The position numbers and the translations under genes were made by a program. Shown piece after piece: positions 1-64,000 of a stretch of DNA of 64,000 bases. The stretch lies in assembly GCA_001972305.1 (NCBI GenBank), contig BDDD01000554.1, positions 312,319-376,318 of the forward strand, written 5' to 3'. The stretch comes from Cephalotus follicularis (taxonomy: Eukaryota > Streptophyta > Magnoliopsida > Oxalidales > Cephalotaceae). Under the pieces are notes generated by a model, which did no database searches, was not told the DNA's origin, and was given only the letters and a program-made list of their open reading frames with translations. How positions within the stretch are numbered: the stretch's first letter is position 1; the number at the start of each line of letters is the position of its first letter.

Positions 1-1239
1 CTGTATAGTATTCATCCTGGTAGCACTAAAATGTACCGAGATATGAAGAAGACTTACTGGTGGCTCGGCATGAAGCACGAAATTGCCGAATATGTCGCGA
101 AGTGTCTGACTTGCCAGAGGGTCAAAGCTGAACACCAGAGACCTACGGGACTGTTGCAGTCACTACCAGTGGCGGAATGGAAGTGGGAACACATTATGAT
201 GGACTTTGTTTCTGGATTTCCACTGACTAGGCACCATCATAATGCCATGTGGGTTATTGTTGATAGACTCACCAAATCAGCACACTTTTTGCCTACACAC
301 GTCACTGATTCTGTGACCAAGTTGGCTCGATTATATATGATGGAGATTGTGAAACTGTACGGTGTTCCTGTGAGTATCGTGTACGATAGGGATTCGATCT
401 TCACTTCCAACTTTTGGAAGAGATTTTAGACAGCCTTCGGAACAAGAGTGAATCTCAGTACTGCTTTTCACCCGCAAATAGACGGACAGTCTGAGCGTAC
501 CATCCAAACATTGGAGGATATGCTTCGGGCTTGTGTGCTTGATTTTGCTGGAACCTAGGAAGACCATATCCCTCTGATAGAGTTTTCTTATAATAACAGC
601 TATCACGCAAGTATTGGTATGGCTCCATATGAGGCACTGTATGGGAGGAAGTGTAGGTCACCCGTCTGTTGGGACGAGGTTGGTGAACGACCATTGCTTG
701 GGTCGGATTTGGTGGAGGAGTCTTTGGAGAAAGTCAAGTTCATTAGAGAGAAGTTGCTAGCAGCGCAGAGTCGGCAGAGGAGCTATGCCGACAGTGTGAA
801 GAGAAGGCCTTTAACCTTCAATGTTGGGGATTACGTGTTTTTGAAGGTATCTCTGTGGAAAGGGGTGCAAAGATTCGGGAAGAAGGCCAAGCTAGCGCCA
901 AGCTATATTGGTCCTTTTGAGATTCTGGAGAGGGTTGGGGAGGTAGCTTATCAGCTAACCTTGACTCCTACCTTGTCGGGTATACATGATGTCTTCCATG
1001 TATCGATGCTACGAGGTTATATCCGAGACCCATCACATGTCCTTGATTATGACTCAGTTACGGTGAGGGATGATCTTTCCTGCGAGGAGTCACCCGTGAG
1101 AATCTTGGATTGGAAGACACAAGTATTAAGGAACCAGACCATTCCGTTGGTAAAGGTCCAGTGGCAATTTCATCAGCCGGATGAAGCAACTTGGGAACGT
1201 GAGGATGACATTCGAGAACGTTACCCGCATTTGTTTTAG
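1..1239 (+). pseudogene. gypsy B1 pol, 3' part: integrase with chromodomain-like tail
   Basis: This is the last 412 codons of a Ty3/gypsy pol polyprotein, cut at its left by the window edge. The integrase inserts the cDNA copy of the element into nuclear DNA. In order it shows the zinc-binding end ([14 protein letters not shown], about codons 36-49), the catalytic core (MDFVSGFP, then YDRDSIF, then QTLEDML, supplying the D, D and E), and a C-terminal [16 protein letters not shown] / VFHVSMLR block ending in [17 protein letters not shown], which resembles the chromodomain of plant chromoviruses. One frame runs the whole length but carries two TAG stops, at 427 (a Gln codon in relatives) and about 556 (a Trp codon). 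The second acidic residue sits in YDRD where relatives have SDRD. The PPT and LTR follow within 50 bases. The product is non-functional as it stands; the family call is secure. Confidence 0.93.
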
Positions 1240-1270
1240 TATTGTGTTAATTTCGAGGACGAAATTTCTT

Positions 1271-1284
1271 GAAGGAGGGGTGGA
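1271..1284 (+). promoter_or_regulatory. polypurine tract of gypsy B1
   Basis: GAAGGAGGGGTGGA lies directly before the LTR start TGTAAC. This is where plus-strand DNA synthesis of a gypsy element is primed. The same string precedes the 3' LTR of B2 at 53018-53031, which confirms it. Confidence 0.88.
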
Positions 1285-1454
1285 TGTAACACCTGGTATT
1301 TTCTTGATTGTAATATTTCGTTTTAAGATGTAATCTTATGCTTGAATTAATGAAAATGTTGGAGATTTCGGCCTCAGAGATGTTTTGAAACCCTAAATAT
1401 TGTTACGGGGAAGAAAGGTGTATGTTAAACCAAACGGCGTAGTTTTGGGACAAT

Positions 1455-1604
1455 CGCATCGATGTCCTTGGAAAGACGTCGACGCCTATGGGAACCAAGA
1501 TGCACATGAATTCATGTACATGCACGTCGATGTAGGGCGAAGACATCGATACCTTCTTATGAAAGAGGAAAAGACATCGACGTCTAAGGAAAGACGTCGA
1601 CGCC
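1455..1604. repeat. palindrome doublets, upstream cluster, LTR B1
   Basis: Six imperfect copies of GACGTCGACGTC begin at 1455, 1475, 1522, 1542, 1573 and 1593. They form three doublets, each exactly 20 bp start to start. The copies differ mainly by C/T or G/A at CpG positions, and many stay self-complementary. The cluster lies in the first 320 bp of the LTR, before the likely promoter. Confidence 0.88.
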
Positions 1605-2339
1605 TTTGAAAATAACATTAGTCACGTTATGAACTGACAGCATAACATGCAATAGGGCAACTTTTGAGGCATCATCCTGGCATCGTTCCATGCACAATGC
1701 GATGTGTTGATCATGCTGGTGTGTTGCCAGGCATGCTCCAAAACGTGTTCCTCACCTGGTGCGTTCAAGGGCTGTGTCATCTCTTCACCTGTAACCAGCA
1801 GAAGAGGAAGGAAGGAGAGTCAAAAACAGAGAGGAGAGAAGAGGACACAAGTTTATGGATGCATGTGAAACAAGAGGAAATGGGAGGATTTCTGCCAGCA
1901 TAAAACACCTCTCCCTTCCCTCCTCCTCAGTTTAGCACTGTGAGAGAAAGAACAGACAAAGAAAAGGAGAAGATAGAACCACCATTGTCAAACTTGGTTG
2001 GAGCTTGGAACTTGGAGCTGGTGGCTTGCAGCAACAGGAAGGACCTAGAGGCTGCTCTAACCAGTTTGGAACGTAAAGGGGTGGACTTTCCAGTTCCTAA
2101 CATGGAACAACAAGGTAGGGGAAACTGATGATTCTTATACATGCATTTTGAGTTTTAAGATAATGAATGCCATTGATGAATTGCATGTTAATGGGTGAAT
2201 TGAAATCTCTGGACTTCTGTGATGACTGAGTAACCATGCATGTGTGATTACATGAATATGTGAACTGGTTTGTGTAAAGGATGGATTTGATAATGGCTTG
2301 GTGTGTTAAAACTGTAGAGAAAACGTTCTCGGTTGGATA

Positions 2340-2847
2340 GACGTCGACGTCTACATGAAGACGTCGATGCCTTCGTGTGTGGATGTGAAAGACGTCGATG
2401 TTTTGTAAAAACATCGATGCCTTTTCTGGGCATTGTAGAACAGTAATGTTATGCCTTCGTGTGTGAATGCAAAAGACATCGATGTCCTTTGAAAGACATC
2501 GATGCCTTTTCTGGGTATTGCAGAACAGTAGTGTTTACTTTGATGGTAAAATGCAATTGGTGGTCGCATGTTTTATTCATGCAACGATGTTCTGGTCACG
2601 TATTATGATAACCAGTAGCATGCCTTACACATTGAGAGGGTGAGATTCGCTTATATGAAGGAGTAAGGGCCGGATTCTACCCTCTAGAAGCAAGATTCGC
2701 GAACTGATACCTTCTGGTATCATAAAGACATCGACGTCTTTGGGAAAGCATCGATGTCTTTGGTCCAAAAATGCCTGGGAATAACTGTATGAATCGTTGG
2801 TGCCTTAGGGTAAAGACGTCGACGCCTTTGGGATAAGCATCGACGCC
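2340..2847. repeat. palindrome doublets, downstream cluster, LTR B1
   Basis: Ten more copies of the GACRTCGAYGTC motif begin at 2340/2360, 2391/2410, 2475/2495, 2727/2747 and 2815/2836: five doublets with spacings of 20, 19, 20, 20 and 21 bp. In most doublets the left copy ends GTC and the right copy ends GCC, so the doublet behaves as an ordered unit of about 40 bp. It lies after the promoter-like block, in what would be the transcribed leader. Confidence 0.88.
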
Positions 2848-3280
2848 TATCCCCCTGTTTGAAGAAATTTCGCTCGAACGGGACCCGCTAGACCCTCAAA
2901 CGACTCTAGAAATGATCCTAGATGCATTCTGAGCATATGTTTGCATTATTACTGAACTGTGAATTGCATTATGGTTTATTGCTAAAAAAAAGTGTTAACC
3001 ATTTTGAAAAGCTTGTATGATTATTATAATCATTATTGTAGGAAATTAATATTTGTCAACATATGAATATATATATTTTTGAAATGACTAGGGAAAGTAT
3101 TTTCCAAAGACGGAGAAATGTTTTAAAGGATTGGTTACACAATTCAAAATGTATTGTTTTAAGTTTTATAACTTATCACAACCTGAGAACGGATTAATAT
3201 ATTTTAAACAAATATATTTGATCAAGTAATCATATTTTATTGCTTGACTTGTACTGTACGATGTTTGTGCTTATTGATTA

Positions 3281-3369
3281 TTAGCCGCTGTGCTAATAAC
3301 CTGTTGATTGTTTGGCCGTCGTGCTAAGCAACCTGTACGGAGGACTTACTCCAAACCGTTCGCAAACGG
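3281..3369 (+). other. short stem-loop repeats near the 3' end of LTR B1
   Basis: TTAGC...GCTAA inverted repeats (3281-3296, and a weaker copy near 3311-3328) are followed by CCGTT-CGCA-AACGG (3356-3369). Three copies of the TTAGC unit and the same CCGTT hairpin occur in B2's 3' LTR at about 54970-55090. These could fold in RNA; a role in transcript termination or packaging is only a guess. Confidence 0.55.
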
Positions 3370-3635
3370 GGATGGGGTAAGAGTGCATGACGTTGGGGCA
3401 GGAGGTGGCGACGGTCATGATGACTTGTTTGTCTTGTTCCTTTTGGGACATACTTACTGCTTGTGTTGATGTAGCCTTACGAGGTTACACCTGTACTGTG
3501 AACATGCATATACTTTATACATGTACATACTGTGACATATATACTGCGACATATATATACTGTACTGCATCATAATGCATTCATTCATGTTGCTCATTAT
3601 CATATACCTCGAACTGTATTTATGAGTCTTTTCAC

Positions 3636-3660
3636 TTAGCCGAGTGAGGATAAAGGCTAA
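3636..3660 (+). other. conserved TTAGCC/GGCTAA stem in LTR B1
   Basis: TTAGCC and GGCTAA pair across a short loop beginning GAGTGAGGA. The same stem is kept at 55348-55372 (B2) and 59876-59900 (B3), although B3 is otherwise much diverged. Its conservation suggests a constrained RNA or DNA element about 200-400 bp before the LTR end. Confidence 0.55.
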
Positions 3661-3863
3661 CCCCTACTGTAACAGATTGATGGAGTGGGATTTGATATGG
3701 AGCAACGCAAGGAGACTTAAGGAGAAGACTGAGTTGTTCTCTTGTTTTATGTACTGGTTTACTGAACAATGATTATGATAATTGGATTATTGTAACGTGG
3801 TTTATTTCTTTCGTACTGTATTATCATGCTCCGTTTATGGGCGATGGACAACGGGGTGTGACA

Positions 3864-5633
3864 GTTTTAATGCAGCACATGCGTTGAAGATCTGGAGGCA
3901 CTACTTGTACGGAGAAACTTGTGATGTCTTTACCGTTCATAGGAGTCGTAAGTACAACTTTACGTACAAAGGGCTGAACATGCATCCGAGAAGGTGGTCG
4001 GAGCTTTTGAAGGACTATGAACTAAGTATTCACTACCACCCAGGTAAAGCGAATGTGGTAGCTGATGCTCTTAATTGGAATAGTTCTGGGAGTGTAGCAG
4101 CTTTGCTTACTCAACCGCAGTTGATAGCAGATATGGAGAGGTTGGACTTGAATCTGTTTGTTCAGGGTTCTGAAGGTTTTGTTGCTGCGATGAATGTTGA
4201 GCCTACTCTTGTATCTCGGATTAAGACAGCTCAGAGTGATGATGGTGAGCTTTGGGCCTTAGTCTAGAATGTTACAAGGGTAAATAGTCAGAGTTTCGTG
4301 TGGATGAGCATGGTGTGATATGGTTGGGTAATTGGTTGTGTGTTCCGGTAGATACTTCTATCAGAGATGTTGTTTTGTCAGAGGCACATAGTTCCCGATT
4401 TTCTATACATCCGGGTTCCAAAAAAATGAATAGAGACTTGAAGAAGAACTTCTGGGGGAATGAAATGAAAAGGGATGTAGCGGAGTATGTTGGGAGGTGT
4501 CTGATCTGTCAGTAAGTAAAGATTGAGCACCAGCGTGCTAGTGGTTTACTGTAGCCCTTCGAAGTTCCTGTGTGGAAATGGGAGAGCATATCGATGGACT
4601 TTGTTACGGGGTTGCCAAGGACTTTTTGAAGGAACGTCGCTATGTATATAGAAGTGGATCGATTGACTAAATCAGCTCACTTCTTGGTTATCCAAGAGGA
4701 CTCCTTTCTTGATCGTTTGGCTGAGGTGTTTCAGGAGGAGATATTGAGGATCCATGGAACTCCGGTATCCATTGTTTTGGATAGAGATCCTCGTTTCAAT
4801 TCGTGGTTTTGGAAAGGGTTCCAGAAGGCTTGGGGTACGAGGCTCCGTTATAGTACATCTTTCCATCCACAAACAGATGGGCACACTGAGAGGACCATCC
4901 AGACCTTAGAAGATATGCTGAGGTCTTGTGCTTTGAAGTGGACTGGGAACTGGGACGAGTGTTTAAGCTTTGTGGAGTTTGCATACAATAATAGTTGGCA
5001 TGCTAGCATCCGTATGGCTCCGTTTGAAGCGCTTTATGGGACAAAGTGTCGAGCTTCGACATGTTGGGATGAGGTTGGAGAGCGAGTTATCGACGGACCC
5101 GAGCTAGTGCAGATCACTACGGAGAAAGTGGCAATAGCAAGGGAGAGATTGATGGCAGCACAATCTAGACAAAAGAGTTATGCAGATAGACATCGGAGGG
5201 ACTTAGAGTTCAAAGTAGGTGAACATGTGTTCTTGAAAGTTTCACCTTGGAAAGGAGTCCGACGTTTTGGGCTAAAAGGAAATTTGAGTGCACGATTTAT
5301 TGGACCTTTGAAATTCTAGAAAAGGTGGGCGCGGTTGCTTATCGGTTAGCTTTGCCTCTGCAGTTATCACACGTCCATAACGTGTTCCATGTGTCTCTGT
5401 TGAGGGGTTATCAGTATCATCCCCGACATGTGGTTCACTATCCTCTGGACAGTAGTCGGGAGGACCTATCTTGTGACGAGGAGGCAGAGGCTATTATGGA
5501 TTGACATGAGTGGGTGACACGTAACAATACCGTTCCTTTTGTGAAAGTTTTATGGAGGAACTATCCTGAGCGTGAAACTACTTGGCAGTTGGAGGAGCAC
5601 TTTCGGGAGCGATATCCTCGTTTGTTTGCTTAA
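3864..5633 (+). pseudogene. gypsy A' pol fragment: RNase H end plus integrase
   Basis: The frame resumes at the VLMQH stretch of the gypsy RNase H domain, right where B1 inserted. About 100 bp is then missing before [12 protein letters not shown], compared with element A. After it come EVAAFT-like RNase H sequence ending [12 protein letters not shown] (near 4070), the zinc-binding integrase segment (RCLICQ, 4490-4512), the core ([29 protein letters not shown]) and a chromodomain-like tail ending RYPRLFA at 5633. Stops occur at 4265, 4513 and 5317, with a frameshift after about 5300. It matches 15200-16704 closely. Its 5' part (gag to RT) should lie to the left of the window beyond B1. Confidence 0.88.
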
Positions 5634-5972
5634 GGTATATGTATGTTTGTGAATTCGGGATGAAATCCTTTTTAAGAGGGCGTGGATGTAATACCCTACT
5701 TGTTCGTATATGCATTTTACGGACTTTTAAAATGTTTGTTTTCGGGCTTTTTAATTTGCTTTGATATGCAGTCCGGTTGCCCTGTGTTTTGGGCCTATGT
5801 GTTTTGGGCTGACTGATACCAGCCTGAACTTTGGGTATGTTGTTGGTATGTTAATGCATTGTTTTGCGTTAGGCCTATTTTTATGTCTTTTTATTTCATC
5901 AAACTTTATTATTATTTCTATTTTACTATTTTAAAAATTATTAAAACAATTTCTTTAATTTTAAAATTATTT

Positions 5973-6030
5973 TCCTTTTCTTTTCTTTTTTCTTTTCTTT
6001 TCTTTTTTCTTTTCTTTCTTCCCTCCTTTT
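5973..6030 (+). repeat. TTTTC-type pyrimidine tract in LTR A
   Basis: A run of CTTTT/CTTTTTT units with almost no purines. The 3' LTR at 17120-17160 has only a shorter version, so the tract varies in length between copies. It resembles simple-sequence growth in a leader or U3 region. Confidence 0.7.
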
Positions 6031-6857
6031 CTCTCCGTTTCCTGTAACTCTCTCTTCCTGTTCAATTTCACACGGTTTCCATCTCCTAAAAATCTACTTA
6101 TTTTCCTTATCTTACCAGATTTTGATTCTCCTTTTCCTTATCTCTTCCAAAATTCTCTCCTATTTTATGTTTATGAAGGGCATTGGGTTATTGATTTGTG
6201 CCATCCGTTTCTTTTCTCTGCTCACTACCGAATTTTGCAAGTTAGGATTTGTTTTGGTCCCTGTGAAGTGGCTTCATCATACAGTCCGGTTTTTAGTGGT
6301 AATCTCAATCCTTGTCGTTCAATTGAGTTTTGTTTTCCTCTTTCTGGAAATAAGTTGTGTATTGTTTTGTTTTGCTTCTCTTGTCCTATGACAGCCATGT
6401 CTAAGTCTTGAGCATTTTGTGTTCCTTCTACAGTTTGTAGACCATTGTAGATTACTAATCTTGCTATAATGGTTTGTTCCCCTTTGTTTTTTGGTTTCAT
6501 ATGCATATAGGTTGTTAGTGTCCTTTTGATTCCCATAATTGTGTTATGTCATGGTTTATCAAATTGTCATCATGTTTTAGACATCATAGACATGTTGTAA
6601 TATGGTTTTAATGTCTGTAAACGGTAATGGACAAATTTTTTTTGACTAATCTGTATGCATATGATTAGAGGTCTCTCTTGTCTCTTGAAATTAATCACTG
6701 TTTATATACTTCTTCTTGTCAATTCTGTATTTTTACACTGTCTAAACATCATATAAAGTCTTATGTATATGTTCATAGGTCTCTGGTATCGAGTTATGCA
6801 TGTTTAGACAAGTCTACGCATTGAAATGCTACGCTTTTGTTGTTCTGTCGTCCAGAA

Positions 6858-7063
6858 CAGTCGGCTATTTTTATAGACAGTCGGCTATTGTTGGTTGTGT
6901 AGTTGGCTGCCTTATGAAATAGTCGACTAGCTTACTTTGCATAGTCGGCTGGACCTCTGTCACAGTCGACTGCCTGCAGTTCAGTTTGTATAGTCGACTG
7001 GCCCTGATGATTAGTCGACTGCCAAGCTTCCATAGTCAACTGGAGCTTTGTAACAGTCAGCTG
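6858..7063. repeat. 21-bp palindrome ladder in the shared LTR A
   Basis: Ten copies of (C/T)AGTCGACTG begin at 6858, 6878, 6900, 6920, 6942, 6963, 6991, 7012, 7033 and 7054. Steps are 20, 22, 20, 22, 21, 28, 21, 21 and 21 bp. CAGTCGACTG is a perfect palindrome; the variants AGTCGGCT, AGTTGGCT and AGTCAACT are transitions of it. The 3' LTR repeats the same ten steps at 17987-18192. Confidence 0.9.
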
Positions 7064-8515
7064 TTTTGCCCAGAAAATTCTTGTTTTCATTTGTTTTGAT
7101 TCGTTTGCTGTTCGAATCAATCGGGGTCTGTCTTAAACACTGTTATAAATCTGTTTAATGTCTCTAATAATTCTCAGACCCTTATATGAATGGTTTTGTG
7201 TCTTTTAGATTGTTGTGCTTCAAAGGGGAGTTTGAATTAACAATCTTTTCGTAAGTACTTTTGTGAACGCATAAGGTACGGATTTCTATCGCTCTTTGGC
7301 CATCTGGTTTTATCGAATGAAAATCAGTTTTGCTTTTATGATATGTTCCTTTGGTTTTATGAACTCGATTATGTTTATGAATTTGATATGCTCTAGAAAA
7401 TAATGTCGGTTTTGACATTTTACGAATTTAAATTTCCTGACTTTAATATTTTGTTATGATACATTATGATATGTTATACGTTATGATCTGCTCGTTTATG
7501 GTGGGAAATAAATGATTTGATACTCCGATTATGACATGGATGTTATGTAAATGATATCGTTTGATAAAGATTTTTGAATATGTTTTGAAAAAGCATATTT
7601 TATGTGTTTCTAAATTGATTTTGATAAATCAATGTTTTGGAAGTGATAAAATACTGAGTATTTGTACCCTCCTATGGGGCGTACCATACGCATGTCGTAG
7701 GCCTGGCACGGGGACATGACACTTCCGTAGCGGTGTGATTAGTCTACGACGTCTCTCCGTGTTATGAATAAATCCCATGATGTGGATTTATGGATCCGCT
7801 ATGTATGATAGAGGCGTATGAATCGATTCTAGTATATGGCATATGTGATAAGATATGCAATGTGTAATATGATATGATATGAGAATTGACTTGTTTAGTG
7901 TCGTACACTTCAATTCTAATGGGCATGTGGAATTAGCGCCTCCCTTGCCATATATGTTTCTTATATGTGATAGGTTATGTGGCTCAATATGATATTATGA
8001 AATTTGTGATTTTGAAATGTTTCGTATATGTGTTTCGAAAGATATGAATTTTGGTTTTATGGAAGTTCGGATATAACTTCAACGAATGTTTAAACTGTTT
8101 TAATTGCTTAAGATTTCTCTTACAAGTTTTATTGAAATCTTACTGCTTTTGAATTATTGTTACTGTTTTATATTGTTTATCCGTACTGAGGTATGCCCAG
8201 CCGTGTTTGTTTTCCATGTGGTAGGTTATCAGGAGCAACGGGGGAAAGTGTGACTGAGAGATGGCCACCAATATGTCAAGGATCATTAGGAGTGTGATCC
8301 TAATATGTTTTCTCTTAGGAGTGGTTCTGAAAAATATGGTTTATGTTTTTGAATTTGACTTTTGGAAACTGTTTAAGTTTTCCAAATATGTTAGGTTTTA
8401 AGTTTTTAGATATGTTAAGACCGCCACGTTTTTAGCTAATAAGTTATGCTATGTTATGTTAGGATCTGTATTATGACCTGTGACGACTTTCGCCGTCCGG
8501 GGGTGTTACAGATTG

Positions 8516-8527
8516 TGGTATCAGAGC
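8516..8527 (+). promoter_or_regulatory. tRNA-Met primer binding site of gypsy A
   Basis: TGGTATCAGAGC begins 6 bases after the LTR end. It matches the 3' end complement of plant initiator tRNA-Met, the usual primer of these elements. It proves that the LTR at 5687-8510 is the 5' LTR of the element to its right. Confidence 0.93.
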
Positions 8528-8682
8528 AATAGGTTTTGTTTCCTTAGAAGACCTAAATAGGTTTGACCTGTGAGATTGGGTAGACTATGGGTTAGGCTTT
8601 TTCGTGATGGTAAGTTTTATATGTCTTCTGTTTTGGTTGCTGTTTCCTTTTGATGTTTCATGTTTTGAGTGCCTTTCCGTAG
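8528..8682 (+). other. untranslated leader of gypsy A
   Basis: About 155 bases between the primer site and the gag start. I see no conserved feature in it. Confidence 0.6.
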
Positions 8683-9771
8683 ATGGTATGAACAAGAAAC
8701 GCTTCTTAGAGGACTGCACGAGCTGAGGCTCAGGAAGTCAGAAATGAGCCTTTTTTGGAAGAGTTGGCACGTCAGGCAATCGCTCAGGAGGTACGTCATG
8801 TGATGGATCAGCAGAATCAGGAACAAGGTCGTAGGGAGCCAGTTGTTGAGGAGAATGCTCTAGCTGATGTTTAGTTGGGAAAGGAAACTGGGGACAGGAC
8901 TGGCACACCTGTTTACATCTGGCTTGAGAAGTTCCAGAAACAGAGGCCACAGTCTTTTAGCTCAGCCATGACTCCTATGGAAGCTGAGCATTGGATTACG
9001 CATATGGACAAGATCTTCTATGTGCTTGGTTGTGGTACCGAGCAGAAGGTTAGGTTGGCTGCTTACAAGCTTGACGGTGATGCTCCGAAGTGGCGGAAGA
9101 CTCTGGGTTTGGCTAAGGGTGGTAACTACATTGATGCTTTGACTTGCTCAGAGTTTTCTGAAGTCTTCTATCAGTAGTATTTTCCTGTTGCTGATAAGGA
9201 GGCTTATGCCAGGGATTTCATAAACACAAGACAGAAAGATGGAGAATCAGTCACGGAGTTTCTGACCCGTTTCACTAGGCTTGCTGGATTTGCTGGGTCC
9301 GCAGCGGAGCACTGGAGCAGGCTGAGAAATTTAAGTGGAAGGTGCACTATCAGCTCCGGGGTAAGTTGATTAATACCAGGTTCGCTGATATTTCTGATGT
9401 CGCAAATGCAGCAAACAATATAGAAATGGAGAGGCTAGAATTCCATGCATCTCGATAAGAAAATGATAAGAAGAGGAATAGAGGAGATTCTGAGGGGCAA
9501 GGTTCTGGAGAGCATGGCAAGGGTAGAAATGGGAAACGATGAAGGAAGAATGTTAACCGGGGACAACGACAATCCGGTAATGATCAGAAGCAGGCAAAGG
9601 GAGATGTAGATGTTCAGATTCCCCGTTGTGATACTTGTGGTAGACAGCATCCAGTGGGAGTTTGCGATAAGGCCGTCGGGGCCTGTTTTGTATATGGTCG
9701 TAAGGGAAATTTTGTGAAAGACTGTCCTGATCCTCGAGCGAAGGATAGGAGGGGAAACAATGCTGAATCTG
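8683..9771 (+). pseudogene. gypsy A gag (capsid and nucleocapsid)
   Basis: Gag forms the particle in which the element's RNA is reverse transcribed. The ATG at 8683 opens a frame like other Tekay-type gags, but stops follow almost at once (TGA at codon 3, TAG at codon 9, TAG near 8872). The capsid region is recognisable at 8875-9177 (AEHWITHMDKIFYVLGC, then KVRLAAYKLDGDAPKW). A stop at 9175 and frame slips near 9300-9450 follow. The zinc knuckle near 9681-9722 reads CFVYGRKGNFVKDC: the second Cys is Tyr and the His is Asn, so it would not bind zinc. Several early stops are where relatives have CGA or CAG, the pattern left by cytosine deamination. Confidence 0.87.
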
Positions 9772-11682
9772 GAGAGCACAATGTGGGAGGTCATGTTTTT
9801 GCTATCACGGCACAGCAAGCAGCTAATGCACCAGGTACTATTTCGGGCTTTATTTCTGTTGGTAACCGTAGGGCTTATGTCTTATATAATACTAGATCGA
9901 CCCACTCGGTTGTAGCGAGGTCTTTCGTTCGGCATCTTAGTATGCCATCACAGTTGCTTGATTCAGCTCTGGTTCATTCGGCCCCTACGGGGGCATCTGT
10001 TGTGATATCTGAGTGTTTTTATGCTTGCCCTCTTGTTTCCGATGATCGGATTCGTGATGCGGATCTTCTACCTATTGATATGTATGACTTCGATATGATT
10101 ATGGGTATGAATTGGTTGGTTCGCCATCTGGCTACGATTGATTGTCACCCTCGGAAGATTCTTTTTGGGGATGTGGATAGGCCTGATTTTATTTATCAGG
10201 TTTTAGAGCCGAGAAAAGAAGTTAAGGTTATTTCTGCTTTGAAGGCTCAGAAGTTGGTGGCTAAGGGCGCTGAGGGTTTCTTAGCTGTTGTGAAGGATGT
10301 CTCTAAGGTTGAGCCTCGCCTTGAAGACTATCCGGTGGTTCGAGAGTTTGTAGATGTGTTTCAGGAGGAGTTACCAGGTTTGCCACCGCAACGTGAAGTG
10401 GAGTTTACCATTGAGCTCATTCCTTGAGTGGCACCTATATCTAAGACACCATATAGGATGGCACCACTTGAGTTACAGGAGCTGAAGGAACAGTTGCAAG
10501 TGTTTTTGGATCGGGGTTTCATTCAGCATAGTGTTTCGCCATGGGGTGCTCGGTTCTTTTTGTGAAGAAGAAGGATGGGTCTATCAGGATGTGCATAGAC
10601 TACAGAGAGTTGAATCGGATTACTGTTCTGAAAATCACTTATTTGATCAACTCCAAGGTGCTCGGTATTTCTCTAAGATCGATTTGAGATCGGGATATCA
10701 TCTGCTATGAACAAAGGATGAAGGTGTGCCTAAAACTGCTTTCCGTACTCGGTATGGGCATTATGAGTTTTTGGTGATGCCTTTCGGACTTACTAATGCA
10801 CCGGCAGTTTTCATGGATCTGATGAATCGGGTGTTTCATGAGTTTCTGAATCAGTTTGTGATTGTGTTCATAAATGATATTCTTGTGTATTCCAAGTCGA
10901 AGGAAGAACATGAAGAACAACTTCGTATAGTGCTGGGTATTTTGAGGAAGAATCAGGTAGACACGAAGTTTTCAAAGTGTGAGTTCTGGTTGGAACATGT
11001 GGCCTTTTTGGGTCATGTGGTTACAGCCGAAGGGATTAGTGTGGATCCTGCTAAAGTTGAGGCTATTACTAAATGGCTGAGACTTACCGCAGTGACAGAG
11101 GTTAGGAGCTTTTTAGGTTTGGCTGGATACTTTAGTCCGTTTGTGGAAGGCTTTTCCTCCATAGCCTTACCACTAACTCAGATTATGAGAAAAGGGAGCT
11201 AAGTTTGAATGGAATGAAGAATGGGAAGCAAGCTTTGAGAAACTTAAGAATGGTCTTGTGTCAGCACCGATTCTTTGTTTACCATGTGGGTCGGGGGGAT
11301 ACCAGATTTACAGTGATGCTTCTAAGAAGGGTTTGGGGTGTGTCTTAATGCAGCACGGTCATGTGATGCTTCGAGACAGTTGAAGTCTTATGAAGTAAAC
11401 TATCCTACACGTGATCTGGAGTTAGCCGCAGTGGTGTTTACGTTAAAGATCTGGAGGCACTACTTCTACGGAGAAACTTGTGACGTCTTTACCGATCATA
11501 AGAGTATCAAGTACATGTTTACGCAGAAAGAGTTAAACATGCGTCAGAGAAGCTGGTTGGATCTTCTGAAGGACTATGACCTGAATATTCAGTACCACCC
11601 TAGTAAGGCGAATGTGGTAGCTGGTGCTCTTAGTCGGAAGAGTTCTGGGAGTGTAGCAGCTTTGCTTGTTGATAGTCGATAA
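9772..11682 (+). pseudogene. gypsy A protease, reverse transcriptase and RNase H
   Basis: Gag runs into pol. The protease motif is LYNTRSTHS (about 9880-9906) where active enzymes have a DTG or DSG triad, so the catalytic Asp and Gly are both changed. MIMGMNWL follows near 10100. The RT start (EFVDVFQEELPGLPP) is near 10345. A TGA at 10425, a frameshift near 10540 and small losses at 10640-10710 break it. The palm motif reads [10 protein letters not shown] where active RT has F/Y-x-DD, so a catalytic Asp is Asn. RNase H ([31 protein letters not shown]) follows to 11682, where solo LTR E interrupts the gene; integrase resumes at 15200. Confidence 0.88.
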
Positions 11683-12812
11683 TGTAATTCCCAGGTACTG
11701 TTTTGTAGAGGTTTCTCTTTGTCATCTGCTTGTTAAGGCCTGGTTTGGGTTTTATTATTTTCCTTTATCCATTTGGGAGTCCTCTCTTGTGCAATATTAA
11801 GGCACAAAGTGGCGTTTGTTGGGAAGAGTCATTTATTTTGACTAAGCCCATAAGTGAAGCTTAGAAGGGAAGCTAACGATTTCCAATGTGAAAGGATATG
11901 TGTTAGGGAGAGTGTGTGAAGTGATATATCTGGTGCCTTGGGCAGAAGGATGAAAAAGGGAAGAAGTCAGTGAGAAGTAGGTAGGAAGAAGAAGAAGGAA
12001 GAAAAGGGAAGACGTCGAGTGAACTCTGTCCGGGATAGTTGTGAGTACTCCCTGTGAGGTTCAAGCTTCCTCTTTTGTTGGATCCTTACTTCTGGCGTGA
12101 CTGAGCATTTCCTCTACAAGTCTTGCTTCTCTTCTTCTCCATTTCTTCTGTGGTCAAACATGGTTGAAGGTGATTCTCACTGGTCTTTGATGTCCTTACC
12201 CGAGTGTGGTATGGTGGATTCGAAGTTCCTCAGTACACCGAGCTGTGAGTTGGTATCCCTGGTGTGTTGACATCTGAGATGGTGAAATGTGGATCCGCTG
12301 GTAGATCCGAAGCTATAGGTGGGCTGTTCGAGTTCTTGGAATATGAAGAATCCAGTGGTATGGTGGATTCAGAGTTCCAAGGAACTGGTAAGCGTTGGAG
12401 GAGCTGGTCTTGAGAGACCCACGTATGTGACGTTTTACTGTGGTTTCGTTTATGGTTATACTAACTTAACCATTTTGTGTTGAGGTGTTTTGTGAGTTTG
12501 TATTTTAGCATTTAGATTCTAGGTAGACGAGGTTCCTCAGATCTTATGTGATGAATACAGTTGTTATGGCCATGCAAGATGCGTGTTCTTGTCAGGGAGT
12601 TAGTGCGATATGCGTCCTGGTAGAGGAGTCAGTTTGGTGTACATCTCCTGCTGAGCAGTGCATGTTAAGCTTTCCTTGCAGAGTAGTCCACGTCGGGCAT
12701 CCCTTGGTGAGCAGTGCATGTCAAGCATCTTCTTGAGCATTTACCGGTTGAAGTACCTTCTCGGTAGTGGCGGAGTGGTGATTCGTGGGCCCCTTGGACG
12801 AAACTAACGCTA

Positions 12813-12999
12813 CGTGATTGCCGATGAGGTAGCTCCTCGATCGATGTTCATATGGTGTAGTTCTAAGCTCGTGATTGCCGACGGGGGTGGGCTTGTGTAG
12901 CCCCTCGATCGATGTTCATGTAGTGAGGTGCGCCAAACTTGTGATTGTCGAGGAAGGAGTGCTCACGTAGCCCTTCTATCGATGTTCATGCGGTGCTCT
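12813..12999 (+). repeat. tandem repeat, 57-70 bp unit, in LTR E
   Basis: Three units beginning with (C/T)GTGATTG(C/T)C at 12813, 12870 and 12940, each containing a form of CTCGATCGATGTTCATG. Unit length is uneven. Confidence 0.75.
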
Positions 13000-13387
13000 G
13001 GAAATGGGTATCTATATGAGTATATGAGGGATGTGTACAATGCTGTAGCCCATGACCACGTTGATGGATCTTCAACGGAGTTGTTTTTTGTGCTTGCCGA
13101 GGTGGTTCTGGCTATGGAAGTGTGAGAGTAAGAAGCTTTCCTTAGTTTTGCCCATCCTCCCGACCTCGGACCAGCTCGGTCCCTGAAGATGTTTTGTCAA
13201 GTGAGCCCTAGTGGATCCCTTGGATACAAGGCCGGGGTGAGATTTCATCTCCTTAGTGTAAGTTGACTGTTGGAGGGACCTCGGGTAGTTGTCCCATGCT
13301 TGGCGTTTGTCCCCGGGACCTTGTGTTGATCCCAGGCTTAGCTTATGTTAAATATTGTCATTTCCTTGTGCTCGGGCATTTGCTTGT

Positions 13388-13650
13388 GTGATGGTCTCCT
13401 CCGTAATTGCTGGTGTGATGGTCTTCTCGGGCATTGCTTGTGTGGTGGTCTTCCCGGGCATTGCTTGTGTGGTGGTCTTCTCGGGCATTGCTTCTGGTCT
13501 CCTTGGGCATTGCTCGTGTGGTGGTCTCCCCGGGCATTACTTGTGTGGTGGTCTTCTCGGGTATTGCTTGTGTGATGGTCTCCTCGAGCATCGCTGGTGT
13601 GGTGGTCTCCCCGGTCATTGCTTGTGTGGCGGTCTCCTCGGGCGTTGACT
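13388..13650 (+). repeat. 27-bp tandem array in LTR E
   Basis: About nine to ten copies of a 27-base unit resembling GGTCTTCTCGGGCATTGCTT plus GTGTGGT, with one short copy at about 13490-13510. As 27 is a multiple of 3, every frame without a stop stays open, giving overlapping open frames on both strands. I do not regard these as genes. Confidence 0.88.
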
Positions 13651-13981
13651 GAGCGAAATGGCGTCTTTGGTGTTTTGATAGAAGATGCCTTCTCGGGCAT
13701 GAATCACCTCAGGTTATCTGGTCTGGTGCTTGGAGTGGGTTGGCAACTGTGGATGGTTTGATATCCGTGAATGGGTTGTTGTTCCGTGGATGGTCTGGTA
13801 CTCAGTAGTGGGCAGGGGTGCATGGCTTCTCTGCGGGCAGGTAGTGGAATTGTTGTGGCATTCCACATCTTGCTGTTGTGGATGATGCCTGAAGGTAGAC
13901 ATGCCAAACTTGCCAAACTACGTCGCAGGGGTGCATACCCTTGAAGTGCCGAGCACTTGGGCAGTAAGTGCTTGTAATCCG

Positions 13982-14230
13982 ACACCTTGTAGAGGTTGTG
14001 GTCTGGCTTGTTGTCTGGCACCTTGCAGAGGTTATGGTCTGGCTTGTTGTCTGGCACCTTCCAGAGGTTGTGGTCTGGCTTGCTGTCTGGCACCTTGCAG
14101 AGGTTGTGGTCTGGCTTGTTGTCTGGTACCTTACAGAGGTTGTGGTCTGGCTTGTTGTCTGGCACCTTGCAGAGGTTGTGGTCTAGCTTGTGGCTCGGTA
14201 CCTTGCAATACTTGTGGTCTGGCGTTGTGG
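13982..14230 (+). repeat. 36-bp tandem array in LTR E
   Basis: Six and a half copies of a 36-base unit built from CACCTTGCAGAGGTTGTGG and TCTGGCTTGTTGTCTGG, starting near 13982, 14018, 14054, 14090, 14126 and 14162. Again the unit is a multiple of 3, which creates repeated open frames on both strands. Confidence 0.9.
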
Positions 14231-14410
14231 TCTGACATGTTGCAGAGGTCCTCGTCTGGCATATTGTAGGGGTGGTGATCAAGGGTCTAGAGAGGAAAGG
14301 GTCTGTGGATGCCTACGGTTTTCATGTGTTGATCATGGTAATAAGCGCTCCTTGTAGAAGAGCAGAGGAGAAGGTCTGTGGAGGATGTGTTTCCGCTGAC
14401 CTTAGACCAA

Positions 14411-14574
14411 GTGTTAAGTGATCACGCGTAGAACACGTGGGTGCTCTCCTCGGGTATAAGTGATACGATGTGTGCTGGTGTCTTGGAAGACAATGTTAAG
14501 TGATCACATGTAGAACACGTGGGTGCTCTCCTCGGGTCTAAGTGATACGGTGCGTGTTGATGTTTTGGAAGACA
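14411..14574 (+). repeat. 81-bp direct repeat in LTR E
   Basis: Two copies of an 81-base unit (GTTAAGTGATCAC at 14413 and 14494, then TAGAACACGTGGGTGCTCTC). A fragment, GGGGTGCTCTCCTCGGG, recurs near 14653. Confidence 0.82.
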
Positions 14575-14874
14575 ATTTTGAGGATTTAATGAAATGGTTA
14601 GTTGGGGCTCTCCACTCGTTGAAGTCCTCTGCTCCTTTTTATAATACATCCCTGGGGTGCTCTCCTCGGGTTTTGTTGAGTAGTGGCTTCTGGTTTGGCA
14701 TAGCTCCCTTGAATGAATGAAGTCTGGTGTGGCTTCTCTACTATGTATGGCCTGCTATCCTTTCATTCTCAGTATTTGCTAAGCTATGTAATCCTGTATG
14801 TAATGAACTTCATACTGGTGGAACCTCATGGATGATTGAGGAAGTGGACGTAGGCATATTCTCTACCGAACCAC

Positions 14875-14882
14875 TATAAAAA
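14875..14882 (+). promoter_or_regulatory. TATA box of LTR E
   Basis: TATAAAAA in a GC-balanced surrounding, followed by a pyrimidine-rich start-like stretch (CTCATTCTACTCTTTC), about 320 bp before the LTR end. Its direction fits the plus strand for this LTR. Confidence 0.55.
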
Positions 14883-15199
14883 TGACTGTCTCATTCTACT
14901 CTTTCTTTTATCATGTATGTTTGAATGCATGAATGCTATGTCCAAGTTATTGTAGGTTTGGTCCTCTGCCGTGGAGGAAGCGGATAGGCAAGACCTTGGC
15001 GCGTGGCGCCAGTCCGCTGCAGTGGGTAGCCGAGGTGCAGGTCGACACCCAGTCCTCTGCTCTCGTGCTGTGCTTGGAAAAAAGATGAAGGAGAAGATGA
15101 GAGAAGGAAAAATGTATATGACCAGTTTGTGCCATGAGTTATGGTTAAAGTCATCACAGTTTCTTGTAACGGCTCGGGTTTCGGGATCGGGTCGTTACA

Positions 15200-16704
15200 G
15201 ATATGGAGCGTTTGGACTTGAATATGTTTATTCAGGGTTCTGAAGGTTTTGTTGCTGCGATGAATGTTGGGCCTACTCTTGTATCTCGGATGAAGATAGC
15301 TCAGAGTGATGATGGTGAGCTTTAGGCCTTAGTCCAGAATGTTGACAAGGGTAAACAGTCATAGTTTCGTGTGGATAAGCATGGTGTGATATGGTTGGGT
15401 AATCGGTTGTGTGTTCTGGCAGATACTTCTATCAGAGATGTTGTTTTGTCAGAGGCACACAGTTCTCCATTTTCTATACATCCGGGTTCCACAAAAATGA
15501 ATAGAGACTTAAGAAGAACTTCTGGTGGAATGGAATGAAAAGGGATGTAGCGGAGTATGTTGGGAGGTGCCTGATCTGTCAGTAGGTAGAGATTGAGCAC
15601 CAGCGTGCTAGTGGTTTGTTACAGCCCTTGGAAGTTCCTGTATGGAAATGGGAGAGCATATCGATGGACTTTGTTATGGGTTTGGCAAGGACTTTTCGAA
15701 GGAACGATGCTATTTGGGTAGTAGTGGATCGATTGACTAAATCGGCTCACTTCGTGGTTATCCGAGAGAACTCCTCTGTGCATCATTTGGCTGAGGTGTT
15801 TCAGCATGAGATATTGAGGATCCATGGGACTCCGGTATGCATTGTTTCGGATAGGGATCCTTGTTTCACTTCGTGGTTTTGGAAAGGGTTCCAAAAGGCT
15901 TGGGGTACGAGGCTCAGTTACAATACAGCTTTCCATCCACAAACAGATGGGCAGACTGAGAGGACCATGCAGACCTTAGAAGATATGCTGAGGTCTTGTG
16001 CTTTGGAGTGGACTGGGAACTGGGACGAGTGTTTGAGCTTGGTGGAGTTTGCATACAATAACAGTTGGCATGCTAGCATCCGTATGGCTCCGTTTGAAGC
16101 GCTTTATGGGAGGAAGTGTCGAGCTCCGACATGTTGGGATGAGGTTGCAGAGCGAGTTATCAAGGGACCCGAGCTAGTGCAGATCACTATGGAGAAAGTG
16201 GCAATAGCAAGGGAGATATTGAAGGCAGGTCAATCTAGACAGAAGAGTTATGCGGACAGACATCGGAGGGACTTAGAGTTCAAAGTAGGTGAACATGTGT
16301 TCTCCAAAGTTTCACCTTGGAAAGGAGTCTGACATTTTGGGCTGAAAGGAAAGTTGAGTCCATGGTTTATTGGACCTTTTGAAGTTCTGGAAAAGGTGCG
16401 CAAGGTTGCTTATCGATTAGCTTTGCCTCCGTAATTACAACACGTCCATAACGTGTTCCCCGTGTCTCTGTTGAGGGATTATCAGTATCATCCCATGCAT
16501 GTGGTTCACTATCATCTCGACAGTATTTAGGAGGACCTATCTTGTGACGAGGAGGCAGAGGCTATTCTGGATCGACTTGAGGGGGTGACACGTAACAAGA
16601 CCGTTCCTTTTGTGAAAGTTTTATGGAGGAACCATCCCGAGCGCGAAGCTACTTGGGAGTTGGAGCAGTACATTCGGGAGCGATATCCGCGTTTGTTTGC
16701 TTAA
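15200..16704 (+). pseudogene. gypsy A integrase
   Basis: This is the continuation of gypsy A pol after LTR E. Degraded zinc-binding sequence (15200-15600, with stops and a frameshift) precedes an open stretch 15616-16332 holding the integrase core: [37 protein letters not shown] and [10 protein letters not shown]. The D, D and E positions are present. A TGA at 16330 and a further stop near 16432 break the C-terminal part, which still shows the chromodomain-like ATWELEQYIRERYPRLFA ending at TAA 16702. The core is better preserved than the element's gag and RT. Confidence 0.9.
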
Positions 16705-16741
16705 GTTATATGTATGTTTGTTATTTCGGGACGAAATCCTT

Positions 16742-16746
<5 letters not shown>

Positions 16747-16774
<28 letters not shown>

Positions 16775-16775
16775 G
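16747..16775 (+). repeat. run of 29 G in the 3' untranslated region of gypsy A
   Basis: An unbroken homopolymer of 29 G lies between two copies of the pre-LTR segment (TTCGGGACGAAATCC before it, TTCGGGACAAAATC after it). A' has one copy and no long run. It could form a G-quadruplex, or be a sequencing or assembly artefact. Confidence 0.85.
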
Positions 16776-16822
16776 AGTTAAGGTATGTGTATGTTAAGAT
16801 TTCGGGACAAAATCTTCTTTTT

Positions 16823-16834
16823 GGGGGGTGTGGA
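16823..16834 (+). promoter_or_regulatory. polypurine tract of gypsy A
   Basis: GGGGGGTGTGGA lies directly before the 3' LTR start TGTAATACCC. It is the second, outer copy of the duplicated pre-LTR segment. Confidence 0.75.
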
Positions 16835-18486
16835 TGTAATACCCTGCTTGTTCGTATATGTGTTTTACGGACTTTTACTATGTTTGTTTTCGGGCTTTTT
16901 AATTTGTTTTGATATGAAGTCCGGTTACCATGTGTTTTGGGCCTATGTGTTTTGGGCCAACTGATACCAGCCTGAACTATGGGTATGTTGGTATGTTAAT
17001 GCATTGTTTTGCGTTGGGCCTATGTTTATGTCTTTTTATTTTATCAAACTTTATTATTTTTTCTATTTTACTTTTTTTAAAATTATTAAAACAATTTCTT
17101 TTAGTTTAAATTTTTATTTTATTTTTATTTTCCTTCTCTTTCTTCCCTCTTTTTCTCTCCCTCTCCCGTAACTCTCTCTTTGTCTTCAATTTCACACGGT
17201 TTCCATCTCCTAAAAATCTGCTTATTTTCCTTATCTTACCATATTTTGATTTTCCTTTCCTTATCTCTTCGGAAATTCTATCCTATTTTCTGTTCATGAA
17301 GGGCATTGGGTTATTGCTTTATGCCATCCGTTTCTTTTGTCTGCTCACTGCCGAATTCTGTAAAGTTGAGATTTGTTTTGTTCCCTGTGAAGTGGCTTCA
17401 TCATAAAGTCCGGTTTGTAGTGGTAATCTCAATCCTTGTTGTTCAATTGAGTTATGTTTTCCTCTTTCTGGCAATAAGTTATGTATTGTTTTGTTTTGCT
17501 TCTCATGTCCTGTGACAGCCGTGTCTAAGTCTTGAGCATTTTGTGTTCCTTCTACAGTTTGTATACCATTGCAAGTTAGTAATCTTGCTGTAATGGTTTG
17601 TTCCACTTTGTTTTTCGGTTTCATATGCATATAGGTTGTTTGTGTACTTTTGGCTTTGATTCCTGTAATTGTGTTCTGTCATGGTTTATCAAACTGTCAG
17701 CATGTTTTAGACATCATAGAAATGTTGTAATATGATTTTAATATCTGTAAAAGGTAATGGACAGAAAAATTGGACTAATATGTATGCATATGATTAGAGG
17801 TCTCTCCTGTCTCTTGAAGTTAATCACTGTTTATATACTTCTTCATGTCAATTATGTGTTTTTACACTGTCTAAATATCATATAAAGTCTTATGTATATG
17901 TTCATAGGTCTCTGGTATCGAGTTATACATGTTTAGACAAGTCTCTGCAATGAAATGCTAAGCTTCTGTTGTTCTGTCGTCTAGATTAGTTGGCTGTTTT
18001 TATGGACAGTCGGCTGTTGTGGGTTATGTAGTCGGTTGCCTTATGAAACAATCAACTGCCTTGCTTTGCACAGTCGGCAGGACCTCTGTCACAGTCGACT
18101 GCCTGCAGTTCAGTTTGTATAGTCGACTCGCCCTGATGATTAGTCGATTGTCAAGCTTCCATAATCGACTGGAGCTCTGTAACAGTCGGCTGTTTTGCCA
18201 GAAAATTCATGTTTTCATTTGTTTTGATTGGTTTGCTCTTCGAATCAATCGGGGTCTGTCCTAAAAAGTGTTATAAGTTTTTTTTATGTTACTAATAATT
18301 ATCAGACCGTTATATGAATGGTTTTCTGTCTTTTAGATTGTTGTGCTTCAAAGGGAGTTTGAATTAACAACTTTTCGTAAGTACTTTTGTGAACGCATAA
18401 GGTATGGATTTCTATCACTCTTTGGCCATCTGGTTGTATCGAATGAAAATCAGTTTTGCTTTTATGATATGTTCCTTCGGTTTTAT
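16835..18486 (+). repeat. 3' LTR of gypsy A, first part
   Basis: The first 1652 bp of the LTR, matching 5687-7365. It is cut after GGTTTTAT by the inverted solo LTR. It carries the ten-step palindrome ladder at 17987-18192. Confidence 0.92.
17987..18192. repeat. 21-bp palindrome ladder in the 3' LTR of A
   Basis: Ten AGTCGACT-type motifs start at 17987, 18007, 18029, 18049, 18071, 18092, 18120, 18141, 18162 and 18183. The steps (20, 22, 20, 22, 21, 28, 21, 21, 21) are identical to those in the shared LTR, although many motif bases differ. Confidence 0.88.
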
Positions 18487-21248
18487 TGTAACACCCCCGA
18501 TCTGTGGGAGTCGCCACAGTGCATAATACCAAAACTAAACAGACCATATCATGTTAAAAGGTTCATCTTTATTAAAAACGTGATGGTTTAAAGCATATCC
18601 ATAACATATAAAATCTGATCATAACTGAAACTTATCCAAAATCCAAAAGTCATAAACTGAAATAACACATTGTTTAATTATCGGGTTCCACTATGACCAC
18701 ATAACATAAAACGATCAGCTACTAGACGATCCTCAGACATATGGGAGTCACTCTCATCACACATTGCCTCTTTGCTCCTGATAACCTGCCGCATGGAAAC
18801 AAAAACGCGGCTGAGCAAACCTCAGTACGGATATAGAATATAAAACAGTAAATAATATTTTAAAGCAGGAAGATTTCCAAAAAGTACATTTAAAACTGAA
18901 ATCTTAGCAATAAAATAATTTAAACATGTTTTATAAATGTCCACGACAAAACATATAAACCATAAAGTGTACCTTTCCAAAACATAGGATCAATAAACTT
19001 TCAAAACGTAAAGCATATCTTTTCCAAAACATAGGTTCCATAAACTGAGCACCAAATCCCATAACATATCAGAAACACATAATAGCAAGGGGTTCGCGAC
19101 ACCCACATTGCCAAATAGAATTGCAGTGTACGGCACTACACATACAATTCCCATATCATAACATATCCCAAAACATATAACTAGGATCGATCCATACGCC
19201 TCTATCCCAAATCCGATCTACGGATATCCCAGAGAGACGCCGTAAACTAATCACACCGTTACGGAAAGTGTCATGCCCCCGTGCCAGGCTCACAGCATGC
19301 CTATGGTGGTTATAAAAGCTCAGTATTTCACCATTTCCAAAAATATGATTTCCTCAAATCATTTTAAAACAAAAACGTTTCCCAAACCATTACCATAAAT
19401 CGTATTCAAACGATATAGTTTCATATACTTTCATAATCATAAAAATCAACTCATTTAATTCACAATAAGGAGATGATTGCATATCATTTCGTAAACATAT
19501 TGTAACTGATTTCATAAAGTCAGAATATTTACTTCATAAAATATTAAATGACTTTATTTTCAAAAAAAACCCAAACATATGGAATTCATAAACCAAAGTA
19601 AGCATATTCATAACCGAGTGATAATAAAACTAGAATATGTATTTTAATCTCAAACAGAATTGAAACAGTAAGAATTTGTCAAGGAACGAAGAATTACGTA
19701 CCTTATGCGCTTGCAAAGTACTTACGAATAGACAATTTTAAACGGAATCCACTTGAAATTCAACAATCTATAAAGACATTCAAAATCATATGTTAAGAGT
19801 TTAAAACACATTAGAAGCATTAAATAGACTCATAAAAGTGTTTGGAAAAGATCCGGATCGATTCGGGGGTCAAACGAATCAAAACAGTTGAAAACAGCAC
19901 ATTCCGGGGCATGATAGTCGACTAGAACAAGGGTCCAGTTGACTGGTTTGGCTTGGCAGTCGACTGGACCATATGAACAGTCGACTACTCAACCAAAAAT
20001 GCAGGTAGTCGACTGTGTTCTTCAATCCATTCGACTACCCAATCATTCCAGTCGACTGCCCACTAAAACAGTCGGCTATTTTGGGCGACAGAACATTTGG
20101 AAATCTGACGATTTGCTACTGAAATTGATTCAAATGATTTCTACATTAAACTAGAGACATATGGACATAAACATATGATTATATATGACTTGTAGGTGAC
20201 TTACAAACACAAATTTGACAAAGAAACGACCTTTCCATGATTTAACTTGAAAGAGGAAGTAAGAAGACATTGCATGAACATGTCCAATTTCTATTTCTAA
20301 TTGATTGCAGATGTTATAAACTTAGTTTGTGACATATGTAGGTGCATAAAACGTGCAGATAACATCACTAACACAATAGCAACATGTTTAGACAAGAATC
20401 AAAGACTCGAAGATACCAAGAGCATAAAAACTCAAAGTAAGCCATTGAAACAAAACTATAATTAAAGAGGACGAATTCACTGACCTGTAGTGATGTTAAG
20501 GAACCCAGAAAACAGTAGGAAGATCACAAGCACAAACACACAATTCCGCTGTGAACAAAAACAAAGAAAGAAGAATACAAAACCGTGGTATTTTTAGACA
20601 TACATAGAAAATTAAGAGAATTCAATCCAAGGAAACAACTAAAGGATTGAGATTACCTCCTGGAATTTGAAGAATGATTTACACAGTGGTTTGTTACACA
20701 ATAACAATGCAGATTTGACAATGGCTTGCAAGGAAGAAGTGGACAACATATAAAATGGCAAGATACTCTAATAATGAAGAATGCGGGAGACAAAAGGAGG
20801 AAGAAATGAACTTTTCTGGATTTTGTAATGAGAAAGGAAGATTCTAACATGGCTTTGATAGTGGGAATTGTTGGAAAGAAGGAGGTGGTGGAAGGTAGTA
20901 GGAAGAAAGTGAGAGAAATGGATAAAATAGGAAAAGGAAATAAAATGAATTGATAAAAAAATGAATTAATAATAAAAAGAATTTGGAATTATAAAAATTA
21001 AAAAATAATAATTGTTTTTAATAAAATAAGTTTTGGATTAAAAAAAAGAATTTATAAAACCCAACATAGCATAACATACCCAAATATCGGACCGATATCA
21101 AACCGAACAATTCACATAAACCCGATCATAGGGCAACCGGACTTTTAAAATTAAACAAAATTAAAAGCCCGAAAACACATATAAAAATCCATAAATATAT
21201 TTACGAACCCGTAAAAACAATACATTTACGAACGAACAGGGTATTACA
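18487..21248 (-). repeat. inverted solo LTR of family A nested in the 3' LTR of A
   Basis: A 2.76 kb unit with perfect 5-bp target duplications TTTAT (18482-18486 and 21249-21253). Read on the minus strand it starts TGTAATACCC and ends GGGGGTGTTACA, so it is an LTR of the same family lying backwards in its host LTR. It holds no coding region. Its ladder (19915-20078) has eight motifs with the same 28-bp exception. Because it is antisense to the flanking LTR halves, the locus is a large inverted repeat. Confidence 0.93.
19915..20078. repeat. 21-bp palindrome ladder in the inverted solo LTR
   Basis: Eight AGTCGACT-type motifs start at 19915, 19936, 19957, 19978, 20006, 20028, 20049 and 20069. 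Steps are 21, 21, 21, 28, 22, 21 and 20 bp, the mirror image of the ladder in the direct LTRs with two end motifs missing. Confidence 0.88.
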
Positions 21249-22404
21249 TTTATGAACTCGGTTATGTTTATGAATTTGATATGTTCTGGAAAATAAAATC
21301 GGTTTTGACATTTTACGAATTTAATGTTCCTGACTTTAATCTTATGTTATGATACGTTATGATATGTTATGATCCTCTCGTTTATGGTGGGAAATAAATG
21401 AGTTGATACTTATGAAATGTACGTTATGTAAACGATATTGTTTGATAACGATTTTTGAATATGTTTTGAAAAAGCATATTTTATGTGTTTCTAAATTGAT
21501 TTTTATAAATCAATGTTTTGGAAGTGATAAAATACTAAGTATTTGTACCCACCTATGGGGCGTACCATAGGCATGTCATAGGCCCGACACGGGGACATGA
21601 CACTTCCTTAGCGGTGTGATTAGTCTACGGCGTCTCTCTATGTTATGAATAAATCCCATGAGGTGGATTTATGGATCCGCTATGTATGATAGAGGCGTAT
21701 GAATCGATTCTAGTATGTGACAAGATATGCAATGTGTGATATGATATGATATAAGAATTGACTTGTGTAGTGTCGTACACTTCAATTCTATTGCGCATGT
21801 GGAATTAGCGCCTCCCTTGCCGTATATGTTTCTTATATGTGATAGGTTATGTGGCTCAGTATGTTATTATCAAATTTGTGATTTTGAAAGCTTTCGTATA
21901 TGTGTTTCGAAAGATATGAATTTGGGTTTTATGGAAGTTTGGATATAACGTCAACGAATGTTTAAACTATTTTAATTGGTTAAGATTTCTGTTACGAGTT
22001 TTAATGAAATCTTACTGCTTTTAAATTATTGTTACTGTTTTATATTCTTTATCCGTACTGAGTTTTGCTCAGCCGCGTTTTGTTTTCCATGCGGCAGATT
22101 ATCAGGAACAACGTGGGAAAGTGTGATTGAGAGATGGCCACCATTATGTCAAGGATCTTTAGGAGTGTGGTCCTAATATGTTTCCTGTCAGGAGTGGTTC
22201 TGAACATTATGGTTTATGTTTTTGAATTTGACTTTCAGAACATGTTTAAGTTTTCCAAATATGTTAAGTTTTAAGTTTTCAGATATGTTATGACCGCCAT
22301 GTTTTTAGCTAATAAGTTATGGTTATGTTCAGTTAAGTTATGCTATGTTATGTTATGATCTGTATTATGACCTGTCACGGCTCCCGCTGTCTGGGGGTGT
22401 TACA
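21249..22404 (+). repeat. 3' LTR of gypsy A, second part
   Basis: The remainder of the 3' LTR, from the repeated TTTAT through GAACTCGGTTATG to GGGGGTGTTACA. Copia-1 coding sequence begins at once. GTAAT (22405-22409) would be the right target duplication; its partner is off the left edge. Confidence 0.9.
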
Positions 22405-24042
22405 GTAATTTTGTCATCGAAGGTACCCAGTAGGTAAACCTCATGGATGTTGATCCGGTTAGCTTCAAAGAGGCCATATGTGATATGGACTCGGAGAAAT
22501 GTCTTAGTGCCATGAATTCCGAAATGGAATCCATGTACTCCAATCAAGTTTGGGATCTAGTGGATGCACCTGAAGGGGTTAAACCCTTAGGTTCCAAATG
22601 GATTTTCAAAAGGAAGCTTGGAGAGGATGGGAAGGTGAAGACCTTCAAAGCTAGGCTTGTAACAAAGGGCTATAACAAACAGGACGGGATTGATTTTGAG
22701 GAAACTTTCTCTCCCATTTCCTGGCTTAAATCCATTCGGATTTTACTTGCTATAGCTGCACATACTGACTATGAGATATGGCAAATGGATGTGAAAACTT
22801 CATTTCTCATTGGAAACATTGATGAAGACATATATATGACCCAGCATGAGGGTTTCATATCCACTGGTGAGGACCAGAGAGTGTGAAAGCTTCTGAAGTC
22901 CATTTATAGACTAAAGCAAGGTTCGAGAAGCTGGAACATTTGACTCAATGAAATGATCAAAGAGTTTGGTTCATAAAGAATCGGGATGAACCATGTGTGT
23001 ATAAAAATCTTAGTGGGAGCTTAGTGACCTTTGTGGTCTTGTACATTGATGACATTCTCCTTATAGGAAATGATGTGATCATGTTGTCTAACGTAAAGGC
23101 CTGGTTATCCACCGTTTTCTCCATGAAAGACTTGGGAGAAGCTTCATATATCTTGGGTATAAAGGTCTATTGGGATAGAGCAAGAAGGATGATAGGGTTA
23201 TCCCAGTCTTTGTACATTCACAGAGTGCTGAAGCATTTTGGCATGGAAAATTCCAAGAGGGGTTACCTGCCTCTATGACATGGAATTTCACTTTCCAAGA
23301 AGATGTCTCCCAAGATAGCTGAGGAAAGACAAAGGATGATGCATATTCCTTATGCTTCGGCAATTGGAAGCATCATGTATGCTATGCTTTACTCTAGACC
23401 AGATATCGCTTATGTTGTAAGTGTTACGAGCAGATATCAGTCAGATCCAGGTGAGCGTCACTGGAAGGCTGTCAAAGATATCCTCAAGTACCTTAACATG
23501 ACTAAGGATTTACTCTTAATGTATGGAGGAAAAGGTTTGAAGATTGAGGGTTATACTGACTCTAATTTTCAAACAGATGTGGATGATTCAAAATCGACCT
23601 CGGGGTTTGTGTTCACCTTGAATGGTGGTGCAGTGAGCTGGAAGAGTTCGAAGCAGCCTACCACTGCAAATTCAGTGACAGAAGCTGAATACATTGCGGC
23701 ATCGAAAGCTGCCAAGGAAGGTGTATGGATGAAGAAGTTCATCAAAGATTTGGGTGTAGTTCTTGGCATTGATGATCCGATATCTTTATAGTGTGATAAC
23801 AATGGAGCAATAGCACAAGCCAAGGAGCCTAGATTACACTCAAAGTCTAAACAAATTCTCAGGCGCTTTCACCTTATACATGAGATCGTTGATCGAGGAG
23901 ATATAAAAGTGGAAAGAGTTCCAGGAGAAGACAACACTACAAACTCACTTACTAAAGATTACCAAAGGTGGTCTTTGACCAACACTTCGATGCCATGGGT
24001 GTGAGACACTATGGCAGCTGGCTTTAGTCCTTAGTGGGAGAT
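22405..24042 (+). pseudogene. copia-1 pol fragment: reverse transcriptase and RNase H
   Basis: A Ty1/copia pol cut on its left by the A'/A insertion, just before RT. The frame is readable as SEMESMYSNQVWDLV, KPLGSKWIFKRKLG, FKARLVTKGYNKQ and IWQMDVKTSFLIG. A TGA at 22884 (Cys-like position) and frame slips near 22940-22990 follow. The catalytic motif LYIDDILLIGND is intact near 23040. RNase H runs through YTDSNFQTDVDDSKSTSGF and TEAEYIAASKAAKE to 23790, with a stop at 23791 and further breaks. Gag, protease and integrase should lie left of the window. The polypurine tract TTAGTGGGAGAT ends at 24042. Confidence 0.9.
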
Positions 24043-25784
24043 TGTTAGAGATAAAGTCCTGCAAGCCAGTGCTGAGCTTGTATTTACTCTATCTTGTATA
24101 TAAATTAAATAAATATGTTTATATTTTATCATTGGCTGTGAGTTCATTTCTTTAATGCATGATTAAATGGTAAATGAATGTCCTGGAATAAAATTAGAGA
24201 ACCAAGTACATGATGTGAGAATTGGAATCTCGGTATACTTTATTTCGAATCTTCCTGGTCATAGGATTAACACTCAGGGTATGATCAATTCGTTTAGACC
24301 AGCACATACTATCAGATCGGTAAGCAGAGGGTGACTGATCTCACACCACACGCATGGTTGATTTTATGACAACTACGTGCGAGCTCGTTAATTTATTAAT
24401 GAGTTCACTGAAGGTGACTGTTGATAGAATTTCTGTATGGAGTTTTACTTTCATGTCAGACAGAATTCTAGTTTTACAACAGTGCATGTGGTCCTCGGAC
24501 ATGAGCCGTCACTGGATGTTTTGTGCATAGGATGCTGTCTTTTGATGGTGCTTAAATACATATTCAATGAAGTGTATACAGGCATTTTTTGGATACAGTA
24601 CGCTTATGCATGGAGGCATGTGAGCTCGTAGTAACGAATCAATTGGTTCTAGTAAAAGAAGATTCTGCTGAGGATGATTTTCGTTAGCAATTAAGCGCCT
24701 GGCCAGGCTAGCCACGATATCAAGAGTGTGATATCATTGGTTAAATATTAGAGGGGCACTTCTAATATTATTTGGGCTAACGAAAGATAGTCAAGAGGCT
24801 AAAGACTAAATTATCGGGGTCTGACATAATCCGTACCCTATATTTAATCAGAGGATTGTCAATTGAGGACTATACGTGCATGTACCTGTAAATAGTGCTT
24901 CGTAGATAATTCATATTACCTGGGGGTTGTTATGCATTGCTAGATGTCGATGTCGACCTGTAGGATGCCTGAGATTAAATTGATAATTAATCTTGGAGGA
25001 AAAGAATTAAAAGTGTTTTAATTCGAAATATATGAGATAATATTTTTTTATGTGATAATAAATATTTAATCGGATAATTGTGTGTGTCACAATTTAATCA
25101 TACGGCCAGTGTAATAGTGAATCCATAGGGTCACAAACAATACAGGCTGATATTTCTGACACCGTACGAGAGAAAAAATAATTAGAATATTATTTTCTTA
25201 TTATATTTAATGAGATTAAATATTCTTAATGCGATTAAGGAAAAAAAGTATTCTTTATGGAAAGAGGAAATCTAAAAAGGGAAAGAATTGCTATTTATGC
25301 TAAATGAGATTATTGCATAAAATAGCAGATTGAGACATAAGTTTTACACATTCTTATCTAGCAATAAAAATAGGAAATCATTTCTCTTTTGTCAAGCATG
25401 CAAGTCAGACTTTTTGTCAGACAATTTTTCATTTCCCATCTCTCAGTGGTTTTTCTCTAGCTCTCTCAAGAACAAGAAAAACACAGTGAGAAATTGTTGC
25501 GTAGCTTGAGAAGCATTGGTGTTGGAGATTAAGCTTTGTGTGGATACCTTGGAGGCCTGCTGTTCTTGGAGGCTAGAACCACAATCAACAAAGAAGAAGT
25601 CGCTCCATTATGTGAGTATATTCCGTCTGCACTTTCTATTGTATTCTATTTGTTTTCTAATTGTATATGCATGCACAAATGATCCTACGGTTAAACCTTG
25701 TGGCTTGTTTATCATGAGATGATACACAATTATTTTAGGTTGCAAGCGTCTAGATTTTTGTTTTATCGCAATAGGGTTCCAACA
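24043..25784 (+). repeat. 3' LTR of copia-1
   Basis: A 1742 bp LTR starting TGTTAGAGATAAAGTCCTGC right after the polypurine tract and ending GGGTTCCAACA. The minus-strand copia-4 LTR is 1743 bp and of the same family. TCGAG (25785-25789) would be the right target duplication. No gene is present. Confidence 0.9.
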
Positions 25785-28700
25785 TCGAGGCCACTGGAAG
25801 AGAAATTGCTAGCAATTCCTTGCTTCCATTGCAGATGGTGCCTCAGGATAAGGTACCACCATATTTTCATATTCTATCTGGCTTACAATGTAAGTTCAAC
25901 TTGGGTATAGGACTCAGGTTGTGAGACTAACATTTGTAACTCTTTGCAGATGCTAAGAGGAGCTGGGCAGCTGGGAGCTATGGATGTAATGGAACTGCGA
26001 CATGAAGACCGGGCATCTACTTTAATGTTGTAGGAATATTTTGATTGTATATATATATAAAGCAATGTGGCTTTTGTATATAGACTAAACCCTTGTAAAT
26101 ATCGTTAAGAACTTTTGTTCTAAACTTTAATTAGCAAAGTAAAATGTATATTTTGTAAAGCTGGGAGCTTTTTGTTTATTACATGTGGATAGTGGCTATT
26201 ATTTTCTGGTAAAGTATTAGTCGGCACTGATCAACTAGATAATGGGTTTTATGTCTTAAATATTAATCAAACAATAGCACCAGCTATTGAGCAAGAATTT
26301 ACTAGTAAAAGACGAGGAGAGATTTGATATAAACCCTTCACAACCTTTAGCATTGATGATTAGGTCATACTGGGGGGTTAGATAAACACAATTGGTTAAT
26401 GATGGACTTTTGGACATCCAGGACAAGGAGTCCCTTTCATTGTGTACACCATGTTTGATTGGTGAAATGACCAAATCTCTTTTCTCCGAGGACGAAGATA
26501 AGGTCTTGGACAAATTGTGTTTCATCCACACTAGCATATGTGATATAATGTTAGACAATGCAAGTGTAGGTTTTCACTACTTTGTTACCTTTACTGGTGA
26601 CTTGTCACGGTTTAGGTAAGTGTTCGGGTGAAATACAAATCTGAATCCTTTGAAAGTGTTAAGGAATTTAGATATGAAGTAGATATGCAAACAGGTAAAC
26701 CCATTAAAACACTTCGGTGGGATCGAAGAGGGCAAATACCTGTATGCTAAATTACAGGATTATCTGAGAGATAATAGAATTCTCTCTAAGTGGCGGTATT
26801 GGAAATTAGTCAATATTGTCTAATCCATGATGTCTTTTATTCATCTTCCTATCTGCTTTTGGGATTATACGTTGCAGTGGCAACGTTCATCTTAAACTGG
26901 ATTCCTATGAAATCCGTCCCCTCCATATCTTTCAAGATACTGAAATGGAGGTAACCCAACCTCAACCAAGACGGTTAATGGTTGTCTAGCTTACGTGAGA
27001 AGTTGGAAACCTTCTAAACTGGAGGCGCAAGTGGATTATTGCCGGTTTGTGGGATATCCTAACAAGAGCTTAGGATTTCATTTCAACCATCCTAGCGAAC
27101 AAATGGTATTTATTTCGCATACTGCAAAATATCTAGAGAGGAATACCTGTTTACAAGAAGCAGAAGGAGTAAGGTGTAATTAAGAGAGTTATCACCTGGT
27201 GAATACCCACAAGACGATAAGGAATTAGAGGTTGAACCCTCTAAAGACAAGATTTGGGAAAGGGTCCCAACCTGAGATTGAATCTCAGTAAGGCACTCCT
27301 AGTGTGAGGAGATCAGGCAAGGTTTCAACAGCACCTGAGAAATATGGTTTTCTCATGAAAGGCGCTGAAAAACCTAAAGTCATCGATGATGACATGCCTG
27401 TCAGCTACAAATGAAACAGTGAAGAGCACTATTTCAAGGCATGGATGGGAGTCATGAAATCCGAAAAGGATCCATATATGCCCACCAAGTATATAACTTG
27501 GTTAATGCTCCCATGGGTGAGTGGCCCTTTATGGTTGCATAAAAATCATAAAAGAGAAAGATAGGTGTTAATGGAAAAGGTTAAAACCTTTAAATCATAA
27601 TGGTTAAATCCATTCGGATAATACTTGTTGTTGCTGCTCATCGTGATTATGAGCTATGGCAAATGGAAGTCAAGATAACCTTGAAAAAGGACTATGTTGA
27701 AGAGGACATCTTAATGTCCCAAACAAGAGGGGTTTACATCCAAGGGTATTTTCACAGAGTGTGCAAGCTGCTAAGGTCTGTGTGTGACCTCAAGCAAGCA
27801 TCCTGTAGCTGAAAAATCTGTTTTTGATTTCATCAAACCGATGATATGCCTTATGTCTACTGGAAATAGGATATCCCAGATATCACTTTCTTGGTACTGT
27901 ACTTAACCAACATACTACTCATTGGAAATTAAGTAGGCATGTTATAGTACAATTAACCAAGAAATTCTCGACAAAGATTTGGGAGAGACTTCCTACGTTT
28001 TGGGAATGAAGATCTTCAGAGTAGATCAAGTAAGTTGTTCGGACTTTCCCAAAGCTAGTACATTAGTAGGGTGCTGATATAGTGTGGACTTTTGAATTCC
28101 ATGTTTGGCTTACTTCCAATTAGCCAAGGAATTCATTTTTCCAAGTGGATGCCTTTGCAGACTTCTGAGGAGAGTGTTTCATGAGTGGGCTACCTTAACC
28201 TTCAGCTATAGGCTGCATCATGCTATACCAAACTTTGTACTAGGCCTGACATTGCCTAAGCCTAAGGGTCTGCCTAGTCGATCATCAGTCCAATCCCCGT
28301 GAGAGGCATTGGGAAATTGTCAAAGAGATCTGAGAGAGACTCAAGATTTCTTGTTGACATATGGAGAAGATAGTCAATTGAAATTAAAGAGTTATTTTTT
28401 ACTCTGGTTTCATATGTGATCTGGAAAATCACAATATCGTATCAAGATATGTGATTGTCCTAAATGAATGTGTTGTGTGAGTTGGATGAGTTTATAACAA
28501 TACGGTACTATTGACTGAACCACGGAATAAGAGTATGTTGTAACCTATGATACCGAAAAGTAGTTGTTTGGAAGAGGAAGTTCATTATCAAACTATATGC
28601 AGTTCCATCAATCGTTCATCCAGTTGTGTAGAGTGACAATGATGGGGGGCCTTAGCACAGGCTATGGAATGCATGTCTCGTATCCGCTCTAGACTTATAA

Positions 28701-28857
28701 AGCTATGGTATCATCAGATTATATTATTTATGAGATCGTAGCAAATTTTGGCTGACCCACAGACCAATGCCATGAGCATTAGTAGTACTTGAGCAACAAT
28801 GAAAGTGCGATGGGCTTAGGCCATACGTCTTCGGGGCTTCAGGGCCAAGTGGGAGAT
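25785..28857 (+). pseudogene. copia-2 gag end, protease, integrase, RT and RNase H, heavily decayed
   Basis: Sequence aligned by eye with copia-3 shows this is the same family. It begins inside the gag zinc knuckle where copia-1 inserted. The protease region reads STWV-DSGCETNICNSLQ near 25890-25945. The GAG-pre-integrase region (DQLDNGFYVLNINQTIA, NDGLLDIQD) spans about 26230-26420. Decayed integrase follows to about 26960. A linker (DYCRFVGYPNKSLGFHFNHP) lies near 27030, RT remnants (SIRIILVVAAHRDYELWQME) at 27600-27810, and RNase H remnants to about 28830. Stops and frameshifts occur throughout, so it is the oldest copia remnant here together with copia-4. AAGTGGGAGAT ends the internal region. 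Confidence 0.85.
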
Positions 28858-31289
28858 TGTTGGAGTAGGGGTGTCCCTGCATGCCACAAGGTGGCTCTGC
28901 ATATATATATATATCTGTGTGTGTGTGTGTGTGTATGAGATGCACTTATTAACTGGAGATATCTCTTTAAGCAGCGGGGCAGCTGCATGTGTGTATATTA
29001 TACTCTCTATTTTTACAATCTAAATTCCTTTTTGTGTTTTATAGTGCATATTCAATCAACGATGGCAACCCGCTAAATGTATATCCCAATCCATCTCAAT
29101 GGATTAGTTGATCACCATGTCAACTAAGTACACATATAGTTCCCTATCATTCGAGGGGTTGGATCTCATGCCTGGGAGGTTATGAGAATGCAATCATTAC
29201 TCCCTTCTGACAAAACGTTCCAAGTCATAGGTTCACTTTCTTAGGGCAATTCATGAACCGTAAAGACTTGTCGTATTATGCTTGTCCACTTGTGTGTGGG
29301 AGATGGACCATCTCATTACCATTTGGATTTATACTAAAGCTGATACGGGGTTCATGATCGAGAGCATGAGACTAAACAGACCCACCATAGGAAACCTATT
29401 TGGAAAGCCATACCTATGTTAATAGGATTCCTATAGTCTCGGTAGTGTATAGTCTATGGTGACTGGTAGACCATTCATGAACTGCGTTGTATCATTAGAC
29501 CTGACCGGCTGGTATGCATTGTGTTGTAACTGCTTGGCTTTGATTTCTGCCTTCCCCGGCACTAGCCACGTGCTGGCAAAAGGGTTGTCTTTGGGCCTTG
29601 TGGGAGCTTTATTGAGATGTATGGGCGAGTTTGCAATAAGGGATCATCATACCCGTGTGAAGGGTGATCAACTCTATATTATTTATGACTGTTGAGACTC
29701 TAAAAACCCGGATCTTGTATAGGCAGACTGGAAACGGGGTTTCCGGGGAAGTCTGCCAAAAGTCTCGATGCGTACATGAATTAATAGTTATTGTGACTTT
29801 ACCTAGGGGTGACATTATTCTGAACCCTAGGTCGCAGTCGGAGCTAAGAATTACGGAGGATACATGATACATATGTTGATGACTGGACAAAGTACTGGTT
29901 AACCGGTTAAGGAATGATATACGTGGTTTACACAGATCCGGGTGGTGATTGGAAATCATACCGGGGTCATACTGATAGTCGGGGACTATTAGGGTGGTCG
30001 TACTAGAACTCTGGGATGTTTTGGGAAATTTATCGTCGTACCAGAATCAACCGGGCTTTCGGGTCCCACCTGATTATTGGAAAAGTGACACATGCTACAC
30101 ACATGCTAACTTGGTGGAAAATCTAGTTTATAACTAGTATATATTAATTTGACCTCAGTGGTTTATTTTAATTTACCACCGTATTGTCTTATTAATATAT
30201 TAAGAGAAGCCACAGTGGGAGTATGTCTAACATACATTGTGCAGGGCACATAATTAAACAAAGAGAGAAACATGTTATAATAAAACAGAAGGTGAAAGAG
30301 ACAAAATAAGCAATTTTGTCCTATTGGAAAAACACACCCGTTTTTGCGTCGGGTACCACCAAACATGGGAGAGAAAACGCACGGGTGCATACTTTGCTCG
30401 CAGCAGGTGCGTTCTGGCTGGAGAAGACGACCGCGTTGGCGCCGGTGACTGGGAAAGGAGTTATGCTCTCATCCACGGTACTCTCCTCTCTCTCTCCCCC
30501 CGATTTCTCTTCTTTCTCTCTCTGTTTTAATCGTGACTCGTTTTGCGTCACTCCCACCGTCGGCCTCTCTTTCCGCCACCTACGATCGCAGTAGGTGGAG
30601 CCAATCCTTGGCTCTACCTATCTTCATCTTAAATTAGGCGATTTTCATGTGTTTTTTCCCTGATTTTGAACACTGAGTCGACTCCACTGAGTCGACACGT
30701 TGTGCGCCGTGGCTTGGCGTTATGGCCCAAGTAATGGCGAGTCTTGGGTCGCAACGTGAAGATCGGATGTTTCGTGGCCGCTGATGGCCCGATCAGTCCT
30801 TGGCGCATTGAACGAGTCTCACTGAGTCTGAACTCAGTAAGTTGCCACCACTGCGAGCAGCGTCTGGCCAGTCCAGGGCGCTTGCCGCCGAGGCTCCGTC
30901 AGAAACGGGTAGATCGGCGTTTCTGGAGTCCGAATATGTCCTAGTCGGACAGCTGCCTTGATGGCCGGAATCCGGCTAGCTTTCTGGTGACCGACAGTTG
31001 CTGCGACAAGCTCGTAGAGGCAAAGTGGTGGAGCCACCAATGTTTGCATGGTTCCATTTAATATGTTTTTATTGATACCGAATTATATCCGGTTTGTTAA
31101 ATTTGGATGTATGCTTGATTTGGATTAGTTCGATTGAACATTAAACGGTGATCCTTGGCTAATAGATTATGGTAGTAAGATGTAAGTGTGAACCTAGACT
31201 TGCGAGTCTTGGTGTTTTAAAAAATTAAAATTATACACACTTCAATCATAGACCCAAAATTGACTGGGGACCCTCCCGGGTTTCCGACA
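28858..31289 (+). repeat. 3' LTR of copia-2
   Basis: An LTR of about 2.43 kb starting TGTTGGAGTAGGGGTGTCCC and ending GGTTTCCGACA, where gypsy C sequence begins (KEHV of its RT on the minus strand). The ending matches the GGGTTCCAACA end of copia-1. Long stretches match the copia-3 LTR (for example CCCACCATAGGAAACCTAT near 29380). No gene is present; the open frames near 30320-30590 are not conserved in copia-3. Confidence 0.82.
28900..28934 (+). repeat. AT/TG microsatellite in the copia-2 LTR
   Basis: About seven AT units followed by about nine TG units, 40 bp into the LTR. The copia-3 LTR has no such tract. Confidence 0.85.
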
Positions 31290-32664
31290 ACGTGTTCCTT
31301 GGAGTTAACATAACCAAGAAATACAACACTATCAGAGGAGAAATGACACTTCTCCAGCTTGGCATAGAGTTTTTGCCCCCTTAGAGCTTCGAAAACTCTC
31401 TTCAAATGCACCAAATGCTCCCTTTCACTCCTTATGCATCAACCGCATAGAGCTATACTAGGGGCATTAGCCCAAATGGCATAACCAGCCACTCATAAAG
31501 ACCACTCTTAGTCTCAAATTCCGTTTTCCATTCATCTCCTTGCCACATTCTATTTTGATGCTATCAACTCCTAAGATCAATCTTAAAAAAGATGGTGGAT
31601 CCATTAAGCGCATCAAGCATGTCATTAAGTCTTACAATTGGGTAACGGTACTTGATAGTGATGTTGTTAATAGCATGGTTGTCCCCATACATTCTTAGCG
31701 CTCCATCCTTCTTGAGCACTAACAAGGCTGGTACTGAGCAAGGACTCATGCTCTATCTCAGTATCCCACTATCCATCAACTCCTTCACTTGTTGTTCCAA
31801 ATCCTTAGCTTCCTCTGGATTACATCGATATGCTGCCTGATTAGGTAACGCATTTCCAGGGACAAAATCAATCTACTGTTCTATCCCCCTGAATAGGAGG
31901 CAAACCCACAAGCAATTCATTAGGGAAGTTGTCCTTAAATTCTTCTATTAGAGGCTGCCCTGGGGGGTGAATTGAAAGCTTTTCTATATACTCCTTCTTT
32001 TCCACCATTAATAACGCAATCACAGGTTCTTCATTCATAAAAATTCGTTCCACATGATCTCCACTCAAGAAAATACTATCTTTAATGTTTTCAGATGTTC
32101 TAGTGACATGTATTTTAGAGGGGCTGAGAGGTGTCAAAGTTATAGTCTTTTCACTAAATTAAATGGTATAAGTGTTCTTTCGGCCATCATGCTTAGCATC
32201 TCTCTCAAACTTCCATGGTCTACCAAGTAATAAGTGGCATGCAACCATAGGGATTACATCACACAACACTTCATCATTATACCTTTTACCAATTGAAAAA
32301 GAGATGAGGACTTGTTGAGTTACCTTATTATGATTTTCCATTATTCAACCATTGCAATTGTTATGGGCTAGGGTGGTTGGTTTTTGGAAGCTTCAATTTG
32401 TCCACCAAGGTAGTGGCAGCAACATCGGTACAACTCCCAATAAAAGAACAAACTCTTTCCTTGATAGTGCATCTCGATTGGTAGATGTTCTCCTGTTCGT
32501 CATCAACTCCCATTTCTTTAGCATGCAAGGCATGCCTAACCACTAATAGTTCTCCATCCTCCGAGACAGCAACTATCTCATCATCCTCATTAAAATCCAC
32601 TTCCCGCCGCTCTTCCTCTTGAGGTGCATTTTCAATCTCCTCAATCTCCTTAATGGTCATCACC
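31290..32664 (-). pseudogene. gypsy C protease and reverse transcriptase, interrupted and decayed
   Basis: On the minus strand, from 32664 down: an acidic linker (EEIENAPQEEERREVDFNEDDE), a protease-like domain (CTIKERVCSFIGSCTD, then VLCDVIPMVACHLLLGRPWKFERD near 32250), then RT (FVPGNALPNQAAYRCNPEEAK near 31850; [22 protein letters not shown] near 31720; [11 protein letters not shown] at 31570). Several frameshifts separate these pieces. Sequence runs directly from MRLMHKE to EHLVHLKRVFEALRG near 31410-31440, so about 25 residues with the YxDD catalytic motif are deleted. Copia-2 cut it at 31290. The lineage is a chromovirus unlike A, B and D (possibly CRM or Galadriel); its other ends lie outside the window. 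Confidence 0.83.
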
Positions 32665-32669
32665 ATTTT

Positions 32670-34649
32670 TGTAACGTTCCCGACCCGAGTCCGCTAATTG
32701 CTCAAAGCGAACTACAAGGATTGGTTGTGTTACGTGGGGTGAACCGTTAGATCCTTTAGCACTCTTGTCTAAAGCTAATTTACATCATAAATCTCATACA
32801 TTTCAACATAATACATAGCCTTGAGTACTAACTTTAAGCATTCTTATACATTTACACAGGATCATCGGAAAAAACATTGTCTTATTACATGTCAAAGCAT
32901 ATTATGCAAACACTATTGCGTAGTACATTTCCTTCACAAAACGTCTTCTTAAAAGCTCCCTTTAAAGCTTGAATTCTCCATTCAATTCCTTCCTGAAAGC
33001 ATTTTTATTTGAAAACAAACATCGAAAGGAATGAGCTCAACATAGCTCAGTAAGGTTTTCATCGTAAAACACATTTCATTATATCACTTTTCTAGTTAAA
33101 CTCGTAACTAGAACATTTCGTAAAACATATCTCTTTTGTAGTCAAAATTCGTAACTAGAAAATTTTATAAAAACATAACATAGAAGTCATAAAACCTTAA
33201 TAAACCCTTTCACACCTCTTCATCAGGGCATTGTGCACTCCCCGATTACTATCCTTACATCACATGCATGTCCGTGACCATCTCGCTCCATTAACATTAA
33301 TACGTCTTGTATTCGTTCCCCTTGGATCGCAATCCAAGGGTGGTTAATTCATAATTTCATAAAAAATTTCCTTAATAATTTGAGTGATCAGCTCAATGCA
33401 TTCATAAACATCATTGTATAACATTTCTTTCACAATTCATAAACATTTCTCTTCATTTGAGTAATTAACTCAAATGCTTTCATAAAACAGCTTTGCATAG
33501 GATTTCTAAAACTGATAATTCATATAGAAATAAGCCTTTTCAGAGGAAACTTAAAACATAAACATTAAATTAGACATATTCACGAATTCAAAAAGCTCAA
33601 GTTCATGAAAATTGGTTGAGAATCGAATCCGTTATGAATTTTTAAAGTGGCTGGTTCCTTGTTTTAGCAGTACAGGAGCAGTAAAATGAAACATGACTCT
33701 TCATCAAGAATTCGACAAAATTTCAAGTTGTGCAAAACATAAAAGTTAAAGTAGACATCTGAAAGTTTCTAAAACATTAGACCATTCTAAAATTCATCAA
33801 GAATTGAGCAATATATGAATAAAACAATCTTCTGTATAATTTCAATCAAAACAGGGGAAACATTCATGAAAATGTTCCTTACTTTACTTTGAATTTTCTT
33901 TCTCTCTTCCTCTTGTTGAATTCTACACTTATTCCTAGAAGAAAACTCTTCCTTTTCTCAGCCAAAATGACTGAATTCAGCCTTCATTGCATATAAATAG
34001 GTTGATTACTTGGGGAACAAGCTTCTCGCTCTCTGCTATGAGTCATTACACATAGTTACCCATGTGCCTTAAATCCTCCAATGAAATTGTGACACTTGGC
34101 ATCTAAACATAAAATATATGGCCTCTTTAAACCCTGGCTTTACACTTGTCCCATATTTAATGGTTTTAACTCACAAAATGACAAAAAGTCAAACTTTGGC
34201 AACTAGTCTGCAGCTTAAAGCGTCGGCGCTTCAGTTCCAAGCGTCGTCGCTTACGGGCTTGTTCTGAGTTCTTCAAGTTCCTCCTCGACTAAAGCGATGA
34301 CGCTTCATTTTAAAGTCTCGCCACTTTAGGGTCTCATCCAAGTCAACTGAAACACTTGACTTAAAAGCGTCGAAGCTTACATTTAGGGCGTCGTCGGTTG
34401 CACCAAGCATCACTGCTTTCATCCAAGCGGCTTCGGTTAGAGGAATTTGTTCAACTTCAAAACTCTCTGTTTTTAGCCGGCGCCAAGAGGGCTCTAGGTG
34501 AGATGGTTACCTTCAAAGCATCGCCACTTTAAGTGAAACCGTCAGCATTTTAGACATATTTGTCAACTCTTAACCTTTGCAATCGACGCTTTCAACATGT
34601 CATTTATCCAAAACAAATAGCCAAATTCGATTTTCTTCTGGTCATTACA
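32670..34649 (-). repeat. 3' LTR of gypsy D
   Basis: A 1980 bp LTR which on the plus strand starts TGTAACGTTCCCGACCCGAG and ends TCTGGTCATTACA. The 5-bp flank ATTTT (32665-32669) pairs with CTTTT (41864-41868), one base changed. It lacks about 36 bp present in the partner LTR (near 39980). A CATATAAATAGG box near 33990 would be the promoter. No gene is present. Confidence 0.93.
34218..34550. repeat. palindrome doublets in the 3' LTR of gypsy D
   Basis: Imperfect copies of AAGCGTCGNCGCTT start at 34218/34239, 34292/34313, 34365/34386 (then 34405 and 34425) and 34516/34537. The four doublets are each 21 bp start to start. Variants such as AAGCATCGCCACTT and AAGCGATGACGCTT differ mostly by transitions. 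On the minus-strand LTR the cluster lies about 100-430 bp from the start, upstream of the promoter. Confidence 0.87.
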
Positions 34650-34662
34650 TTCTACCCTCCTT
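34650..34662 (-). promoter_or_regulatory. polypurine tract of gypsy D
   Basis: Read on the minus strand it is AAGGAGGGTAGAA, directly before TGTAATGACC of the 3' LTR. It resembles the tract of family B. Confidence 0.88.
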
Positions 34663-34683
34663 ACAAAAATTTTGTCCTCAAAA

Positions 34684-36110
34684 TTTGTTACATATCAGAC
34701 TCAAAAAGGTGGGGGTATTCCTTTCTCATTGTTTCTTCCAATTCCCAAGTAGCTTCTTCGGCTCCATGATTTTTGCATAACACTTTTACTAAGGGAATTG
34801 TCTTGGTCCTTAGGATTTGCTCTTTATGATCCCGAATTTCCATTGATTGTTGATTGTATGACAAGTCTTTATGCACTTGAATCGGTTCAACTCTTAAGAC
34901 ATGTGATGGATTGGCCATATACTTTTGGAGTAGTGATACATTGAACACATTGTGTACATAAGAGAGACTTGGTGGTAAAGCAAGCCTATACGCAACTTCT
35001 CCTATCCTTTCCAAAATCTTAAATGGACCAATGTATCGAGGACTAAGCTTTCCCTTCACGCCAAATCGCATCACCCCTTTCCATGGCGATATCTTGAGAA
35101 AAACATGATCTCCCACTTCAAACTGTAGCTCTTCGTCTTTTATCCGTATAGCTCTTCTATCTACTTCGGGCTGTTAAGAGGCGTTTCCGTATCAGTTTCA
35201 CTTTTTCGGTAGTTACTTGTACCATTTCTTGTCCCAAAAACTTCCATTCTCCTACTTCTTCCTAACAAATAGGCGTTCGGCATCTCTGTCCATAAAGTGC
35301 TTCAAAAGGTGCCATCTGTAGGCTTACTTGGAAACTATCGTTGTAAGCAAACTCAATCAGAGTGACATACTGCTCCCAATTCCCTTTGAAATCTATAACA
35401 CAAGCATGTAGCATGTCTTCCAATGTCTGAATGGTCCGTTTTGATTGTCTGTCGGTTTTCAAATGGTACACCGTACTGAAATTCAATATTGTACCCAAAG
35501 CATTATGTAGACTCTTCCAAAAACGTGATGTGAAACGGGGATGTCGATCCGAAACGATCGATACTAGTACACCAGGTAGTCTGATGATCTCTTGTTCATA
35601 TACCCTTGGCAATTGACTGAATGAATGACTGTCTTTGATCGGTAGAAAATGAGCTGACTTTGTTAAACGATCCACAATTACCCATATAGCATTATTACCT
35701 TCAGCTATCCTTGGTAGTCCTGTTACGAAGTCCATACTAATGTGTTCCCACTTCCACTCAGGTATGGGAAGCGACTACAACGTTCCCTTTGGTAATTGAT
35801 GTTCAGCCTTCACTTGTTGACAAACGAGACATCTTGACACAAAGTCCACAATTTCTCTTTTCATATTATTCCACCAATACAGATCTCGCAGATCTCTATA
35901 CATCTTTGTACTTCCAGGGTGGACTGAGATATTCGAACTATGAGCTTCCTTTAATACTTCATTCTTGAAGTCCGTATTAGATGGAACACATAATCTGGAA
36001 TCAAATCTTAATACGTTGTCGGCTCCCATGTTGAAGTGTGATACCTTTCCATTCCTTACTCCCTCTACTGTCTCCTTGAGTTCCAAATCATCAAACTAAC
36101 TTTGCTTTAT
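34684..36110 (-). pseudogene. gypsy D integrase with chromodomain
   Basis: On the minus strand, a zinc-binding segment ([17 protein letters not shown], then CLVCQQVKAEHQLPKG; 36086-35775) is followed by the catalytic core (MDFVTGLPRIAEGNNAIWV at 35735, SDRHPRFTSRFWK, QTLEDMLHACVIDF) to 35262. The D, D and E positions are present. A stop, a frameshift near 35170-35120 and another break separate it from the C-terminal part (GDHVFLKISPWKGVMRFG at 35113, then ILRTKTIPLVKVLCKN and EEATWELEETMRKEYPHLF), a chromodomain that in chromoviruses guides insertion towards marked heterochromatin. Several Asp/Gly positions have drifted (for example TDRQSKR for TDGQSER). Confidence 0.9.
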
Positions 36111-36215
36111 TCTTTCAACTAGAAAAGGTTGTGCTATGACTTGAAATAGGGAAGCCCCTTCTCCTTGTCTTATCACTTCCAAGTTCATTCGTTGGAAATC
36201 TCTTATCAACTCTTC

Positions 36216-37690
36216 CTATGTGGTGATCATCATCGCTACATTCCCCGTGCTTTTCTGACTCAGGGCATCTGCCACAACATTCGCTTTACTCGGGAGGTAT
36301 TGAATGGTGCAATCGTAATCTTTGATAAGCTCTAACCATCTCCTTTGCCTCATGTTTAACTCCTTTTGGGTGAAAATATACTTGAGGATTTTGTGGTCTG
36401 TGAAGATTTCACACTTTACTCCATAAAGATAGTGCCTCCAAATCTTTAGCGCGAAGATAACTGTGGCCAATTCGAGATCATGCGTAGCATAATTCTCTTC
36501 ATGCACTTTGATCTGCCTACAAGCATAGGCGATTACTTTTCCTTCCTGCATCAGCACACAACCTAGTCCATTGTGATATGTGTCACTGTAAACCACAAAA
36601 CTTTCAAATTCTGTTGCCAATGATAATATCTGGGCATTCATCAATCTTTCCTTCAATTCCAAGAAACTCTTCTCGCATTGGTCAGACCATTCAAACTTTA
36701 CATTCTTTTGTGTCAACCTTGTGAGAGGGTTCGCAATGCGAGAAAAATTCTCTACAAACCTTCAGTAGTAGCCTGCCAATCCCAGAATACTTCGTATCTC
36801 GGCCACTGAAGTATCTCTTTGCCATTCTCTTATCGCTTTTGTCTTAGCTAGATCTATAGAGATGACTTCCTTTGTGATCACGTGTCCAAAGAATGATACC
36901 TCTTCCATCCAAAACTACGATTTGTTGAACTTAGTGTAGAGTTGTTCCTTCTGTAGTGTTTGCAACACACGGGTTAAATGTTCCTCGTGCTCCTCTCGAC
37001 TCTTCGAGTATACCAGTATGTCATCGATGAAGACTATCACGAACTGATCCAAAAATTCACTGAATACTTTATTCATCAAACTCATAAATACTGCTGGAGC
37101 ATTCGTTAGTCAAAATGACATTACCAAGAACTCATAATGTCCATATCTTGTCCGAAAAGCAGTTTTCGGTATATCAACTTTCTTGAACTTCACTTGATGG
37201 TAGCCCGATAGGAGATCAATCTTTGAGAAGTATCGAGCATTCTTGAGCTGGTCAAACAAGTCATCAATCCTTGGTAGTGAGTACTTGTTCTTAATGGTCA
37301 CTTGATTCAACTCTTGGTAGTCTGCAGAGTCTCATCATCCTGTCCATCTTCTTTATGAACAACACCTGTGCACCCCATGGTTATACACTCGGTCGGATAA
37401 ATCCTTTGTCCAAAAGTTCTTGTAGTTGATCCTTCAACTTTTTCAGCTCCGATGGCGCCGTGCTATAAGGATAATTTGAAATAGGAGCCGTTCCCGGTAT
37501 CACATCAATAGTAAACTCCACTTCTTGATCTAGTGTCATACCAGGTAAATCTTCAGGAAAAACATCAATGAACTCCTTAACAACATGTAACTCTTCTACC
37601 TTGATCTTCTCCTTATTGGTATCCATTACATAGGCAAGATAGCCTTCACATCCCCTTCCCAACATTCGCTTCACTTGCATCGATGATATG
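36216..37690 (-). pseudogene. gypsy D reverse transcriptase and RNase H
   Basis: On the minus strand the RT begins near 37690 (EEGYLAYV-type linker, FIDVFPEDLPG, then LKKLKDQLQELLDKGFIRPSV). After a break at 37320-37380 it continues [48 protein letters not shown]. The catalytic [10 protein letters not shown] is intact near 37020. Stops lie at about 37110, 36916 and 36763. RNase H follows without a stop from 36716 ([53 protein letters not shown]) to 36216. The RNase H acidic residue region reads [12 protein letters not shown]. Confidence 0.9.
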
Positions 37691-37731
37691 ATCTTCAGGG
37701 TTTCACTAGTTCCCGTGCTTCGGAAGATAAA

Positions 37732-38154
37732 CTAAGGTTGGTTCGGTATAGAAAACTTAACTTCCTTCTTGAAACAGTCAACACTAGCATGATTCGCCGA
37801 AAGCCAATCCATGCCTAGTATGACGTCAAACTTTAGGATTGCTAGAGGTACTATATCTACTAGCGTCATCCTGTCGCATATCCTTAGGTCACAAGACTTA
37901 TGTACTTTGTCTGCCATCAACATATTACCACTTGGGGTTTCCACAGCTAAACCTATCTCCAATTCTTGTGATGGGGTACTTAAACATTGTGCAAAAGATA
38001 AGGATACAAAAGAATGCATTGCTCCCGTATCAAACAATACATGTGCAGTCTTAAAGCATACGAGAAAAGTACTTGCCACCACATCGTTAGAATTTCCCGC
38101 GTCATCAGCTGTCATGGCATAGGTCCTTGCCGGTGCTCTTTTGCTGGGCTCCAC
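37732..38154 (-). pseudogene. gypsy D protease
   Basis: An aspartic protease domain that would cut the polyprotein: VLFDTGAMHSFVS carries the DTG active site, and VILGMDWLSANHASVDC is the second conserved block. One open stretch of 140 codons ends at a stop at 37732, just before RT. It is joined to the gag knuckles upstream through stops and a frame change, so it would have been made as part of a gag-pol polyprotein. Confidence 0.88.
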
Positions 38155-39141
38155 TTCATCCTTGCCCTCCTGTCATTGGTTTGGTGTATTGATTGGACAT
38201 ATGCCCTTACTGTCCACAGTTGTAACATTTAATCGGCCTTTGATTTTGAGCTTGATTCTGTCCTTGGTGACGCTCCCTCGCTTGGTGTCCTTGCTTTCCA
38301 CATTTGTAACAAGCTCTCGTCCCATATAAGGATTTCCCATGATGACTTTTCCCATATTCTTGACAAGTCTTAGAGCCAGACTTCGCTTTTTTATTCTTAC
38401 TACCAGAGGATTCACCTGCTTTCCTCTTCCTTTGTCCTTGCTCAACTCTTCTTTGTTGATACCTTTGATTATAAACTTCTATCCTTAGTGCACACCTCAA
38501 AACTGCTTCATCAATTTGCAGGTCTTGTGCTATCACTAGCCTTCGGATATGAGACTTCAAACCCTGACTAAACCTATTTTCCCTTCTTTCTTCTATTGAT
38601 ACCAGGTGAGTCGCATATCGAGACATCCTTGCGAAGTTTGCCTCGTACTGAGCCATGGTTTCAGACTCACCTTGTTCCAGTTGGAGGAAATCTTCCTCCA
38701 TTTTATCCTTCATTGGTTGCGGAAAGTATTTATTCATAAATATTCCCTTAAACTCTTCCCACGTCATGGCTTCTCTTTCTCGACGTGTCTTTGTCCGCTC
38801 AATCATACACCACCATTGGTCTGCCTCCTGTCTAACTTGTATATCGAGAACTCCACCTTCTAATGATCTGTACAATCTAGAGCCCTAAATATCATCTCGT
38901 TCCCTTGGATCCTTACTTTTGCTTCTAAAGGATCTGTCGTTCCTGAAAATATTTTCGAATTGTGCCTCGAGAACTGTTCTGAAGTTGGCCTTGTTGGCGG
39001 AGGTGCTTGATGATTGTTTCCGTTGTTATTGGCTATAACTTCAGCCAACCTGTTCAGAACCGCATTCAGCGAATTATCTTCTTCGTTGTTTCTTGCATTC
39101 GCTTTTCTATTTTGTCCATGTCCTCTCGTTGTGTCAGTCAT
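38155..39141 (-). pseudogene. gypsy D gag
   Basis: On the minus strand the gag starts MTDTTRGHGQNRKANARNN at 39141 and shows PPTRPTSEQFSRHNSKIF and LEAKVRIQGNEMIFRALDC, ending at a TAG (38860) where relatives have Gln. The frame then slips into 38810-38207 (QWWCMIERTKTRREREAM, EFKGIFMNKYFPQPMKDKM, YEANFARMSRYATHLV). The zinc-binding end has two or three linked knuckles (CQEYGKSHHGKSLYGTRAC, YKCGKQGHQARE, CYNCGQ), a layout I associate with Tekay/Del elements. Several Cys are replaced. The capsid part is otherwise well kept. Confidence 0.88.
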
Positions 39142-39343
39142 CTAGTTAGCATCCCTAGGTTAGTTCTTAATCTTAACCAATTTTACCCAAGTGTTAAGCA
39201 AAATAGTTAAATTCTAATGCTCAAGATCATATCTCAGAACTAACAGCTTTATTTATCCACATTTTCCTTTCATACATATCATACACTTCATATATCGCAT
39301 TATCACATTTTCACATTTCTTACAAAGCTTCTTTGTCATTACC

Positions 39344-39730
39344 CTAGTCGTCATCACTAGGTATGTTATCATCGGGTACTTCTTGCTGGATGCGCCTAAT
39401 CATCATTCTTAAGTTCTCTCTAACACCTCTCATGAAGATGTCATTGAGTCCCCATATGTACCTTAGGAGTACCCTAAGTCCAGACTTTATCTCCCTAAGA
39501 GTTTCATCTTTCCTTTCAATCTCTTGATTGTATTCTTCTTCCATTTGGTATATGTGGGTGTAGAACTGTTCTTGGCTGTTGGCTATCATCTATCGTAACT
39601 CCTCTTTTTCTTCTCATAACTTCTGATTTTCAACCATCAAGGTTTGTCCTCACCAATCTGTTGTTTCCGATGATCCACAATGTGAGAATACCGTACTGGT
39701 ATCGGAGTCAGATTCACTCGTTGTCGACAT
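39344..39730 (-). pseudogene. extra small frame upstream of gag in gypsy D
   Basis: A 129-codon frame between the primer site and gag, from an ATG at 39730 to a TAA-type end at 39344. It carries three in-frame stops in its first third. It would begin with an acidic, Ser/Thr-rich head (MSTTSESDSDTSTVFSHCG), then a long charged helix-like stretch (QEQFYTHIYQMEEEYNQEI, RKDETLREIKSGLRVLLRY), then a basic segment and an acidic tail (VPDDNIPSDDD). It looks able to form a coiled coil. I do not recognise it. It could be an upstream frame of the element or an N-terminal gag extension separated by the 200-base gap. Confidence 0.5.
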
Positions 39731-39787
39731 CTGAAAACCAGGTTAGCAAATACACAGTTCATATCCTTAAATATAACACTAAACAAC

Positions 39788-39799
39788 TCTCTGATACCA
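39788..39799 (-). promoter_or_regulatory. tRNA-Met primer binding site of gypsy D
   Basis: On the minus strand TGGTATCAGAGA begins 5 bases after the end of the 5' LTR. It matches the initiator tRNA-Met primer site of A over 11 bases, with the last base changed. Confidence 0.88.
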
Positions 39800-39804
39800 T
39801 TTCT

Positions 39805-41863
39805 TGTAACATTCCCAACCCGAGTCCGCTAATTGCTCAAAGCGAACTACAAGGATTGGTTGCGTTACGTGGAGTGAACCATTACATCCTTTAGCACTCT
39901 TGTCTAAAGCTAATTTACATCATAAATCTCATACATTTCAACATAATACATAGCCTTGGATACTAACTTTAATCATTCTCATCTTATCTAAAGATGTCAT
40001 CAACCATAGCATTCTTATACATTTACACAGGATCATCATATAATACAGCAGAAAAACATTGTCTTATTACATGTCAAAGCATATTATGCAAACACTATTG
40101 CATAGTACATTTCCTTCAAGAAACTTCATCTTAAGTGCTCCCTCTAAAGCTCGCATTCTCCATTTAATTCCTTCCCGAAAACATTTTTATTTGAAAACAA
40201 ACATCGAACGGAATGAGCTCAACATAACTCAGTAAGGTTTTCATTGTCAAACACATTTCATTATATCACTTTTCTAGTTAAACTCATAACTAGAACATTT
40301 TGTAAAACATATCTCTTTTGTAGTCAAAATCCATAACTAGAACATTTTATAAAAACATAACATAGAAGTCATATAACCTTAATGAACCCTTTCACACCTC
40401 TTCACCGGGGCATTGTGCACTCCCCGATTGCTATCCTTACATCACACGCATGTCCGTGAGAATCTCGCTCCAGTAACATTAATCCATCTTGGATTCGTTC
40501 CCCTTGGATCGAAATCCAAGGGTGGTTCATTCATCATTTCATAAAACATTTCCTTAATACTTTGAGTGAGTAGGTCAACGCATTCATAAACATCATTGTA
40601 TAACATTTATTTCACAATTCATAAACATTTCTCTTCATTTGAGTAATTAACTCAAATGCTTTCATCAAATAGCTTTGCATAGCATTTCTAAAACTGATAA
40701 TTCATATAGAAATAAGCATTTTCAAAGGAAACTTAAAACATAAAAATTAAACTAAACATCTTCTCGAATTCAGATTGCTCAAGTTCATGAAAATTGGTTG
40801 AGAATCGAATCCGTTATGAATTTTTAAAGTGGTTGGTTCCTTGTTTTAGCAGTACAGGAGCAGTAAAATGAAACATGACGTTTCATCAAGAATTAGACAA
40901 AATTTCAAGTTGTGCAAAACATAACAGTTATAGTAGGCATCTGAAAGTTTCTAAAACGTTAAACAATTCTAAAATTCATCAAGAATTGAACAATATATGA
41001 ATAAAACAATCTTCTGCATAATTTGAATCAAAATAGGGGAAACTTTCATGAAAATGGGTTTTAGATTTCCTTACTTTACTTTGAATTTCCTTTCTTTCTT
41101 CCTCTTGTTGAATTCTCCACTTATTCCCAACAGAAAACTCTTCCTTTTCTCAGCCAAAATGGCTGAATTCAGCCTTCATTGCCTATAAATAGGCTGATTA
41201 GTTGGGGAACAAGCTTCTCCCTCTCTCCTATGAGTCATTACACATATTTGCCCATGTGCCTTAAATCCTCCAATGAAATTGTGACACTTGGCATCTCAAC
41301 ATAAAATATATGGCCTCTTTAAACCTTGGCTTGACACTTGTCCCGTATTTGATTGTTTTAACTCAAAAAATGACAAAAAGTCAGACTTTGGCAACTAGTC
41401 TGCAGCTCAAAGCGTCGGCGCTTCACTTCCAAGCGTCGGCGCTTCACTTCCAAGCGTCGCCGCTTACGGGCTTGTTCTGAGTTGTCCAACTTCCTCCTCG
41501 ACTAAAGCGCTGACGCTTCATTTTAAAGCATCGTTGCTTTAGGGTCTCGTCCAAGTCAATTGAAACACTTGACTTAAAAGTGTCAAAGCTTACATTTAGG
41601 GCGTCATCAGTTGCACCAACCGTCGCCGCTTTCATCCAAGCGTCGTCGGTTAGATGAATTTGTCCAAGTTCAAAACTCTATGTTTTTAACCGGCACCAAG
41701 AGTGCTCTAGGCGTCAATGGTTACCTTCAAAGCGTCGCTGCTTTAAGTGAAATTGTCGACACTTTAGACATCTTCGTCAACTCTTAACCTTTGCAATCGA
41801 CGCTTTCAGCATGTCATTCATCCAAAACAAACCGCCAAATTCGATTTTCTTCCGGTCATTACA
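39805..41863 (-). repeat. 5' LTR of gypsy D
   Basis: A 2059 bp LTR, on the plus strand TGTAACATTCCCAACC to TTCCGGTCATTACA, flanked by CTTTT (41864-41868). It matches 32670-34649 throughout with scattered changes and short indels. A CCTATAAATAGG box near 41182 lies at the expected promoter position. No gene is present. Confidence 0.93.
41410..41775. repeat. palindrome doublets and triplet in the 5' LTR of gypsy D
   Basis: AAGCGTCGNCGCTT-type motifs start at 41410, 41431 and 41452 (a triplet at 21-bp steps), 41505/41526 and 41578/41599, with further copies to about 41775. The partner LTR has only two motifs at the first position, so the two LTRs differ by exactly one 21-bp unit. Confidence 0.87.
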
Positions 41864-41921
41864 CTTTTGTTAGGACACTCAGCTTGGAAATGACCATACC
41901 AATGGTACTTGAAGCACTTCT
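41864..41921 (-). pseudogene. gypsy C gag zinc knuckle fragment
   Basis: On the minus strand, KCFKYHWYGHFQAECPNK reads straight across the D insertion into MVMTIKEIEEIEN at 32664, in the same frame. It is a CCHC knuckle with Tyr in place of the second Cys. The fragment is cut on its right by copia-4 (flank CTTCT, 41917-41921). It shows that the sequences on both sides of D belong to one element. Confidence 0.85.
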
Positions 41922-43664
41922 TGTTGGTGTCATTACAAAGAGGCAAAATTAACACTTCATCTAACCCAAATTAGCAAAACCTAAAACATGATGGATTTAC
42001 TACAAACAAAACCTACGTTCAAGGTCACTTTGATCAACACTTTAATATATAAAAACAAAAGAAAACATGAGAACAAAGATGAATATAACACTTACTTCAA
42101 ATTTTCTTTACTCCACCAAATCTTTTCAAATCCTATCTCACTTCAAGGCACATTGAATAGCAAAGGGTATGCTATCTCCAAGATGATCCACACCAAGAGA
42201 GAAGCAAGAGTGAGTGTATAGGAGAGAGAGTAAAATTTCGTCCAAAGAGGAAGAAAAACCAAGGAAGAGATGCTAGCCCCTTAATGCCTTAGTCTCTTTT
42301 CTACTTTTAGTGAAATGAACTCTTAAGTCTTAACTCATAATACACTTCCTTTATATAGTAAGTGATGGTCAAAGCTTACTACCTTATGACTTAACCAAGT
42401 CAAAGGTAAATAAGTCATGAGAATAGACAATATGATTAATCTCATCAATCATGTAGCTTATCACATAAGCTAATTCGAATAAACTAATCGCATTATTATA
42501 ATTAATTAATTCTTTAATTAATTATCTCTCTCCGATTCTCTTGCATTCTCACACTTGTAATGTGTGTGACTCTATGAGTTCATAATTATGCTAGACATAG
42601 GATTAATCATAACACTTATGATTGTCCAATTAGTCATTCCTAATCGCATTAGAAACTTATAATCGAAATAAAAGCATTAAACCCTTATTTTAATTCTTTG
42701 TTAAACGTGATTAATAATCATTTAATATTGGTTATCCTAATGATTAATATCAACATCTAGCAATGCATATTGACCCCCAGGTAAAATGAATATAACCTTG
42801 AACCTCGAACTACAGATATGTGTATGTATAATCCCCCTATCGACAATACTCGAATTGAACCTAGGGCAAGGAACATGTCAGGCTTTAATAGTTCATTCAT
42901 TAAAATGATATTTTAGATAATTAGCCATCCCAATCAAATTAGAAACTCTTTCTAATTAATTGATATCTAATATTTGAATCAACATTCAAATACCTTTTCA
43001 TCTTGGCCAAGAAATCTAATAGCTAATAGCTCAAAGCATAAACTCCCTTTACTGGGAACGGTAGATTCTATATTGCTCACCCACATATCTCCATGCACAA
43101 TGCACCATACCCAACTAATACCTGTATACTTCTCATAGTTTGAAGATGTATTTAAGTATCATCAAAGTATGATATCTTATACGCAAGACATCTAGTGGTG
43201 GCTATGGTCTAAGGACCACTAATACTTCTGCAATACAAGAAGCCTATCTGACATGTAAGTGAAACTCCATACATGACTTCTTACAATGAGCCACTTCAGT
43301 GAACTCAAAAAATAATGAGTACCCATGTGTATGCCATATAGTCGCTACATGATGACTTGTGAGAATAGTCAACCTCTTCGACGAGCTGGCATACAACAGC
43401 TGGTCTATCTGGATAATATATGTCCAAGTATGTTATCCAATGACTACGAAGGTTCTAGAATAAAGTTTACCAAAGTACTAAGTCTCATTGCATGATCTCA
43501 TCATGGTCTTAGACGTTAAACATCATTCCATGGACATTCATTGATTATACATATATTAATGAACAGTTGACATTGATTAATATACAGGACATCTTGAACT
43601 ATAATGTTTATTACAAATTATTGTTATTACAAGGTAACCTGGCTTGCAGGATTTATCCCTAACA
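41922..43664 (-). repeat. 3' LTR of copia-4
   Basis: A 1743 bp LTR. On the minus strand it starts TGTTAGGGATAAATCCTGC after a GTGGGAGAT polypurine tract and ends ACACCAACA. It is the same family as the copia-1 LTR (1742 bp). A TATATAAAGG box lies on the minus strand near 42347-42356. No gene is present. Confidence 0.9.
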
Positions 43665-44556
43665 ATCTCCCACTAGTACTAAAGTCATTTACTCATGTGT
43701 CTCACAACCCTCCCAAAAAGTTATTTGTCAAAAACACTCTTCAATAAGGCCTTGGTAAAGGGGTCTACTATGTTGTCTTCTCCTAGTACTCCCTCTATAT
43801 TGATAACTCCTCTTCCAATGATTTCTCTAATCAAATGAAAACAACCCTGTTTAGACCTTTTCTGTGACCGAGGTTCCTCGGCATGTGCTGTAACCCTATT
43901 GTTGTCATAACTTAAGGATATTGGATCATGAATGGTGGGAACTACACCAAGATCTATGATGAAACTCTTTATCCACATACCTTCCTTTGTAGCTTTTGAT
44001 GCTGCAATGTATTCAGCCTTAGTGACTAAATATGCGGTGGTTGGTTACTTGGAACTCTTCCATCTCACTGCACCACCATTCAAGGTGTATACGTAACCCG
44101 ATGCAGATGTAGAATCATACATATCTGTTTGAAAGTCAGAGTCATTAAAACCCTCTAATTTAAAACTATTTCCTCCATAGACTAGGAAGATATCTTTAGT
44201 CCTTTTCAGATAATTAAGAATGTCCTTGACTGCCTTGTAGTGGCTCTCACCTGGATCCGACTGATATCTGCTAGTAAAGCTTACAGCAAAAGTGACATCC
44301 GGTCGTGTGCATAACATATCATACATGATGCCCCTTACTGCATAAGCGTATGGAATGTGCATCATGCGCTCTCTTTCATCTGATGTCTTAGAATACATTG
44401 ATTTAGAAAGCTTAATCTTGTGACAGAGAGGTAGGCAGCCTCTCTTGGAATTTTCCATGCTAAACCTCTTTAGCACTTTGTTTACATATAAGGATTGGGA
44501 TAGTCCAAGCATTCTCTTATGTCTATCTGTATATACCTTGATTCCTAAGTTGTAGA
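43665..44556 (-). pseudogene. copia-4 pol fragment: end of RT and RNase H
   Basis: On the minus strand from 44556: NLGIKVYTDRHKRMLGLSQS (end of RT), then MMHIPYAYAVRGIMYDMLC, FTSRYQSDPGE, LEGFNDSDFQTDMYDSTSAS and GGAVRWKSSK of the RNase H domain to 44045. After a stop the frame resumes as AEYIAASKATKE and DLGVVPTIHDPISLSYDNN (43978-43721). The product would degrade the RNA strand during cDNA synthesis. Copia-3 inserted at 44556, right within the RT; the rest of copia-4 should lie beyond the right edge. Confidence 0.88.
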
Positions 44557-46754
44557 CGTTGGAAGCGAGAAACGGTGGTAGAGGACGTTTTAAGCCGTAG
44601 GTGCTCATGGTGTACAATTTTTAATTTTACTATGAAGCACTGCTCTGAGCTGAGAACGACATGGAATATCTATGTCCATAAACGTCCATGCGCACATGGG
44701 GATCCCGGATCGGCCAACAAAACAAACAATAACCACTACTGCATAAGCAGAGAATAAGAGTCCACTACCTGAACCAAAGGCTCATTCCCTCTAGAGATCC
44801 CTCAACACTCTAGGTCATCTGCGAATTTCACAAACTCCAACGTCCAAGCTCCAATGATCGGATGTAACCTCTCTAAAGGAAGACTAGAAAAATCTGACTT
44901 CCTAACACTCAAAATCTATTTTCAAAACTTACGATTACTTACTTTGTAAGATCTTTCTTGGACTTTGATGATTCCAAGAGGTCTAGAATTCAAGAAGAGT
45001 TCCAACTAAACTAGATATCTAGACAGATAAAGGAATGCTACAGGATGTAACAGTCCTCAACCTATAATGACCAAAAGAGAGGCTAGAGGAGATGAGTGTG
45101 TTTTAGAATTTTTCTCGAAGCTCTAAGCTTTCACTATTTTCTTCGTTTCTCTAAAAACAAGAAAGAGCAACAGTGGCCTTAGAGGAGAAGCATGGGTGCA
45201 TATATACGAGAAGAGGAGTTGAGTCTCCAACACTCAACCTCTCTTTCCATTTCCACCAACCCACCAGACCCTGTCTAACTAGTTCAGAAACCCTACTCCC
45301 TTATGCATACACCAATCATCATGCATTCACTAGAAGACAAAATTGGACCCTCCAATGACTTTGCAGTTTGGGTTTTTCCCAATGTGAGAATAATACACAT
45401 TACATATTTTGCGCAATATGTGTCCAACACATATTTTCTCCAATCACATATCAAATATGTCACAATAACAACACTCAGCCCAAACTAGAGTATTTTGACT
45501 ATGATGTAGCTATTAGCTAATCAAAATACTTTTCACTTGGTAATACCCTTAGGAACTATCCTCTCCCTATCTACATATGCCTAGCATAAGTCATTCACAC
45601 CAGTGATAAGGTGGGACCCTAAAGCTTAGTTTGAAATCCGGTTCAACGATTAAATCCAGGGGTATCCCAGAGTTGTAGTATGACTAATCCATTGGTCCTA
45701 GACCATCCTAAAAGTCCCAGAAAAATATCTAATATTTTTCTTTTCGGTCCCATGGAGTTAATCTCTAAATTAAATTCCACGGTCATCGTTCGAATTCCAA
45801 CTAACCAATACTTTCTACTGCTGTCAGCATGTGTGTAATGTTTCCCTCATCATGCTTGGCTATGATCACGGTCAAGGGTATGGAATAGTGTCACACGATA
45901 TGAAAGCCGCGATGACTATAAATCTGGTACCAATTACGACTATCAGTGGACCTCCCCGGAAACCTAGTTTCCAGTCCACCGACACCTGAACAGGTTTTTC
46001 AAAGTCTGCAATGGACATAGAAAGTATAGAGCCAGTCATCTTGCCTACAAGTGTGATGATTACGTATTGCACACTCGCATACACTAGCACGCAGCTTCCA
46101 CATGACCCAAAGACAGGCCATTTTCTAGCTCACAGAGCTGGGTCAGCAGGAAATCAAAGCCATGCAGTTACTACGTAGTGTTAAGCAACCGCTCAGGTCT
46201 AAGGAACACCGTAGGTCAAGTTTGCCTGCTTGTCATCTAGTGACTATAAACTACTGACACGGATGGGAATCCTATTGACACAGGTAGGATTATCCATATA
46301 GGTTTCCTATGGTGGGTCACGTTTAGTAAACATGCTATAAGCATGAACCCTGCAATAGGCCCTTGGCTCTAGCCAAATGGCAATGAGATACTCCATCATC
46401 CACTAATGGGATACGTGCCTAACTACAACAAGTCTATCCGGTTCTACTATTGCCCAAAGATAGTGAACCAACGACTTGGAACAATTAGTCAAAATGGAGT
46501 AAGGGAATTGTTCTCATAGCCTCCATGGCACGATATCCAACCCTTTGAATGACAGGGCGTCATGCGTGCTTACAATTAATATAAAAATTAAACTGACACA
46601 ATACATTTATTGGTTAGGATAATCACACACATCATGCCATAACTAATATAAATTGCACAAGGTAAGATTAAGTGAATTCGAGATTGTATATATGCGGTGA
46701 ATTACAATTACAATGACCCACATAGTGGCTTGCAGGGTCACCCTATACCTAACG
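44557..46754 (-). repeat. 3' LTR of copia-3
   Basis: A 2.2 kb LTR in the same family as the copia-2 LTR. On the minus strand it starts CGTTAGGTATAGGGTGACCC after the GTGGGAGAT polypurine tract and ends CGCTTCCAACG, so both ends read CG where TG and CA are usual. The right boundary follows from copia-4 coding sequence resuming at 44556 (flank GTAGA). No gene is present. Confidence 0.84.
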
Positions 46755-46796
46755 ATCTCCCACTTGGCCCAAAAGCCAAGAAGACCTATACTTTAG
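46755..46796 (-). other. polypurine tract and 3' untranslated end of copia-3
   Basis: On the minus strand TGGGCCAAGTGGGAGAT precedes the LTR. TTTAG at 46792-46796 is the left target duplication of gypsy B2 and is repeated at 55761-55765, so this piece joins directly to the RNase H side of copia-3. Confidence 0.88.
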
Positions 46797-48117
46797 TGTA
46801 ACGCCCGGTATTTTCGTGAATGTAATATTTCCATTTATGATGTAATCCTTAAACTTGATTTAATGAGAATGTCGAGTTTGAACTCAAAGGATGCTTACAA
46901 ACCCTACTTGTAGACTTGGAAATGGAATGTGTATGTTAAAGTTGAAACGGCAACGTTCTGGGGAAAAGACATCGACGTCTTTTGTAAAGACATCGACGCC
47001 TTTGGAAGCCAGGGCACACGTGAAGGAAGGGACATGCACGTCGACTTTGGGAGAAAACATCGACACCTTCTTACCAAACTGGAAAAGACATCGACGTCTA
47101 AGGAAAAGACGTCGACACCTTTGTAATAATGGCCAGCACGTTCTTCGTCGGCAGAAATACATGTGGGGAGAATTGTTTAGAGGCTTACCTAACGCCTTTT
47201 CGAGTGCGATTCGACGTGTTAAGCATGTCTGTGTACTGACCTGAAGCACTAAAACCTAACCTCACATGGAACATGCAAGGATTATGCCATCCTAACATGC
47301 AATCTGCAAAGGAAGAATAGAATATGAAAAGAATATGCAGAAAGAGAGGAAAGTGGGAGAGATCTCGGGTTGGCTTGTGTAATGACAAAAGGAAAAGGGT
47401 ATGAGGAAGCTATCTGCATAAGGATATTCCTCCCCACTTCTCTCTCTCGTTTTATAACACCAGAAGAAAGAGAGAAAGAAAAACCAGTGAGTGTGTGTGC
47501 CATTGGAGCTTGGAGCTTGGAGCTTGAACCTTGGAGTCACTGGTGCAGCTTCGGGACGGACCTAGAGAGGCTGTTGTGACCTGTTTGGATACTAAAAGAT
47601 GTGGACTTTCCAGTTCCTAATTTGGAACAACAAGGTAGGGGAAAGTGATGGACTTATATGTGCTTTTTAAGTTCTAAGTTAATGTATAGCATGGTGGATT
47701 GCATGTTAATGATTGGAAGTGTTACTGTGATACCCTAAATTGATCTTGCATGTATATTTGAAAAGCTTGCATGATTATTATGATCATTTGGGTACGAAAA
47801 TGTATATTTGTCAACATATGAAATTATATATTTTCATAATGTTTGGGGAAGTATTTCCAATGATAGAGAACTGTTTCAAAAGTTTGATTACAAAACCAAA
47901 TGTAATTTACGAAAATGTATAAATTATGGATGTATATATTTTTGAAATGATTGGGGAAGTATTTCCAAAGACGGGGAAATGTATTGTTTTAAGCTATGAC
48001 TTATTACAACTTGTGAACGGAAAAGTATATTTTAAACAAATATATTTGATCAAGTAATTATATGTAATTGCTTGACTTGTACTGTGAAATGCTTGTGCCT
48101 GTTGATTATTAGCCGCC
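46797..48117 (+). repeat. 5' LTR of gypsy B2, internally deleted and truncated
   Basis: It starts TGTAACGCCCGG right after the TTTAG duplication. The first 900 bp differ from the 3' LTR (53032 on) by about 14 substitutions by my count, plus a 21-bp deletion. At about 47750 some 600 bp (matching about 54013-54618) is missing, including the whole downstream palindrome cluster. Sequence stops matching the LTR at AGCCGCCGCG (48117), 780 bp before its expected end. Confidence 0.9.
46968..47119. repeat. palindrome doublets in the 5' LTR of B2
   Basis: GACRTCGACGYC motifs start at 46968/46989, 47036/47056 and 47087/47108: three doublets spaced 21, 20 and 21 bp, at the same places as in B1. Confidence 0.87.
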
Positions 48118-49215
48118 GCGCCCAGCCCTCGAGAAACAACGCCAGCTCGGACGCGTACCATGACCGCGTAGAGGAGGCGTAACCGGTATAATTTCCGGTA
48201 GACAACGACCTTCATCAGTCGTTAGGCCCAGTAACCCAGAGATAACAGAACTCCGTGTAAGTGAGGGGGTCCCCGTAACCGAGGTCGCCGGGATCGGGAT
48301 GGAGCGCAAGAGGAAGCTAGATAAACAAGGATATTCTTCCTGCTACCAATCAGTGCTGAATTCCTTTTGTTAAGTAACTAACGGTTCCTTGAATAGGTTC
48401 GATTCGTATATTACCTTATACGAGACTATGGTGGAGACAGTGTGGGGCAGAAAGTTTAGTGTATTTTCACCATTTCGTTAGTTGTATATTTAGACCGAAT
48501 ACGTTAAAATGGTATTTAAATTTGAAATACATAGGTTATTAGTGAACGCCTTCGTAAAGTTTCATTCGGCTTAATTTTTGTGTAGTGCGTAGGGTATGAT
48601 GCACTACGGGTTGTTCAATATTTATAGAGGTCCTATTGACGGTTAGCGGGTTCTGCCCCGCACTTTCATTATGTCATGTTCTATTGTTTATAGGTTGCAA
48701 TGTTGTTGGTTTATTGTACTATTTACAAGTTATTGGGTTTTATTCTCTTTTATTGTTCAGAAGAGAAATTTAGAGGCACGTACGAGGTACGGTTCTGATG
48801 AGGCAGTTAGACAATGTCATCCCCAATCGGAAACAGGATTGAGCCGATTCACTTATTTGGGTATTTATGTCAAGTCCATTATTCCGTTACTCATAGTACT
48901 CACTTACGTATTACTACTCGGTACAGTACATTAAAAGTATCATTTTTATGGAGGCATATATTTTTACATACGTACGAATGTCATGTTCATATTGAGTTTT
49001 CAATATAGTAGTATTGGTCATTTATACAAGGGTCTTTCCTTGGTCTGTCAGGTCAGCAGTATTGGCAGCGGTGGAGGACCGGGGTTGTAGTGCGTGAGAA
49101 TGAGGTAGGGGCAAACGCTTGCCAAAACCCCGTTCAGGAGGCATTCAACAAATCGTGCTGCCGATTTGGTTGTTGTTCAATGATCGTGCTACCGATTCAT
49201 TAGTTGTTCAATAAT
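48118..49215. other. unrecognised sequence between the B2 LTR and the gap
   Basis: About 1.1 kb that should hold the last part of the 5' LTR, primer site and start of gag, yet I find none of these clearly. A few strings recall the LTR (GTGCGTAGGGTATGATGCAC near 48584). Near the gap a direct repeat occurs (GATCGTGCTACCGATT with neighbours, 49150-49215). It may be rearranged element DNA or damaged assembly. I see no gene. Confidence 0.5.
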
Positions 49216-49324
49216 NNNNNNNNNNNNNNNNNNNNNNNNNNNNNNNNNNNNNNNNNNNNNNNNNNNNNNNNNNNNNNNNNNNNNNNNNNNNNNNNNNNNN
49301 NNNNNNNNNNNNNNNNNNNNNNNN
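49216..49324. other. assembly gap of 109 N
   Basis: A run of N in the 5' part of gypsy B2. The true length is unknown; the missing DNA probably holds the gag start and primer site. Confidence 0.98.
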
Positions 49325-51422
49325 TTCGGTAGAGAGTCGTTAACACCGCAGTTCGAGAGGGGCCTTTGATCCACCCAAGACAGAGTACTTAGAGAGCTAT
49401 AGGGAACAAGATCTAGAGAAGATTTTCGCGGTGATGGACTGCACCGATACTCAGAAGCTGAAATTTGCAGTATACCGTTTATGGGGAGGGGCCACTCACT
49501 GGTGGGAGATGGTCAAGGAAAAGTGGGAGTCCACCGGACTTGACGCTACATGGGAGAGGTTCCAGGCAGAGTTCCTCGATTCCTATGTACCTCGGATGGA
49601 GCAAGAACGGAGGAAGAGTGAGCTCCTGGAGTTTCGGCAAGGGGAGATGTCTATGGCCGAGTACCAGGCCAGGTTTATGGAGCTATCCAGACATTCACCA
49701 TATCTGGTGGTTGATGATGTGAAAAAGATAAGGAGTTTTTTGAAGGGTTTACGACCGGACCTTCGGTCGAGGATTAGGGCTATGGAGCTGGGTACCTTTT
49801 CAGAGGTCGCACAGAAGGCGAGGCTGTTAGAGAGCATATCTGGTGAGGACCGAGCAGAGAGGGCTCGGGTGCAGCAAGTTAAACAGAACCCGACGAGACC
49901 AGCTTCTTCGAAATGGCAGGGTAGTGGTTCTCCGAGTAAGTCATCGAAGAACAGATTTGGGCAGACTGCCACGCTGAGGACTCCTAGTCAGGGGAGTAAT
50001 GCGGGAACCGGAGCCTATTATCACTGTGGTCGGAAGGGCCACTTGCAAAAGGATTGCTGGAGGATGAATGGGCTATGTTTGAGGTGTGGAGCAAGTGGCC
50101 ATTCAGTGAGGGACTGCCCGAAGGGTTCAGCTACAGCGCCTACTGGGCCGGGGAGCAGCAGTGGTGCGGCTGCAGGGCCATCACAGAGGAGAGATACCGG
50201 TAAGGGCCTCGCAAAAGGTAGAGTCTTTGTACTTGCTCAGACTGAAGTTCCAGAGTCGACTTCCGTTGTTGGAGGTACTCTGTATATATATGGTTATTCT
50301 TCTAGAGTACTGATGGATTCAGGTGCATCGCATTCATTTATATCTGCACATTTTGCATCTTGCTTAGATGTCACCCCTGACTGTTTGTCTTATACACTGG
50401 ATGTGAGTACACCGACTGGGACTTCTATGTATACTGACTCGGTATATAGGAGTTGTGAGATGTCTATGGCAGGCATTCCTCTATATGCAGATCTGATTGT
50501 ACTGCCTATTCGTGACTTTGATGTAATATTGGGAATGGATTGGCTATCGGCGCACCGCGCTCGTATGGATTGCTACCACAAGACTGTGGATTTTTGTCTG
50601 CCCGACGGAACTACTTTCCAGTTCAAGGGAGACAAGGGGTTCTTTACACCGATTATATCCTTCATCCGTGCGTCGAGGTATCTCGAGAAGGGATGCGAAG
50701 GATTTCTGGCTTATGTTATTGATCGAAGGAAGGAAAAAAGCTTGAGCTTGGAGGAAATTCCAGTTGTGTGCGAATTTTCGGATGTGTTTCCCGGCGACTT
50801 GGGATCCTTACCACCCAAGAGGAGTATGGAGTTCGTTATTGACCTTGTTCCTGGAACGGCTCCTATCTCTAAATCAACCTATCGGATGGCTCCGGCTGAG
50901 TTGCGAGAGCTGAAGCTACAGTTACAAGACCTGATTGACAAAGGTTTTGTAAGACCCAGTGTTTCTCCATAGGGTGCATCGGTGCTGTTTGTCAAGAAGA
51001 AGGATGGATCGATGAGACTCTACATCGACTACAGGATGCTGAACAAGGCAACTATCAAGAACAAGTATCCTTTGCCTCACATCGAGGATTTGTTCGACCA
51101 GTTGCAAGGAGCGAGGGTGTTCTCGAAGCTTGATCTGAGAACAGGATATCACCAGTTGAGGGTGAGGGAAGGAGATATTGAGAAGACTGCCTTCCGAACG
51201 AGATACGGTCACTATGAGTTCCTGGTAATGCCTTTTGGTGTTACCAATGCACCAGCTGCGTTCATGTCATTGATGAACGATGTGTTCCGACCATACTTGG
51301 ACAAGTTCGTCGTTGTGTTTATTGACGACGTACTTGTATACTCGAAAAGCGAGGAAGAGCATGCTTCCCACCTGAGGTTGGCTCTACAGATTCTCCGAGA
51401 GCACCAGCTATATGCAAATTAG
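49325..51422 (+). pseudogene. gypsy B2 gag, protease and reverse transcriptase
   Basis: The best preserved polyprotein frame in the window. The start of gag is lost in the gap and frame slips occur before 49400. From about 49400 it reads LEKIFAVMDCTDTQKLKFA, RFQAEFLDSYVPRMEQE and YQARFMELSRHSPYL (capsid), then two knuckles (YHCGRKGHLQKDC lacking the first Cys, and CLRCGASGHSVRDC intact near 50075). The protease shows MDSGASHSFIS near 50311 and VILGMDWLSAHRARMDC. RT follows in the same frame through a single TAG at 50970 (Trp in relatives): [23 protein letters not shown] and [13 protein letters not shown], with the catalytic motif intact near 51314. The frame ends at TAG 51420, where alignment breaks down. 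Confidence 0.92.
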
Positions 51423-52150
51423 TGTATGCTACGACTGACCTTGGGGCACGTCAGAGTGATAGAGGAAGTGTATGTCGGCTCGGTCGAACGAGCGTCTTAG
51501 GCACTGCACACAGCCATCTTTCACACGACTGAACCACTCAGATAGGTGCTATTGGGTGTGACGTAATACTGCCAAGGCTCAGTCTCCTTTTGGACTTTGC
51601 TTTAGGTAGCATTGTACAAGGGTGAAGGTGAGACCTTACCCGTTTCCGACATTGTTGGGACGGCCAGAGACCACGAGCCGGAATTGACAGACCGTTCAGA
51701 TTGTGAAACGGTGTTTGAGTCGCTAGAGGGCGAAGTACGGTCCGGTGGTTATTGTGAAGAAGTACAGAACTATGTAGAAGCACGATGGTCCTACTTACGA
51801 CATGTATCTAAATACTCGTGTCGCTTCATCTGGCTGGGAAGTTGAGTCCTAGTAAGCCTTCTGTGTTGGCAGGGGCTATAGAGTATTATGGTAGTAGTAC
51901 ATGAAACTTTAGTCTGAGGCTTAGATCTAAGAGAGCTTAGAAGGCATTGAGTCCTAGTACGCCAACACGGAGGAACTACGCTACATCATTGTGACCAAGA
52001 TGGGCGTACAGCCGATCTTTCTAGGGGCCACTGACTAACTTACCTCTGGTAAGAACCTTCAGAAGGTTGTAGAAGGTAACACTATGGTACCATGATCGTT
52101 CGTATCGGAACGCCGAGTTCTATGTGACAGAGATGCTATCTTCACTTCCA
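51423..52150 (+). pseudogene. gypsy B2 RNase H and integrase start, scrambled
   Basis: About 730 bp where relatives have roughly 2 kb. Short strings can be matched to expected sequence in order (CTTGGGGCACGT to the FLGHV codons; GCCGATCTTTCTAGGGGCCAC and GGAACGCC to integrase), but they are separated by many small deletions and no frame survives. The stretches on both sides are almost intact. Decay in place is possible, but the contrast suggests a faulty consensus. Confidence 0.6.
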
Positions 52151-52986
52151 ACTTCTGGAAGAGATTTCAGTCAGCCTTCGGGACGAAGCTGAACTTGAGT
52201 ACTGCCTTCCACCCTCAGACCGATGGGCAGTCTGAGCGTACCATCCAGACCTTGGAGGATATGCTACGGGCTTGCGTTATTGATTTTGCTGGTACCTGGG
52301 AGGATCATATTCCTCTGATAGAGTTCGAGTTTTCCTACAATAACAGCTACCACTCTAGTATCGGTATGGCACCGTTTGAGGCACTGTATGGGAGGAAGTG
52401 CAGATCTCCTGTATGTTGGGATGAGGTCGGGGAGCGACCTTTACTCGGGACAGAACTGGTGGAGGAAACTTCGGAGAAGATCAGGACGATCAAGAAGAGG
52501 CTGCTTGCTGCTCAGAGTCGGCAGAAGAGCTACACTGACAGTGTGAAGAGAAGGCCTCTGGTCTTTAGTGTGGGTGATCACGTGTTCCTGAAGGTATCAC
52601 CATGGAAAGGCGTGCAACGGTTTGGGAAGAAGGGCAAATTAGCTCCTCGCTACATTGGTCCTTTTGAGATTCTGGAGAGAGTCGGCGAGGTAGCCTATCA
52701 ACTTGCTTTACCTCCTGCACTGTCAAACGTGCACGACGTCTTCCATGTGTCTATGCTAAGGAGATATATCCCGGACCCGTCACATGTCCTGGATTATGAT
52801 ACTGTTCCGATGCAGGATGATCTATCTTGTGAGGAGTTACCTGTGCGGATTCTCGATCGGAAGATACAGACTTTGAGGAACCAAACCATTTCCATGGTCA
52901 AGGTCCAATGGGAGTTTCACAAACCTGATGAGGCAACTTGGGAGCGTGAGGAGGATATCCGAGAACGCTACCCGCATTTGTTTTAG
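52151..52986 (+). pseudogene. gypsy B2 integrase core and chromodomain-like tail
   Basis: From ATCTTCACTTCC (52138) on, the frame is open to TAG at 52986: [20 protein letters not shown] with the catalytic Glu, then [60 protein letters not shown] and the end [19 protein letters not shown]. The first two acidic residues fall in the scrambled region upstream (the second as TGACAGAGATGC near 52122). It is very close to B1's 430-1239 but without its stops. Confidence 0.9.
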
Positions 52987-53017
52987 TATTGTGTTAATTT
53001 CGAGGACGAAATTTCTT

Positions 53018-53031
53018 GAAGGAGGGGTGGA
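53018..53031 (+). promoter_or_regulatory. polypurine tract of gypsy B2
   Basis: GAAGGAGGGGTGGA directly before the 3' LTR, identical to the tract of B1. Confidence 0.9.
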
Positions 53032-53202
53032 TGTAACGCCCGGTATTTTTGTGAATGTAATATTTCCATTTATGATGTAATCCTTAAACTTGATTTAATG
53101 AGAATGTCGAGTTTGAACTCAAAGGATGCTTACAAACCCTACTTGTAGACTTGGAAATGGAATGTGTATGTTAAAGTTGAAACAGCAACGTTCTGGGGAA
53201 AA

Positions 53203-53354
53203 GACATCGACGTCTTTTGTAAAGTCGTCGACGCCTTTGGGAGCCAGGGCACACGTGAAGGAAGGGACATGCACGTCGACTTTGGGAGAAAACATCGACA
53301 CCTTCTTACCAAACCGGAAAAGACATCGACGTCTAAGGAAAAGACGTCGACGCC
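53203..53354. repeat. palindrome doublets, upstream cluster, 3' LTR of B2
   Basis: GACRTCGACGYC-type motifs start at 53203/53224, 53271/53291 and 53322/53343, spaced 21, 20 and 21 bp, mirroring 46968-47119. Confidence 0.87.
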
Positions 53355-54094
53355 TTTGCAAGAATGGCCAGCACGTTCTTCGTCGGCAGAATTACATGTG
53401 GGGAGAATTGTTTAGAGGCTTACCTAACGCCTTTTCGAGTGCGATTCGACGTGTTAAGCATGTCTGTGTACTGACCTGAAGCACTAAAACCTAACCTCAC
53501 ATGGAACATGCAAGGATTATGCCATCCTAACATGCAATCTGCAAAGGAAGAATAGAATATGAAAAGAATATGCAGAAAGAGAGGAAAGTGGGAGAGATCT
53601 CGGGTTGGCTTGTGTAATGACAAAAGGAAAAGGGTATGAGGAAGCTATCTGCATAAGGATATTCCTCCCCACTTCTCTCTCTCATTTTATAACACCAGAA
53701 GAAAGAGAGAAAGAAAAACCAGTGAGTGTGTGTGCCATTGGAGCTTGGAGCTTGGAGCTTGAACCTTGGAGTCACTGGTGCAGCTTCGGGACGGACCTAG
53801 AGAGGCTGCTGTGACCTGTTTGGATACTAAAAGAGGTGGACTTTCCAGTTCCTAACTTGGAACAACAAGGTAGGGGAAAGTGATGGACTTATATGTGCTT
53901 TTTAAGTTCTAAGTTAATGTATAGCATGGTGGATTGCATGTTAATGATTGGATTGAGATTATAGACTTGTTGAAGTGTTACTGTGATACCATAAATTGAT
54001 CTTGCATGTATGATTACATGGAATTGTGTATGGGGATGTATTTGAATTTGCCTGGCGTGTTAAAACCATGAAAACCCCGTTCTGTGTTGTAAAA

Positions 54095-54472
54095 GACATC
54101 GACGTCTTTGTAGAAGACGTCGACTGCTTTTCTGGGAAACCATTGTACTGTGAAATTTACTTCAGATGGCCATTTTAGCCACTTGGAATTACCTGTTGGT
54201 TTCGAATTGATGTTATGGTTGTATATATTCTTAACCAGTAGCATACCCTATACGTCTATGGAGTAAGATTCGTTTATATGATGGATTTAAAGGTTGGGTT
54301 TTACCCCCTAGGAACAAGACTGCGAACTGGTACTCCCTGGTATGAAAAAGACATCGACGTCTTTGTAGAAGACATCGACGTCTTTGTTCCAGAAAAGCCT
54401 AGGAACATTTGTGCATAGAACTGGCGCCTTAGGCTAAAAGACATCGACACCTTTAGGGATGACATCGACGTC
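54095..54472. repeat. palindrome doublets, downstream cluster, 3' LTR of B2
   Basis: Six motifs in three doublets start at 54095/54116, 54350/54371 and 54440/54461, all 21 bp apart. AAAGACATCGACGTCTTTG is the commonest form, nearly palindromic over 18 bp. This block is the one deleted from the 5' LTR. Confidence 0.88.
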
Positions 54473-55760
54473 TTTCCTCCTGGACAGTAGAATTTCACAT
54501 GAATGAGAACCGTTAGACCCGAAAAGACTCTAGAAATGAACCTAGATGCATTCTGAGCATATGTATGCATTGTTACTGTGACTTGCATTATGGTTGCTTT
54601 CCTAAAAGTGTTAAACCATTTTGAAAAGCTTGCATGATTATTATGATCATTTGGGTACGAAAATGTATATTTGTCAACATATGAAATTATATATTTTCAT
54701 AATGTTTGGGGAAGTATTTCCAATGATAGGGAACTGTTTCAAAAGTTTGATTACAAAACCAAATGTAATTTACGAAAATGTATAAATTATGGATGTATAT
54801 ATTTTCGAAATGATTGGGGAAGTATTTCCAAAGACGGGGAAATGTATTGTTTTAAGCTATGACTTATTACAACTTGTGAACGGAAAAGTATATTTTAAAC
54901 AAATATATGATCAAGTAATTATATGTAATTGCTTGACTTGTACTGTGAAATGCTTGTGCCTGTTGATTATTAGCCGCCGCGCTAATAACTTGTTGATTAC
55001 TTAGCCATCGTGCTAGTAACTTGTTGTTGGTTTAGCCGTCGTGCTAAACAACTTACGGAGGACTTGCCCCAAAACCGTTCGCAAACGGGGATGGAGTAAG
55101 AGTGCGTGACGTTGGGGCCAGGAGGTGGCGACGGTTATGACGACTGGATGTCTGGTTCCTTTCTGGGAACATATTTACTGCTTGTGATGATATAACTTTT
55201 GAGTTATACTTGTACTGTGAGCATGCATACATTTTTATATACGGAGGTATTTTTACTATGAAAATTACATGACATGGCTCATCATTATGCATTCACTCAT
55301 GATACTCATTGCCTTATTACCTGAACTGTATTTATGGGTTTATTCACTTAGCCGAGTGAGGACAAAGGCTAACCCCTACTGTAACAGATTGACGGAGTAG
55401 TCTTGGAATGAAGCATGCACGGAGATTTAAAGAGAAGACTTGTTATTTTCTCTTATTTTGGGTTATTGAACATTTATCATGTTGTTTGGATTTTGTAACG
55501 TTGGATATTTGTTATCTTGTGCTGTATTACTTTCACGCCCCGTCTTGGGCGATTGGCAGTTATCCTGGAGATATTTATAACTTGTTGGGCATCACGTAGT
55601 ATGGGATGCGTGATGTGTTTTTGATTCGGCTTACTTTGAAATGCTTCCGCAAGTGATTATTGGATACAGAAAGTTTAAATTTATGGTAAAATTGCATAAG
55701 CCGGATTTATATGTTGATTGCTTTACCACTTTTATGTGATTTGAAAGACGGGGTGTGACA

Positions 55761-57717
55761 TTTAGTCCCATCACACTCAGATGACGATCTAGGACAGTGC
55801 TCGCCAAAGCTTTGGTCAGTGGGTCTCCTTGATCAAATGATATCGCCGCTCAACATGCTTGGAGTTCTAATGAGACCTTGGTTCCTTGGCTTATGCACCA
55901 GCCCCATTATTGTCACAGTAGACCACAACTGGACGACTAATGGTTGGAACTACACCCAGTTCATCTATGAACTTTCTCATCCAAACAGCTTCCTTTGCGG
56001 CATCCGAGGTTGCAATATATTCTGCCTTAGTGGTGGCGTCTGTAGTAGTTTGCTGCTTCCCACTCCTCCAGTTAACAACACCTCCATTTAGGATAAACAC
56101 ATATCCCGAAATGGACTTATGATCATCCGGATCATTGTCGAAACTGGAATCAGAATATCCCTCATGTTTCCACTCATTATCTCCTCCATAGATCAAGAAA
56201 GTATCCTGTGTCCATCTAAGGTACTTTAGGATCCCCTAGACTACTTCCCAGTGCTTTTCCCCAGGATCGGACTACAAACAACTTGCCAATCCTAGGGCAT
56301 ATACAACGTCAGGCTAGTGCATAGCATGATATTCATGATCGATCCCACAACCGAAGCATGCGGCTGTCGACTCATGCGTGTCCTCTCCTCTACAGTTTGC
56401 GGTGCCATCCACTTGGAGAGGTGAATTCCTTGCCTAATGGGCAACAGGCCACGTTTGGAATTTTTCATACTAAATCACTTCAGCACTTTGCTGATGTACT
56501 GGCTTTGAGGGAGCCCAAGAAATCTATTAGACCTTTCCCTGAAGATCTTTATACCTAGTATATAGGAATCCACTCCCAAATCCTTCATGGAGAAGTTCTT
56601 GGCTAACCGTACTTTTATGGACTGCAACATCCCTACATCATTCCCAATGAGTAGGATGTCATCCACATAAAGTACCAAGAAAGTGATACAAGGGTTTCCC
56701 TGTTTCTGTTAGACACATGGCTCATCTACGTTCTTGATGAAGCCGAAAGACTTCACGGCCTCATCAAAATGGATGTTCCAGCTTTGAGATGCTTGCTAAA
56801 GGCCATAGATCGACCTTTGGAGTTTGCACACCTTGTGTGGAGACTCCTTGGGTGTGAACCCCGCGACTTGGCACATATAAATGTCCTCTTCGAGATGCCC
56901 ATTCAAAAAGGCATTCTTAACATCCATTTGGCATATCTAATAATCATAATAAGTGGCAATAGCAAGCAAAATCCGAATGGATTTGAGCATCGTGAATGGT
57001 CAGAAAGTTTTGGTATAGTTGACACCATGTCTTTGCCCATACCCTTTCTCAACCAATCGCGCTTTGTATGTCTTAATATTTCCATCAGAGCCAGTCTTCT
57101 TCTTGAAGATCCATTTGCAACCAATAGGCACTATACCTTCGGGCATAGGGACCAAGTTCCATACTTGCTTGGTATACATGGAATCCATCTCGGATTGCAT
57201 GACTTCCACCCATGGCTCTGAGTTAGTGCCTTGCACTACCTCTTGATAGCTGATAGGCTCATCATCCTTGATGACGTTGGGTTCATTAGTCCTTTCCACG
57301 AGAAAACCATATCTCTCGGGTGTTCTGGAAACCTTGCCTGATCTCATCCCCATAGGAGTGCCTAACTGAGATATATTCTCAGCTTGAGATCTAACCTTAA
57401 TAGTGTCTTTAGAGGTACCAACCTCTAATTCCTCAACGTCCTGTGGTTCTTCACTCAGTGGTAACTCCTGGAGTCCCACCCCACTCCCACTGCTCCCTTG
57501 GAGCAAGAATTCCTTCTCTAGGAATCTAGCATTTTGTGAAACAATAATTGTTTGTTCACTTGGAAGGTAAAAGTAGTATCCCTGGTCTCTCTGGGATATC
57601 CCAAAAAATAGCAACGGTCTTACCGTACCTCCAGCTTAGAAGCATCTAATGTTCTCACATACGTTGGAAAACCCCAAATTCTCAAATGCCCAAGGGTTGG
57701 TTTCCTCCCTTTCCATA
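55761..57717 (-). pseudogene. copia-3 integrase end, reverse transcriptase and RNase H
   Basis: On the minus strand from 57717: a linker (GYYFYLPSEQTIIVSQNARF near 57570), a variable segment, then RT: MQSEMDSMYTKQVWNLV, GCKWIFKKKTGSDGNIKTY and ARLVEKGYGQRHGVNY to 57000. The middle RT (57000-56700) has stops and slips. The catalytic LYVDDILLIGNDVGM is intact at about 56670, followed by KDLGVDSYILGIKIF. RNase H (HEGYSDSSFDNDPDDHKSIS, AEYIATSDAAKEAVW, VVVYCDNNGAGA) spans 56196-55891. It is separated from its polypurine tract by gypsy B2 and from its upstream half by LTR B3. Confidence 0.9.
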
Positions 57718-57874
57718 TGTAACGCCCAGGATTTTCACGCGTTGTAATACTTTAATTCCAAATGTAATCTTGTTATTAAATTAATGAGAAAGAGGAATTT
57801 CCCAGCTATTATTTTGATATACAAATCAGATCAAAGTACTTAGATGTGTGATTACTTAGTATGTACACCAAAAG

Positions 57875-57954
57875 CAGTCGACTGGTACGATAGACCAGCT
57901 GACTAGTTGATTGTGTAATGGAACAGTCGACTGGTGGGATGAACCAGTCGACTG
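57875..57954. repeat. palindrome cluster, upstream, LTR B3
   Basis: CAGTCGACTG-type motifs start at 57875/57896 and 57924/57945 (both 21 bp), with a weaker TAGTTGATTG at 57904. Position in the LTR is the same as the upstream cluster of B1 and B2. Confidence 0.85.
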
Positions 57955-58826
57955 GCCAACTGTTGAGCCACATGGCAACGAACTGCCAGGCGAACAGCCG
58001 GTTGTTGGGTGTGGACAGCCAATTGGTTTGTGCTCTGTTTTGTTGCATGTGACGAGACCACATGCAACAACTGACAAGAGAAACTTTTCAAGTGCCATCT
58101 GATGCCAGATAAAACGTGTAGGACATTCACAGAACTGCTGGAACCTGCAAAAACTGAAGGGAAGAGTAGGAGTGACATGTGTGTGTGCATGCAAGTGATG
58201 GAGGGGAAATAATGGCATTTAGTGCCATGCAACGGGCTAAGGGAAAGAAGTGGCATAAAAACACTCTCCCCCTTCGCCTCTCTCACCAGCATCCGAACAA
58301 AAGGAAAACACAGTGAGAATTTGAGATGAGAAAGGTGGGAGAGGGATTTTGTCCAACTTTAGAACCAAGAAGGAGAGCTTGGAGAAGACAAATTCGAGCT
58401 ACTGGACTGGAGTTGGAGCTTCTGGGGAGCTCAGAACGTCACTGTTGGAACATAAAGAGGTGGACTTACAGATTCCTAACTTGGAATCAAAGGTAGGGGA
58501 AGTTATGTTTGTATTTTGAGCTCAAGATTACCATATGTTATGCGATCGCTTGCCTGGTTGTATGAGCTGTGATGTTTAGTTAATATGTCATGGTTACTAC
58601 TAGTTTTTCGTATGCCATGCTTACTGTTGAGAATTATTGGTTTTATGTACATGCATGTTGCATTTTATCTTGGTATTAAATTGCTAGATAAAATGCATGT
58701 TACTGTTGTGTTCTATGAACCTTTTGAGAACAGTTGGTTGATATTCTATCTTATGACTATATGTGGGTTGCTTGCAGTGATCCCTTTGGGTAATATTTCG
58801 GATCGCATGCAACTGGTTTCCCAGCA

Positions 58827-58992
58827 CAGTCGTCTGTCGAAGGAAGACAGCCGACCACTCAACCAAAACAGTCAACTGTTGAAGGATAACAGCCGACTGC
58901 ATGATGAAATAGTCGACTGGTAGAAGGAACCAGCTGACTACTCATGTACTAGTTATCCATAACAGTCGACTGTTGAAGGATCCAACAGACTG
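58827..58992. repeat. palindrome cluster, downstream, LTR B3
   Basis: Motifs start at 58827/58848, 58869, 58890, 58910, 58931, 58963 and 58983, with steps of 21, 21, 21, 20, 21, 32 and 20 bp. They occupy the slot where B1 and B2 carry GACGTCGACGTC doublets. Confidence 0.85.
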
Positions 58993-60302
58993 CCAAGCTG
59001 CTGTTTGGTTCTCTCTTGCATAAAACGATGCGCGACGATCCCAACTTTGTTTAGGATGCATTAGAGCATTTGTATGCATTGCATATGTGCTGTTTACTGC
59101 CTGTTTATTGATTGATTATAACTGTTTATGATTTCTAGATTACAATGTTAATTTGGGAATGCGTATGTGAAATCGAAAATGACTATTTTGAATACAAAAT
59201 AGTTATTTGATAATAATACATTTTTGAATAACCGGGAAAGTGATTTCCACCATACTGAACTGTTTAAAAGTATTTTCCACTACTTAAAATACATATTTCA
59301 AATGTTTTTGACTCTTGAAACATTTTGAAATAACTGTCTGTTGTCGATCTAACGATCACCACTGCACTGTTCACTGTGATGTTTCACTGTTTGCTCTGTG
59401 AATTTACTGTGTTTGTGCTTGAGTCTCTAGTTGCATGGCGGAGACTGCCAGCGCCGGCTAGTGGTAGGGTTGACCTAGGAGCCAAGAGTTGGTTGGGTAA
59501 CTCACTATACTGTACTGTTGTCTTGCTTGGTTGCCTGCAGTAAGGACCGAAGTGGAAGTGTAACATGGGGCCAGGAGTTGGCGACGTTACACGTACTACC
59601 TGCCTGTTGTGGTCCCTTTGTGGACTTACTGTACTGTTTACTGGTCCTGTTTAGACATTACTGTGCTTGTTGATGTAGCACTGGCTGGGATACTACTGTA
59701 CTGTTGTTGCATGCATATAATTTCATATATATATGTCCCTACTGTTATTCTACTGTACTACTATTTTATATATTTTTTCATATATATATAAACTGGTATT
59801 TTCTACTGCACTGCATCATCCACGCATACACCACATGACATGCACATAGTTTTGGTCCCAAATTACTTTTATGACTTAGCCGAGTGAGAACAAAGGCTAA
59901 CCCCCTACCTTACAGACTGATGCAGTGGACCGGTTGGACTAGCTTGGATGAAGAACAAGCCTTTATATTATTGTTGTTGGTTTTATATTCTTTTGGACTG
60001 TAATAAACTGGTTTTATCTTAAGGACTACTAATGTACCGTACTTTTGGTTTTGTTTAACGATAGGTTTTAATAATGTATTATGGATCACGCTTGGTTTTG
60101 TGGGCTTTTAACGTTGACAGACTTATATTTAGTAGCGTGTAGTATGGGATGCACGTTACGTGTTTTCAGCTTATGAGTTTAATGCTTCCGCAGCTACTAT
60201 CTTGTTTAAAATTTAAATTTTATGGTATTTGCATGAGCTGAATCTTAATGTTAATTCCCTTTACCACTTTTATGTGTGTCTACTCAAAAACGGGGTGTGA
60301 CA

Positions 60303-61916
60303 CCGTACCTCGTATGGAGTGGAGGGGGCGGATTTTGAAGGAATCTAGTTCAGGATATGCGCTACCACCTCCAGCGCATAACCCCAAAAGGAGATAAGAA
60401 GATCAACATAAGACATCATGGATCGGACCATGTCCATCAAGGTTAGATTCCTCCTTCCGGATACACCATTATGCTAAGGTGTTCCAAGATGTGTCCATTG
60501 AGAGAGAATTCCATTATCTCTAAGATAATGTTGGAAATTTGTAGAAAGGTATTTTCCATCTCGGTCCGACCGAAGTACTTTAATCGGCTTACCTTTTTGC
60601 TTCTGTACTTTGATTCTATATTCCTTGAACTTGTCAAAAGAATCAGACTTGTGTTTCATCAGAAACTTGTACACAAACCGTGACAAGTCATCGGTAAAGG
60701 TGATGAATTAGGGAAATCCTCCACGTGCACTGACCGACATGGGTCCACACACGTCAATGTGAACAAGACCTAGTATGTCCAATGCCCTCTATCCTTGACC
60801 TGCGAAAAGGGATTTGGTCATCTTACCTAGTAAGCAAGATTCACAAGTTGGAAAAGACTACAAGTTCTGGATGTCTAACAATCCATTTTTAATCAACTGT
60901 GAAAGCCTAGCCTCGCTAGGATGACCTAATCTACAATGCCAAATAAAGGATTGATTAATATCATTTATCTCCCCAAGTCTTTTGGAAGTGCCTTGCTCTA
61001 TAGACAATGCTATAGTTTGATTATTATCTAAGACATAGATTCCATTATCTAGATGCCCAGATCCAACTGAGACTGTAGTAGAAGATAAAAGCGTAAAACC
61101 AGATGCATTAAAAAAGAGCTCTAAGCCCATAGAATATACATATGAAATGCTAATAATGTGTCTTACAATGTTCTTAACATAGAAACATGGATCAAGTCTC
61201 ATTATAAAACAAGTAGGTAGATAGACATAAAAATCTCCTACGAATTCGGCGAATATCCTAGATCCATCGCCTGATCGCAGGTCCATTGGATCTCTATCTC
61301 CAAGATCCCTAACTCCTCTTAGACCCTACAAAGAGTTACAAATATTAGTACCACAACCAGTGTCTAACACCCAAGTAGAACTAACATTATGTGTTAGGTA
61401 GAGTTCAATCATGAAGGTACCTAATCCAAAGGTACCTGATCCAGAGGCACCCCCAGCAATGGAAGCATGATACTCCTTGCACTCCCTCTTCTAGTGACCT
61501 CGCTTCCCACAATAGAAGCATGCTTTCTCCTCAGTAACCTTTTTCATATGATCCCTACTGGCATCATCCTTAGTGGCACTTAGCGGCTTAGCTTCTCTTA
61601 GAAGCTTATTCTTTCCTTTCCACTTCATGGGGCCCTCGCCCTTAGAAGTGTATCCCTTAGATCCCCCTCTCTTAGAGGATGTTTCCGAATAAGAGGGAAT
61701 GAGCATAACATCAGTCTTGGACCTTCCATGGTCCATGTCTGATTCTGCAGTTCAGGGCATCTCCACAAGCTCCTACAAAGTACAATCCACTTTATTAATG
61801 TGGAAGTTTGATATGATCTACGAAAAAAACCGAGGTAGAGAGGAGAGCATGAGGTCAATGTAGTAGTCATTGTCCATGTCAAGACCCAGTTGAGACAGCT
61901 GCTCAATCAAGTCAAT
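60303..61916 (-). pseudogene. copia-3 gag end, protease, GAG-pre-integrase and integrase
   Basis: On the minus strand from 61916: gag (LIEQLSQLGLDMDNDYYID), a basic linker, and a zinc knuckle (KACFYCGKRGH then KREC, near 61530-61480). The protease has WVLDTGCGTNICNS near 61365, its DTG intact. GAG-pre-integrase follows (GHLDNGIYVLDNNQTIA, FIWHCRLGHPSEARLSQLI to 60858), then part of the integrase core (FDKFKEYRIKVQKQKG, VLRSDRDGKYLS, NGILSQWT; 60686-60474). Scattered stops break it. LTR B3 cuts it at 60303 and LTR F at 61916. Confidence 0.88.
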
Positions 61917-62081
61917 TGTTTAGCATAAAAATATGTTGTTTTTAATGAGTTATTTGTGATATTTTAATGCTTGGAATATATTACTTTGGTCGTGTAATGT
62001 TAATTTTCATGTTCAAGTCCAAAAAGACCAAAGTGCATGAAGAATGAGCTTAATTGGCAAAAATCTGCAGAAAACAGAGTT

Positions 62082-62485
62082 AAGCGTAGACGCCTAGTCC
62101 TTAAGCGTCGACGGCCAACCCTTAAGGACTGACGGATTCGAAGGATCGACGCTTTGCACTTGGATGAACAATTCTGTAGATTTTATGATTTTTGTCAACG
62201 CCAATGACTTTGGCGTCAACGTTCTGGGAATTCAACATTGAGATGTCGATGCCATAAGTTAGACATTAACGCCAAAAGTGCACAATTCGGACAGTAGCTT
62301 TAAGCGTTAACGCATGAAGAAAAAGACGTCAACACCACCTGCCTTCACGAGTTAAGCGTCGATGCCTTGATTATAAGCGTTGATGCTTAACACTTATATC
62401 AACCAAAGAATACAATGTACGAGTCAATGCTTAGCCCCTTTAAAGTCCCAAAGCGTCGACTCCCACGACTTAAGCATCGACGCTT
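62082..62485. repeat. palindrome doublets, upstream cluster, LTR F
   Basis: AAGCGTCGACGCTT-type motifs start at 62082, 62103 and 62124 (21-bp steps), with relatives near 62141, 62190-62215 and 62242/62262, then 62302/62323, 62354/62375 and 62451/62472, each exactly 21 bp. They end about 90 bp before the TATA box. Confidence 0.86.
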
Positions 62486-62573
62486 ACCACAGTAGCATAA
62501 TTGGAAAGTTTGGATTTTTTCCATTTTTGTAATTAGGGATGCTTTATTTTCCATTTTTAATCTGTTTTGCTTG

Positions 62574-62580
62574 TATAAAA
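62574..62580 (+). promoter_or_regulatory. TATA box of LTR F
   Basis: TATAAAA in TTGTATAAAAACACCACAAGG, about 660 bp into the LTR. It gives the plus-strand direction of this LTR. Confidence 0.65.
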
Positions 62581-62860
62581 ACACCACAAGGCCGGCCATA
62601 ATAGAGGGTAGAAGTAGTAGATGGTAGTAGCCTCCCTTTTTCTTCTTCATCAATTTTAGTTTTTATTACAATATTTAATAGCTAAATCTTTAGGGTTTTT
62701 AGGGAAGAACAAGCCTAGATTGTTATTGTTTCGACTCTGTCAATAAAATCGTTGAATTTTTTATTTGTTCTTCAATTTTCTACCTTCACACACACTTTCA
62801 CTATCTGATTAAAATCCACAAACATCTTGTCGGTGAATACAAACGTTGGTGAATGAATGG

Positions 62861-63035
62861 TTCTTAATGCAATCAATGGAGTCTACTCATCCGGTTTGTC
62901 ACAACGAACACACTTCGTATAGACCTAGCATGACTACTCATACATCTTGCTACTGCTGCCGTACTTCGTATAGACCTAGCATGACTACTCATACGTCTTG
63001 TCATCACAGTTGCACTCCCTATCGACCTAGCTACC
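62861..63035 (+). repeat. 51-bp tandem repeat in LTR F
   Basis: Two good copies of ACTTCGTATAGACCTAGCAT plus GACTACTCATAC start at 62912 and 62963, with a partial copy before them and a diverged one at 63014, all in 51-base register. Confidence 0.78.
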
Positions 63036-63206
63036 GTTGGTTATCAAGGTTTGATCATTCAAGTAAGTGAGTTGTTCAATACAATCCATGGTGAGTTTAT
63101 ATACCCTAAAACCGCTTTTCTCTTATATATTTCCATTAGTTTATTTTCTGCTTTGAGTAGTTCATAATTTGCATGCTTTATTTCTATTTATTAGCATAAG
63201 TGCTTT

Positions 63207-63291
63207 AACCATTGACGCATACCTTGTAAGCGTCGACGCTTTCCTACTTTACCTTTATTCACGTCGACGCCTTGACAAAGCATTGATGCCT
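63207..63291. repeat. palindrome doublets, downstream cluster, LTR F
   Basis: Motifs start at 63207/63228 (21 bp) and 63259/63278 (19 bp). The copy at 63228 is the perfect palindrome AAGCGTCGACGCTT. Confidence 0.82.
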
Positions 63292-63484
63292 TTAGTCCTG
63301 TTTTTAGTAATTTCATTTATTTTGCATATTTAGGAGTAGTTTTTGATAGTTTGCCTCAAATTTGGTATACTTAGCCTAGGTTGGATAGATTATAACTACT
63401 TTAACTTCTTTCCTAGCATTCGACCCGTTACTGCACAACCATGCACTTGCGGTATAAATTTAAAACATTCAAAAGTCGTGAACA

Positions 63485-63909
63485 TCAAACATCCTCAGTC
63501 CATGCTGATGGACCAAAGATTCCTCTTGCATCTTCATCAAGAAGAGATGGCGAGAGAGATTAAATATGGTTGTCCTAGACCGGCCCCCATACAACTCCTT
63601 CAGTCAGAAGAGTATAGCACCCAGGGGCTCCAGCTTTTCATGTTGTCTTTGCAGTTCTTCCACCATGCCAGCAATAGCCAGACAACGAGCTTGCTCATTG
63701 CCTTCCCACCATTTGACTACTTTGGCCTTATGCTCATTAGTAGGGTTCGTACCTAGTGCGGGTGGGGCCTCAGTCATCACATGAGCAATCTTATTGCTCG
63801 TGAGGATCAAGCGCAAATTCCTCTCCCAGTCTAAGAAGTTCGGCCCCTCAAGCTTATTTGTCTCCAAGACACGGGCTATGGCGGTGCTGATAGACATGAT
63901 TGTATTCAA
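63485..63909 (-). pseudogene. copia-3 gag, N-terminal part
   Basis: On the minus strand a start codon at 63909 (or the Met codon at 63897) opens a copia gag of the UBN2 type: LEGPNFLDWERNLRLILTSN, KWWEGNEQARCLAIAGM and QRQHEKLEPLGAIL. After a TGA at 63604 the same frame continues LKELYGGRSRTTIFNLSRHL, FLMKMQEESLVHQHGLRMF to LTR F. Gag would form the particle. The region is well kept apart from that stop. The 5' LTR should lie just beyond the right edge. Confidence 0.87.
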
Positions 63910-64000
63910 CTAGAAACCTATAAGGAAACAAAAGAGGAAATATCAGCAGATTATTCAACATCTTTTAATGTTACAACCATAACACTTGGTCATTATAGTA
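63910..64000 (-). other. copia-3 leader, cut by the window edge
   Basis: Ninety bases upstream of the copia-3 gag start on the minus strand. I see no primer site or LTR end in it. Confidence 0.5.

What the first reader, a model, noticed from the sequence alone, without database searches (positions are those of the whole stretch)
1455..63291. Several LTR families share one design: TCGA-centred palindromes phased at about 21 bp
LTRs A, B, B3, D and F carry different short palindromes: CAGTCGACTG (A and B3), GACGTCGACGTC (B), and the AAGCGTCG(A/N)CGCTT group (D and F). All are GTCGAC- or CGTCG-like, and their starts lie about 20-21 bp apart, mostly as doublets, in more than 60 motif pairs I measured by position. 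Two turns of B-DNA are 21 bp, and 21 nt is also a plant small-RNA length. Sequence differs while spacing is kept, which suggests selection on geometry: for example, paired binding sites for a dimeric DNA-binding protein, or hairpins in the transcript. I know of no named element of this kind, though I cannot search for one.
Basis: partly seen in the sequence, partly recalled or inferred. Interest (0 to 1): 0.88.

Follow-up and report, generated by a model that had tools for sequence, protein, structure and literature searches.

The report
Swappable 21-bp palindrome arrays in LTRs
Many retrotransposons in a plant genome (probably the Albany pitcher plant) carry, in their control regions, rows of short mirror-image DNA sites set about 21 letters apart; related elements can carry a different version of the site in the same place, which suggests landing pads for DNA-binding proteins that the elements depend on.

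Summary
LTRs A, B, B3, D and F carry arrays of near-palindromes around a GTCGAC core in three classes: CAGTCGACTG (A), AAAGACRTCGAYGTCTTT (B), AAGCGTCGACGCTT (D). In 7 LTRs, 34 of 59 adjacent gaps are 20-22 bp; random placement gives 6.0, at most 14 in 2000 trials. The arrays are not one spread repeat. LTRs with homologous flanks carry different classes in the same slot: B-type backbones hold class B, A or D, and F-type backbones hold D or B. F elements are a distant Ty3 lineage. Cores are more conserved than spacers between subfamilies but less conserved between same-family copies. Site halves do not covary, so selected RNA hairpins are unsupported. Best reading: cooperative sites for dimeric DNA-binding proteins, probably host-encoded, with classes exchanged over evolution. 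Closest known kind: Sirevirus palindromic repeated motifs (Ty1/copia). The binding protein and function are unproven.

The parts
1285..3863 (+). LTR B1 (3' LTR of a truncated chromovirus whose integrase end is at 559-1236)
   Evidence: TGTAAC...GTGACA ends read; SH3_Tf2-1 and a Chromo match below its cut-off upstream
1453..1607 (+). B1 array 1, class B, doublets about 20 bp apart
2338..2850 (+). B1 array 2, class B, doublets 19-21 bp apart
46797..48122 (+). LTR B2 5' copy, truncated and internally deleted
46966..47122 (+). B2 5' LTR array, class B
49344..52986 (+). B2 internal coding: gag, protease, RT, integrase C-terminus with SH3 and chromodomain (Ty3 chromovirus)
   Evidence: Pfam
53032..55760 (+). 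LTR B2 3' copy
53201..53357 (+). B2 3' LTR array 1, class B, 21-bp doublets
54093..54475 (+). B2 3' LTR array 2, class B, 21-bp doublets
57718..60302 (+). LTR B3 (no internal region seen), backbone homologous to B, inside a minus-strand copia element
57875..58026 (+). B3 array 1, class A, gaps 21-28-21 then 50-21 (weak sites)
58827..58993 (+). B3 array 2, class A, gaps 21,21,21,20,21,32,20
5687..8510 (+). LTR A, copy 1
6858..7064 (+). LTR A array, class A, residuals to a 21-bp lattice 0 or -1
16835..22405 (+). LTR A, copy 2, interrupted by solo LTR A2
18007..18193 (+). LTR A copy 2 array, class A
18487..21248 (-). solo LTR A2 with 5-bp target duplication TTTAT; about 63% identical to A
19914..20078 (-). 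A2 array, class A; lacks two units (about 42 bp) relative to A
39805..41863 (-). LTR D 5' copy
41409..41805 (-). D 5' LTR array, class D
32670..34652 (-). LTR D 3' copy
34217..34530 (-). D 3' LTR array, class D
61917..63484 (+). LTR F (boundaries inferred by eye from relatives L016, L018, L019; near-matching 5-bp flanks TCAAT/TCAAA)
62082..62486 (+). F array 1, class D
63207..63292 (+). F array 2, class D, gaps 21-31-19

Best explanation
The arrays are cis-acting landing platforms in the LTR promoter and leader of Ty3/gypsy retrotransposons. Each site is an imperfect dyad around GTCGAC read as two half-sites, most simply by a homodimeric DNA-binding protein. Sites sit about 21 bp (two helical turns) apart, so neighbouring dimers lie on the same face of the DNA and can bind cooperatively, often as doublets separated by about 30 bp. 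At least three flank classes exist (CA.., AC.., GC..), and LTR lineages have changed class in place. The simplest reason is a small set of related trans-acting proteins in the plant, shared by distant element lineages, that the elements use for expression. Shown: sites, spacing, conservation between subfamilies, class replacement on homologous backbones. Inferred: protein binding, dimer, cooperativity, host origin and benefit to the element.
For: Spacing: 34 of 59 gaps 20-22 bp against 6.0 expected; sequence-blind lag peak in window and in 200 kb elsewhere; over window and sample 153 of 257 within-array gaps are 19-22 bp, 2 are 9-18, 0 are 23-26, 22 are 27-33 (related copies included). Dyad spacing stays near 21 bp although palindromes are 10, 14 or 18 bp long, with class B the broadest at 19-22. 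Selection: between subfamilies, aligned core positions match 0.80-0.89 against 0.59-0.70 in spacers and core CpGs are kept 0.69-0.71 against 0.30-0.32. Class replacement in the same slot. Of 14 clusters with at least 4 near-exact sites, 12 hold one class only. Same class in distant lineages: RT of F relative L016 and of B only 36% identical. No detectable covariation of half-sites, as expected of separate protein contacts. Of 31 ORFs given to Pfam, 20 matched, all with gag-pol-type domains, and 11 matched nothing, so no element-borne factor was seen.
Against: No binding, expression or methylation data. The phase test on longer gaps is broad (R 0.29-0.32 for any period 10.25-11.25) and does not single out 10.5 bp. 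Constant spacing can also be inherited from old 21-bp tandem duplications: neighbouring class A spacers are somewhat more alike (0.458) than spacers of different loci (0.359). After removal of strong partners there is no leftover excess of weak sites at 21 bp. In the conservation test, 20% (A) and 39% (B1 array 2) of core positions fell in gaps and were not counted. In same-family copies, core columns differ more than the rest even outside CpGs (0.139 against 0.070, 0.145 against 0.056, 0.017 against 0.009), which is unexplained unless CpGs were lost in both copies. Many LTR pairs are related, so counts are not independent. RNA folding is better than shuffles in 4 of 6 segments.
Confidence: 0.55

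Rival explanations
1. Minisatellite-like arrays: a 21-bp unit multiplied by slippage or unequal exchange; the spacing is a fossil of duplication and only the palindrome is kept. The palindrome may still be a protein site, but the geometry is not selected.
For: The A versus A2 indel is about 42 bp, two units; an 85-bp duplication in B1; a repeated array with near-identical gap patterns in L018; D 41410-41465 is a 97% tandem repeat; neighbouring spacers 0.458 against 0.359.
Against: Spacers are otherwise nearly random, residuals to a 21-bp lattice are only 0 or -1 in the 7 runs examined, a second discrete gap of 27-33 bp recurs in all three classes, and spacing is about the same in three classes with different palindrome lengths.
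Confidence: 0.27
2. RNA-level hairpins: the transcript folds at single sites or doublets to aid packaging, dimerisation or small-RNA production, a role suggested by the title of a 2016 paper on Sirevirus LTR palindromes (seen only as a citation).
For: z-scores -2.7 to -6.0 in 4 of 6 array segments; B, B3 and F have a second array downstream of the TATA-like box, thus probably transcribed (positions read by eye).
Against: No covariation between arms in any of 5 families (observed pairs within the permutation range), A.C mismatches 68 against G.U 39 overall (reversed in A/A2, 7 against 14); 2 of 6 segments have z of -1.5 or weaker; the upstream arrays are probably not in the main sense transcript.
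Confidence: 0.08
3. Element-encoded factor system of the VANC type: a protein made by the elements binds the arrays of its own family to counter silencing, and protein and motif change together.
For: Family-specific motif arrays in non-coding DNA that change as a set between related elements, as described for VANC targets (passages of PMC5735166).
Against: Only gag-pol-type domains in the 20 of 31 ORFs that matched Pfam; the same class is used by distant lineages; core CpGs decay about as fast as other LTR CpGs in same-family copies (0.45, 0.56, 0.82 against 0.53, 0.38, 0.83 kept). VANC21 motifs are reported in one orientation, and no palindrome is mentioned in that paper.
Confidence: 0.07

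Closest known systems
Sirevirus repeated motifs (RM boxes), Bousios et al. 2010, PMC2829016 (abstract passages and section 9 seen)
   Same: Multi-copy palindromic boxes in LTRs, family-specific sequence around a shared core, most in the upper half of the LTR upstream of the TATA box; at least 8 copies per element.
   Different: Sireviruses are Ty1/copia and all but one of the RMs share a CGG-CCG signature; here Ty3/gypsy (chromovirus B and distant lineage F) with a GTCGAC core. The table lists Vitis CGGTCGACCG and Tnd-1 ACAATCGATTGT, the nearest in sequence by eye. A fixed 21-bp lattice and class exchange on one backbone are not in the section read.
VANC target motifs of VANDAL transposons, Hosaka et al. 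2017, PMC5735166 (passages seen)
   Same: Short motifs in dense non-coding arrays, enriched in one TE family, units diverging together between related copies.
   Different: VANDALs are not LTR elements (recalled); the VANC21 motif is a 9-mer in one orientation; the element encodes VANC. No such gene was seen here.
Tandem cis-boxes in U3 of plant retrotransposons such as Tnt1 and Tto1 (recalled)
   Same: Repeated short boxes act as transcriptional enhancers.
   Different: Two or a few copies in one element; no palindrome lattice shared across lineages (recalled).

Membership tests
Sirevirus RM boxes | Element belongs to the Ty1/copia genus Sirevirus | tested here: not met
   B2 has Ty3-type gag/RVP_2/RVT_1/SH3_Tf2-1/chromodomain; F relative L016 has RVT_1 and rve
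Sirevirus RM boxes | Palindromic box with dyad symmetry | tested here: met
   Family logos and pair counts
Sirevirus RM boxes | CGG-CCG core | tested here: not met
   Core is GTCGAC in all three classes
Sirevirus RM boxes | At least 8 copies per element | tested here: met
   14, 11, 9, 9, 8, 8, 11, 9 and 13 sites in B1, B2-3', B3, A, A copy 2, A2, D-5', D-3' and F; 5 in the truncated B2-5'
VANC target arrays | Element encodes a VANC-type DNA-binding protein | tested here: inconclusive
   No such domain in the 31 ORFs given to Pfam, but copies are decayed, 11 ORFs matched nothing, and not all frames were scanned
VANC target arrays | Motif bound by protein in vivo and in vitro | not testable with these tools
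   Needs ChIP or EMSA
21-bp minisatellite | Whole unit, spacer included, is repeated | tested here: not met
   Spacer columns carry about 0-0.4 bits in class A of LTRs A/A2; some local unit duplication exists
Ty3 chromovirus (element B) | Chromodomain at the integrase C-terminus | tested here: met
   PF00385 at 9.4e-06, just above its cut-off, in 52096-52986
Athila/Tat lineage (element F) | Primer-binding site of the TGGCGCCGTTGCC type (association recalled) | tested here: inconclusive
   Follows the F-like LTR in L016 with one mismatch and in L019 with more; an exact copy lies in L015; no phylogeny was made

The most novel reading that the evidence does not exclude
The plant carries a small set of related dimeric DNA-binding proteins with a common GTCGAC core and different flank specificities. 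Distant LTR-retrotransposon lineages are each tuned to one of them through 21-bp-phased arrays and repeatedly change class in the same LTR slot: a plant analogue of a trans-factor/retroelement arms race or licensing code, readable from sequence alone.
Probability: 0.3. Interest if true: 0.9.

Novelty: new variant of a known kind. Interest (0 to 1): 0.72.

Why it matters
Palindromic LTR boxes were reported as a Sirevirus-specific feature without experimental proof of function (PMC2829016, section 9). Here the same kind of design is common in Ty3/gypsy LTRs of one genome, crosses distant lineages, and has classes that replace each other in the same slot while spacing stays near 21 bp. That makes a standing question testable: who reads retrotransposon promoters in plants, and do elements and readers coevolve? 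The abundance (15,918 exact copies of one class B 18-mer against 62 for its reversed control) gives a ready bait for finding the protein.

Tried and rejected
Strict palindromes only: only a slight excess, because most sites are degenerate. RNA hairpin selection: rejected on covariation, though folding energies are mixed. Weak-partner test: no residual excess at 21 bp, so hidden degenerate partners are not claimed. Helical-phase test of longer gaps: inconclusive. Single-linkage clustering of masked 1.5-kb flanks put 35 of 36 regions into one component, because flanks run into neighbouring elements; it could not count backbones, so the case against one spread repeat rests. Relatives in viral contigs by RT protein (3 pattern stretches, none confirmed) and by a class B doublet pattern (0) found nothing. 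Literature: searched the held open library; no paper describing such arrays in Ty3 LTRs was seen in their listings, several of which were capped (one search listed 10 of 23, one search listed 15 of 16, one search listed 15 of 62 for motif letters, all of other subjects by title). Bousios 2016 was seen only as a citation in PMC5311732 and was not read. A DREB-type (RYCGAC) reader was considered from memory and not adopted: several class B sites read ATCGAT and lack that core (by eye).
Full report
What is in the window. The 64-kb window is plant DNA made largely of nested LTR retrotransposons. It lies at G000:C554:312319-376318 of a 1.577-Gb assembly. The gag-protease ORF of element B matches its 16 top-ranked proteins at 74-94% identity, all named Cephalotus follicularis, so the host is very probably that species. 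Element B2 carries gag, protease, RT and an integrase end with SH3 and chromodomain, a Ty3 chromovirus. A, B and D share 63-70% nucleotide identity in coding stretches. B3 is an LTR inserted in a minus-strand copia element. F has no second copy in the window, but L015, L016, L018 and L019 share its LTR at 68-82%. The F-like LTR in L016 is followed by TGGCGTCGTTGCC, a one-mismatch form of a TGGCGCCGTTGCC primer site, and the exact form lies in L015. The RT of L016 is only 36% identical to that of B over 145 residues, whereas A and B share 66% over 82 residues.

The observation. With degenerate matching, each LTR is rich in one of three motif classes. Cross-matches are few, except between B and D, whose cores are alike (B1 has 9 class D matches, F has 4 class B), and 3 class B matches in A. 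Adjacent gaps are 20-22 bp in 34 of 59 cases in seven LTRs, against 5.96 on average and at most 14 in 2000 random placements with the site length excluded (clusters under three sites and three sister LTRs were left out). Because class A cores are only 10 bp, gaps of 11-18 bp were possible but none is among the 59. A scan that knows no motif, only 'two similar near-palindromic 10-mers', gives 15 pairs at lag 21 and 4 at lag 20 against 0.3 each; none of the 20 pairs at lags 19-22 lies outside the LTRs.

Twenty 10-kb stretches were taken from contigs C10 to C485, every 25th contig at one fixed offset; they are systematic and from large contigs only. The same blind scan gives 10, 14, 28 and 10 pairs at lags 19, 20, 21 and 22, against 0.45-0.65 each, with secondary peaks at 41-42, 48-52, 61-64 and 69-74. 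Of the 62 pairs, 27 come from L013, which holds two copies of one array, so counts are not independent; the other 35 come from 11 further stretches. By eye, 2 of the 62 pairs lack a GTCGAC-like core in both members, 3 more in one member, and one is an off-register double count; nothing in the scan asked for that core. Arrays of three or more sites occur in 11 of 20 stretches. CAGTCGACTG is the commonest palindromic 10-mer with at least 4 G+C in the sample (36 copies; next 6). Class A, B and D sites number 60, 77 and 69 in 200 kb against 7, 3 and 0 for reversed motifs; a site can count in both B and D.

Gap grammar. In window and sample together, 153 of 257 within-array gaps up to 130 bp are 19-22 (class A 64, B 45, D 44), 2 are 9-18, none is 23-26 and 22 are 27-33. 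Of the remaining 80, most bunch at 42-53 and 62-74; 4 lie at 34-40, 5 at 84-91 and none at 54-61 (related copies included). In 7 runs the sites keep to a 21-bp lattice with residuals of 0 or -1. Dyad-to-dyad distance is near 21 bp for palindromes of 10, 14 and 18 bp, though class B is broader (19-22), so it is not palindrome length plus a fixed spacer. B1 doublets are 19-21 bp (mostly 20), B2 doublets 21 bp. A phase test on longer gaps was broad and does not prove a 10.5-bp period.

Selection. Between subfamilies, which I take to have diverged while elements were active, aligned core positions are better conserved than spacers and the rest: A against A2 0.80, 0.587, 0.625; B1 against B2 0.887, 0.702, 0.715 (array 1) and 0.825, 0.639, 0.727 (array 2). 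Core positions that fell in gaps were not counted: 20% of A, 39% of B1 array 2. Between same-family copies the order is reversed: A copies 0.83 against 0.92-0.93, D 5' and 3' LTRs 0.83 against 0.93. Core CpGs are kept at 0.69-0.71 against 0.30-0.32 between subfamilies, but in same-family copies about as often as other CpGs (0.45, 0.56, 0.82 against 0.53, 0.38, 0.83). In those copies the non-CpG core columns also differ more than the rest (0.139 against 0.070, 0.145 against 0.056, 0.017 against 0.009), which I cannot explain except by CpGs lost in both copies. I read this as cores that mutate fast, decay once an element is dead, and are held by selection while it lives. It gives no sign that arrays are lastingly shielded from methylation after insertion.

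Class replacement. B1/B2 and B3 LTRs are collinear homologues (blocks of 63-83%) with arrays between the same blocks, yet B1/B2 hold class B and B3 holds class A. L025 from 8750 on is a third homologue: B3 1-107, 364-514 and 547-810 align at 64-73% to L025 8750-8856, 9074-9217 and 9289-9567, and between the first two lie class D sites at 8886, 8907 and 9006; the first two align with the first class B doublet of B2 (91 bp, 69%). L018 aligns to F on both sides of array 1 (F 18-162 at 81.5%, F 572-1266 at 77.4%) but holds class B where F holds class D; by eye the last doublet sits at the same place in both. Conversely A2 and B3, and D and F, share a class on different backbones; their only BLAST matches start in the arrays, and that of D and F runs about 55 bp past the last site. 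Of 14 clusters with at least 4 sites within one mismatch, 12 hold one class and 2 have a single off-class site; the more degenerate arrays are not in this count. This is not one repeat that spread.

RNA or protein. If transcripts had to fold, arms should covary and G.U should be preferred over A.C. In none of five families do standard pairs exceed permutations of the halves (fractions of permutations reaching the observed count 0.22-0.95), and A.C mismatches total 68 against 39 G.U, although A/A2 alone has 14 G.U and 7 A.C. Folding energies beat shuffles clearly in 4 of 6 segments and not in 2, as palindrome-rich DNA would. Half-sites with conserved sequence and no covariation point to protein contacts.

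Mechanism. I commit to dimeric DNA-binding proteins on same-face cooperative sites, probably encoded by the plant, because distant Ty3 lineages use the same few classes and no extra DNA-binding domain was seen: of 31 ORFs given to Pfam, 20 matched, all gag-pol type, and 11 matched nothing. Since cores are kept between subfamilies, binding presumably helps the element, most simply by driving transcription. The binding protein, its host origin and the effect are inferred, not shown. The strongest rival is that spacing is inherited from 21-bp duplications; local duplications exist and could explain part of the regularity.

Known kinds. Sirevirus repeated motifs (PMC2829016, section 9 read) are palindromic, family-specific, share a core and sit in LTRs upstream of the TATA box; they are stated there to be Sirevirus-specific among the Ty1/copia elements compared. 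The present arrays fail two of their defining features (lineage and CGG-CCG core) but are built like them. VANC targets (passages of PMC5735166) are the closest for coordinated motif change, in a different transposon type. I therefore call this a new variant of a known kind.

Noticed in passing
13371-13647 and 13983-14267: Two GC-richer minisatellites (27 bp x 10 and 36 bp x 8) in the internal region of element A, between stretches that are adjacent in the upstream copy (3882-4108, then 4128).
   Followed up: no
2066-2123, 47585-47650, 53820-53885, 58445-58507: A block with AAGGTAGGGGAA, splice-donor-like by eye, is far better conserved between B and B3 LTRs (79-83%) than other aligned blocks (about 60-71%); it lies between the two arrays.
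   Followed up: partly
4128-8510 and 15198-22405: Element A looks like a tandem pair sharing an LTR (internal-LTR-internal-LTR), 89-91% identical.
   Followed up: partly
16747-16775: A 29-nt run of G just upstream of the second A LTR.
   Followed up: no
L018:1551-2418: A class B array repeated about 581 bp further on with nearly the same gap pattern.
   Followed up: partly
1453-2850 and 53201-54475: Doublets are mostly 20 bp apart in LTR B1 but 21 bp in the homologous LTR B2, as if spacing had shifted together at several doublets.
   Followed up: partly
L020: This stretch holds several class A arrays and no class B or D site; its backbone is only weakly related to B (60-69% in short blocks) and was not resolved.
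   Followed up: no
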